Program-made: the position numbers and the translations under genes
NCBI GenBank assembly: GCA_016946835.1
Contig: JACVTC010000179.1
Coordinates: 103,501-167,500, forward strand
Direction: 5' to 3'
DNA length: 64,000 nucleotides
From: Neocallimastix lanati (nom. inval.)
Taxonomy: Eukaryota > Neocallimastigomycota > Neocallimastigomycetes > Neocallimastigales > Neocallimastigaceae
Part shown: positions 1-64,000 of the stretch, piece by piece
Position numbering within the stretch: position 1 is the first letter of the stretch
Layout: each line of letters begins with the position of its first letter
The notes under the pieces: model-generated
Told to the model about the DNA's origin: nothing
The model's input: the letters and a program-made list of their open reading frames with translations, nothing else
Databases searched by the model: none

Positions 1-849
1 ATTGAATATTAATATATTTTCGTAATGCTTATTATTTTTGTATTGATTAATGGTATTTCTTGAAATTTTACTATATAAATTAATTATATAATAATTCCAG
101 AATATATTTTTGAAATATTGTTGTTTATAATTTATTTTTATTTTCTTTAATTTTGCTTTTTGTTTATCATTTGAATTATTTTTATTCATTATTGCATGTT
201 CTTTGGAATTAATTTTAGTTTTGTTAATTTGATTTATTTTTGCGTTTGTATTTCCATTATATTTATTAGCACCTTCTTTATTTAATGATAAATTATTTTT
301 GTTTTCTGTGTTGATACTGTTTTGATTAATTTTGATATTTTCTTTAGGTTCTTCTTTTTCCTTATTTTCTTCTTTAAAGTATATTTTATTAAATATTTCT
401 TCTGAATACAGAGTAATGGGAGGCGCAATTTGGACATAGTTCACTTCTTCTTTATTTAATATTTGTTTAAAAGATAAATAATCTTCATCGTCTATGAGTA
501 GTTTATTTTCTTTTTGAGTAGAAGCACTAAGTATTACATCATAGGAGTGGTCGGCTTCATCTACGATCCAAAATGTTTCTTTAATTTTTAATGAATTATT
601 TAAATTCTTAAATGTTATTTCCAGATTAATTTTACTATCTGTTTTATTTATATATTTATTATTTAAATTATAATATATAATATCTTTTTTTATTATTTTA
701 TCTCTATACATTAGATTTTCAATAAATTTTTTTGTTACTATGTTATTATTATTTATTCTATCTACATATACTTTTGCAAGATGTTTATTTATTACACCAT
801 ATACAGGTGGTATATAACTACTAGTTCTAATAAAATTTATTTCGATCAT
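1..849 (-). CDS. Retropepsin-like ORF of Element 0 (partial, 3' end outside window)
   Basis: The frame starts at an ATG (849-847) and runs 283 codons without a stop to the window edge. Residues 15-45 (GVINKHLAKVYVDRI, then NNNNIVTKKFIENL) line up with the protease region of the gypsy elements in this window (GVLGKLLIDSC, then NLSIVTKQYFDKL). Residues 98-112 (TFWIVDEADHSYDVILS) match their second strand block (DFRIIEKEDSFYDMLI). This supports a retropepsin fold. The catalytic D-S/T-G is replaced by D-R-I: the Asp is kept, but Ser/Thr and Gly are lost. After residue 150 the protein is low-complexity, rich in Lys, Asn and Glu. No gag or zinc knuckle precedes it. It may be a decayed pol start, a non-autonomous element's only ORF, or a non-catalytic protein reusing the fold. 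The family assignment is by eye. Confidence 0.6.
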   Translation of the reverse strand, partial: MIEINFIRTSSYIPPVYGVINKHLAKVYVDRINNNNIVTKKFIENLMYRDKIIKKDIIYYNLNNKYINKTDSKINLEITFKNLNNSLKIKETFWIVDEADHSYDVILSASTQKENKLLIDDEDYLSFKQILNKEEVNYVQIAPPITLYSEEIFNKIYFKEENKEKEEPKENIKINQNSINTENKNNLSLNKEGANKYNGNTNAKINQINKTKINSKEHAIMNKNNSNDKQKAKLKKIKINYKQQYFKNIFWNYYIINLYSKISRNTINQYKNNKHYENILIFN

Positions 850-1169
850 TTTTTTTTTTTGTTATTTTTTTTTTTTAATTATTATTATTTGTTTTTATTT
901 ATTTATTTATTTGAATTCATTTTATTTCATTAATTTAATTATACTATTATATTTAATTTATACTTATTAATTTATTTATATATTACTATATTTTTTTTTT
1001 TTTATTTTTGTTATTCTATGATTAGATAAAATTAATATAAAAATGACTTTATAGATTATGCTATTTTTATATTATTTTAAAAATTTAATAACAAAATTAT
1101 GGGAATTTAAGGGATTAAATAAAAATTTTATAAAATTTAAAAAAAAATTTTTATACTTCCCTCCGGGAT
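850..1169 (-). other. Leader of Element 0, AT-rich, no gene
   Basis: This lies between the primer-binding site and the ORF start. It is almost pure A/T with T runs at 849-885 and 990-1005. I see no conserved structure and no counterpart of the hairpin arrays found in Elements I and V. Confidence 0.5.
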
Positions 1170-1187
1170 TTAAGAGATTCTCCACCA
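1170..1187 (-). promoter_or_regulatory. Primer-binding site of Element 0
   Basis: On the minus strand the sequence after the LTR begins TGGTGGAGAATCTC. It shares the first nine bases with the primer-binding sites of Elements I, IV and V and then diverges. TGG pairs with the CCA end of a tRNA. The exact tRNA cannot be named from here. Confidence 0.65.
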
Positions 1188-1189
1188 TT

Positions 1190-1749
1190 TGATATTTTAT
1201 GGTTTATATCTTAATTCTGAATAGGCTCAGAAAGTGACATAACCAATATCAATAATTAAATTTAGAAAAAGTTGTTTTTGTGATTAAGATTTTAAAAATA
1301 TGTTTTATTAATATATATTTTATTTATTTTAAAAATTATTTTATATACATCTTTTAATTTTATTATTTAAATTATTATTTTAATTATTTAATATTATTAT
1401 TAATATTTAGTTTTTGATTAAAATGAGTAAAAACTATATAAAAACCTGATTATTAAAATAAATAAAATTAAGAACTATTTATATTAATTTAGTAAATTAT
1501 ACATTTTAAAATTTGTTTACATGTTATAAGTATTTACAATTAATAATATTTTAAAAATTATTATTTCTGTTTATTGTTTATTTTATTTTTTTATTATTAA
1601 AATATTATTTAATATATTTTTATTTTTATTAATTTATTAATTGTTTATTATTAAACATTATAAAATTTGTACCGTGATATTAATTATATATATATATATT
1701 TTTTTTAATATAATATGAAATTTATATTTATAAATTTCATTATTTATCA
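1190..1749 (-). repeat. LTR-H, 5' LTR of Element 0
   Basis: This 560-bp LTR starts TGATAAAT and ends ATATCA on the minus strand, with a TGATA/TATCA terminal inverted repeat. The primer-binding site follows after two bases, so it is a 5' LTR. The outer flank TTTG (1750-1753) is the first of the repeated 4-bp spacers. Only one copy is in the window, so internal limits cannot be cross-checked. Confidence 0.65.
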
Positions 1750-1755
1750 TTTGTG

Positions 1756-2767
1756 TGTAATAGCTATACTAAAACTAAAAATCAATTAATATAACTATTA
1801 TCTATAATTTTAATATTATTTTTACATAATATTAAAATTGAGAAAATAAAAATTAAAAAAATAAAAATTATACTTAATCATACAGAATATAACAAACAAT
1901 AACCAAGCAACGGCAGAATAGTAGTTGAAAATATTCTTTAAAAAAAAAAAAAAAACCTTTTATGATTAATAACAGTTTTTTTTGATATATAAAAAAATTT
2001 ATTTTATTTGTTATTATTTATTATATTTTCTTAAAATAATAACTCTTGATTTCTCAAAGAGAATTCAAGAGTCCTATTTATATTTTTTAAAAAATTAATC
2101 GGTTAAATAAATTTGTTTTCTAATCTTAACAAAAAATCTATTTAGGAAAAGATTAGAAGAAAAACCTAAATAGTTTTTCGATCAATATTCTAATCATATT
2201 GATCATCGTATAATTAAAGAAAACCTATTTGTTAGGAAAAACATTAATTACCGATTTTCTAATTAGTTATAAAATATTAAATATTGATAGGATAGGAATT
2301 AATGAAAAAAAAAAGATTTTTTTTTTTTTTTTTTTTTTTCATTTAAAAAATAAAGATTAAATAATGTGATAGATTAGATACATTTATAGTTTATAATACA
2401 TTATAAAATACATAATTCATTTTAATTAAAATAACTAATATTTTTATGGTAAAATATTAAATACAAATTTACATAATTTTTTGTAAAAATTCTATTTAAA
2501 TGAATAATAATAATAAGTAAATAAATTTTATATTATTTATATAAATGTATAAAATTATAATATATAAATAAATTTAGATCAATATATGAAAATATAACTA
2601 TTAAATAAATTTATAAGTTAAAATCAATGAATATATTAATTATTATTTAAATAAATATTTTTTTAAAAATAATTATTATTTTATAAATAATTATAAATTA
2701 TTAATTATTTTTCATTAATTATAAGAAATATTAATTATTCATTATTGAATAATTATGATTTCTTACA
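1756..2767 (-). repeat. LTR-D copy 1 (palindrome-rich single LTR)
   Basis: It has TGTAA...TTACA ends and a 5-bp target duplication TTGTG (1751-1755 and 2768-2772). Removing it leaves LTR-H, TTTG and LTR-G exactly joined, so it inserted into an LTR/LTR junction. It is homologous to the copies at 25,638, 39,432 and 50,008. A TATA-like element and a CTCTTGA/TCAAGAG hairpin near 2042-2072 read on the minus strand. An A run and a T run interrupt it around 2310-2340. Confidence 0.75.
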
Positions 2768-2770
2768 TTG

Positions 2771-3256
2771 TGATACGTGACCACTATAAAAATGGTATTT
2801 AGGTAGATTCTTTAGGTTAAAGAAATACTTAAATATTATTGGTCAATAATAATTTTATAATAATATATATAATTTTATAACAATATATAATTTTATAATA
2901 ATAATTATTAAACGGAGAATTCTTTTATTTATAAGTTTATACTTATTATAAATTAATTCACATAAATAGCTATTTTTATATTTTATTTTAGTATAGTTAA
3001 AAGAGATATTATATATATTTGAGATAATTAATTATAATATTTATATAAAAGAGTAATAATAATAATAATTGATGTAATAATTAATAATTAATAATAAATA
3101 AAGAGAACATTAAAAAGATATATTTATTACTTTATTTTGTATTATTGTATGTGTTATTTCTATTTAATATTAGAATATATTATTTTGTCATAATTCCTTA
3201 TTGTCATTGCCCATAAATAAATATTAATTTAGATACATAAATAAAATATCGTATCA
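2771..3256. repeat. LTR-G copy 1
   Basis: A 486-bp unit with TGATACG...CGTATCA inverted ends. It is nearly identical to the next two units and is separated from unit 2 by TTTG (3257-3260). A TATAAAA lies 17 bases from the start. It is best read as a solo LTR, although the three units together look like a simple tandem repeat of about 489 bp. Confidence 0.75.
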
Positions 3257-3260
3257 TTTG

Positions 3261-3744
3261 TGATACGTGACCACTATAAAAATGGTATTTAGGTAGATTC
3301 TTTAGGTTAAAGAAATACTTAAATATTATTGGTCAATAATAATTTTATAATAATATATATAATTTTATAACAATATATAATTTTATAATAATAATTATTA
3401 AACGGAGAATTCTTTTATTTATAAGTATATACTTATGATAAATTAATTCACATAAATAGCTATTTTTATATTTTATTTTAGTATAGTTAAAAAGAGATAT
3501 TATGTATATTTGAGATAATTAATTATAATATTTATGTAAGAGAGTAGTAATAATAATTGATGTAATAATTAATAATTAATAATAAATAAAGAGTACATTA
3601 AAAAGATATATTTATTACATTATTTTGTATTATTGTATGTGTTATTTCTATTTAATATTAGAATATATTATTTTGTTATAATTCCTTATTGTCATTGCCC
3701 ATAAATAAATATTAATTTAGATACATAAATAAAATATCGTATCA
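3261..3744. repeat. LTR-G copy 2
   Basis: A 484-bp second unit with TGATACG...CGTATCA ends, flanked by TTTG on both sides (3257-3260 and 3745-3748). It differs from unit 1 by a few substitutions and one-base indels. Confidence 0.75.
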
Positions 3745-3748
3745 TTTG

Positions 3749-3989
3749 TGATACGTGACCACTATAAAAATGGTATTTAGGTAGATTCTTTAGGTTAAAG
3801 AAATACTTAAATATTATTGGTCAATAATAATTTTATAATAATATATATAATTTTATAACAATATATAATTTTATAATAATAATTATTAAACGGAGAATTC
3901 TTTTATTTATAATTTATACTTATGATAAATTAATTCACATAAATAGCTATTTTATATTTTATTTTAGTAAAGTTAAAAAGAGATATTAT
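3749..3989. repeat. LTR-G copy 3, left part (interrupted by Element I)
   Basis: The unit begins with the same TGATACGTGACC start and stops at the Element I insertion point. Its right part resumes at 12,020. Together they restore a full unit once the TTAT target duplication is counted. Confidence 0.8.
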
Positions 3990-4787
3990 TGATAAGAATG
4001 TACTAAATAATGCATTCTTAATTAAATCTACGATTTATTTCTAATACATTATGTGTACATTATTATTTTTGTACTTTAATAAATTTTTAAATCCAAAGAT
4101 CAAAAATTAAATCAAAAATTATATTAAACTTTATATTTTTATATTAAATCTTATATTAATAGTAATATTTTTATATATTTAAAACTTATACTAGCAATAT
4201 TAATAATAAATCTTATTTTTTTATTTTTATATTAATAATGAAAATTTGTATTAATAATATTTTTATATATTGATGATTAAAAATTTATATATTATAATTT
4301 AACTTTTATTATAAAATTTTATATCGAAATGTTTTATTTTATATTGAAAAATATTTTATTTTATTAAAAACCTTTATATTAGAATAGTATTTTTATTTTT
4401 ATTTGAATATTTTAACAAATTGTAATAAAAATTATAGCCAATTAAATAAATTCTTATTAGTAATATTTTAGATAGATTATAAAAAAAAAAAAAAAATGTT
4501 TTATTAATATTATAAATGTATTTTATTTATATTGTTATAATTAAATTTTATATAATTGATTATAAAACTCAATTTAAATTTAATAGTTTTTATAAAAAAA
4601 AAAAATAAATAAAATGTAATTTAGTGGCAAGAACAACTTTTATGCTTTGAAAAAAGTATAAATAATTGTAAATTTTGCTACTAATTTTTAAATATCATCA
4701 AATAAATTTATAAATAAAAATAATAAATAAATAAATAAAATTTGTATTTCTTACTTTATTTTTATTTAATTCTCTAAAACCTTAACA
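3990..4787 (+). repeat. LTR-A, 5' LTR of Element I
   Basis: 798 bp, starting TGATAAGAATG and ending CTTAACA. A TATA box (TATAAATA, 4657-4664) marks the likely transcription start region. It is nearly identical to the 3' LTR at 11,219 and to the 5' LTR of Element V at 41,898. Confidence 0.85.
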
Positions 4788-4793
4788 TTTATA

Positions 4794-4811
4794 TGGTGGA
4801 GATATCGGGGA
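4794..4811 (+). promoter_or_regulatory. Primer-binding site of Element I
   Basis: TGGTGGAGATATCGGGGA begins six bases after the LTR end. It is identical in Element V and has one difference in Element IV. It would pair with a tRNA 3' end reading TCTCCACCA. The tRNA is not identified. Confidence 0.7.
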
Positions 4812-5480
4812 ATTAAATAGAAATAATAGTAAATAACATAGATTTTTTTTAATTTTTTTTTTATTCTATATTGATAAACAAGTAAGTCGTTAATCCTTTG
4901 ATTAACCTATGGCGCTTGTTTGATATATATATAAAAAAAAAAAAATTTTTTTTAAATAAGTAAAATTAAGATTCTAAAAAAAAGATTGTAAATTATAACA
5001 AGGAGCGGATAGAGCTCATATACAGTGTATTTCCAGAAAACAACAAAATATCTATTATTCATAGTAGGTTATTGGATAATAGTTATTTTAGGAATTAATT
5101 GGAAAGTAGACGAAGGTATTTGGTTACCGACCCGGTAATAATAGTTCAGCCTTCAACGTTTCAACACACGAAGGTGCGGGTACTTTCCAAGCACTGGCGA
5201 ATAAGGAGCTTATGTCACCGAAGGCGTAAGATTGTTTTTTTTTATATTTTTTTTATTTTTCTTTGTGCTAGTTATAAGGCACTTTATTATATAAAGTATC
5301 AGACTTTGGCTAACTTTGCCATTTAAATTTTTTTTATTTTTTTTTTCTTTATTACTGGTACTTTATTTGTTATATAATTCCTGTAATAGAATCTTAATTT
5401 ACTTTGAAAATATTGTGTTTTTAGTTAATTTTTATTAGTTAATAAAAATATTATTGAATACTTTTAAAATTTTTTTTATT

Positions 5481-5650
5481 CCGTACATAGATTATCGGAT
5501 TAAGTTTATCCTACATAGTAATTGGGCTAGTGGGCTCTGAACTGCTATATTTTATATTGAATATAGTAATCGTGGCACACGCGTGGCATGACACCATTAG
5601 GTAAGCTGCACGTCAGACAGTGTGTACTATCAGATTGTACGACAATAAAG
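5481..5650 (+). ncRNA. Conserved structured leader RNA segment, Element I
   Basis: About 170 bases with far more G and C than the surrounding leader. It is shared with Element V (43,394-43,563) and, with many substitutions nearby, Element IV (32,384-32,550). One hairpin, CTATATT/AATATAG around loop TTATATTG, becomes CTATTTT/AAAATAG in Element IV with the loop unchanged: a compensatory base-pair change. The segment also holds GGCACACGCGTGGCATGACACC-like inverted motifs and an AGGTAAGC that resembles a 5' splice site. Likely roles are packaging, dimerisation, translation or splicing control of the genomic RNA; none is shown. Confidence 0.6.
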
Positions 5651-5807
5651 ATTATTTTTTGTGTTTAATAATTATAATTAATTAATAATTTTATTAGCTA
5701 TAACAATACAATTTTTATCGTTTAAAAAGAAAAATTTTTGAAAGGTGAAAATAATAAATAAAACTTTGCTTCTAAATTTATTACTACAAATATACTAAAT
5801 TACAAAA

Positions 5808-6123
5808 TTCAAGTGGTCGATAAAGATTTCGAGCTTGAAAAATATTCTATTAAGTTGTCGATAAAGATTTCGAACTTAAAATTATTCTATTAAGTTGTCG
5901 ATAAAGATTTCGAACTTAAAATTATTCCATTAAGTTGTCGATAAAGATTTCGAACTTAAAAATTATTCTATTAAGTTGTCGATAAAGATTTCGAACTTAA
6001 AAATTATTCTATTGAGTTGTCGATAAAGATTTAGAACTTAAAAATTATTCTTAATAAAGTAGTCGAAAAGAACCTCGTGCTTTATAATTTCTACTAAGTT
6101 GTCGATAAGGATTTCGAGCTTAT
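5808..6123 (+). repeat. Array of eight leader hairpins, Element I
   Basis: Eight units of about 42 bases each hold a short stem around a core reading GTCGATAAAGATTTCG, separated by AT-rich spacers. Stems vary but stay paired: TTCAAG/CTTGAA in unit 1, TTAAGTT/AACTTAA in units 2-5, TAAAG/CTTTA in unit 7, TAAG/CTTA in unit 8. The core itself can pair through TCGA/TCGA. Element V has only five units, so the array changes in copy number. It ends about 170 bases before the gag ATG. Confidence 0.7.
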
Positions 6124-6296
6124 ATCTACTAAAGAAAGCAAATAAAATTATTATTTTCAAAAGTTACTAAAATATATTGTTTTAAAAATTGATTCGATAT
6201 TAAATTACCTATTAAATTATATTTTTAAAGTTTTATTTCCAAATTTATTCTTATTTAATCACCTCATTAATATACAACAAGAAATATTTAAACAAA

Positions 6297-7202
6297 ATGT
6301 CCAAGGAAACAACTTTGAGCTTTAAAGAATTGAAAAAAGAATTGAGAGATATTGTGAAACTTAGCAAGGACAATTTAGATATTAAGTCCTGGGCTACTGA
6401 ATTAAAACTTTGGATCAAGATACAAGGTATCACAGATCCAGAAACAATATTTAATGCTTGTTTACTTACCAGCTCTGGTGAAGTACAACGCGTTATTGAA
6501 GATTTGGGAGAAGATAGTGATGATGAAAGTGATGATTCATCAGATGAAGAAGAAGAAGATGATGAAGAAGAAAATGTTGATGATGATATTAAATTTCCTT
6601 CCCTTGAAAAAATTATTTCAAGTCTTGAAAATTTTTACGGTATTAAAGAAGACCAAAATTTACTTCTTAAAGAACTTCGTGCAATGCGAATTAAAAGAAA
6701 CGAAAAGATTAAAGACTTTAATGTAAGATACAGAACTTTGTACACTAAACTTGATAAAAAGAGAAGAAAGCGCATTGGTGTACTAGATTATATTGATTCT
6801 ATTCAAAATAATTATGAAGCCTGGAAGAAATTATCCCTTAAAGATGATATAAGTATAGATAAAGCTTTCAAAATTGCCGAGAAAGTAGATAGACTTTCTG
6901 TAAGGAACAATAATACCTATAATATTAATAATTCCCAACATAATCAAAATAATCAAAACAGTACTACTTCAAGACTTTATCCTAAAAGAAGAAACGAAAA
7001 TTTCCAAACAAGTCAAACAAATAATAAACTGAAACCTCAAGATATTATAGAAGAATCAACCCAGAAAATGAGAAATTTATCTGTTAAAACTTGCTTCTTC
7101 TGTAAGGAAGAAGGTCATTACTCATACTATTGTCCTCAATTAAATAAGATTATGGAAAAAAATAAAAAAGAAATATATTCCAAAAAGTCTTTAAACTTCT
7201 AA
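6297..7202 (+). CDS. gag: Gag of Element I
   Basis: 301 residues starting ATG in an ACAAAATG context. It forms the particle shell and binds the element RNA. Residues about 1-70 and 100-210 are a helical capsid-like region (KELKKELRDIVKL..., then NFYGIKEDQNLLLKELRAM). Between them is an acidic run of Asp and Glu at about 76-101, which differs in length from Element V by in-frame loss. Residues 210-250 are Asn/Gln-rich. A CCHC zinc knuckle CFFCKEEGHYSYYC sits near 266-279. The frame ends at TAA 7200-7202, six codons after entering the slippery heptamer region, so a fraction of ribosomes should continue into pol in the -1 frame. The reading frame is undamaged. Confidence 0.9.
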   Translation: MSKETTLSFKELKKELRDIVKLSKDNLDIKSWATELKLWIKIQGITDPETIFNACLLTSSGEVQRVIEDLGEDSDDESDDSSDEEEEDDEEENVDDDIKFPSLEKIISSLENFYGIKEDQNLLLKELRAMRIKRNEKIKDFNVRYRTLYTKLDKKRRKRIGVLDYIDSIQNNYEAWKKLSLKDDISIDKAFKIAEKVDRLSVRNNNTYNINNSQHNQNNQNSTTSRLYPKRRNENFQTSQTNNKLKPQDIIEESTQKMRNLSVKTCFFCKEEGHYSYYCPQLNKIMEKNKKEIYSKKSLNF

Positions 7203-7223
7203 ATGGGAGCAGAAGCACTCCCA
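7190..7223 (+). promoter_or_regulatory. -1 ribosomal frameshift signal, Element I gag/pol
   Basis: The heptamer TTTAAAC (7190-7196) lies in gag phase T TTA AAC. A 7-base spacer contains the gag stop, then a hairpin GGGAG...CTCCC (7204-7223) follows. After a -1 slip the frame is open from 7196 for 63 codons to the first ATG of pol (7385) and on into protease. The same heptamer, spacer length and hairpin occur in Elements III, IV and V. Confidence 0.85.
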
Positions 7224-10200
7224 ATGACAAAAAAATAGCTTCATTAAAAAATTTACAAAAGAATCTAATTACCAAGAATACTCCAATTGATAATAATTCC
7301 TTTAATGAAGAATCTGAAGAATCTGATTTTAGTGACACAACTGAAAGTGAGGATGATATCATTATAAATGCTATAAAAAGAAAAATGAATGATAATAACA
7401 GCGAAAAAGAAGAAAATAATTCCAAGAAAGTACATAAAAGTTTAAAAGATAATCCACGTCCTTTCGCAACTCCTGCTTTAAGAAAGAAGAAAGAAAATGA
7501 GCTACATAATAAACCAAATAAAGTTTATAAAAATCAAATACTTCCTTCAATTTTAACTCAACCAAATATTAATAAAGAAAAACAAAAAGAAAAGGAATTA
7601 AGAAATATGACAAGAGTAAGAGAAAGTAAAGAAGAAAACAACAATTATTCATCAAAAGGAAAGGAAAAAGTTGAATCTGAAGATATACTTGTAATCGATA
7701 ATGAAATAGAAGATCTAGAAATGAATAAAGATAATCAACAAAATAAAACTAATACTTTGGAAAAATTAATTTCAACAAAAACTAAAGAAACTAATAATGA
7801 AAATACTCAGTTAGTAAAAAGGAATATCAAAATGATGAATAATAAAGAACCTTACAATATTATGGATGATTTAAATAATCTTAAATCCAGTATTACGATA
7901 GGTCAACTCTTGAATGCATGTCCTAAAATTCGTTCACAATTAACTCAAGGTTTAAAGTTAGAAAAATCTAAAATAATTGGAACTGTAGACAATGTAATAG
8001 CACGAACTTTATTAGTAAATAACTATGATCATAGCTACATAAGTAAAAGTAATGAAGTAGCCGAAGAAGACTTAGCAATGGTTGATGCAAGTGTTGACGG
8101 AGTACTAGGAAAACTTTTAATTGATTCTTGTAGTAACCTAAGCATCGTTACTAAGCAGTATTTTGATAAATTACCTGGTGAATATGAAACAGTTGGAAAA
8201 AGTCGTGGAAGAATCCAACTAGCAACACAAGATGAAGAATACTCGGAAGGAATTATTGTTCGATTACCAGTAAAAATTAATAATTATGAATTTAATGCGG
8301 ACTTTAGAATTATTGAGAAAGAAGACTCTTTTTATGATATGTTAATAAATTTTAAAACTCAAATCGATCATTGTTTATTTATTCATCCAACCTTAAACAG
8401 TCTATGTAAACTTTTGTCAGAAAGTGAATACGAAGAAATAGCTAAAATAAATAATCAATATTATGATGAAGAAAGTATAATTTGCACTATTAGAAAAGTT
8501 AAAGAAACGAATAATGAAAAGGAAATTATAAAGGAATTAACTCCAATGGAATTTATTGAGAGTGATGAATTTTTAAGTACCTTAAATAAAGATTATAAAG
8601 AACAAATTATTAAAATTCTCAAAGAAATGATTGACATAGTTGCCACTTCAACAGAAGAACTAACTCCTTCTAAACTTTCACCATATAAGATCCGTTTAAA
8701 AGCTAATGCAAAGCCAGTAAAATTAAGAAGTTATAGGTTAACTAAATTAAAATCAGATATCTTAAAAGAAGAACTTACAAAGCTTATTAAGAAAGGATTG
8801 ATAGAACCATCCTGTTCAGAATGGTCATCTCCAGTAATACTTATTCTAAAACACAACGGAAAGTGGCGCTTGTGCATTGACTACCGAAAAGTCAATGATA
8901 TGACAGAAAAAGATTCTTATTCAGTTCCATATATAGATGAAATTTTTGATAGTCTCGGAGGAGCTAAAATATTTACAACTCTTGATTTATTTTCTGGTTT
9001 TCACCAAATCTTAATGGATGAAGAAAGCGTTGAAGTAACCACTTTCACTACTAAGTTTGGAAATTATCAATTTAAGGTTATGCCTTTTGGACTTACTGGA
9101 GCTCGCTCAACCTTCCAAAGAGAAATGAATAAAATTTTATTCCCTTTTATTGGTGAATTTGTTTATGTATTTATTGATGATGTTTTGATCTATTCAAAAA
9201 GTATCGAAGAACATTTAATTCATATTAAACAAGTATTAGAAGTATTTAAAGAAAACAAGTTAAAAATTAATATTGAAAAGTGCCATTTTCTTCAAACTGA
9301 AGTTGATGTATTAGGTCACAAACTTACTACTAAAGGATTAAGTCCCATGGAAAGTAAAATAACAGCTATTAAGAAGTGGGAAGCCCCTTCATCAATGCAT
9401 GAATTAAGATCATTTCTAGGAGCAGTAGGATATTATCGTGACTTTATTCCTAAATATGCTCAAATTACCTCACCTTTATGTAAATTATTGAAAAAGAATA
9501 CTAAATATGAATGGAATAAAGAACAACAAGAAAGCTTTGAACTCCTAAAAGAAAAATTAATCAATGCACCTATCCTAAAATTTCCGTCATTTGACAAACC
9601 TTTTATCATTAGAACTGATGCTTCGTATAATGGAATTGGTTGAGTTCTTTTACAAAAAGAAGAAGAAACCGATAAGGAGCATCCAATACACTTTATAAGT
9701 AGAAGTTTGAAGAAAGCTGAAAAGAATTATGGTATCACAGATTTGGAAGGAACAGCTTTATTCTACTGTATGACTAAATTTAAATCTTATATTGAAGGAA
9801 ATCCATTACCTACAACTATTTACACAGATCATAAACCATTAGTTGGTTTATTTAAGAATAAAGAACCTTTGAGTGCAAGGCAAACAAGATGGTGTCTAAC
9901 CGCTAGTATACTTGGAATTAATATAAAATATGAATCAGGCAAAAAGAATGTGTTAGCTGATGCTCTTTCAAGAATGAAAAGTAAGGAAGAGAGAAAGATA
10001 TTATTAACAAAAATTACTAATGGAAATAATGAAGAATTATTATCTAAAGTTATAAAGGAATTTATTAATGAAAAGTTTACTGTTATTGATGGTGAAGATT
10101 ACTTTATCGACAATGGAAATTATAGAAAATTAATAACGGATGAAAATAAAAAATTTAAATTAATTTTAGAAGCTCATAATATTGGCCACGAAGGATATTA

Positions 10201-11200
10201 CAAAACATATCAAAGACTTAAGAAAAACTTTTATTGGAATCATATGATTAAAGATATCAAAAGAATTGTTAGTAATTGTGAAAAATGCCAGTTAAATCGT
10301 CCTCAACCATATCCAGAACCAACCGAAAACCATCCAACTAAAGTGGAGGGTCCCTTTGTGCATTTAGGATTAGATATTATAGGACCGTTACCAAAAACAA
10401 GAAATAATAATCAATATATTATAGTAACTATTGATTACTTTACCAAATGGGTTGAAGCCGAACCCACTGAAAACATAACTTCCTCTGATATAATTAAATT
10501 TTTAATAAATGTTTTTGCAAGACATTGCGTGCCTCAAGTTATTACCACCGATAATGGAGCATAATTCACCTCTGACATGACAAAAATCTTTCTTGACCTT
10601 TATGACGTTTATGTAAAATTCATAGCTACTTACCACCCTGAATCAAATGGCCTTACTGAAAATCGAAATAAAGAAATTGGAAAATTACTCCGTTTATTAG
10701 GAAGGAAAAATCAAGATTGGGATGAAGTTTTACCTTCTGCTTTATGGGCACTTCGAACTACCAAAAATACAGCTACTGGACATTCTAGTTTTGAATTAGT
10801 ATATGGAAGAGAAGACCAACAGCCTTATGATATAGCCATAAGAACAATTGAAAATGCAGGTAAATCATATGATGAAATTTTAATGGAAAAATTTGTTCGT
10901 CATTATCAATGGACTAGAGAAGCATGCGAAAATGTGAAGAATGCTAACAAGTATTGGGCAACAAGACGAGAAGAACAAATAAGTATGAAAAAAGGAAAAG
11001 AATTAAAAGCTGGTGATCTTGTTCTTGTTAGAAACTTTAACCGCACTAAGCTAGAACCATATTACAATGGACCATTTAAAATTTTAAAAATTCAATTCAA
11101 CACAGCAACCCTAATCGATCAGAAGACTGGAAAGCAACTCGATAGGAATGTTCACTTTAAAAATTTAGTAAAGTTTAACTCCGCTTACAGAGAAGCTTGA
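7196..11200 (+). pseudogene. pol: Pol of Element I (protease-RT-RNase H-integrase), two nonsense codons
   Basis: One frame of about 1,335 codons entered by frameshift at 7196 and broken by TGA (9641-9643, at the RNase H start, where Element V has GGA) and TAA (10,562-10,564, after integrase DNGA, where a CAA is expected). Domain order: a long basic and acidic linker; protease with LIDSCS (8123-8131); RT with LDLFSGFHQI and FIDD (9176-9181); RNase H (TDLEGTALFYC, TDHKPL); integrase zinc-binding HHCC (HNIGHEGYYK...CEKCQ), the D,D-35-E core, and a C-terminal GPF module (YYNGPFKIL). The Met at 7385 is only an internal codon of the fusion. RT also has GARST where Element V has GAPST. The product would make and integrate cDNA. 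Confidence 0.85.
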
Positions 11201-11208
11201 GTCTTCGT

Positions 11209-11218
11209 CGGGGCATCT
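11209..11218 (+). promoter_or_regulatory. Polypurine tract region of Element I
   Basis: CGGGGCATCT directly precedes the 3' LTR. The motif GGGGGC(A/G)TCT is found at the same place in Elements III, IV and V, so it is the likely plus-strand primer. It is a short G run followed by C(A/G)TCT rather than a long purine tract. Confidence 0.6.
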
Positions 11219-12015
11219 TGATAAGAATGTACTAAATAATGCATTCTTAATTAAATCTACGATTTATTTCTAATACATTATGTGTACATTATTATTTTTG
11301 TACTTTAATAAATTTTTAAATCCAAAGATCAAAAATTAAATCAAAAATTATATTAAACTTTATATTTTTATATTAAATCTTATATTAATAGTAATATTTT
11401 TATATATTTAAAACTTATATTAGCAATATTAATAATAAATCTTATTTTTTTTATTTTTATATTAATAATGAAATTTTGTATTAATAATATTTTTATATAT
11501 TGATGATTAAAAATTTATATATTATAATTTAACTTTTATTATAAAATTTTATATCGAAATGTTTTATTTTATATTGAAAAATATTTTATTTTATTAAAAA
11601 CCTTTATATTAGAATAGTATTTTTATTTTTATTTGAATATTTTAACAGATTGTAATAAAAATTATAGCCAATTAAATAAATTCTTATTAGTAATATTTTA
11701 GATAGATTATAAAAAAAAAAAAAAATGTTTTATTAATATTATAAATGTATTTTATTTATATTGTTATAATTAAATTTTATATAATTGATTAAAAAACTCA
11801 ATTTAAATTTAATAGTTTTTATAAAAAAAAAAATAAATAAAATGTAATTTAGTGGCAAGAACAACTTTTATGCTTTGAAAAAAGTATAAATAATTGTAAA
11901 TTTTGCTACTAATTTTTAAATATCATCAAATAAATTTATAAATAAAAATAATAAATAAATAAATAAAATTTGTGTTTCTTACTTTATTTTTATTTAATTC
12001 TCTAAAATCTTAACA
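11219..12015 (+). repeat. LTR-A, 3' LTR of Element I
   Basis: 797 bp, nearly identical to the 5' LTR, with a few substitutions and A-run length changes. It is followed by the TTAT duplication and the rest of LTR-G copy 3. Confidence 0.85.
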
Positions 12016-12019
12016 TTAT

Positions 12020-12255
12020 ATATATTTGAAAAAATTAATTATAATATTTATATAAGAGAGTAATAATAATAATTTATGTAATAATTAATAATTAATAATA
12101 AATAAAGAGAACATTAAAAAGATATATTTATTACTTTATTTTATATTATTGTATGTTTCTATTTAATATTAGAATATATTATTTTGTCATAATTCCTTAT
12201 TGTCATTGCCCATAAATAAATATTAATTTAGATACATAAATAAAATACCGTATCA
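12020..12255. repeat. LTR-G copy 3, right part
   Basis: It continues the unit interrupted at 3989 and ends CCGTATCA. TTTG (12,256-12,259) follows, then the LTR of Element II, so Element II abuts LTR-G in the same way as the other chain members. Confidence 0.8.
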
Positions 12256-12259
12256 TTTG

Positions 12260-12816
12260 TGTAAAAGGTAAGTTTATTATTAACTAAGATAACGAATAAT
12301 AATTAAATCTAAAAGCTAAGATAACTTAACACCTCTCTATTCGAGTTGTTAATAATAAACACTAAATTAATTAATTCTATAATTATTATTTCTTATTACA
12401 CTAGAGTATAGCGCAGTACTTTATAACTCTATTTGTTATCAGTTACTGGGCTTACACTGAGTAATATTTTTTATTTAATAATTATATTTTTATTTATCAA
12501 TATTAATATTTATAATAACAATTTACGTTAATAGTAACGCTAGTGCGTTACAGTTACAAGTTCAATTATTATTTATACATGTCAATAATATTATAATTGG
12601 TAAATAATTTAATTTAACTTAGTTTACTAATCACTAAATAAAATATATTTAAATAAGTATTTAACTATATAATTATTTATAAAATAATAAAATTTAATGT
12701 ACGAAAGTAACAAAAGATTTTATTTGATTAGCCGAAATTGTTAGCTGTTTAGAGATACGTTACGTAACCAAAGAACTATCATTGGATAGGCTTGAAGTTA
12801 CCATGTATCTGTTACA
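12260..12816 (-). repeat. 3' LTR of Element II
   Basis: On the minus strand it starts TGTAACAGATAC and ends CCTTTTACA (TGTAA/TTACA ends). A TATAAAG lies near 12,426 on the minus strand. The outer flank is TTTG (12,256-12,259). Confidence 0.75.
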
Positions 12817-12840
12817 AGGCCTCTCCCAAGGAGCAAGCTT

Positions 12841-15800
12841 CTAATGGTTGACGACGCTAGCGATGAACTGGCTATAGCTAAAATCTTGGTAATCCTCCAG
12901 CAATTCTGCGTAGTGAGGATTGTCGTCGATCACGTCGGCGTGGACCCACTCTTGTTTATCATTCTGGTACGCAACCAGGTATTGATAAAGTCCTTGATGT
13001 TTCCTTGATCCAAGGATATGAATTATCTTTTGGTTTTCTGCAGGAGCCGGCACTAATGTTTTAGGTAAGTTGTAAAATGGTTCCAATTCACTCACATGGA
13101 ACACTGGATACATATTTGGGAAGGGTGAACGACTTATATCTAATCTATAATTCTTCTTTTCTTCGTCGACACCAACTACCTTGAATGGTCCGAATTTCCT
13201 TGTTGTAAGTTTGTAGAATGGCAACGCGTCATAATTTTCAGGTTTCTTTAGCCATACTTTATCTAACAACCTGTACCTAGGGTAATTATCTGTACGGGTC
13301 TTATCCATATTATCCAGGTATCTTGTTTGGGCGATTTCTAGGATGTGCTTTAGGTTTCCCAAGTTGTGAGCAAAGCTATCGATCATTTTAGCTCCGCCTA
13401 ACGAGTGTACTAAATCGGCTGTCTTAGGGGAGTTGTGTACCTGGTAGTTATATAAGGTGAGGAAAGGAGATTGTTGGGTGGAAGCGTGGATTGCGTTGTT
13501 ATAGCAGAACTCTGCTAAGAACAAGTAGTCCATCCAACTTTCATCATCGTAGGTTCCCACAAAGCACCGTAAATAAGTCTCTACGTAGGCATTGTTCCTT
13601 TCCACTTGGCCTACTGTCTCGTGGTGACTAGTGGTAGCATGGTTTACTTCGGTCCCGAAGAACTCTAGTAGCTCCTTCCATACCTGACTGGTGAACTGAA
13701 CTCCTCTATCAGTTGTAACTACCTTAGGGAATCCATGCAGCCTGTAAATCTCCTTTAGGAATGCGTCAGCAGTCTCGTTAGCGTTGGGCACATGTTTAAA
13801 TCCTATCAGGTGTATCATCTTGGTTAATTTATCGCAGCATACTAAGATACAGCCTGCTCTTTTCGTTTCCCAAACATAACCACTATTGGTCCTTACTCTA
13901 CTCTTCACTGGCAGATCAGTTATAAAATCCAATTGTACCTCTTGCCAGGGTAATTCCGCGACCGGAACTCTTACCGCAGTACCATATTCTTTATAGCGAT
14001 CATCCTTCTTAGTAGCGCAGGTTCTACAAGCTTTCACGTAGCCTGATATATCCTTCCTCATCTTCGGCCAGTAGAAATTCCTAGATACTAGGTCCGAAGT
14101 CTTATCAATTCCTAAGTGTCCTGCGTACTCCGAGTCATGGTTTAATTGAATAATTGTTTTCCTGAACATTGTGGGCACGTAAATTTGTTCAGGGTTTTCC
14201 TTTCTAACCAGAAGGCCATCTACTTCTAGCCAATGCTTCTTGTTATAATTATTTCTGGCATCTTCTGCTAGATCTTTCATAATCTCTTGGGCCATTTTGT
14301 CCTGTCGGTAGGCCTGCTTGATATCGTCCACGAAATTGGTAGCTAAGGCTAGATAACTAGCTTCTCCATCTACGTCATCAAATCCTACCAATTGATCGGG
14401 TTTTAATAGACTATCTTTATCAAATTCTTTACCCTCAGTTTTCTCTGTTTCAACTCTTGAGAGGGCGTCAGCTTTACCATTTTTCTTCCCAGGTCTGTAA
14501 ACTATTTCAAACCAGTATGTGGCGAATAGTTCTTGCCATCTAATTTGCCTAGGAGTTAGTAATTGTGGTTTGGTAGCGAACAACAGATTTCTGTGGTCAC
14601 TATAAACAATAATCTTATGCTTCGCACCTTGAAGCAAGTCGCCATTCTGTAAAAGCAGTTTTAATGGCTAATAGTTCTTTCTCTGTAATCGAATAATTTA
14701 CTTCAGCCTTACTAAGTGTCTTAGAATAATAATATATCGGATGAAGGGTACCATCGTCTCCTTTCTGTGACAGCACACCTCCTATCGCGTAATTACTAGC
14801 ATCACATTCAACGAAGAACTGTTTCTCGTGGTCAGGGTAAGCTAGTACTGGCGGAGAGGTAAGCATTTCCTTTAATTTGTGAAACGCGGCCAATCCTTCT
14901 TCGCTCCATTCAAATTTTTCTTTCTTTGAGGTCATTTTGAATAGCGGTTTAGCTATTTCAGAGAAATTCTTAATAAAATTCCTGTAATAATTGCAAAAGC
15001 CTAAGAAGCTTTGCATCTGCTTGATATTTTCTGGTTGTGGCCATTCTGCCACGGCCTTAATCTTTTCTGGGTCAGTCTCTACACCATCCTTGCTGACCAC
15101 ATGGCCTAAAAATGAGATCTTTAACTTATGTAACTCACATTTGGACATCTTAGCTACGAGTTTATGTTGTATCAGCTTCTTTAAAATCGTTCGAACATGC
15201 TCTACATGTTCCTCCAAAGTTTTGGAATATACGACGATGTCATCTAGGTAGACTTGACAGTACTTCCCGATATCCTCGCTGAAGACATCATTCACGAAGC
15301 TTTGGAACACTGCTGGTGCATTGGTTAGCCCAAAAGGCATTACCAAATGTTCAAAGTGTCCAAACTTGGTGTTGAAGGCTGTCTTGTACTCATCACCTTC
15401 TCGAATTCGTACCAAGTTATAGGCAGATTTTAGGTCGAACTTGGAGAACACAACTGCTCCTTTCATAGCTTCGAACACTGCACTAATTCTTGGGATCGGA
15501 TAGGCGTTGCGTTTAGTCCATTGGTTCAGTTTGCGATAATCCATGCAAAGTCGTAGCTCACCTGATTTCTTCGGCACGAACAATACAGGGTAACCCGCCG
15601 GAGATTCTGACCTTCTTATAAACCCCTTAGCTAAATTTTCATCAATATATTCTTTAAGTGCTTTCTCTTCTTTAGGACTCGTTGGGTAGATAGCTCCTTT
15701 ATAAAGTGGTGCATCAGGCTCTAGTTCTATTTTGCAATCATACGGACTGTGCTCTGGTAATGTCTCAGCGATTTCTTCATTGAATGCTTCCGTTAAGTCT

Positions 15801-16069
15801 TCATAATACTTATCTATAATTTCGCCTATTGACAATAGTTTCTCAAGTCCCACTTTTCTGATTGTTTCCGCCGCCGAATCCTCTTGCGTGATCATGGCTA
15901 GATGATCTTTTGTCTGGCTATCTTTTTGTGCACTACTTTCCGTAGGGTTTTTATTAATTTCGCTCTCCTTTAGATTTTTAGTCTTCTGTACCTTGAACCA
16001 ATCTGCCCATTTATCGTAATCCACTAAGTAATCGTAGTAATCCATCGTATACTCAATTCCTCTATCACG
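12841..16069 (-). pseudogene. pol: Pol of Element II (RT, RNase H, integrase, chromodomain), frameshifted
   Basis: The frame continues that of gag-protease after a TAA (16,072-16,070), as in single-ORF chromoviruses, so the TAA is either a nonsense change or a readthrough site. RT shows RLCMDYRKLNQWT and YLDD (VYLDDIVVYSK), then RNase H with FFVECDASNYAIGGVL. Near 14,635 the frame shifts (EWR then LLQGAKHKI), best explained by loss of two bases. The second part (14,637-12,841) has RNase H DHRNL, the HHCC finger (HDSEYAGHL...CRTCATKK), the D,D-35-E core (TTDRGVQFTS, then VERNN), and at residues 538-587 of that part a chromodomain (ILGSRKHQGLYQYLVAY, WVHADVI, AELLEDY). Chromodomains direct integration to marked chromatin in this family. 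Confidence 0.85.
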
Positions 16070-18208
16070 TTAATATTGCCTCGTTAATTCATACACCGTG
16101 TCCTTCAACTTCTGGTTATCAATAACCTGATTTATAATTTTGGTAATTCTCGCTGTAGGTTGAATCTCCTTTTGCACAGCTTCTTCTCTTTCTTCTGGGA
16201 GTTGCACCATGTAGATACTTTCACCTGCACACTCTTCTGGTGAGTCTACATCTGGTAGCCCTGGTCTTTCGCCATCTATTTTATATACCTTAGGCTGTTG
16301 ATCATGGACGTCAATCTTTCTATAGATTAAATGTCTATCCATGAATCTTGATCCCAGAATGATCGTTCTCGGCATAGCCTCGGCTAGCCTGCATCTTGTA
16401 TTAAAGTCATACCATTTGACTTTACCAGCACGCTCTTCGACCAGCTTAATCTTAATCTTGAACTCTTCCGTAACCTGTGGTATCAGCACTTTACCAGCGG
16501 CAGTAGTGAACGTTAAGGGACGGTCTTCTGTCTTGAGTCCCATCTCCTTGGCTAACTGCGGATGGATCATGTTGATCTGTGATCCAGTATCGTACAGCAC
16601 ATTTAAATCTTGGAGCCCCTCTTTGGTACGAAGATTACTTATCTTGGCCTCAGGCACAAATTCTTCGCACTCAGACCCAGCTTGCATTAGAAGTGCTGTC
16701 TTGGGAATTGGATTATTACTGCTGGTACGTGAGTCTTTATAGTAATTTTGTTTTTCGCTTGGTCTCATACTGAAATCTTTACCACTATTGTGGTTATATC
16801 CATCCTTCTTGTTTTTATCGTAATTGTTTTGCTTAGTAAGCTCTTTCCTACTGAAATCTCTTTTATCGCCTGGGCGATTATCGCTGTTCCTCCGTCTTTT
16901 GGCTTCAATATCCTTGGAGGGTCTTCGCGGGTCCATCATTCCAAGTAGGGCCATGATGGCTATCTTCCTCTCGCGGTTGTATTCGTATCTTTCTAGGTAA
17001 TCGTCTTTGTAATCCGCGGGGAATGTGTCGCATCTCCTTAGACAAGTCACGTAATCTTCTAAGGTTTGCTTTTCCGCAGGTAGATCATAAAAGGCTTCAC
17101 GAACCGATGGTCTAACTTGTTGTACGAGTAGTAGTCTTTTGGTTTCATCTGTTAGCTGAAGTATTCTACTTAACCTATTGAATTCTGATAGGTATTCATA
17201 GGCTTTACCCCAATCGTGCCTAAGTTTAAGCATTGCTGTTTTAACTTCTTCCAAGGTTCTTTCACTTTTAAATTCCTTCAGCAATCTATCCATCAACCTT
17301 TGAGGTTGTGGGTCATCTCGTTGTTTGAATACTTCGTCCATTTGGTACCACTTCTTAGCAGTTCCTTGTAAGTGGTCCTCAATAAAGTACAACATAGCCG
17401 TGGGCTCGCTTTGGTAATACTTCTGGTGTCTACCAAAGTACCTTTTTAACCTGTCAATAAATGATTCTACATCCCCAGTTTCACCATTGAACATTGGGAT
17501 GTCTCGTTCGTACTTCACAGGGTACGCGTCGGTCATAACCACATCTTCCATCGCACTTCTGGTCATTATAGGCGGCGTGAAGTGGTGATAACTACCGTAT
17601 CTTGCTTCTTTAGTATCTATGTGTAGTGGGAAAGGTTTGCTCGTCGAAGCCTGCTCCTTATTCTGAGCATCCAAAGCCAGCTTACCCAGTCGTTCGATCT
17701 CCTGTTGCTGTACCTGGTTAATGGCCATTAGCTTCTCGATTTTTTCTTCGAGCTCATTCAAGTGTACCTTATCCCTTTCTTGGTTCGCATCCAAGAATTC
17801 CTCAATCTTGAACAATTTTTGACCTTTATCCTCTAGGTCTTGTTGTATTTGTTTTCCTTTTATCTGGTCCGCATCCAGATAGGTTTCAATCTTTTTGATT
17901 TCAGCTTTAACAGCGGCCTCTTTATCTTTACTTTCAGCAAGTTGCTGACTTAGATACGCTTGTACCTTTTGAAGCTCTAGCACACTAGCTTGGCTACTAG
18001 ACTCCTCTTCTTCCACACGCCTCTCAACCTCTCCAAATCGTTGGTCCACAGCGGGGATAAAGTTGCTTAGTTCGGCTTCAATTTTAGCGAATCTCATTTC
18101 ACTTTGGTTTTGCATCTGTTCTATCATCGCAGCCGTCTGTTGCTGAGTGCTTATTATCATGTTCCTAAAGTCCTCCATCTGCTTACTCAGCAAAGCAGCA
18201 AAGTCCAT
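16070..18208 (-). CDS. gag: Gag-protease of Element II
   Basis: 712 codons from ATG 18,208. Residues about 60-200 are a long coiled coil with repeated Leu/Ile heptads and Lys/Glu. Residues about 235-400 are the capsid domain (FNGETGDVESFIDRLKRYF, AKKWYQM). Residues 410-500 are Arg/Lys/Asn-rich and replace the usual CCHC knuckle, which is absent. A retropepsin follows with canonical DTG (LYDTGSQINMI, codons at 16,591-16,583) and IILGSRFMD. The open frame also continues upstream of the ATG through a KKKK...SQPEASKPEASRPG stretch to about 18,307, so the true start may have been lost at the junction with Element III. Base composition is unlike its neighbours. Confidence 0.85.
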   Translation of the reverse strand: MDFAALLSKQMEDFRNMIISTQQQTAAMIEQMQNQSEMRFAKIEAELSNFIPAVDQRFGEVERRVEEEESSSQASVLELQKVQAYLSQQLAESKDKEAAVKAEIKKIETYLDADQIKGKQIQQDLEDKGQKLFKIEEFLDANQERDKVHLNELEEKIEKLMAINQVQQQEIERLGKLALDAQNKEQASTSKPFPLHIDTKEARYGSYHHFTPPIMTRSAMEDVVMTDAYPVKYERDIPMFNGETGDVESFIDRLKRYFGRHQKYYQSEPTAMLYFIEDHLQGTAKKWYQMDEVFKQRDDPQPQRLMDRLLKEFKSERTLEEVKTAMLKLRHDWGKAYEYLSEFNRLSRILQLTDETKRLLLVQQVRPSVREAFYDLPAEKQTLEDYVTCLRRCDTFPADYKDDYLERYEYNRERKIAIMALLGMMDPRRPSKDIEAKRRRNSDNRPGDKRDFSRKELTKQNNYDKNKKDGYNHNSGKDFSMRPSEKQNYYKDSRTSSNNPIPKTALLMQAGSECEEFVPEAKISNLRTKEGLQDLNVLYDTGSQINMIHPQLAKEMGLKTEDRPLTFTTAAGKVLIPQVTEEFKIKIKLVEERAGKVKWYDFNTRCRLAEAMPRTIILGSRFMDRHLIYRKIDVHDQQPKVYKIDGERPGLPDVDSPEECAGESIYMVQLPEEREEAVQKEIQPTARITKIINQVIDNQKLKDTVYELTRQY

Positions 18209-18326
18209 CGCTCCAGCATTAACATTTTTGCTTGAACTTTCTCCTTGGTTAGTCCCTGGCCTACTGGCTTCAGGTTTACTAGCCTCGGGTTGACTCTTCT
18301 TTTTTTTAATAAATTCTATTTATCAT

Positions 18327-19495
18327 GCCAAATTACAGAAAGCATTACCAAATCTTATCGAATATGGAAAAGATGTTGATGGATGGATGCATGAATTCGT
18401 CAGAGTGATGGAGCTCTACGATGTTGTGGAACCAAGAAGAATTTTTGTCTGGGCCAAAGAAGCAGTCGAAGAAGACATGCATGGGGCCTTAAACTCTTTA
18501 AAAAGTAAGAATGGAAACGAAATTAGATATCCCAGCTTCAAAGAAATCCAAGCTGCCGTTGAGGAGTACTTGCACATCACACCTAATGATAAATGTGCAG
18601 TATTAAAATCATTAAAAATTAATAATAAAGAAACTATAAAAAAATTTAATCATAGATACAAAATATTATATAAAGGCCTACCAAGAGAATATCAAAAACT
18701 AATTTCAATAAAGGACTATACTACTGCTATAAGTACACGGGTCTTTCCTTGTTCAAGAGTTATGACAACCGAATGCGAAACTTTATCTGAAGCTTTTAAG
18801 GTAGCTGAAGTATCCGAAGAAGCTGAAAAAGAAATAATCAGTAATATTGGGCAATATAATAATAAAAATAGATCTAATTTAATGTTTATGCAAAATTTGG
18901 ATAGTCCTATAATGAACCACCCATTTTATCAGAATTTTATGGAGAACCTTCTTATCAACATAATATAAATCAAAGTACTAATAGAAATGTTTACAATAAT
19001 AATTTTCGTCCACCTTTTAGAAGGAACAACCGAAACTTTAGTAATGGTTCAAGATTTATGAACCTCAATAATAATTATAATACTAACGTCAATCAAAGTA
19101 TGAATAATATCATGGATAACAACAACTATAATTATAATTATTTACCTAATAGAATACAAAATAGTAATAACTCTAATTACAATTATAAAAACAATAATAT
19201 TAGTAACGATAACAATACCAACAATATAGCTACCGCAGTTTCTCAAAATAGTAACGTATATGACAATAATAACAGTATTGATGCTAATATACTTACAACT
19301 ACCATAAATAGAAATCCAGGGGTTATTCCAAATAAGGAATATAATAAAAGTTTTAATAAAGACTACCAAAATAGGAAAACCACTTGTTTCCGTTGTTTCC
19401 AAAATGGGCACAAGGCTTCAAACTGCCCCTATTCGTTCAAACAATTAGCGGAAATGGAAGAAAGGGGAATGATCAACAAATCTTTAAACCACTAA
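18327..19495 (+). pseudogene. gag: Gag of Element III, 5'-truncated and frameshifted
   Basis: The open frame enters from the junction (AKLQKALPNLIEYGKDVDGW) ahead of the first good ATG at 18,387. The capsid-like region runs to about 18,880. Near 18,935 a missing T in a short T run shifts the frame: the first frame ends at 18,968, and the second continues as YGEPSYQHNINQSTNRN. The second part is a very long Asn/Tyr-rich segment, then a CCHC knuckle CFRCFQNGHKASNC, ending at the stop beside the frameshift heptamer. It would coat the element RNA if intact. Confidence 0.75.
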
Positions 19496-19516
19496 ATGGG
19501 AGAAGGATAACTTCCA
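19483..19516 (+). promoter_or_regulatory. -1 ribosomal frameshift signal, Element III
   Basis: TTTAAAC (19,483-19,489) is in phase T TTA AAC, with a 7-base spacer holding the TAA. The hairpin is TGGGAG (19,497-19,502) with CTTCCA (19,511-19,516), loop of eight bases. One G-C pair of the other elements is a G-U pair here, and pairing is kept. Confidence 0.8.
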
Positions 19517-22500
19517 GTAAACAAACCAACCACATGGAAGACAATGCTAATAATTGTTATCATCATAATAGAAATATTAATAATAATAGTAACAATATTA
19601 ATAATAAATATATTAATAATAATAATATGAATAACCGTAATAAATCAATATCAAATTATCAACCTTTACATATTAATAAACCAATTGAAGTTCTTGCACC
19701 AGCTGTCAGAAAACAAAAAGAAAAAAACGTAAGTTCCATTCCTTATAATAAAGAGAAATCCAATGATACATTAAAGAATAATCCGACGCCGATTCAAACA
19801 GCAGCTATGAGACATAACAACAAATATGATGCTTGTTTTAATGAAGGAAAAAAGGTGCATAACCAAAAGGATCAAAATATGGAAACTAATACTTTACCAA
19901 TTGAAGATGTAATTATGATTAAAGATGATATTGAAGATAGTATACAAAATAATGAAATTAATAAAAATAAGTCTACAAATACAGTAGATAAGAATACTAC
20001 TTTAGATAAAAATAATAAAACTACCTCTAATAGTAATCAAACCGAAAAATTGGAGTACTTAGATCCTTCAATTATAGCCGAGAAGAATATTAGAACGAGT
20101 AAAAGAAACAATCATGAAGAAAGAATTAAAGATATTATTGAAAATGCAAAGAAATCTCCACCTTCTTTAAGTAACAACAAAGAATCTAAAGAAAAACATA
20201 TTAAATTAATAGAACAATTTGATGATTATTTAATACAAGATCTATTAAAAGAAGTTGCATCTACTGAAGTTATTACTAAATTAGGATACTTACTTGATCT
20301 ATTCCCAAAATTCAGAACAGCATTTAGTAAAGCTTTGAAGCTTACTCCTAAAAGTAATGCTATTAATAATGTGATGACAATAGTTAATAAATTTAAAATA
20401 ATTAAAGTAAAAGGAAAAGTTGAAAATACCAATTGTGAGATATTTTTAGATACTTGCGCTAGTGTTAATGCTATTACAAGATCTGCTTTAGAAAAATATA
20501 ATATAAACAAACCTGCCATAGGAAGAATCTCAGAAACTATTTTTCAAGCTTGTTCAAACTCGACGATTGAATCCGAAATATATGAGCTAGAAATAACTAT
20601 AGGAGACAAGACTTTCCAAGATTATTTTAGAGTAATTGAAAAAGATGACCTTTTCGACATTCTAATTGGAGTTGATTCATTAAAGAAAAATAGGTTTGAT
20701 ATTAACCTAGTTAATGACTCATTATATTATATTAATGAAGATAATACTTACAAGAAATTAGCTGACCTCTACTACGATATTAATCTGAAAACCCCATTTG
20801 ACTCAGGAGAAGAAATTAATAAAGAAAACACAAATGCATCTACACCCTTATTACTTACTATAGTTATTCAGAATAAGGATAAACAATTAGAACAAACTAT
20901 TAATGTTAAAGAAAATCTAATAAATGATATTATTAATGCCATACCTAGTGAACATAAGAACTCTATAAAAGAGCTATTCGAAATTTTTAAAGACATATTA
21001 GCTGTGAAGACTGATGACCTTGGAACTTCTAAATTATTACCACATAGAATTAATTTAATTCCAAATGCTAAACCAATAAAACTGAAAGCATATAAACTTT
21101 CTAAAGCTCAATCTATGGCTCTCAAAGAAATACTTACATTTTTAATCAATAATCGGTTGATTGAACCGTCTTTCTCTGCCTGGTCCTTTCCTGTTGTCTT
21201 AGTACCTAAAAAGAATAATAAAGATTGGAGAATGTGCGTTGATTACCGTAAATTAAACAATATAACAATTAAAGATTCATATTCATTACCTTTAATCGAT
21301 GAAATTCTTTTGCAAATCGGAAATAATTCACAAATCCTGTCTACGATTGACCTTGTTCAGGATACCACCAAATCCCAATGGCTCCCGAAGATAAAGAAAA
21401 GACTGCATTTACCACAATGTATGGCAATTACAACTTCAGAGTAATGCCATTTGGTTTATGTAACGCCCCAGCAACCTTTCAGAGAGAAATGAACAAAATA
21501 TTTTTTGAATTAATCGGTGAATGTGTATTTATTTATATTGATGATATAGTTATATTTTCTAAAGATATAAATGAACATATTTTACACTTACGTCGTGTTT
21601 TTAAGATACTAAAAGACAATGGATTAAAAATTAATTTGGAAAAATGTTCATTCTTTAAAAAAGAAGTTTCACTACTTGGTCACAAGCTCTCGACAGATGG
21701 TATTTCTCCTATTCCTGAAAAAGTAAAAACAATTGTTAATTGGTTACCACCTAAAAATATTACACAACTTAAATCTTTTCTTGGTGCTATAGGATATTAT
21801 CGCAAATTTATTAAAAATTTTGCTCAAATAGCAAAACCATTATTTTACCTTTTAAAGAAGAACTCGATATTTAACTTTTCCGAAGAGTGTATTAAAGCAT
21901 TTGAAGAATTAAAAAATAAATTAATACAAGCACCTATATTAACTCCCCCAGATTTTTCTAAACCATTTATTATACGTACCGATGCTTCTAGAGATGGACT
22001 AGGAGGTGTTCTTTTACAACGAGATAAGAATAATCTTGAGGTTCCTATTTTTTATGAAAGTAGATCATTAAGTAAATCGGAAGAAAATTATAGTATTACT
22101 GACCTGGAAGGTAAAGCTGTCTTCCATTGTGTTCAGAAATTTAAACAATTTATCACTGGTAATTCTTTTATAACTATAGTTTATACTGACCATAAACCGC
22201 TTGTTGGTATATTTAATAATCGTGAACCTACCAATAGTAGACATCTCAAATGGGTTACGGAATTATCCATCTTGAATGTTAAAGTCGAATATCAAGAGGG
22301 GAGGAAGAATGTCATAGCTGATGCTCTGTCTAGATTATAAACTTCTGATAAACCTAAAGAAACAATAAATATTATATATAACAATAATAATGAAGTTGAT
22401 AATAGTGATAATGGTATAAGTGATAATAATAATAATAATAGTAATAGTATTAATAAATTTATAGAAGATTATATCAAAAAAAGAATAATAATTGTTGATG

Positions 22501-23615
22501 GCAAAGAATATTATAAACAAGGCGATAAATTAAGGTACATAGTGAAAAGCATAGAAGAAAAATTAACATTAATTGATCAAGCTCATCAAATTGGCCATGA
22601 AGGAGTATATAAAACATACAACAGACTAAAAAGAGATTATTATTGGAAAAATATGAAAAAGGATATTAATATTTATATTCGATGTTGTTACAAATGCCAA
22701 ACATGTAAGCCACAAACATTAAATCAATTTCCAGAAGATAATGCCACTCCTCCAGGATACCCTTTCTCAAGAGTTGGACTCGATTTAATTGGACCCCTAC
22801 CAGAAACTCCAAGAGGTAATAGATTTATAATTGTTCTAGTTGACTATTTAACCAAATGGGTAGAGGCTGAACCATTAGTAACATCGGAAGCAGATGACGT
22901 GATAAACTTTTTAAAGAAAGTATTCTCAAGACATGGTATCCCTGAGATACTGGTAACAGACAATGGTCCACAGTTCACCGCAGATAAAACAAAAGCATTC
23001 TTAGATCTACACGATGTTTATGTTCACTATATTTCAACTTACCATCCAGCCTCGAATGGAGAAGTTGAAAACAGAAACAAAGAAATTGGGAAGTATCTAC
23101 GAATCCTGGGAAAAAAAGATAAGCATTGGGATGAGACTTTATATAGTGCTTTATGGGCACTACGTACTTGTAAAAGTGAAGTTACAAAACACAGTAGCTT
23201 CGAATTATTGTATGGAAGGAGGGATATACAACCTTTCGAATTATCCATTAATATTGAAAAGAAAAATGAATGGGAAAGTGATGAAGAGTACTGGCTCAGA
23301 AAATTTTTGATACATGATAAGTGGATAAAGGAAGCCATAAGAAATATTGAAACCGCAAACAAACTTTGGTCCGATAGAAGGAAACAAATCAAAAGAATGA
23401 GAAGTGACTATAAACCAGGGGACTTAGTATTAGTGAAAGTATTTAATCGAAGGAAGCTAGACCCATTCTTCACAGGACCATTACAAATTGTTAAAAGAGA
23501 ATTAAACACAGTGACAGTATGCGACCCAACGACTGGTGAACTAGCAGAACGTAATATCCACCTGAAGAATATTATTCCATACTTTACGGAACTAAACCTC
23601 ACAAATGAAGACTAA
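19489..23615 (+). pseudogene. pol: Pol of Element III, one frameshift and one nonsense codon
   Basis: Entered at 19,489 by -1 slip; the apparent ORF start upstream at 19,384 only overlaps gag out of frame. A long Asn/Lys-rich linker is followed by protease with LDTCAS (20,449-20,457; Cys for Gly). RT begins before a one-base loss near 21,357 (after STIDL) and continues at about 21,360 with YIDD (IYIDDIVIFSK), then RNase H (RTDASRDGLGGVLL, TDHKPL). A TAA at 22,338-22,340 separates RNase H from integrase. After an Asn-rich linker, integrase has the HHCC finger (HQIGHEGVYK, CYKCQTC), D,D-35-E residues (TDNGPQFT, GEVENRNKE) and GP module (FFTGPLQIV). Confidence 0.85.
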
Positions 23616-23839
23616 GATACTTATCAGATAATATAAATATATTTACAATAATTATTAAATAATTAAAATAATATTTATAGCAAGTTTTTTTTTAATAAGT
23701 AGATAATCAAAGAATATAAATTTAAAAAAAAAAAAAAAAAAATAATAATAATATTTACATATGAATTTTTTTATTTATTAATATTTATTATCAATTATAA
23801 ATTAAAAAATAATACATATAAAATAAATATGGTTTTTAT

Positions 23840-23879
<40 letters not shown>

Positions 23880-24137
23880 AAATAAAATATATATATGCAT
23901 ATACAATATAATATAAAATTACATATATGTAATGTATACATGTACATTATTGTATGAAATTGTATATATATAATATAAAAAAAAAAAAAAAAATTTATAT
24001 AGTTATATAGTTCAAATATAAAAAAAAAAAAAAAAAAAAAATATTTAAAGAATATAATAACATTTTTTTTAATTTTATCCATTATATCCATAAATCACGA
24101 CTTCAAGGGACGAAGTCTAGACAAAGTGGGGGCGTCT

Positions 24138-24699
24138 TGGTACGTTACTCACTAAAATAGAATAAATTATTAAAAATATAAGAAAATAAATAATTCTTTA
24201 GTTATTTTATTATAATAGGTATAAGGTTTAATTAGTATATAAAAATATAATATTAATAAAAATAATTTTAATTAATAGATAACCAATAAGAATTAAGATA
24301 AATTATAGTATAAAAATAAGTGAAAGATAAAATATTAACAAGAGAGGAACTTAATAATTTAATATCTTTAAAAGAATATAATAGTTAGAATAGGAATTAT
24401 AAAATATTTATTCGGGTGAATAAATATTTAGGATATTTTGGTTAATATTATTATTAAAATATAAATTTAAAGATATAATAAAGTTATAATAAAATTAAAT
24501 GTACTTATTTAAAGAACAAAACTTATAAATAAAATAAAGACTTAAAAGTAACACATTATTATTTATTAAAAATTTATTATTAATTTTGTGTTATAATTTT
24601 TTTTATTTATTTCTTTTATTAGAATATATTATTTTATAATTTTACAACTTGCTTTCCCCAAATCATATAAAAGGTACAATATATAAAAATTACGTACCA
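24138..24699 (+). repeat. 3' LTR of Element III
   Basis: 562 bp with a perfect 8-bp TGGTACGT/ACGTACCA terminal inverted repeat. This fixes the terminal A as part of the LTR, and so the 4-bp length of the GCTT spacer that follows (24,700-24,703). Confidence 0.8.
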
Positions 24700-24703
24700 G
24701 CTT

Positions 24704-25631
24704 TGTTAAGGAATGAACAAATAATGTTAATTTTATTATTTTTCATAAAAATAACTTAACCACTAAAATTAAATTATTTATTTCCTTACTTGGGGAACTT
24801 TCTTATGTTCTATTACTGCCAAATTATTACTAATATTAAATTTATTATTATTAATATAAATTCTTTATTAATATCAATACTTTATTATTAAAATTAATAC
24901 TATATTATTAATATCAATATTATTATCAATATCTAGTTTTATTAATATGATTTATTCTATCAATATTTTATTATTAAAGAAAATTTTATTTTACAAATAT
25001 TACTAATACAGATTATTTATTATTAATAAAAATTAATATAATTAATAATGATTTAAAAATATTTTACTTAAATCCATGATCCTTGTCATTAAAATTAGTA
25101 ATACTTCCTTCCAAAATACACCCTATTTATAATAAGATTAATAATAGATAATAATCTAAAATACTTTTATTTAAAAATAGTATAAAATTAAATAATACTC
25201 TATTACTAATAGTTCTGTAAAAGTAATAAAATTATTTTTAAAATATATTATCACTACAATTAATAATAAATAGTTTAGAATTTAATAATATGTAATAATT
25301 ATTTATTATAATAAAATAGATTATGAATTTATAATTTAAATACAGTTCAAACATGTAACTCTAAGATATTCTTAAGAAATGGCTTGACCATTTCTAACGA
25401 TAAAAAAAAATATAAATAGATGAGAAAATTGTATTTTAGAAAAATAATCTGAAGAAAAAAAATATAATCTTATTAAAGAAATTAATTTATTTTTAGTTTT
25501 TAATTGAATAATTTTTATTAAATAAATAAATAAAATATTTTAAAAAAAAAAGATATATTTTAAATTTTTAATTTTTTTTTATTTTAGTGTTTATTTCTAT
25601 ATTTATTATTATTCTGTCCCGAACCTCAACA
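24704..25631 (+). repeat. LTR-C solo LTR
   Basis: 928 bp starting TGTTAAGGAATGAAC and ending CCTCAACA, flanked by GCTT on both sides (24,700-24,703 and 25,632-25,635). Its start resembles the 3' LTR of Element V (TGTTAAAGAAG). It contains only AT-rich sequence and no ORF. Confidence 0.7.
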
Positions 25632-25637
25632 GCTTTG

Positions 25638-26509
25638 TGTAATAATTCTATTAAGAACTAACACAAAATAGAATTATTAACTACAACTTAACGACTAATT
25701 CATTAAGTTGAGAAAATAAAATAAAATAAATTTTTTTACCTTTAGAGTAGAGTTTATTATAAAATTAATTATAATAATAACACAAAAAGTAAGAAAAGAA
25801 TTGTTTGTATAAATTGATTTTAAAAATATGTTTTTGAATAAAATATTTTTATTAATTTATTAAAGTTAAAAATATAAAATTGTTACTATTATAACTATGT
25901 TTTTTATAATAATAACTCTTGATTTCTCAAAGAGAACTCAAGAGTCTTATTTATATTTTTTTATGAAAATAAGGTTAAATAAGAAAGGGTTTTCTAATCT
26001 TAACAAATCTCTTATCTAGGAAAAGATTAGATAGAAAAACCTGGATAAGTTTTCGATCGATATTCTATCCATATCGATCATCGCATTAATTAAGTAAAAC
26101 CGATTACTTCTAAAAAGTAATTGGAAAAAATCTTAATTAACCGATTTTCCAATCTAATGATCGAAAATAAAAGAATAAAATAATAAAAGATATTTCGATC
26201 ATATAATTTATCCTTATATTAAAAATATAAAATTAAATAGTTAATAAAATACAGAATACATTATAAAATACAGAATACATTATAAAATACAGAATACAAT
26301 ACAAAATACATTAGTTACAGTAGAGAATTTAGCATATTGTAAATATATTATTTAAAATTAATTAAATAAATTTTGTTAAATTAATGAATATTTAAAATTA
26401 AATTAAATAAATTTAATAAATATTATATGTAATTAAATAAAGTTATAGTTATAATAACTTAACTAAGAAAATATAATTATTTGCTAACAAATAATTATAG
26501 ATTCTTACA
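25638..26509 (-). repeat. LTR-D copy 2
   Basis: 872 bp with TGTAA...TTACA ends and a perfect 5-bp duplication CTTTG (25,633-25,637 and 26,510-26,514). Removing it restores LTR-C, GCTT and the LTR starting TGATACGAA. A palindrome-rich section lies at about 25,915-26,165, as in the other copies. Confidence 0.8.
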
Positions 26510-26512
26510 CTT

Positions 26513-26934
26513 TGATACGAAATATTAATAAATAGTTAAAATTAGTAAAATTGTTGATAGTAAGAATAATATAGTTTTTAAAGTTAAATAGTTTATTTTA
26601 TGTTTAGTATAATATTAAAGGAATATAAATAAACAGTTAGTTAGTTAGTTAGTTAATTTAAGAAAGAGATATGTATAAAATATTCTAGAGATAATTATAT
26701 AATAATATTGAATTAGAGGAGTAATTAATATTATTATATAGATTATAATAGAATAATAATTGCATAATTGGTTGTACTTAAATTAAATAAAGAATAATAA
26801 TAATAAAAGATTGACATATTTAAATTATTGTGTGAATTATTATTGTTAAAGTATAATTATTCTTATAGAATTTATTAAGTGTTTACGCATAAGATTACAC
26901 CCTGATCCCTATACAAGTTAAAAATCTTGTATCA
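26513..26934. repeat. LTR-G-like solo LTR
   Basis: 422 bp with TGATACGA...TTGTATCA ends. Its left flank before LTR-D insertion was GCTT and its right flank is GCTT (26,935-26,938). Terminal bases resemble LTR-G. Confidence 0.65.
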
Positions 26935-26938
26935 GCTT

Positions 26939-27885
26939 TGATAAAGAATGAAGTAATAAATTGATTCTTATTAAAAACCTTTTAATATAGTCAAGGTGAT
27001 TTTTAAAATATTAATAAATTTATGTATTCTTTACATTAATAATTTTACTATATTATTTGATCTGAAAATTTAAGTTTATACATAAAATTTAATTTAAATT
27101 TATGTTCATTCCTTATAAAGGTAAATTAAATTTATGAGAGTTTAGCAATAACATAGTACTAATTACTTTTAGTACTATTTTTCTAAATAAGGAATAATTC
27201 CTGTATATAAACAACTTAAATAACTTTATCAATATTTCTGTCTTTCGAATTAAGAAATAATTGAAATGAAAGAAATAAATAAAATAAAATTTTCTGTATT
27301 TAAAATTGTAAAAGATTTTTCATATATTAATAAATGTATTTTATTTTCTATTATGTCATTCAAATTAATATATAAGATTACATATTAAATTAGTATCAAA
27401 ATTAAGTTAAAGTATTCAATTTTATTGTAATACTGCTTCTTTTTTTTTTTTTTTGTTTAATTCTTATCTATAATGCATCTTTTATATTATAGATTTATTA
27501 TGGTTAATTTGAATATTAGGAAATAATAAAATTTCTATTTATTACAATAAGGAAATAATCAATAAGATTTAAAAATCTATTGTTTTTCCATCTCTTCAAC
27601 TACTTCCGGAGGCTTTGCTACTTTTATATCTTCAAAAAGATATAAATTGACTACCTTGGAACCCCTTTTTAGGGGAGAGAAAAAAAAAGAAAATAAAAAT
27701 AGAAATAATAAAAATAAATAAATAAAAAAAAAAATAAATAAAAATAAATAAAAATAATAATAAAAATAAAATAAAAATAAAATAAATAAATAATAAATAA
27801 ATAAAAATTATTGTGAAAGAATAAAATTTTTTTTTTGTGTTTTAATATTATATAATTTTTTTTTTGAATTCCTCGAACCATAACA
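26939..27885 (+). repeat. LTR-F-like solo LTR (TGATAAAG type)
   Basis: 947 bp starting TGATAAAGAATGAAG and ending GAACCATAACA, followed by GCTTTT. A/T only, with an A-rich purine stretch at 27,675-27,810. The start and end match those of the unit at 38,429-39,425. Confidence 0.6.
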
Positions 27886-27891
27886 GCTTTT

Positions 27892-28844
27892 TGTTTCGGA
27901 ACAAATAAAATAATTAAAATTATATACAATTATTAAAGATTAAAAATTATTAATATTAGTGGAATTAAATAATAAATATTAAAATATTAAAATAATTATA
28001 AATTTAGTTATAAAAAATTAGAAAATGTATTAATTATTATTTTTATTTAATATTGTAATACTTAATAATATTTTAATAGTTTATTATATTTTATTATTAA
28101 ATTTTTATTATTAAATTTTTATTATTAAATTTTTATTATTAAATTTTTATTAAATTTTTATTATTAAATTTTTATTATTAAATTTTTATTATTAAATTTT
28201 TATTATTAAATTTTTATTATTAAATTTTTATTATTAAATTTTTATTATTAAATTTTTATTATTAAATTTTTATTATTAAATTTTTATTATTAAATTTTTA
28301 TTATTAAATTTTTATTCTAATCCAATCAAATAACTATTCTAAATGTATAAAAAGAACAAAGTAGTACAATACTTTAGTTCTCTCTCTTTTTCTTACAACT
28401 TTATTATTATATTATTCTTTTGATATTTTCGAGTTTAAATAATAAATTTAGATAGTTAAATTAAAATAAAATTAGTTTAAATAATTAAATTAAAATAGTT
28501 TAAATAATAAATTAGTATAGTTTAAATAATAAAGTTAGAATAGATTAAATAATAAAAATAAAATAGTTTATTTTAAATAAAGTTAGAATTAAAAATAATT
28601 TAAGTTTTGTATTAAGTGTTTAAAGGTTTTTAGTGTTTGGTTAATAGTTTTAATAATTATAGTTGCTAGTTAAATTATTTATGTTAGGTTATATTAATTT
28701 TGAATAATTTATTTTAGTTTAAATTGTTTAGTATTTAGAGTTTTAAATTAGAATAATAGATTAGAATAATAGAATAGAATTTAAAATTTTCTTCAATTAT
28801 TAGAATATATTATTTTATGATAAAAATTCTTCAGTTCTGTACCA
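27892..28844 (+). repeat. LTR-M-like solo LTR with internal minisatellite
   Basis: 953 bp starting TGTTTCGGAAC and ending CTGTACCA, flanked by TTTT (27,888-27,891 and 28,845-28,848). A TATA-like TATAAAAAG lies near 28,346, followed by a CT-rich run. It includes the 15-bp minisatellite at 28,088-28,317. Confidence 0.55.
28088..28317. repeat. 15-bp minisatellite (TATTATTAAATTTTT)n
   Basis: About 15 head-to-tail copies of a 15-base unit, with one 12-base variant near 28,150. It sits just upstream of the TATA-like box of the surrounding LTR. Confidence 0.9.
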
Positions 28845-28848
28845 TTTT

Positions 28849-29635
28849 TAATACAGAATGAACAAATAATACTAATTGTGCTAGAATAATATAAATTATT
28901 CTAACCTTATAGATTATTCTATTCTATATAATTGGAACTTTCCAATATTCTTCAAATATTACTAAATAGAAATCTTAAGTTAATAAATCACTAATTAACT
29001 TATAATTCCTTTTTGAATTATCGATCCGATTCCATTATAATGTATTAAAAATCTTTAGCCAAGAATATTGTCCTTGCCCACTTAATATATTAATATTATA
29101 TTTCTTTTGTATTATGTTATATTGAAAATAATCAAATCTATTTAATTAGTTATTAAAATTTTCGTTATCAATATAAATTTATTTTTAATTACTAAATTTA
29201 ACTAAACCACAATAAAATATTCTGTATAATCTCTTTATTTTTATTTTATATATATTAGTATTAAACTATTATTAAATAATTAATAATTCAATAATATATA
29301 ACTACTATTTATAACAATAATATTATTAACTAAAATAATAATTCAATTTCAATTTAAATGTTTTATTTATAAAAATAATTAGTAATTAGTTTATTAAAAA
29401 AATAGTTAGGCTTTACAAATTTTAATTTGATAAAAAAATATAAATACATGTAATTTTTAGTGAAATAAAATATAATCAATAACTTACTTTTATTAAATAA
29501 ATAATTATATTATTATTTTTCTTTTATAAATTTAAATAAATAAATATTGATTTTAAAACAAATTATTTTTTTTATTGTAATATTATTATTTGTGTTAATT
29601 ATTATTATATTCCTAAAATTATATGAACCATACCA
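28849..29635 (+). repeat. LTR-B copy 1 (solo)
   Basis: 787 bp starting TAATACAG and ending GAACCATACCA, with a TTTT duplication on both sides (28,845-28,848 and 29,636-29,639). It has the same sequence as the Element IV LTRs. The TA start is not the usual TG. Confidence 0.8.
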
Positions 29636-29639
29636 TTTT

Positions 29640-30648
29640 TGGTAAAGAATGAATTAATAACCTTTATTTTATTATTAATAATTCTTTACTAAATTGTACT
29701 TTCCTATATTCTTGATAACCTAAACTTAATAATAAAATTTAATTTATTTTAATATAAATTAATTTTAACTTGTAAATAATGTAAATAAAATTTAATAAAT
29801 TACTTTATTGTTATATTATTAAATATATGTATATTAAAATACAATTGTAAATATTAAAATTATACTTTTAAGATACTAAATTATTAAAACTATTAATTAA
29901 ATATTATTATAAAAATTATTATAAAATTATTAAAATTATTAATTAAATATTATTCTAAAAATTATTATAAATTATTAATATTATAAAATTATTAAAATTA
30001 TTAAATATTATTATAAAAATTTATTTATTATAACTATTAAATATTATTATAAAATTATTAAGATTATTAATTAAATTTATTATTAAAAATTATTATTAAA
30101 AATTATTACTTATTATAAAAATTATTATTTAAATATTATCAAATTTATTAATTAAATATTATAAAAATTTTATTTTATTTTGAAAATAATTACAAGTATT
30201 ATTTAAAATAATTAAAGATTATTAAATTTATTATATTAATCTTTAAAAACAATTTATTTAACTTAAAAATATCAAAGAAAATAGTAAAAACTATTTTCTA
30301 TATATTTATTTTATAATTATTTTTAATTAAATTATATTTGAATATTATATTATTATATTTATAAAAATTAAAACAAAAATGAATTATTGATATAAAATTA
30401 ATTCAATAATTCTATAAAATTACTTAAATTATAAACAAATAATTATACCTTAAATTCATAAAAAATTATAAATATTGTAAATATTTCTTAAAAATTAAAT
30501 ATGTGTACTTCAAAAATAAAATTTTTATATTAATAAATAATAAATACTTTTTAATACAAAAAATTTTTCTTTGTTAAAATCAAAGCAGGGTAATACCCGT
30601 CCCCCCCTGCTTGATTTTAAATCAATAAGAATCACCCCGAGTCTACCA
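29640..30648 (+). repeat. LTR-F solo LTR (TGGTAAAG type)
   Basis: 1,009 bp with TGGTA...TACCA inverted ends and TTTT flanks (29,636-29,639 and 30,649-30,652). Mostly degenerate ATTAA-type sequence, with one GC-richer patch near 30,585-30,640. No credible gene. Confidence 0.6.
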
Positions 30649-30651
30649 TTT

Positions 30652-31402
30652 TGATAAATAACAAAATTAATAAATCTTGAAAATTTATTATACATAAAAT
30701 CAAAACTAACCTTAGCCAAGTTTAATAATAATTTATTAAAATAAAAAAAAATTAATTAATTAATTAAAACAAATAAATTACACTTAAAAATTACATTAAT
30801 ACTCAGATATGAAAGAAATATTATATATTTTTCAAAATAAAAATATTAAGATTAAATTTAAAATAAAATAATTAGTTTTAATAATTAGTTTTATAATAAT
30901 TTTTATAATTAATTTTATAATTAAATAATAATTTTATAATAACAAAATTTATTAATTTAAATAACAAAATATTTTTAATTATTTTTATAATAAACAAATT
31001 TATTTATTTTATTATTAAATATTTATTTTATTATTAATTTTATTACTTTTATTTTATTTAATTATTCTTTTTATTTATAAATTATAAATAGTTTAATTTT
31101 AAAGAAAAATATAAATACTTGTAAATATTTCATGTAAATATTATTATTATTATTATTAATTAATTAATTAATTTTATAATTTTAATAATCACTTTTAATT
31201 TTTATAATGTTTAATAAATTTTAATAAAAGATTTATAAAATTAAATATTAGAAAACAAGTGTTCTAATAAATCAATTTTTAGTGTTATTTTTAATAAAAC
31301 ATTTTTAATTCATAAATAACTTACACAGTTATTATTAAAATAAATTGAAATTATCACTTTTTAATTCTATATTAAAATTAAGATAATTTCTAAAATTTAT
31401 CA
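30652..31402 (+). repeat. LTR-E copy 1 (solo)
   Basis: 751 bp with TGATAAAT...ATTTATCA inverted ends and a TATA-like AATATAAATAC near 31,108. It is homologous over its length to 50,863-51,639. The left flank (TTT) and right flank (CTTT) differ slightly. Confidence 0.75.
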
Positions 31403-31407
31403 CTTTT

Positions 31408-32188
31408 TAATACAGAATGAACAAATAATACTAATTGTGCTAGAATAATATAAATTATTCTAACCTTATAGATTATTCTATTCTATATAATTGGAACTTT
31501 CCAATATTCTTCAAATATTACTAAATAGAAATCTTAAGTTAATAAATCACCAATTAACATATAATTCCTTTTTGAATTATCGATCCGATTCCATATAATG
31601 TATTAAAAATCTTTAGCCAAGAATATTGTCCTTGCCCACTTAATATATTAATATTATATTTCTTTTGTATTATGTTATATTGAAAATAATCAAATCTATT
31701 TAATTAGTTATTAAAATTTTAGTTATCAATATAAATTTATTTTTAATTACTAAATTTAACTAAACCACAATTAAAATATTCTGTATAATCTCTTTATTTT
31801 TATTTTATATATATTAGTATTAAACTATTATTAAATAATTAATAATTCAATAATATATAACTACTATTTATAACAATAATATTATTAACTAAAATAATAA
31901 TTCAATTTCAATTTAAATGTTTTATTTATTAAAATAATTAGTAATTAGTTTATTAAGAAATAGTTAGGCTTTACAAATTTTAATTTGATAAAAAAATATA
32001 AATACATGTAATTTTTAGTGAAATAAAATATAATCAATAATTTACTTTTATTAAATAAATAATTATATTATTATTTTTCTTTTATAAATTTAAATAAATA
32101 AACATTGATTTTAAAACAAAATTATTTTTATTGTAATTTTATTATTTGTGTTAATTATTATATTCCTAAAACTATATGAACCATACCA
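31408..32188 (+). repeat. LTR-B copy 2, 5' LTR of Element IV
   Basis: 781 bp, TAATACAG...CCATACCA, with TATAAATA at 31,997-32,004. Nearly identical to the other three copies. Confidence 0.85.
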
Positions 32189-32196
32189 TGAAAAAT

Positions 32197-32214
32197 TGGT
32201 GGAGATATCGAGGA
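32197..32214 (+). promoter_or_regulatory. Primer-binding site of Element IV
   Basis: TGGTGGAGATATCGAGGA lies eight bases after the LTR. It differs from Elements I and V by one base beyond the first 14. Confidence 0.7.
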
Positions 32215-32383
32215 ATATAATAATAAATTAATACATTAGGGATAAAATTATAATATTAATAAATAATTTTTCTAATAAAACAAAAAAAAATATTTTTTTA
32301 AAAAAAAAAAAACAATTTTTATATTTTTAACTAATTATTATTAATTGTTAAAAATATTAATTAATATTAAATTAAACTAATAT

Positions 32384-32550
32384 TCGTGCATAGATTTCCG
32401 GGTTAAGTTTATCCTACATAGTAATTGGGCTAGTAGGCTCTGGACTGCTATTTTTTATATTGAAAATAGTAACAGTGGCACACGCGTGGCATGACACCTT
32501 TCAAGAGGTAAGCTGCACGTCAGACAGTGTGTACTATCAGATTGCACGAT
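32384..32550 (+). ncRNA. Conserved structured leader RNA segment, Element IV
   Basis: Counterpart of 5481-5650. Blocks such as AAGTTTATCCTACATAGTAA and GGTAAGCTGCACGTCAGACA are identical, while the CTATTTT/AAAATAG stem has the paired change described there. No hairpin array follows: only about 150 bases separate it from gag. Confidence 0.6.
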
Positions 32551-32708
32551 TATTATAATTTAATAAGTGATTAATAATAATAAATAATTAATAATTTTAT
32601 TAGTTAAAAGATTTATTTTTTTTTTTTTTTAATTTTTTATTTTTACTTTTTATAACAATCTATACATTACGAGGTTTAGCATTCTATAGATACAATAAAT
32701 TTTATTTT

Positions 32709-33625
32709 ATGAGAACATCCAGTACTTCCAGTATTCCAACAGAGAGTACTCCAGAAAGTAAGCTTAGCTTCAGAGAATTAAAGAAAGAATTAAAAGATTT
32801 TGAAAAGCTTACTAAACAAAACCTTGACATCAATTCCTGGGCAAATGAGTTAAAGGCATGGATAAAATACCAACATATCAAGGATCCTGAAACTATTTTT
32901 ACTGCTTGTATATTAACGACTTCTGGAGAACCAAGAGAAATTATCCAAGAACTAGAAGATGGAAATGACCTTACTGAAGATGAAGATGAAGATTTCAATA
33001 GCGATAGTGAAGGAGAAGATGATGAAGAATGTGAATCTACTAACACCTACCCAAGCCTTGATGAAATCATAAATCATCTGAAGACTTTCTATGGACTTAA
33101 AGAAGATCAAACCAACTTGTTGCGAGAATTGCGTTCCATGAAAATAAAGAAGAACGAGAAAGTTAAAGATTTTAATGTCCGTTATAGATCTTTGTACCAT
33201 AAATTGGATAAAAGAGAAGAAGAAAAATTAGTGTTTTAGATTATGCAGATTCCTTAACCAATAATCCTGACGCATGGAGAAAGGTTATGCTTAAAGACCA
33301 TATTTCTATTACCAAAGCGTTCGCTATAGCTGAAAAAGTTGATCGTTTATCTATTAAAAATAGTACTGAATATTATGATAAGACTCGTTACAATCTCTTT
33401 AACTCTAAAAGTAATTTTAATAAAAACATTTCAAATGATTTTAACAAACCAAAAACCCACAAAAATGTATCTATAGAAAATCTCACTAACAAGATAAAAG
33501 AAATGAAAATTAGTACTTGCTGGTTTCGTAGCAATGAAGGACATACCAAACGAAACTGTCCTAAATTAAATTCTATATTGGAAAATAACCGCAAGAAGTT
33601 TTATGAAAATCATTTAAACCACTAA
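32709..33625 (+). pseudogene. gag: Gag of Element IV, frameshifted
   Basis: Starts at ATG 32,709 and follows Element I gag (SFRELKKELKDFEKLTKQNL; acidic run; FYGLKEDQTNLLRELRSMK). Near 33,222-33,232 an extra base in an A-rich stretch ends the first frame at 33,239. The second frame continues as LDYADSLTNN to 33,625. The zinc knuckle reads CWFRSNEGHTKRNC, with Arg for the second Cys, so zinc binding is probably lost. Confidence 0.8.
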
Positions 33626-33645
33626 AAGGGAGTAGAAGCACTCCC
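33613..33645 (+). promoter_or_regulatory. -1 ribosomal frameshift signal, Element IV
   Basis: TTTAAAC (33,613-33,619) in phase T TTA AAC, a 7-base-plus-A spacer with the TAA, then GGGAG (33,628-33,632) and CTCCC (33,641-33,645). The pol frame is open from 33,619 on. Confidence 0.8.
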
Positions 33646-36600
33646 ATCGTCAAAAAAATTGCTTCAGTCTGCCATCGTTCTAAAACAGTTGACTTAAAAG
33701 AAGATGATGATTATGAAGAAATTGCTGATTTCCAAGAAGGTACTACTACGGATTATTACGAAAATTTTGATGATGAGTCGGATGGTTCCAAAGAATTGGA
33801 TTACTTAGTAAACGTTATAAAGAGAAAGGCAAATCCTAAAGATGAAGAGACTAGTGACCAAAGAGGAAAGAGAGTTCACCGTAGTCTAAGAGATGATCCT
33901 AAGCCAATAGTTACTCCAGGTTTACGAAAACAAAAAGAAAATCAATTAAGGGGAACATCGCGACCAGTCAAAAAGCCAACAACTCAATTACATCCTTCGA
34001 TTATGGCTCAACCCAAAATAGAGAAAGAAAAGAGGATTGAGAAAGAGCTAAGAGATAAGGAAAGAGCTAGTACTAGTACTTCTGTGGAAAATAATAAAAA
34101 TAGTAATGTTAATATTATTAATGAAGAAACTTCTCAGGAAGGAAATAATTCTAAACAAACTTTAAATAAATTAATTCAAGAAAAATCATCAGAAAAGTCA
34201 ACTGAAATTATGCCAACTAGAATTCCAAGAAGAATACAAATGCAAACTGATTGTGATAGTTATGACGTGATCAAAGATTTAAACTCCAGTAATTGCAATA
34301 TTACATTTGGAAAATTATTGGACGTTGCTCCAAAGATACGGTCTCAAGTATCACAAGGACTTAAATTAGAAAAGAATAATACTAAAATTTCAGGTGCAGT
34401 GGATAATATGTGTGCTACTACAATAATAACGAACAATATAGATCATACATATAAAAGTAAACATCATGAACCACAAGAAGATGATATTGCTATGGTTGAT
34501 GTAATAGTAGATGGAGTTCGTGGTAAGGCTTTAATAGATTCATGTAGCAAATTAAGTATTATCACAAAGCAATTTTTAGATAAATTACCTTATCAGTATG
34601 AACCTATAGGAGTTAGTGCAGGACGAATACGTTTAGCAACGATGAATGATGATTACTCAGAAGATGTGTTAATCAAAGTTCCCGTAAAAATTAATGAACT
34701 AGAACTACTTGTTACGTGTAGAATTATAGACAAGGAAGATCCATTCTATGATATATTAATCAACCTCAAAACTCAAATTGATAACCAGTTATTTATACAT
34801 CCAATTAGATATAGTCTTTGTCGATTTAATAATCAAGGTTTAATTGAAGAAATTGCACCTATTAATAATGAATATGATGACGAAGAAAAATTATTATGTG
34901 TAATCAAAGCATTGAATCACCAAGAAGCTAAGCAACAATTGAAAACGATTGAAGGATTACCACCCATAAAATATATATATGACACAGTTTTTCAAAGTAC
35001 AATTAATTCTAATTATAGAGAAGCTATTACTAAATTACTTGAAGAATATATTGATATAATTGCAACTTCTTCTGAAGAATTAACACCTTCAGATTTATCA
35101 CCACACAAAATTATTCTTAAGGAAGGAGTTAAACCTATTAAACAAAAATTTTATCGACTTAGTAAATTAAAAACAGATATCTTAAAAGAAGAATTAACCA
35201 AACTCATATATAAACGATTAATTGAACCTTCATGTTCAGAATGGTCATCACCAGTAGTACTTGTGCCTAAAAAGAACGGTAAATGGCGCCTGTGTATTGA
35301 CTATAGGAAAGTAAATGAAGCAACTAAGAAGGATTCTTATTCTTTACCAAATATTGAGGAAATTTTTGATAGCTTAGATGGAGCAAAAATCTTCTCAACA
35401 TTAGATCTTTATTCCGGTTATCATCAAATATTAATGGATGATGATAGTGTTGAAATCACTACCTTTACAACTAAGTTCGGAAACTACCAATTCAAGGTAA
35501 TGCCCTTCGGTTTAACAGGTGCTCCAGCTACATTCCAAAGAAAAATGAACCGTATACTATTTCCCTTAATAGGAAAATGCGTCTATAACTTTATTGATGA
35601 TATTTTAATCTACTCAAGAACTGAAGAAGAACATCTAGAACATCTTAAACAAGTCTTAGAAATATTCAAGGAACATAAGTTAAAAATCAATATCGAAAAG
35701 TGTTCTTTCATGCAAACTGAGGTAGAAGTACTTGGACATAAAGTATCCTCAGAAGGTTTAAGTCCATTGGAAAACAAAGTTGAAGCTATTAAAGAATGGA
35801 AGGCTCCCTTTAACATTCATGAACTTCGATCATTTTTAGGAGCCATTGGATATTATAGAAATTTTATTAAGGACTTTGCAAAAGTTACTGCTCCTCTCTG
35901 CACTCTATTAAGAAAAGGTGTTAAGTTTGAATGGAAAAAGGAACAAGAAGAAAGTTTTAAAATTCTTAAGGAAAGATTAATCAATGCCCCAATATTAAGA
36001 TTTCCTAGATTTGATAGAGATTTTATTATTATAAGAACAGATGCTTCCTATGATGGAATAGGGGGTGTGCTTTTACAAAAGGATGATGAAACTGGAAAGG
36101 AGCATCCGGTTCATTATATTAGTAGAAGTTTATCTAAATCGGAAAAGAATTATGGAATTACGGATCTAGAAGGTGCTGCTCTAATTTACTGTATTAATAA
36201 ATTAAAATCTTATATTATGGGAAATCCTAAGCAAACTATAGTATATACAGATCATAGACCATTAATCGGATTACTTAAAAGGAAGGAACCACAAAATTCT
36301 CGTCATACTAGATGGTGTTTGACTGTCAGTATGTTAGGAATTGATTTACGATATGAAACTGGAAAGAATAATGTTGTCGCAGATGCTTTATCAAGAATGA
36401 AAAATGAAAAAGAAAAAGTTGTCTTAACAACACAAATTATCAAGGAACAAGATGAAAACCTGCTTTCAAGGACCATTAAGGAATTTATTGAAGAAAAATT
36501 TACGACAATTGATGGTGTGGACTACTTTGTTGATGGCAATAATTATAGAAAATTAGTTACAGATACAAAAGAAAAGTTTCAATTAATTTTTCAAGCACAC

Positions 36601-37618
36601 AGTATAGGACACGAAGGCTATTACAAGATATACCAACGTTTGAAAAAGAGCTACTATTGGAACAATATGGTTAATGACATTAAGCGAATTATAGGTAAAT
36701 GTGAAAAATGTCAATTAAATAAATCTCAACCATACCCTGAACCAACGGAAGATAAACCAACTGAAGTGGAAGGACCATTTACACACTTAGGATTGGACAT
36801 TATAGGACCTCTAAGTAAAACCAGAAATAATAATCAATATATAATCGTTGTGGTTGATTATTTTACTAAATGGGTTGAGGCAGAGCCCACTGAAAATGTT
36901 ACTTCTCAGGATGTGATAAAATTTTTTAATTAATGTATTTGCTCGACACGGTGTACCTCAAATTATCACTACTGATAATGGAACACAATTTACATCAGAT
37001 ATGACAAAAATCTTCCTTGATTTATATGTTGTATATGTTAAATTTATCACTCCATATCATCCTGAAAGCAATGGTTTAGTTGAGAATCGTAATAAAGAAA
37101 TTGGAAAATTATTACGATTACTAGGACAACAACACAAAGAATGGGATGAAATTTTACCATCTGCACTTTGGGCTTTAAGAACTACTAAAAACTCAATCAC
37201 CAACCATTCAAGTTTTGAATTAGTTTATGGAAGGGAGGACCAACAACCTTTTGACATTGCTGCCAGACCAACTAAGGGTATAAATAAGTCTTCTGACGAA
37301 ATTCTACTGGAAAAATTTGTATCACACTACCAATGGGTAATGGAGGCCGCATCTAATATCAATAATGCTTCGAAGTATTGGGATACTAGGAGAGAAGAAA
37401 AGTCCAGTATGAATCAAGCTAAAAGAATAAAACCAGGTGATTTAGTACTAGTAAGAAACTTTAATCGAACTAAATTAGAACCTTACTTTGTTGGACCTAT
37501 GAAAGTGGTAAAGAAACAATTCAATACAGTCACTTTAGCCGATCCTGCTACTAATATACAAATGAATCGTAATGTTCATTTGAAAAATATTGTCAAGTTT
37601 AACTCAGCTTCTACCTAG
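33619..37618 (+). pseudogene. pol: Pol of Element IV, frameshift in integrase
   Basis: Open from 33,619 to 36,933: linker; protease LIDSCS (34,537-34,545); RT LDLYSGYHQI and FIDD (YNFIDDILIYSR); RNase H (RTDASYDGIGGVLL, TDHRPL); integrase HHCC and first catalytic Asp (LDIIGPL). At 36,921-36,926 an extra T in a T run shifts the frame (VIKFF then stop). The remainder is readable to 37,618 in the next frame: second Asp (TTDNGTQFTSD), the Glu (NGLVENRNKE) and the GP module (YFVGPMKVV). The Met sometimes predicted near 33,796 is an internal TTG codon. Confidence 0.85.
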
Positions 37619-37641
37619 CATGAGTCTTAGCGGGGGCATCT

Positions 37642-38424
37642 TAATACAGAATGAACAAATAATACTAATTGTGCTAGAATAATATAAATTATTCTAACCT
37701 TATAGATTATTCTATTCTATATAATTGGAACTTTCCAATATTCTTCAAATATTACTAAATAGAAATCTTAAGTTAATAAATCACCAATTAACATATAATT
37801 CCTTTTTGAATTATCGATCCGATTCCATTATAATGTATTAAAAATCTTTAGCCAAGAATATTGTCCTTGCCCACTTAATATATTAATATTATATTTCTTT
37901 TGTATTATGTTATATTGAAAATAATCAAATCTATTTAATTAGTTATTAAAATTTTCGTTATCAATATAAATTTATTTTTAATTACTAAATTTAACTAAAC
38001 CACAATAAAATATTCTGTATAATCTCTTTATTTTTATTTTATATATATTAGTATTAAACTATTATTAAATAATTAATAATTCAATAATATATAACTACTA
38101 TTTATAACAATAATAATATTAACTAAAATAATAATTCAATTTCAATTTAAATGTTTTATTTATAAAAATAATTAGTAATTAGTTTATTAAAAAAATAGTT
38201 AGGCTTTACAAATTTTAATTTGATAAAAAAAATATAAATACATGTAATTTTTAGTGAAATAAAATATAATCAATAACTTACTTTTATTAAATAAATAATT
38301 ATATTATTATTTTTCTTTTATAAATTTAAATAAATAAACATTGATTTTAAAACAAAATTATTTTTGTAATTTTATTATTTGTGTTAATTATTATTATATT
38401 CCTAAAACTATATGAACCATACCA
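37642..38424 (+). repeat. LTR-B copy 3, 3' LTR of Element IV
   Basis: 783 bp, directly after GCGGGGGCATCT (37,630-37,641). GCTT (38,425-38,428) follows and then the next LTR. Confidence 0.85.
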
Positions 38425-38428
38425 GCTT

Positions 38429-39425
38429 CGGTAAAGAATGACTATAAATTACTTATTTTGTTATGTTTAGACATAACTTAGCCATAATTAAGTTTATATT
38501 CTTTACTAATGGAACTTTCTTATATTCTTCCCTGAATTAAATTAAAAATTTTATTATATAATATTATAAATTAATTAAAATTATTATAATATTAATTAAA
38601 ATCTTTATAAAAATATTTTTTATAAAATCATTACTGAATCTTAATTAAATTAATATTAAAATACATATAAACTCTTCAAAAATTTATATTAACAAATTTT
38701 TTATTGAATCTATATTAAAATTATTTTATATTTTTATTATATTTTTATCAAATTAATTATTATTAACTTTCAATAACACTATAAATTAATATTAATTTTT
38801 ATTAAACTTAAAATAAATTATCATTAAATAATTTATTATCTTTTATAAAATTCAATTAATATTTTTGTAAACTTTTAATTAAAAATTTTATTAAAAACTT
38901 TTTAATTATTTACTCCAGATATTATTTAATTAAAATCTTTATAATATCTTTTTAAATAATAATTTTTTTATTCCTTTATGGAATTTATATTAAACATATT
39001 ATTAATAATTTTATTTAACATTTAATTAAGAATGAATTAATAATTCTTTTAATTAAATACTTAAATTCTTTTTCATTTCCAAGATATTAAACTTTAAAAA
39101 TGAAATCGAATATAAATATCTGAAGAAAATAACTTCTTCTAAAAAAAAAAATAATATAACACAAAACAATAATAAAAATAATAATAATAATAATAATAAA
39201 ATAAAAATAGTAATAATATTAGTAATAATATAAGTAATAGTATTAATATTAATATTAGGAATAGTAATAATTTAGCTAATAAAATTTAATTAGTTTAATA
39301 AATAATGTAATTACTTTAAAAATTAAATAAATAAATAAATTATAAAATTGTTATTGTGTAAATAAATATTTTAAATCTTTATCTTTTGTGTATAAAAATT
39401 TTGTTTTTCCCAATGAACCATAACA
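38429..39425 (+). repeat. LTR-F-like solo LTR (CGGTAAAG start)
   Basis: 997 bp starting CGGTAAAGAATGAC, apparently TG mutated to CG, and ending GAACCATAACA. Left flank is GCTT; the right flank began GCTTTT before LTR-D and LTR-B insertions. It holds AT-rich sequence and an AAT run near 39,180. Confidence 0.55.
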
Positions 39426-39431
39426 GCTTTT

Positions 39432-40392
39432 TGTAAGAATCTATAATTATTTTTAAATAAAATAATTATATTTTCTTAGTTAAAGTTATAATTATAACTT
39501 TATTTAATTATATAATATTTATTCATTTAAATATTATTAATAATTTATTTAACTCCATATTAAATATTCATTAATTTAATACAACAAAATTTATTTAATT
39601 AATTATTATTTATACATTTATTAATAATTATAGTTTATTTAATTATACATTTAATTATTAAATTTATTAGTTTTAGTTTATTTATTTAATTAAATTGTAA
39701 AAAAATGTATTATGTATTCTAATATGTATTTTAATAATGTATTCTGTATTTTGTTTATTAATATCATTATGTTATTTTCCTTATTTGTAAATTTATAATT
39801 TTATGATCGAAATATCTTTTATTATTTTATTCTTTTATTTTCGATCAATTACATTAGATTAACGAATCGGTTAATTAGGGTTTTTCCCAATTACTTCTTA
39901 AAAGTAATTGGTTTTACCTAATTGATACGATGATCGATATGGATAGAATATCGATCAAAAATCTTATCTAGGTTTTTCTCTCTAATCTTTTCCTAGATAA
40001 GAGATTTGTTAAGATTAGAAAACATTTTTTAATTTAACCTTATTTTTCAAAAAAGTATAAATAAGGCTCTTGAATTCTCTTTGAGAAATCAAGAGTTATT
40101 ATTATAACAATTATAATATAGTAATAACATTAACAAATATTTTATATTTCTATTTTAATAAAATAAGTTTTAATAAAACAAATTTAAAAATAAAACAAAA
40201 TAAAATAATCCTTTCTCTTGACAATTCTGTGTTATTAGTTTATTATAATTAGTTATAATAAACTCTTTCTTATAAAAGATAAGTATATTTATCCTTTTTT
40301 GCTTTCTCAATTTAATAATAATTATTATTTAATTATTATTAAGTTGTAGTTAATAATTTAATTATAATTAATTTTATAATTAAATTATTACA
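39432..40392 (+). repeat. LTR-D copy 3
   Basis: 961 bp, opposite in orientation to copies 1 and 2, TGTAA...TTACA, 5-bp duplication CTTTT (39,427-39,431 and 40,393-40,397). TATA-like GTATAAATAAG near 40,055 is followed at once by the CTCTTGA/TCAAGAG hairpin. Confidence 0.8.
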
Positions 40393-40396
40393 CTTT

Positions 40397-41184
40397 TAAT
40401 ACAGAATGAACAAATAATACTAATTGTGCTAGAATAATATAAATTATTCTAACCTTATAGATTATTCTATTCTATATAATTGGAACTTTCCAATATTCTT
40501 CAAATATTACTAAATAGAAATCTTAAGTTAATAAATCACCAATTAACATATAATTCCTTTTTGAATTATCGATCCGATTCCATATAATGTATTAAAAATC
40601 TTTAGCCAAGAATATTGTCCTTGCCCACTTAATATATTAATATTATATTTCTTTTGTATTATGTTATATTGAAAATAATCAAATTTATTTAATTAGTTAT
40701 TAAAATTTTCGTTATCATTATAAATTTATTTTTAATTACTAAATTTAACTAAACCACAATAAAATATTCTGTATAATCTCTTTATTTTTATTTTATATAT
40801 ATTAGTATTAAACTATTATTAAATAATTAATAATTCAATAATATATAACTACTATTTATAACAATAATATTATTAACTAAAATAATAATTCAATTTCAAT
40901 TTAAATGTTTTATTTATAAAAATAATTAGTAATTAGTTTATTAAAAAAAATAGTTAGGCTTTACAAATTTTAATTTGATAAAAAAATATAAATACATGTA
41001 ATTTTTAGTGAAATAAAATATAATCAATAACTTTCTTTTTATTAAATAAATAATTATATTATTATTTTTCTTTTATAAATTTAAATAAATAAATATTGAT
41101 TTTAAAACAAATTATTTTTTTTATTGTAATTTTATTATTTGTGTTAATTATTATTATATTCCTAAAATTATATGAACCATACCA
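40397..41184 (+). repeat. LTR-B copy 4 (solo)
   Basis: 788 bp with CTTT duplications (40,393-40,396 and 41,185-41,188). It sits exactly at the end of LTR-D copy 3. Confidence 0.8.
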
Positions 41185-41189
41185 CTTTT

Positions 41190-41893
41190 TGATCCGGAAC
41201 TAGCTTATTTACATCAAATAAGCATATATAAGAATGATAAAAAGAAAAAAATATAAAATGTTTATAATAATGAAATTATTTAAAATTAAAATAGTTATAA
41301 TAAAAAAAAAATTATTTATAATAAAATTATTTCTAATAAAAATAATTATCTATAAATTGTTTTAATAAAATAAATACAGAAATATTTAATTCTGTATAAA
41401 ATTAAATCGATTGACAATACTAACTATTATTTTTATTGTTTTCTCCTAAATAGATTATTATTTTCTGTATTCTTTTTACAATAATAAACTTTATGAGAAT
41501 ATAATATTAATAATTTACAAGAATATTAAATTATATATTAATTGATAAATTAAAACATTATTAGAATAGATAGTTAAAATTTTAAATATAAATAAATCAT
41601 TAATAATTATACAACTATGTTTTAAAATAGATACTTTAGAATAGGTTAATTTTAAAATATATTAATATTAAAATAACATTCATAATAAAATAATATAAAT
41701 AAATGTATATGTTAATGTTTAATTCAAGATTCATGTAAAAAACTATAAAAGGAAGAAATTTTCTTTCTTTTGAAAAGGACGACAATAAAATAAAATAAAA
41801 ATTTATAAAATACATTTTTAAACTAATAAAAATTTATTTATAATATTTAATATTGTGTTTTTAAAATATTGTGTGTGATCTGTGCCCATATCA
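41190..41893 (+). repeat. LTR-M solo LTR
   Basis: 704 bp with TGAT...ATCA ends (TGATCCGGAAC start, CCCATATCA end) and TTTT flanks (41,186-41,189 and 41,894-41,897). Confidence 0.6.
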
Positions 41894-41897
41894 TTTT

Positions 41898-42723
41898 TGA
41901 TAAGAATGTACACATAATGCATTCTTAAATAAATCTACGATTTATTTCTAATACATTATGTGTACATTATAATTTTTGTACTTTAATAAATTTTTAAATC
42001 CAAAGATCAAAAATTAAATCAAAAATTATATTAAACTTTATATTTTTATATTAAATCTTATATTAATAGTAATATTATTATATATTTAAAACTTATATTA
42101 GCAATATTAATAATAAATCTTACTTTTTTTTTTATTAATAATGAAAATTTGTAATAATAATATTTTTATATATTGATAATTAAAAATTTATATATTATAT
42201 TTTAACTTTTATTATAAAATTTTATATCGAAATGTTTTATTTTATATTGAAAAATATTTTATTTTATTAAAAACCTTTATATTAGAATAGTATTTTTATT
42301 TTTATTTGAATATTTTAACAGATTGTAATAAAAATTATAGCCAATTAAATAAATTCTTATTAGTAATATTTTAGATATTTTTAAAAAAAAAAAAAAAAAA
42401 AAAAAATGTTTTATTAATATTATAAATGTATTTTATTTATATTGTTATAATTAAATCTTATATAATTGATTATAAAATTCAATTTAAATTTAATAGTTTT
42501 TTATAAAAAAAAATAAATAAAATGTAATTTAGTGGCAAGAACAACTTTTATGCCTTGAAAAAAAGTATAAATAGTTGTAAATTTTGCTACCAATTTTTAA
42601 AAATCATGATAAAATAAATTTAATAAAATAAATAAATAAAATAAATAAATAAAATAAATAAATAAATAAATAAAATTTGTGTTTCTTTACTTTATTTTTA
42701 TTTAATTCTCTAAAACCTTAATA
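41898..42723 (+). repeat. LTR-A, 5' LTR of Element V
   Basis: 826 bp, homologous to 3990-4787 with longer A and AAAT runs. Ends CTTAATA where Element I has CTTAACA. TATAAATA is near 42,566. Confidence 0.85.
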
Positions 42724-42729
42724 TTTATA

Positions 42730-42747
42730 TGGTGGAGATATCGGGGA
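42730..42747 (+). promoter_or_regulatory. Primer-binding site of Element V
   Basis: Same 18 bases as Element I, six bases after the LTR end. Confidence 0.7.
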
Positions 42748-43393
42748 ATTAAATGGAAATAATAGTAAATAACATAGATTTTTTTTTTTAATTTTTTTTT
42801 TTTTATTTTATATTGATAAACAAGTAAGTCGTTAATCCTTTGATTAACCTATGGCGCTTGTTTGATATATATATAAAAAAAATTTTTTTTAAATAAGTAA
42901 AATTAAGATTCTAAAAAACAAATTTTGTAAAATTATAACAAGGAGCGGATAGAGCTCATACACAGTGTATTCTCAGATAGCAACAAATTAACTCTATTCA
43001 TAGTAGGTTATTGAATAGTAGTTAATTTGGAGATTAATTGGAAAGTAGACGAAGGTATTTGGTTACCGACCCGGTAATAATAGTTCAGCCTTCAACGTTT
43101 CAACACACGAAGGTGCGAATAAGGAGCTTACGTCACCGAAGGCGTAAGATTGTTTTTTTATATATATTTTTTTTTACTTTTCTTTGTGCTAGTTATAAGG
43201 CACTATATTATATAAAGTATCAGATTTTGGCTAACTTTGCCATTTAATTTTTTTTATTTTTTTTATTGCTGGTACTTTATTTGTTATATAATTCCTGTAA
43301 TAGAATCTTAATTTACTTTGAAAATATTGTGTTTTTAGTTAATTTTTATTAGTTAATAAAAATATTATTGAATACTTTTAAAATTTTTTTATT

Positions 43394-43563
43394 CCGTACA
43401 TAGATTATCGGATTAAGTTTATCCTACATAGTAATTGGGCTAGTGGGCTCTGAACTGCTATATTTTATATTGAATATAGTAATCGTGGCACACGCGTGGC
43501 ATGACACCATTAGGTAAGCTGCACGTCAGACAGTGTGTACTATCAGATTGTACGACAATAAAG
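43394..43563 (+). ncRNA. Conserved structured leader RNA segment, Element V
   Basis: Almost identical to 5481-5650. Upstream (about 42,940-43,160) the leader also matches Element I, except for a deletion of about 21 bases flanked by GCG. Confidence 0.55.
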
Positions 43564-43720
43564 ATTATTTTTTGTGTTTAATAATTATAATTAATTAATA
43601 ATTTTATTAGCTATAACAATACAATTTTTATCGTTTAAAAAGAAAAATTTTTGAAAGGTGAAAATAATAAATAAAACTTTGCTTCTAAGTTTATTACTAC
43701 AAATATACTAAATTACAAAA

Positions 43721-43920
43721 TTCAAGTGGTCGATAAAGATTTCGAGCTTGAAAAATTATTCTATTAAGTTGTAGTTGTCGATAAAGATTTCGAACTTAAA
43801 ATTATTCTATTAAGTTGTCGATAAAGATTTCGAACTTAAAATTATTCTTAAAAAAGTAGTCGAAAAGAACCTCGTGCTTTATAATTTCTACTAAGTTGTC
43901 GATAAGGATTTCGAGCTTAT
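43721..43920 (+). repeat. Array of five leader hairpins, Element V
   Basis: Same unit type as 5808-6123 but only five copies: the first, two TTAAGTT/AACTTAA units (one with a TAGTTG insertion), and the last two. The loss of three central units fits slippage or recombination between identical repeats. Confidence 0.7.
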
Positions 43921-44076
43921 ACCTACTAAAGAAAGCAAATAAAATTATTATTTTCAAAAGTTACTAAAATATATTGTTTTAAAAATTGATTCGATATTAA
44001 ATTACCTATTAAATTATATTTTTAAAGTTGGATTTCCCAAATTTATTCGTATTTAATCACCTCATATTTAGACAAA

Positions 44077-44961
44077 ATGTCCAAGGAAACAACTTTGAGC
44101 TTTAAAGAATTGAAAAAAGAATTGAGAGATATTGTGAAACTTAGCAAGGACAATTTAGATATTAAGTCCTGGGCTACTGAATTAAAACTTTGGATCAAGA
44201 TACAAGGTATCACAGATCAGGAAACAATATTTAATGCTTGTTTACTTACCAGCTCTGGTGAAGTACAACGCGTTATTGAAGATTTGGGAGAAGATAGTGA
44301 TGATGAAAGTGATGATGAAGAAGAAAATGTTGATGATAATATTAAATTTCCTTCCCTTGAAAAAATTATTTCAAGTCTTGAAAATTTTTACGGTATTAAA
44401 GAAGACCAAAATTTACTTCTTAAAGAACTTCGTGCAATGCAAATTAAAAGAAACGAAAAGATTAAAGACTTTAATGTAAGATATAGAACTTTGTACACTA
44501 AACTTGATAAAAAGAGAAGAAAGCGCATTGGTGTACTAGATTATATTGATTCTATTCAAAATAATTATGAAGCCTGGAAGAAATTATCCCTTAAAGATGA
44601 TATAAGTATAGATAAAGCTTTCAAAATTGCCGAGAAAGTAGATAGACTTTCTGTAAGGAACAATAATATTAATACCTATAATGTTAATAATTCCCAGCAT
44701 AATCAAAATAATCAAAACAGTACTACTTCAAGACTTTATCCTAAAAGAAGAAACGAAAATTTCCAAACAAGTCAAACAAATAATAAACCGAAACCTCAAG
44801 ATATTATAGAAGAATCAACCCAGAAAATGAGAAATTTATCCGTTAAAACTTGCTTCTTCTGTAAGGAAGAAGGTCATTACTCATACTATTGCCCTCAATT
44901 AAATAAGATTATGGAAAAAAATAAAAAAGAAATATATTCCAAAAAGTCTTTAAACTTCTAA
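44077..44961 (+). CDS. gag: Gag of Element V
   Basis: 294 residues, intact. Differs from Element I Gag mainly by a shorter acidic run (about residues 76-92) and a two-residue insertion in the Asn-rich part. The zinc knuckle CFFCKEEGHYSYYC is near residues 259-272. Ends at the TAA beside the frameshift heptamer. It is likely the best-preserved Gag of this family in the window. Confidence 0.9.
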   Translation: MSKETTLSFKELKKELRDIVKLSKDNLDIKSWATELKLWIKIQGITDQETIFNACLLTSSGEVQRVIEDLGEDSDDESDDEEENVDDNIKFPSLEKIISSLENFYGIKEDQNLLLKELRAMQIKRNEKIKDFNVRYRTLYTKLDKKRRKRIGVLDYIDSIQNNYEAWKKLSLKDDISIDKAFKIAEKVDRLSVRNNNINTYNVNNSQHNQNNQNSTTSRLYPKRRNENFQTSQTNNKPKPQDIIEESTQKMRNLSVKTCFFCKEEGHYSYYCPQLNKIMEKNKKEIYSKKSLNF

Positions 44962-44982
44962 ATGGGAGCAGAAGCACTCCCA
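44949..44982 (+). promoter_or_regulatory. -1 ribosomal frameshift signal, Element V
   Basis: TTTAAAC (44,949-44,955), a 7-base spacer with TAA, and the GGGAG/CTCCC hairpin (44,963-44,982), identical to Element I. The -1 frame is open for the whole of pol. Confidence 0.85.
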
Positions 44983-47900
44983 ATGACAAAACAATAGCTT
45001 CATTAAATAATTTACAAAATAATACTTTTACTAAGAATACTCCAATTGATAATAATTCCTTTAATGAAGAATTTGAAGAATATGATTTTAGCGACACAAC
45101 TGAAAGTGAGGATGATATCATTATAAATGCTATAAAAAGAAAAATGAATGATAATAACAGCGAAAAAGAAGAAAATAATTCCAAGAAAGTACATAAAAGT
45201 TTAAAAGATAATCCACGTCCTTTCGCAACTCCTGCTTTAAGAAAGAAGAAAGAAAATGAGCTACATAATAAACCAAATAAAGTTTATAAAAATCAAATAC
45301 TTCCTTCAATTTTAACTCAACCAAATATTAACAAAGAAAAACAAAAAGAAAAGGAATTAAGAAATATGACAAGAGTAAGAGAAAGTAAAGAAGAAAACAA
45401 CAATTATTCATTAAAAGGAAAGGAAAAAGTTGAATCTGAAGATATACTTGTAATCGATAATGAAATAGAAGATCTAGAAATGAATAAAGATAATCAACAA
45501 AATAAAACTAATACTTTGGAAAAATTAATTTCAACAAAAACTAAAGAAACTAATAATGGAAATACTCAGTTAGTAAAAAGGAATATCAAAATGATGAATA
45601 ATAAAGAACCTTACAATATTATGGATGATTTAAATAATCTTAAATCCAGTATTACGATAGGTCAACTCTTGAATGCATGTCCGAAAATTCGTTCACAATT
45701 AACTCAAGGTTTAAAGTTAGAAAAATCTAAAATAATTGGAACTGTAGACAATGTAATAGCACGAACTTTATTAGTAAATAACTATGATCATAGCTACATA
45801 AGTAAAAGTAATGAAGTAGCCGAAGAAGACTTAGCAATGGTTGATGCAAGTGTTGACGGAGTACTAGGAAAACTTTTAATTGATTCTTGTAGTAACCTAA
45901 GCATCGTTACTAAGCAGTATTTTGATAAATTACCTGGTGAATATGAAACAGTTGGAAAAAGTCGTGGAAGAATCCAACTAGCAACACAAGATGAAGAATA
46001 CTCGGAAGGAATTATTGTTCGATTACCAGTAAAAATTAATAATTATGAATTTAATGCGGACTTTAGAATTATTGAGAAAGAAGACTCTTTTTATGATATG
46101 TTACTAAACTTTAAAACTCAAATCGATCATTGTTTATTTATTCATCCGACCTTAAACAGTCTATGTAAACTTTTGTCAGAAAGTGAATACGAAGAAATAG
46201 CTAAAATAAATAATCAATATTATGATGAAGAAAGTATAATTTGCACTATCAGAAAAGTTAAAGAAACGAATAATGAAAAGGAAATTATAAAGGAATTAAC
46301 TCCAATGGAATTTATTGAGAGTGATGAATTTTTAAGTACCTTAAATAAAGATTATAAAGAACAAACTATTAAAATTCTCAAAGAAATGATTGACATAGTT
46401 ACCACTTCAACAGAAGAACTAACTCCTTCTAAACTTTCACCACATAAGATCCGTTTAAAAGCAAATTCAAAGCCAGTAAAATTAAGAAGTTATAGGTTAA
46501 CTAAATTAAAATCAGATATCTTAAAAGAAGAACTTACAAAACTTATTAAGAAAGGATTGATAGAACCATCCTGTTCAGAATGGTCATCTCCAGTAGTACT
46601 TATTCTAAAACACAATGGAAAGTGGCGCTTGTGCATTGACTACCGAAAAGTCAATGATATGACAGAAAAAGATTCTTATTCAGTTCCATATATAGATGAA
46701 ATTTTTGATAGTCTCGGAGGAGCTAAAATATTTACAACTCTTGATTTATTTTCTGGTTTTCACCAAATCTTAATGGATGAAGAAAGCGTTGAAGTAACCA
46801 CTTTCACTACTAAGTTTGGAAATTATCAATTTAAGGTTATGCCTTTTGGACTTACTGGAGCTCCCTCAACCTTCCAAAGAGAAATGAATAAAATTTTATT
46901 CCCTTTTATTGGTGAATTTGTTTACATATTTATTGAGGATGTTTTGATCTATTCAAAAAGTATCGAAGAACATTTAATTCATATTAAACAAGTATTAGAA
47001 GTATTTAAAGAAAACAAATTAAAAATTAATATTGAAAAGTGCCATTTTCTTCAAACTGAAGTTGATGTATTAGGTCACAAACTTACTACTAAAGAACACA
47101 TTAAACAAGTATTAGAAATCTTCAAGGAAAATGATCTAAAAATTAACATTGAAAAATGCCACTTTATGCAAACCGAATTAGATGTTCTTGGTCATAGAGT
47201 GACCACTGAAGGACTAAAACCAATTGAAAGTAAGGTAGAAGCTATTAAGAATTGGAAAGCTCCTTCTGACGTTTATGAACTTCGCTCATTCTTAGGATCA
47301 GTGGGATATTATCGCGATTTCATTCCGAACTATGCTCAAATAACTGCTCCTATCTGTAAGTTGCCTAGAAAGGGAGTTACGTATGAATGGAACGAACAAC
47401 ATCAGGAAAGATTTAATCTCCTTAAGGAAAAATTGATTAATGCACCGATTCTTAAGTATCCAGATTTTGAGAAAGAATTTATTATTCGAACAGATGCTTC
47501 GTATGAAGGAATTGGTGGAGTACTACTACAAAAGGACGAAAATGATGTAGAACATCCAGTGCACTTTGTAAGTCGAAGTCTTACTAAAGCTGAAAAGAAT
47601 TATGGTATAACAGACTTAGAAGGAACCGCATTATATTATTGCATCACTAAGCTTAAACCATATATCATGGGAAGTCCGTTTATAACTATCGTCTACACTG
47701 ATCACAAACCCCTACTTGGACTATTTAAAAATAAGGAACCCAACAATGCTCGACAAACTAGATGGTGCCTCACGGCTAGTATGTTAAAAGTTGACATTCG
47801 TTACGAACAAGGGAAAAAGAATGTTGTTGCTGATGCCTTATCTAGAATGAAGAATCTTGAAGAAAAGAAAGTATTAGCAACCAAAATTAGTAATAATGAA

Positions 47901-49067
47901 GAAAACGATCTGCTATCTAAAGTTATTAAAGAATTCATTAACGAAAAGTTTACAAAAATAGATGGAGTAGAATACTTCATTGATGGAAACAATTATAGGA
48001 AATTAGTCACAGAAACTGATGAAAAGTTAAAACTTATATTTGAAGCTCATAAAATTGGACACGATGGTTATTACAAAACATACCAACGCTTGAGGAAAAG
48101 TTACTACTGGAATGATATGGTGAATGATATTAAAAGAGTCATATCTAAATGTGACAAATGCCAATTGAATCGACCGCAACCTTATCCAGAACCTACGGAA
48201 AATCTTCCAACTCAAGTGGAAGGTCCATTTACACATCTTGGTCTAGATATTATAGGTCCGCTAAAACCAACAAGTAATAATAACCAATATATCTTAGTAG
48301 TAGTAGATTACTTTACTAAGTGGGTAGAAGCCAAGCCTACTGAAAGTATTACTTCAAAAGATGTAGTAAAATTCTTAATTAAAGTTTTCGCTCGTCATGG
48401 AGTTCCTCAAGTTATTACTACTGACATTGGGGTACAATTCACTTCCGATATGACCAAGGTATTTCTCGATTTGTACGATGTTTATGTTAAGTTTGTTTCT
48501 ACTTATCATCCTGAAAGCAATGGATTGACTGAAAATAGGAACAAAGAAATAGACAAGCTATTACGACTTCTAGGAATCGAAAATAGAGATTGGGACGAAG
48601 TATTACCGTCGGCTCTTTGGGCTCTTAGAACAGTTAAAAATTCTACAACTAATCATTCAAGTTTCGAATTAGTGTATGGCCGAGAAGATCAGCAACCCTT
48701 TGATATCGCTGCTAGACCAACTAAAGGAATTAATAAATCATCTGATGAAATCTTACTGGAAAAATTTATCAATCATTATCGCTGGACTATAGAAGCTTGT
48801 GAAAACATCAAGAATGCCAATAAATATTGGGCTGCCAGACGAGAAGAAAAACAGAGCTGGAATAAAGTTAAAGAAATTAAAGCCGGAGATCTTGTGCTTG
48901 TTAGAAACTTTAGTAGAACTAAGTTGGAACCCTACTTTGTTGGACCATTAAAGGTAATTAAAAGGCAATTCAATACTGTTACTCTCGCAGACGTCAAGAC
49001 CGGAATTCAAATGAACAGAAATGTTCATGTAAAGAATATAGTAAAGTATAACTCAGCTCTAGTATAG
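44955..49067 (+). CDS. pol: Chimeric Pol of Element V, open throughout
   Basis: Entered by -1 slip at 44,955; the first Met of the frame is 45,144, from which it runs 1,307 residues. Protease LIDSCS (from 45,882); RT with LDLFSGFHQI and FIED (46,929-46,940): the first catalytic Asp of the FIDD seen in Element I is Glu. At 47,092-47,096 the sequence switches family and repeats about 40 residues: HIKQVLEVFKEN...DVLGHKLTTK is followed at once by EHIKQVLEIFKEN...DVLGHRVTTE. Then RNase H (RTDASYEGIGGVLL), integrase HHCC (HKIGHDGYYK, CDKCQ), D,D-35-E (TTDIGVQFTSD, NGLTENRNKE) and the GP module (YFVGPLKVI). The frame is intact, but the Asp-to-Glu change and duplicated segment make an active RT doubtful. 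Confidence 0.85.
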   Translation, partial: LLNGSRSTPNDKTIASLNNLQNNTFTKNTPIDNNSFNEEFEEYDFSDTTESEDDIIINAIKRKMNDNNSEKEENNSKKVHKSLKDNPRPFATPALRKKKENELHNKPNKVYKNQILPSILTQPNINKEKQKEKELRNMTRVRESKEENNNYSLKGKEKVESEDILVIDNEIEDLEMNKDNQQNKTNTLEKLISTKTKETNNGNTQLVKRNIKMMNNKEPYNIMDDLNNLKSSITIGQLLNACPKIRSQLTQGLKLEKSKIIGTVDNVIARTLLVNNYDHSYISKSNEVAEEDLAMVDASVDGVLGKLLIDSCSNLSIVTKQYFDKLPGEYETVGKSRGRIQLATQDEEYSEGIIVRLPVKINNYEFNADFRIIEKEDSFYDMLLNFKTQIDHCLFIHPTLNSLCKLLSESEYEEIAKINNQYYDEESIICTIRKVKETNNEKEIIKELTPMEFIESDEFLSTLNKDYKEQTIKILKEMIDIVTTSTEELTPSKLSPHKIRLKANSKPVKLRSYRLTKLKSDILKEELTKLIKKGLIEPSCSEWSSPVVLILKHNGKWRLCIDYRKVNDMTEKDSYSVPYIDEIFDSLGGAKIFTTLDLFSGFHQILMDEESVEVTTFTTKFGNYQFKVMPFGLTGAPSTFQREMNKILFPFIGEFVYIFIEDVLIYSKSIEEHLIHIKQVLEVFKENKLKINIEKCHFLQTEVDVLGHKLTTKEHIKQVLEIFKENDLKINIEKCHFMQTELDVLGHRVTTEGLKPIESKVEAIKNWKAPSDVYELRSFLGSVGYYRDFIPNYAQITAPICKLPRKGVTYEWNEQHQERFNLLKEKLINAPILKYPDFEKEFIIRTDASYEGIGGVLLQKDENDVEHPVHFVSRSLTKAEKNYGITDLEGTALYYCITKLKPYIMGSPFITIVYTDHKPLLGLFKNKEPNNARQTRWCLTASMLKVDIRYEQGKKNVVADALSRMKNLEEKKVLATKISNNEENDLLSKVIKEFINEKFTKIDGVEYFIDGNNYRKLVTETDEKLKLIFEAHKIGHDGYYKTYQRLRKSYYWNDMVNDIKRVISKCDKCQLNRPQPYPEPTENLPTQVEGPFTHLGLDIIGPLKPTSNNNQYILVVVDYFTKWVEAKPTESITSKDVVKFLIKVFARHGVPQVITTDIGVQFTSDMTKVFLDLYDVYVKFVSTYHPESNGLTENRNKEIDKLLRLLGIENRDWDEVLPSALWALRTVKNSTTNHSSFELVYGREDQQPFDIAARPTKGINKSSDEILLEKFINHYRWTIEACENIKNANKYWAARREEKQSWNKVKEIKAGDLVLVRNFSRTKLEPYFVGPLKVIKRQFNTVTLADVKTGIQMNRNVHVKNIVKYNSALV

Positions 49068-49078
49068 CTTGAGTCTTT

Positions 49079-49090
49079 GCGGGGGCATCT
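49079..49090 (+). promoter_or_regulatory. Polypurine tract region of Element V
   Basis: GCGGGGGCATCT lies directly before the 3' LTR, identical to that of Element IV. Confidence 0.6.
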
Positions 49091-50001
49091 TGTTAAAGAA
49101 GAAGCAAATATTGTTAATTTGGTCTCAAATCTAACAAATAACTTAACCTCAAATTAAACTATTTGCCTTCCTTATTGTATGGAACTTTCCTATATTCTAC
49201 TATAAATTAAAATTGAATTATTTCTTAATAAATAATATATTACTTATATTAAATAATTTTTATTTATATATTTCTTATTTAAAATTATTATATTATTATT
49301 GAAATGTTAACAAATTATCAATATATTTTTTTTTATTAATATTTTTATTTTATCAATTTATTATTGTCAAGTTATATTAAAAATCTAGATAGTTTTTCTT
49401 TAACCAATAGTTATTCATTGTATTAATAATAAAAATTAATTTCTAAATAATATTACTAATACATAATAATACAAAAAAAAATAAAATTATATATTATTAA
49501 TATATGTTTATTATAATCCATAATGTTATATTTTTAAGAATTAATTATAACAATTATATTGAATAATTTAAAATTTATATTATTTTACACATAAATGAAG
49601 GATTTAGTAAGTTATAATTACTAAACCACATTAGTAAATTCTGCAAAATTGATAAAATTATGTTTAAAATATATTAATAATGCATTAATAATTAATTAGG
49701 ATAAATTTTTATATATAATAGAAATACTTAAATTAAATTTATTAAATATAATTTAAAAATTTGAATTATTATTAAAAGAAATTAAAAATAAGAAATGGCT
49801 TTCCCATTTCTAAATAATTGTAAAAGTATAAAAAGAGATAGTTTAGAAAAAAAAAAAAAAAAAAGAAATAATAATAATAATCATGTAATATATTATAATA
49901 AATAAATTTTAATAAAGATTTTTAATAAAACAAAAATTTTCTTTTATTTTTATTATTGTTTTAATTTTATTTATAATTTTTGAAAACCCCGAACCAAACC
50001 A
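49091..50001 (+). repeat. LTR-C-like, 3' LTR of Element V
   Basis: 911 bp, TGTTAAAGAAG start and AACCAAACCA end, followed by GGAT (50,002-50,005). It does not match the element's 5' LTR. No second copy of this exact LTR is in the window. Confidence 0.75.
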
Positions 50002-50007
50002 GGATTG

Positions 50008-50859
50008 TGAAAGAATCTATAATTATTTTCTAACAAATAATTATATTTTCTTAGTTAAGTTATTATAACTATAACTTTATTTAATTACATATAATATTTA
50101 TTAAATTTATTTAATTTAATTTTAAATATTCATTAATTTAACAAAATTTATTTAATTAATTTTAAATAATATATTTACAATATGTTAAATTCTCTACTGT
50201 AACTAATGTATTTTGTATCATATTTTATTTTGTATTTTATAATGTATTCTGTATTTTATTAACTATTTAATTTTATATTTTTAATATAAGGATAAATTAT
50301 ATGATCGAAATATCTTTTATTATTTTATTCTTTTATTTTCGATCATTAGATTGGAAAATCGGTTAATTAAGATTTTTTCCAATTACTTTTTAGAAGTAAT
50401 CGGTTTTACTTAATTAATGCGATGATCGATATGGATAGAATATCGATCGAAAACTTATCTAGGTTTTTCTATATAATCTTTTCCTAGATAAGAGATTTGT
50501 TAAGATTAGAAAACAATTTCTTATTTAACCTTATTTTCATAAAAAAAATATAAATAAGGCTCTTGAGTTCTCTTTGAGAAATCAAGAGTTATTATTATAA
50601 AAACATAGTTATAATAGTAACAATTTTATATTTTTAACTTTAATAAATTAATAAAAATATTTTATTCAAAAACATATTTTTATAATCAATTTATACAAAC
50701 AATTCTTCTCTTACTTTTTGTGTTATTATTATAATTAATTTTATAATAAACTCTAAAGGTAAAAAAAATTATTTTATTTTATTTTCTCAACTTAATGAAT
50801 TAGTCGTTAAGTTGTAGTTAATAATTCTATTTTGATTAGTTCTTAATAGAATTATTACA
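50008..50859 (+). repeat. LTR-D copy 4
   Basis: 852 bp with 5-bp duplication GATTG (50,003-50,007 and 50,860-50,864). Starts TGAAAGAATC, ends ATTACA. Removing it joins the Element V LTR, GGAT and LTR-E. The palindromic section is at 50,301-50,590. Confidence 0.8.
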
Positions 50860-50862
50860 GAT

Positions 50863-51362
50863 TGATAAATAACAAAATTAATAAATCTTGAAAATTTATT
50901 ATACATAAAATCAAAACTAACCTTAGCCAAGTTTAATAATAATTTAATAAAATAAAAAAAATTAATTAATTAAAACAAATAAATTACACTTAAAAATTAC
51001 ATTAATACTCAGATATGAAAGAAATATTATATATTTTTCAAAATAAAATATTAAGATTAAATTTAAAATAAAATAATTAGTTTTAATAATTTGTTTTATA
51101 ATAATTTTTATAATTAATTTTATAATTAAATAATAATTTTATAATAACAAAATTTATTAATTTAAATAACAAAATATTTTTAATTATTTTTATAATAAAC
51201 AAATTTATTTATTTTATTATTAAATATTTATTTTATTATTAAATATTTATTTTATTATTAATTTTATTACTTTTATTTTATTTAATTATTCTTTTTATTT
51301 ATAAATTATAAATAGTTTAATTTTAAAGAAAAATATAAATACTTGTAAATATTTCATGTAAA

Positions 51363-51393
<31 letters not shown>

Positions 51394-51639
51394 TAATTAA
51401 TTAATTTTATAATTTTAATAATCACTTTTAATTTTTATAATGTTTAATAAATTTTAATAAAAGATTTATAAAATAAAATATTAGGAAACAAGTGTTCTAA
51501 TAAATCAAATTTTTAGTGTTATTCTTAATAAAACATTTTTTTTAATTCATAAATAACGTATACAGTTATTATTAAAATAAATTGAAATTATCACTTTTTA
51601 ATTCTATATTAAAATTAAGATAATTTCTAAAATTTATCA
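50863..51639 (+). repeat. LTR-E copy 2 (solo)
   Basis: 777 bp, TGATAAAT...TTTATCA, GGAT on both sides (50,002-50,005 before LTR-D insertion, and 51,640-51,643). Homologous to 30,652-31,402 with an extra ATTA-rich repeat. Confidence 0.8.
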
Positions 51640-52216
51640 GGATTGTTACGGTACTATTAAATAAAGAAAAATTAAACTATTTAAAGAAAATATTTGTTAA
51701 GATTATATTTGGTTTTGATATAACTTAGTTGGAATGCTATAAACTAATAACTTCCTTATGATAATTAAATTTTATTTTATCAGTATTATTATAGAATTTT
51801 ATTATATTTTTATTTTATTATTTTATTTGATTTTATTTAGTAATATTTTTTAATGAATGAAGTTATCAGATTATTAAAATATTAATAATCTTACGAAGAT
51901 TATTTAAAACATTTAATTCACTATTCTTTTATACATAAAAAATAAACAATTAAAAAGTTATATAATAATAAATAAAATAATAAACAATAGTTTAAAAAGT
52001 TAGATAATAATAAATAAAAAATAAACAATTAATTATACTTTAAAAAGTATAAATTATATTCAACAATTTTATTATTATTATTATTTAATAATAATAAATA
52101 ATATATATTTATATTGTAAAAGGATTTTGAGGCGTATGATCATACTAAATAATGATTAATTTGTTATGGTAATGAGGCTTATATAACTCATCGAGTTATA
52201 TCCTTTACAATATTTG
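51640..52216. other. End of the LTR chain; AT-rich DNA with a foldback
   Basis: After GGAT the sequence begins TGTTACGG, which could be a further LTR, but I cannot find a matching end. At 52,116-52,212 a small foldback has TGTAAAAGGAT and ATCCTTTACA arms, enclosing a perfect TATAACTC/GAGTTATA hairpin. No gene seen. Confidence 0.4.
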
Positions 52217-52768
52217 TTAATTCGAAAATAAATATGCTTGGAATGGTGATTGAAAGATTATTAGATCAGTACTTTTAAATATCATAAAATTTTCATTTCT
52301 TTTCGTTTTATAATATTTTGATTCAATGGGAATATCATCAAAACTTTTTATGTTTGGAGGAAATTGTTTATTTATATTTCTTATTATTTGGGATCTAATT
52401 GTACTATATTCGGGACATATAAGTCCCATTTCTTGAGAAACGGCATTAAATATATGTTTAGGTTTTATATCCATAGGAATTGAATTTTTCTTAATTTCTT
52501 CCTTAATTTTATGCTTTGCTACTGATATAGACACATCAATTTCTTTTTCGAGATGGTTATGTAAACTTTCATATTTTAAAACCTCCTTTTTATCATTTAA
52601 AATAATTAAAGATTTACATTTATTTAAAGTCTTATATTCAGTGCATCTATAAATTTTTGATTTATCTTTCCTTTGAAATGAAAAATTAAATTTGTGTTTT
52701 TTATTAATAAAAATTTGTTCATTTCCTCGATTTGTTTCACTTATTTCAATTTCTATATTGTCTTCCAT
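52217..52768 (-). pseudogene. Truncated FLYWCH-type zinc finger protein (MULE transposase N-terminus)
   Basis: 183 codons from ATG 52,768. Residues about 24-72 show a FLYWCH/WRKY-GCM1-type finger: FSFQRKDKSKIYRC, then CKSLIIL, then HNH. The next 100 residues (IFNAVSQEMGLICPEYSTIR, NENFMIFKSTDLIIFQSPFQ) resemble the linker that leads into the DDE core of Mutator-like transposases, but the protein stops at FSN before any catalytic residue. This is probably a decayed transposase; a stand-alone DNA-binding protein is possible. It lies just outside the LTR chain. Family recall is by eye only. Confidence 0.6.
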
Positions 52769-53340
52769 TGATAATTAAAATTTTTCAATATAATATTTTA
52801 ATAAATATACTTTTAAATGCTTTGAAACTTTTTTTTTTTTTAATATTTAAAATAATAAACCTTTTTTTAATTAATTATATAATTATTTAAATAATTATTT
52901 AATTATTATTTATTATTTCTTTATTTACTATTTTATTTATTTATTTTTATTTTTTTTTTTTTTTATTTTTTATTTTTTATTTTAGTTTATTTTTTTTTTT
53001 ATTTTTTAATTCTTAAAAAATAATTTTTATTTATTTTTATTTTATTTTTTAATGTTTAAAAAAAAGTTTTCCTATTTCTTATTTTTTTTTATTTTTTTTA
53101 TTTTTTAAGCATTAAAAAATAAAATGTTTATTTATTTTTATTTTATTTTTCAATGTTTTTTAAAAAAAAGTTTTCTTATTTTTTATTATTTTTTTTTTAT
53201 TTTATTTTTTAAGCATTAAAAAATAAAATGTTTATTTATTTTTATTTTATTTTTCAATGTTTAAAAAAAAAAGTTTTCTTATTTATTATTTTTATTTTTT
53301 AATGTTAAATAGAAATACCTAACCTGATTATTATTTATTG
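52769..53340. repeat. T-rich intergenic DNA with a tandem repeat of about 104 bp
   Basis: Long T runs. Between about 53,010 and 53,300 a unit containing AAGCATTAAAAAATAAAATG is repeated about 104 bases apart (53,107 and 53,211), with a third partial copy. No gene. Confidence 0.6.
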
Positions 53341-53720
53341 AAGTGTTGTATTTCGCCAAAAGTTGAATTTCGTCCAGTTGAATTTCGCCAAATTCTTGGT
53401 GGCTTATAAATTTTCGTCATAAAATATCACTACATTTATTATTCACGCCATATTGTGAATATATGGTTTTTAAAAATTGTAGAAAAAGCCACAAAATATG
53501 ATACAATTAGATATACGCCTCACATAAAATTACATGTTCGAAAATTTTTGAGAATTGTAATTTTATTTATTTAATTAATTAATTATTATTCATTAAAATT
53601 TTAATAAAATTAAGTGGCTTAAAACTAAAAATATTTAAGCCATACAACAAAATACAAATTTTTGTAATAAAAATTTTCGAAATGCACACTCCCCTGAGAA
53701 ATGTACGATTGGGAAATGCA
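53341..53720. repeat. Possible DNA-transposon end sequences
   Basis: Contains repeated GTTGAATTTCGCC-like motifs (53,343-53,395) and, 300 bases on, two imperfect copies of GAAATG(C/T)ACGAT (53,697-53,725). Short motif repetition of this kind is typical of DNA-transposon terminal regions. The FLYWCH fragment lies 600 bases away. No target duplication or matching arm is established. Confidence 0.3.
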
Positions 53721-54439
53721 CGATCCACATTAATTGTATTGTATTAATTTATTATTATTATATTAATTTTAATGTATTAATTGATATATATTAATTTTAT
53801 ATTTATTTATAATGTTATTAATTTCTTTAAAAAATTCATTTTAAAGTCCATTAAAAATTGAATATTTATTATTATTTTCAAAATTATTATAATTTTCTAT
53901 ATCACTATTATCGTAAACTATTTTATTTAAGATCTTCCATTTTAAAAAAAAATATAAAAAAATTCTTTAAGAATTCAATATTTTTGAAATTTTCATTATT
54001 TCTATATATTTAAAAAAAAAAAATAAAATACTCTTAAAATCTATAAAATATACTTGTAAAATAAAATAAAAAATAAAAAATAAATTAAAAATAAAATAAA
54101 TAATAGAAATAATAAATATGAAATACAAATTTAATAAAATAAAATAAAATAAAATAAAATAAAATAAAATAAAATAAAATAAATAGTAAAATATTAAATA
54201 TAAAGTACAGATTGAAATAAAAAAAAAATAAAATAAAATAAATAGTAGAATATTAAATATAAAGTACAGATTAAATAAAATAAAAAAATTTAAAAATTAA
54301 ATGTTAAAAAGGTACATATCTTAAAATATATATATAAATTGTTTTTTAAATATTCTTAAAAATATAATAAATATATATATATAAATTATATTATTTAAAT
54401 ATTCTTAAAATAAAATATTATGTAATAAAATATTATTTA
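53721..54439. other. AT-rich intergenic DNA with (AAAAT)n
   Basis: No gene seen. An AAAAT run is at about 54,133-54,183, and a duplicated AATATTAAATATAAAGTACAG segment is at about 54,189-54,270. Confidence 0.6.
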
Positions 54440-55060
54440 GAAATAAATCCTAGTTGTTAGTCCATTGGCTAGCGTACATAAGGCTTCAAATTCGATCCCT
54501 CCCTATGACCATTTTCCAAGTATTCCTACAAGAGGTTTTTACGGAATATGGTGGTTAGCGTTACAGAAAAGTATGTTCCCCTTATATATATTATTATTAG
54601 AAAAGACACTGAACTAATTAAGAGGGTTACAATAGTACTATATATTTAAGAAAGAATTACTAACATTTGGGTACATGATTTCATGTATTCATGTTGATAT
54701 ATAAATCTACCTATGATGTAGATATATAAATCTACCTATGATGTAGATATATTCTATTAATTGCAATCTTTCTGACATTTATGCATTTGCCAAGGAGCTA
54801 GTTCGAATCTCTATTGGTTAGGTTATACTGATTTTGCTTCAAATGGGAGTTACGAACTGGAGAAACACTCTGAGGAAAAGTATTAAAAAAAATTCTTCAT
54901 GAATAATATACATGTCAGAGTGCCAACACTCAGTAAGGTTGTCCAGAAGGGACAATTCTGCCTTTATAAAAAAAAGGAAGTGTGTGACTACTTCAATATT
55001 CCCACTGCTCCTGAGAAGGTGGGAGCTAAAAACCAAGGGCGATACAGACCAGAAATAATA
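54440..55060 (+). mobile_element. Candidate tRNA-derived SINE-like segment
   Basis: A 600-bp island with clearly more G and C than its surroundings. It starts with an exact A-box match TAGTCCATTGG (54,458-54,468) and a near B-box ATTCGATCC (54,490-54,498). It ends in an A-rich tail (after 55,045). A second perfect B-box GTTCGAATC is at 54,801-54,809. A-to-B spacing is about 12 bases too short for a working tRNA, so it is not annotated as a tRNA gene. A duplicated ATCTAC/GTAGAT hairpin lies at 54,705-54,750. Confidence 0.35.
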
Positions 55061-56160
55061 ATAAAAAAAATTTAAAAATAAAATATTTAAATAATAGTTT
55101 CAGAAAAAAAAAAAAAAAAAGAATTTTTTCTAACCTTTTATATTTATTTGTTGAAGATTTTTAATTTATATTTAAGATTATACGCCATTTTACAAAAACA
55201 AAAAAATTATTAACGCCACAAAATATGCATAGTTATATTATAAAATGTAATGCTTTTATAAAAAATTTATCATTTGTAATTTATCTTCCATAAAAGGTTA
55301 TAAACGGTTATTCTTGATAGTAAATATAGTAATATTTTTATATAGGATAATATTTTAAATTAAATTATTTTATTCATACCTATTTATATATATACATGAA
55401 ATAAAAAATGTAAAAAAAAAAAAAAAGAGAATAGGTATTAATTTTTTTTTTTTCAATGTAGTTGAAGAAAAGTATATATTAAAGATAAATGTATTAGTTA
55501 TAATATATAATTATATTTTTATTATTATGAAAGATTATTAAAGAATAATAAAAATAAAACTACTTTATATAATAAGACTAAATGAATTTTAAATTCATAA
55601 GATCAATAATGTAAAAAATTGTAATCAATAAAAAACAAAATACATTAACATGAATGTATAAATGATTTATATAAAGTCATGGATATATCAACTCATTAAT
55701 GTATTAAAATAATTAATTTATATAAAAATTATAAAATTGTATTAAAATATATTTTTTTTATATATAGATATTTTAAATACTTGATTAAAATTAATAAATA
55801 ATAATATACATATATATTTATTTGGTTGGTGATTTCTAACGAAAAGAATGGATAAAAAGTTTATCCTTTATTCCAAATTAATTTAATTAATTCATGATTA
55901 TTTATCATTTTGAACTGTCTATCTTTTTAATATTTATTTATTTATTTTATTATTATTATTTTTTTTATATAATTATTATAGTCAATTTTAATTTGATTTA
56001 TAACTGAATCTTAATTTTTTATTTTATTTATTTATTTATTTATTTATTTAATTGATTATAGTAGGTCACAAAGTATTCATGTTAATGTTTTTTTTTTCTT
56101 GCCGTTACTAATAAATTAACTTTTTTTTGTTAGAAGATATAATTGATTAATTAAAAAAAA
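55061..56160. other. AT-rich intergenic DNA, no gene seen
   Basis: Homopolymer runs and ATTT/TTTA repeats (for example 56,025-56,050). No reading frame of coding character. Confidence 0.6.
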
Positions 56161-56163
56161 AAA

Positions 56164-63280
<7,117 letters not shown>

Positions 63281-63912
63281 TTCTATAAATAATAGGAAGG
63301 GTAATAGCAAACACGGCTTTCAAAGCAATTCGTCACCCTAAAAACTTATTTTTCAGTCACTGTTCAGCACCTCCTTGGGATTTGAACTAAATTATTAAAA
63401 TATATTATTATCAACATTGAATAAAAAAGATCAATACTAATTTCCATCACTATATCAAAAATTATTAACTAAAATAATAATATTTTTTTTTTTTGCAATA
63501 CAAAAAAAATTTTTTTTTAATATTATATTTTAAAGATTATTTTCTAAAAAAAAAAAAATTACGTTTTTTTTTTTTTTTAGCCTTTTTTTTTCTTTTTTCT
63601 TTAACATAGAATCGAATATTAAAATCGTTTCAAAATAAAAAGAAAAAGGCCATTTTTGACCACAATCAATCAATAAACTTTCAATATAATATAACAATAA
63701 ATAAAAGTATTTTTTTTTTAAATTTAATAATTTAAAAGGAAAATAGAGCTATTTACCCAATTTATAAAATATACAAGCTAAGAAATAAATAAAATAAAAA
63801 AAAATAATTTTATTTTTTACAAAACATCTATAAATCATAAATATTTTATTTAAAAAGATATTTAAAAAGACAAAACCATAGCAAAACAAAAAGGAAAGAA
63901 AAAAAAACGAAA
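63281..63912. promoter_or_regulatory. Upstream region of the gene at 63,913, with a GC-richer hairpin patch
   Basis: At 63,284-63,392 a patch richer in G and C holds ACCCTTC/GAAGGGT and GGCTTTC/GAAAGC-type pairings and a minus-strand B-box match GTTCAAATC. The rest has long T and A runs up to the start codon. No clear TATA box can be singled out in such AT-rich DNA. Confidence 0.3.
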
Positions 63913-64000
63913 ATGAAGGAATATATGGCTACATCTTCTGAATTAATTGCTTCTCTTAATGTACAAACGTTGAAAAGCGATGAAGGAAAACCACAAAATA
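63913..64000 (+). CDS. 5' end of a probable host gene (29 codons, runs out of window)
   Basis: ATG in an AAAACGAAAATG context opens a frame that stays open to the window end: it begins MKEYMATSSELIASLNVQTL. Codon use includes C- and G-containing third positions (ACG, AGC, GCT) unlike the random AT frames around it. The A-rich 5' flank is typical of fungal leaders. A second Met at codon 5 could also serve as start. No family is recognisable from 29 residues. Confidence 0.5.
   Translation, partial: MKEYMATSSELIASLNVQTLKSDEGKPQN

Follow-up and report, generated by a model that had tools for sequence, protein, structure and literature searches.

The window, meaning the whole 64,000-nucleotide stretch of Neocallimastix lanati DNA analysed, contains a 50-kb chain of long terminal repeats (LTRs) and LTR retrotransposons. 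At its left, the PBS-like 12-mer GATTCTCCACCA (1175–1186, minus strand), belonging to an element on the minus strand that breaks off at approximately 1150, is complementary to TGGTGGAGAATC, the sequence behind 5' LTRs. This is followed by an LTR of family M (1189–1749, minus strand); at another locus (L068) the end of this family that lies on the left in the window faces a tRNA-Arg gene. A TTTG spacer plus TG (1750–1755) ends in the five bases TTGTG, which constitute the duplication (1751–1755 and 2768–2772) flanking an LTR-like unit of family R (1756–2767). Three plus-strand solo LTRs of family XZ come next, copy a (2771–3256) and copy b (3261–3744) each being followed by TTTG (3257–3260 and 3745–3748). 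Copy c (3749–12255) is likewise a single solo LTR; it is interrupted by a full-length Ty3/Gypsy element of family Y nested within it (3990–12015), with its own TTAT duplication (3986–3989 and 12016–12019) and an LTR pair differing by 6 mismatches in 797. The interval 12260–24699 consists of two truncated Ty3/Gypsy elements on opposite strands joined near 18.3 kb. One, of family N (12260–18319), has its LTR from 12260 behind TTTG and pol on the minus strand and lacks the 5' part; the other (18294–24699, plus strand) has no recognised 5' LTR and ends in a 3' LTR of family W (24140–24699).

The central part is a plus-strand chain at a GCTTTT site (24700–41897), made up of LTRs at 24704–25631, 26513–26934, 26939–27885, 27892–28844, 28849–29635, 29640–30648, 30652–31402, 38429–39425, 40397–41184 and 41190–41893, R units at 25638–26509 and 39432–40392, and a full-length Ty3/Gypsy element of family E1 (31408–38424, plus strand). 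The LTR pair of the latter differs by 5 mismatches in 776 plus 11 gap columns, and its ends are discordant, with CTTTT on the left and GCTT on the right. Discordant ends (TTTT and GGAT) are also found on a plus-strand recombinant element at 41898–50001, whose 5' LTR belongs to family Y and whose 3' LTR (from 49091) belongs to another family; its identity with the nested Y element is 93–100%, falling to approximately 70% near 47.1 kb. A plus-strand GGAT chain (50002–51643) follows, with an R unit (50008–50859), an LTR (50863–51639), GGAT (51640–51643) and a further LTR from 51644.

All of the boundaries on which the original prediction was based are present: TTTG at 1750, 3257, 3745 and 12256, GCTT at 24700, 25632, 26935 and 38425, TTTT at 27888, 28845, 29636, 41186 and 41894, CTTT at 40393 and 41185, and GGAT at 50002 and 51640. 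The spacers were described there as 4 bp at nearly every boundary, which holds for most, although they range from 3 to 6 bp. GCTT, CTTT, TTTT and CTTTT represent the GCTTTT site read in overlapping registers, as seen at 27886–27891 and 39426–39431. The four R copies have 5-bp duplications (TTGTG, CTTTG, CTTTT and GATTG), and in three of these the 5 bp consist of the final three bases of the spacer and the TG with which the following LTR begins. Most adjacent LTRs in the window belong to different families.

The pol order (protease, reverse transcriptase, RNase H, integrase) and the Gypsy-type reverse transcriptase place the elements in Ty3/Gypsy (Metaviridae), as do TG...CA LTR ends, a PBS behind the 5' LTR and a polypurine tract before the 3' LTR, with the exception that the E1 LTR starts with TA. 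The best PDB match of the window pol is Ty3 Gag-Pol (E 8e-97). Unlike the 5-bp target duplication of Ty3 proper, that of XZ and E1 is 4 bp, and only R has 5 bp. At the sequence level, alignment of the window integrase with Ty3 integrase 7q5b stops at 7q5b residue 1442, before the C-terminal chromodomain, and no chromodomain family matched the window integrase. No coding partner of the R family was identified.

Stacking is not peculiar to this locus, and precise reinsertion at one duplication, as originally proposed, is real and found genome-wide. When 31 copies of two families were sampled, the neighbour on the 5' side was another LTR end 23 times, a tRNA gene five times, a tRNA-like unit three times and never plain DNA. 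E1 has 458 starts, and subtracting the 156 that follow a polypurine tract leaves at most 302 outer ones, of which 130 have CA exactly 4 bp away and at most 57 have it exactly 3 bp away. Of 17 E1 elements, four had differing duplications, and an overlapping neighbour fits three of these but not element #17.

The same families recur at tRNA genes. Among 62 distinct tRNA genes, 15 have another tRNA immediately in front of them; of the remaining 47, 26 have a window-family LTR terminus 9–19 bp upstream at a score of at least 14 of 22. At this threshold no match was seen downstream (0/62), 200 bp further up (0/41) or in shuffled sequence (0/47); at a score of at least 12 the counts were 31/47 upstream versus 7/62, 5/41 and 2/47, respectively. 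Where loci had been fetched using nothing but the tRNA model, an upstream LTR terminus was present in 18 of 37. Ten window LTR families have copies at this fixed short distance elsewhere in the genome. The non-R terminus at the tRNA gene was the window-left end in 21 of 22 cases (15/15 in tRNA-query loci), and this also holds for families M and N, which are on the minus strand in the window. R termini lie 14–18 bp from the tRNA (five cases) and those of other families 10–16 bp (22 cases); the R duplications in the window chain predict an offset of +2 bp for R. E1 was found beside a B-box-bearing unit in 6 of 17 elements (a tRNA gene in three, a tRNA-like unit in three), with the B-box starting 63–75 bp from the LTR edge. 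Recurrence of the same 4-mer at tRNA loci (14/31 versus 8.3 expected) is a weak signal, as most flanks were approximately 1.4 kb long and many of the 4-mers consist of A and T alone. 5S genes were rejected as general landmarks, being too few (of 1146 candidates 47 were scored, with 9 matches).

Chains rooted at such genes were observed directly. At locus L041 the order is tRNA-Asn, 10 bp, GTTC, XZ, GTTC, R, TTC, XZ, GTTC, R, TTC, LTR, GTTC, R, that is, six LTRs spaced by GTTC or its last three bases; this single case of age order along a chain runs in the expected direction. At locus C445 tRNA-Arg is followed by TCTG, and an E1 element approximately 3 kb further out has TCTG on both sides, whilst at a tRNA-Met locus (C743) the TTTA of an LTR takes in the TA with which the next E1 element begins. 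Eleven of the sampled E1 elements have an LTR to their left; four of these could be traced to a facing root and seven could not, and one of the seven (#12) has a tRNA at its 3' side in place of a facing root; within the DNA examined, no root was found for 6 of the 17 sampled. Chains #4 and #16, rootless at first look, have a facing tRNA-like unit 7–8 kb away, and roots can also be tRNA-like repeats overlooked by tRNA finders.

Within the window there was no tRNA or tRNA-like unit beside the elements, no exact B-box and no Pol III RNA, and no tRNA or tRNA-like composite was found within 6 kb on either side. A Pol III promoter inside the window LTRs was considered and rejected: neither tRNA nor 5S nor any other Rfam family reached gathering score, the sole weak match was at chance level (E 4.6), five one-mismatch B-boxes were present against 2.3 expected, and no A/B-box composite was found. 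The sequence left of 1187 is PBS-like rather than a tRNA relic.

The window chain is best explained by serial insertion at tRNA or tRNA-like Pol III sites, with three chains since fused and their landmarks lost, a reading to which we assign a probability of about 0.82. Many Ty3/Gypsy-type families, together with R and its 5-bp duplication, would insert 9–19 bp upstream of a tRNA or tRNA-like Pol III unit, at or near the transcription start, putatively recruited via TFIIIB or other Pol III factors. Each newcomer would enter between the landmark and the previous element, re-using the same target bases, so that a single landmark would give rise to a row of LTRs with identical spacers, the newest closest to it. 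LTR–LTR recombination would then leave solo LTRs, and recombination of neighbouring chains would fuse them and delete landmarks. Serial insertion at a fixed Pol III start accounts for the identical spacers, common orientation and 2-bp R offset. The window looks like three chains (TTTG, GCTTTT and GGAT), each rooted at its left because the window-left end is the one facing tRNAs, and the two elements with discordant ends and the fused pair mark recombination joins between chains. As the window contains no tRNA, we infer that landmarks were once present and later lost. The nested element at 3990–12015, which sits within an LTR, is a point against this reading.

The original prediction envisaged integration directed to LTR ends themselves, the machinery recognising an LTR end or CA-NNNN-TG junction and cutting at the old duplication without a Pol III landmark. 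Its precision stands; the landmark, however, is most likely a Pol III-type gene, given the position of the same families upstream of tRNAs. The missing landmark in the window and the frequency of CA 3 or 4 bp from outer E1 starts favour self-direction, as does the near absence of facing B-box enrichment: for 13 such starts on contigs C1–C23, a facing exact B-box lay within 10 kb of one and within 20 kb of three, hardly exceeding chance (0.7 and 1.3), for a motif that misses 5 of 23 distinct tRNAs and the tRNA-like units too. Yet the same families occur, at equal offset and orientation, at tRNA genes that have no LTR landmark, rooted chains exist, the seemingly rootless #4 and #16 face tRNA-like units, and an LTR-end rule alone would leave the left-facing end of each family unfixed, making self-direction distinctly unlikely. 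Rather unlikely is a further reading in which some landing pads are mobile, the repeated tRNA-like units acting as Pol III bait in the terminal repeats of another retroelement. These units have an A- and a B-box, are uncalled by ARAGORN or Rfam, yield 214 exact A-box matches and often occur as same-strand pairs 4.6–6.4 kb apart.

An origin of the row by tandem duplication, or by unequal crossing-over, of an LTR together with its spacer is suggested by the three neighbouring XZ LTRs, which are approximately 97–98% identical and all carry TTTG. However, the nearest relative of each XZ copy lies outside the row, is a different one for each of them (4 differences in every case) and is closer than the neighbouring copies, which rules out duplication of XZ plus TTTG, and neighbours are mostly of different families, so that this origin of the chain is highly improbable. 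It is hardly credible that the chain arose by assembly of repeats joined at short overlaps: the contig set is repeat-rich and AT-rich and contains discordant and recombinant elements, but on many separate contigs the spacers form coherent target duplications, which misassembly would not make.

Insertion at Pol III sites has known counterparts, and the comparison with Ty3 drawn in the original prediction was apt. Ty3 of Saccharomyces cerevisiae inserts with base precision at the point where Pol III begins to transcribe tRNA genes and shares the Ty3/Gypsy gene order; it differs in its 5-bp duplication, as opposed to 4 bp in most families here, and long chains are absent from the accessible parts of its descriptions (PMC5911963, PMC8632968). 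In other yeasts the Ty3/Gypsy elements Tj1, Beta/Tca8, Ylt1, Tyl3 and Tyl6 lie upstream of tRNA genes at distances ranging from a few bp to 30 bp (PMC5911963, accessible text), whereas here ten LTR families share a common site in a 199-Mb genome. Tyl3, with TGTAAG/CTTACA ends and a 5-bp duplication, resembles R (PMC5014426, accessible text). DGLT-A and other dictyostelid tRNA-targeted elements insert 13–33 bp upstream of tRNAs (PMC5911963), and several elements at one tRNA gene are mentioned (PMC5006619), but fused chains of tens of kb do not appear in the accessible parts of these descriptions. The openly accessible literature searched yielded nothing on such elements in anaerobic fungi, nor on such chains. 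The kind of targeting is already known from Ty3, Tj1 and DGLT-A, whilst the lineage and scale look new.

The usual explanation for targeting of tRNA genes is that they offer a safe haven where the genome is compact. The genome examined here is very AT-rich, with approximately 2,000 tRNA-type B-box matches, and tRNA targeting by ten LTR families shapes 199 Mb rather than a compact genome. If bait-carrying elements exist, they would create new target sites wherever they land, on which other families would stack, making the arrays in effect self-propagating. Ordered rows of insertions may be read as strata, the newest beside the landmark, and could allow insertions to be dated relative to one another with no need of a clock and reveal the fusion and loss of tRNA loci.

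The window (C89:103501-167500 in a genome of 199 Mb and 762 contigs) has a G+C content of 11-42% per 2-kb bin, with LTR stretches mostly below 20%, and the LTR-LTR junctions named in the original prediction were all present where it had placed them. The spacers between successive LTRs form a TTTG group (1750-12259), a GCTTTT group with overlapping registers (24700-41897) and a GGAT group (50002-51643), which join at two places, a fused truncated opposite-strand pair (approximately 18.3 kb) and the recombinant element 41898-50001. The pol domain order of the window elements is that of Ty3/Gypsy and their closest relative of solved structure is 7q5b, the Ty3 Gag-Pol polyprotein (E 8e-97). Four of 42 protein relatives were named: two carry the label 'Orpsp1_1' and are 71% and 48% identical to the query over 64% and 51% of its length, and the other two come from plants (30% and 28% identity). 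We take 'Orpsp1_1' to denote the anaerobic gut fungus Orpinomyces, which makes a neocallimastigomycete host likely. A short tandem repeat of AAATTTTTATTATT-like units was observed within one LTR (28081-28316) and an imperfect direct repeat of approximately 230 bp in a nested element (5811-6122). The sizes of contigs C412, C445, C743, C747 and C755 (1210000, 2430000, 877500, 845000 and 742500) are round multiples of 2500 bases, which suggests assembly trimming or cutting.

The two LTRs of element 41898-50001 derive from different families (327 mismatches in 792), and its identity to the nested Y-family element, 93-100%, drops to approximately 70% near 47,100; a 1380-codon open frame runs through this recombination point. 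As reverse transcription does not yield two unrelated LTRs on one element, DNA recombination is the simplest cause. The LTR pair of element 31408-38424 differs at 5 of 776 positions, yet its flanks are unlike. Copies of the R family (1756-2767, 25638-26509, 39432-40392 and 50008-50859) are LTR-like, 0.85-1.0 kb long, present in both orientations and flanked by 5-bp duplications, with termini TGTAA.../...TTACA; a coding partner was not identified for this family. In three of the four window copies the R duplication is made up of the final three bases of the spacer and the TG of the right-hand LTR, indicating that R inserted later than that neighbour. Tandem duplication was ruled out for the TTTG-spaced LTRs of the XZ family, since each of the three was closest, at 4 differences, to copies elsewhere (L012; L015-L019 and L032; L013) and their mutual distances exceed those to the nearest outside copies.

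A genome-wide check of flanks bore out the prediction that these LTRs adjoin existing LTR ends, an LTR end being the 5' neighbour in 12 of 14 XZ and 11 of 17 E1 sampled copies. The XZ search scored 40 of 713 candidates and yielded 73 matches, from which 30 loci were sampled. Both outer flanks could be read by eye for the 14 copies or elements, once the window loci L009/L014, incomplete copies, those with a single outer flank and repeat entries for the same locus had been set aside. Their duplications match in 13 (on all four bases in 10 and on the final three in 3) and disagree in L025, and the remaining 5' neighbours are tRNA genes (L020 and L025). For E1, 20 elements were hand-picked from 150 candidates and read at both ends, and #11, #14 and #19 were excluded because a fixed offset had missed the 5' end. 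Three of these 17 adjoin a tRNA gene by ARAGORN and Rfam (#0, #6 and #18) and three a tRNA-like unit with a B-box called by neither program (#1, #3 and #10); in all six the LTR edge lies 63-75 bp from the B-box start. Among the 11 with an LTR neighbour (#17 at 7 bp), a facing root, that is a tRNA gene or tRNA-like unit beside which a chain starts, was found further out for #2 (tRNA-Arg, 3 kb), #7 (tRNA-Met, 0.8 kb), #4 (tRNA-like, approximately 7 kb) and #16 (tRNA-like, 8.3 kb), #12 has tRNA-Ala immediately past its 3' LTR, and no root was found in the flanking DNA examined for #5, #8, #9, #13, #15 and #17. The two duplications agree exactly in 13 of the 17 elements; of the other four, #4 and #16 obey the R rule, #7 can be matched to a neighbour whose TTTA takes in the element's first two bases, and that of #17 is not explained by an overlapping neighbour. 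Of 458 exact E1 starts genome-wide, 156 follow a polypurine tract; CA lies exactly 4 bp upstream at 130 and exactly 3 bp upstream at 213, approximately 156 of the latter being the tract itself, against our estimate from base composition of approximately 3% of positions.

The same arrangement was observed from the side of the tRNA genes. A tRNA search (63 scored of 9278 candidates, 30 loci sampled) together with other loci gave 62 distinct genes by ARAGORN, 15 of them directly behind another tRNA. A window-family LTR terminus lies 9-19 bp upstream in 26 of the remaining 47 (controls 0/62, 0/41 and 0/47), in 31 of 47 by a looser score (controls 7/62, 5/41 and 2/47) and in 18 of 37 for tRNA-query loci alone, counts that are not wholly independent as some loci are segmental repeats of one another. 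Ten families plus R are represented, at 10-16 bp for non-R and 14-18 bp for R termini. The window-left end faces the tRNA in 21 of 22 non-R termini (15/15 in tRNA-query loci), and families M and N, minus-strand in the window, likewise turn their window-left ends toward tRNA genes. Among the 63 best tRNA matches listed, 34 fall within approximately 230 kb (C555:170732-399007), in places with spacings as short as about 0.5 kb. The tRNA-Arg(TCT) genes are thus locally amplified, and LTR ends lie upstream of some of them.

Chains could be read outward from such roots. At L041 the order is tRNA-Asn, 10 bp, GTTC and XZ, with GTTC again 478, 1823 and 3646 bases outward and R copies ending in TTC plus TG at 1346 and 2508; this is the TTTG-type architecture of the window with the tRNA retained. 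On C445, TCTG precedes the first LTR past tRNA-Arg and also flanks, on either side, an E1 element approximately 3 kb out. On C743, tRNA-Met is followed first by an LTR with TTTA and next by an E1 element carrying TTTT, an arrangement compatible with a 2-bp wobble. The unit beside #1, TGGCATAGTGGTTAG...GGTTCGACTC, is a repeat: the stretch downstream has at least 40 matches at 99-100%, and its A-box pattern, which also covers the #10 unit, has 214 exact matches against 0 when reversed. Retroelement ends lie just upstream of this A- and B-box unit (L076:160-259; L120-L123; A-box genome matches), and four more unit-bearing pieces showed by eye an apparent LTR or R terminus at almost equal distance. 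The unit is possibly part of the terminal repeats of another element; among 42 tRNA-like units listed on C1-C82 there are 12 same-strand pairs 4.6-6.4 kb apart. Of 71 outer E1 starts (those not behind a polypurine tract) listed on the same contigs, four have a facing unit on their 5' side no more than 10 kb away (0.4 expected), with 0 in each of the other three arrangements. Chains rootless to tRNA finders can therefore have roots. A 72-bp stretch to the right of the window chain (54453-54520), reading away from it, is 78% alike to the unit beside #3 (L078).

Within the 64-kb window, no tRNA, exact B-box, Pol III RNA or A/B-box composite was found, which suggests that its landmarks went missing through recombination between chains. 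Genome-wide there are 2010 exact B-box matches against 147 for the reversed control, so that individual copies may be expendable. Ongoing insertion at landmark-free LTR junctions appears improbable to us; in its favour, among 13 outer E1 starts on C1-C23 that have CA at a distance of 3-4 bp, an exact B-box is faced in one within 10 kb and three within 20 kb, approximately chance, by a motif that misses 5 of 23 distinct tRNAs.

Ty3/Gypsy elements upstream of tRNAs are already known from yeasts and dictyostelids (PMC5911963), and a table footnote mentions more than one element per tRNA gene in dictyostelids (PMC5006619). Passages on the S. osmophilus genome (PMC10085805) describe no comparable chain, and the literature searches found nothing on such elements or chains in anaerobic fungi. 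In N. lanati, distance and orientation are fixed, the duplication is constant and rooted chains occur. The Pol III initiation complex, which is established as the landmark for Ty3 (PMC8632968, PMC5911963), is probably the landmark here too. Insertion would always occur at one place beside it, each newcomer landing between the landmark and the previous element and re-using identical target bases, and would thereby generate the pattern that had seemed to reflect recognition of existing LTR ends.
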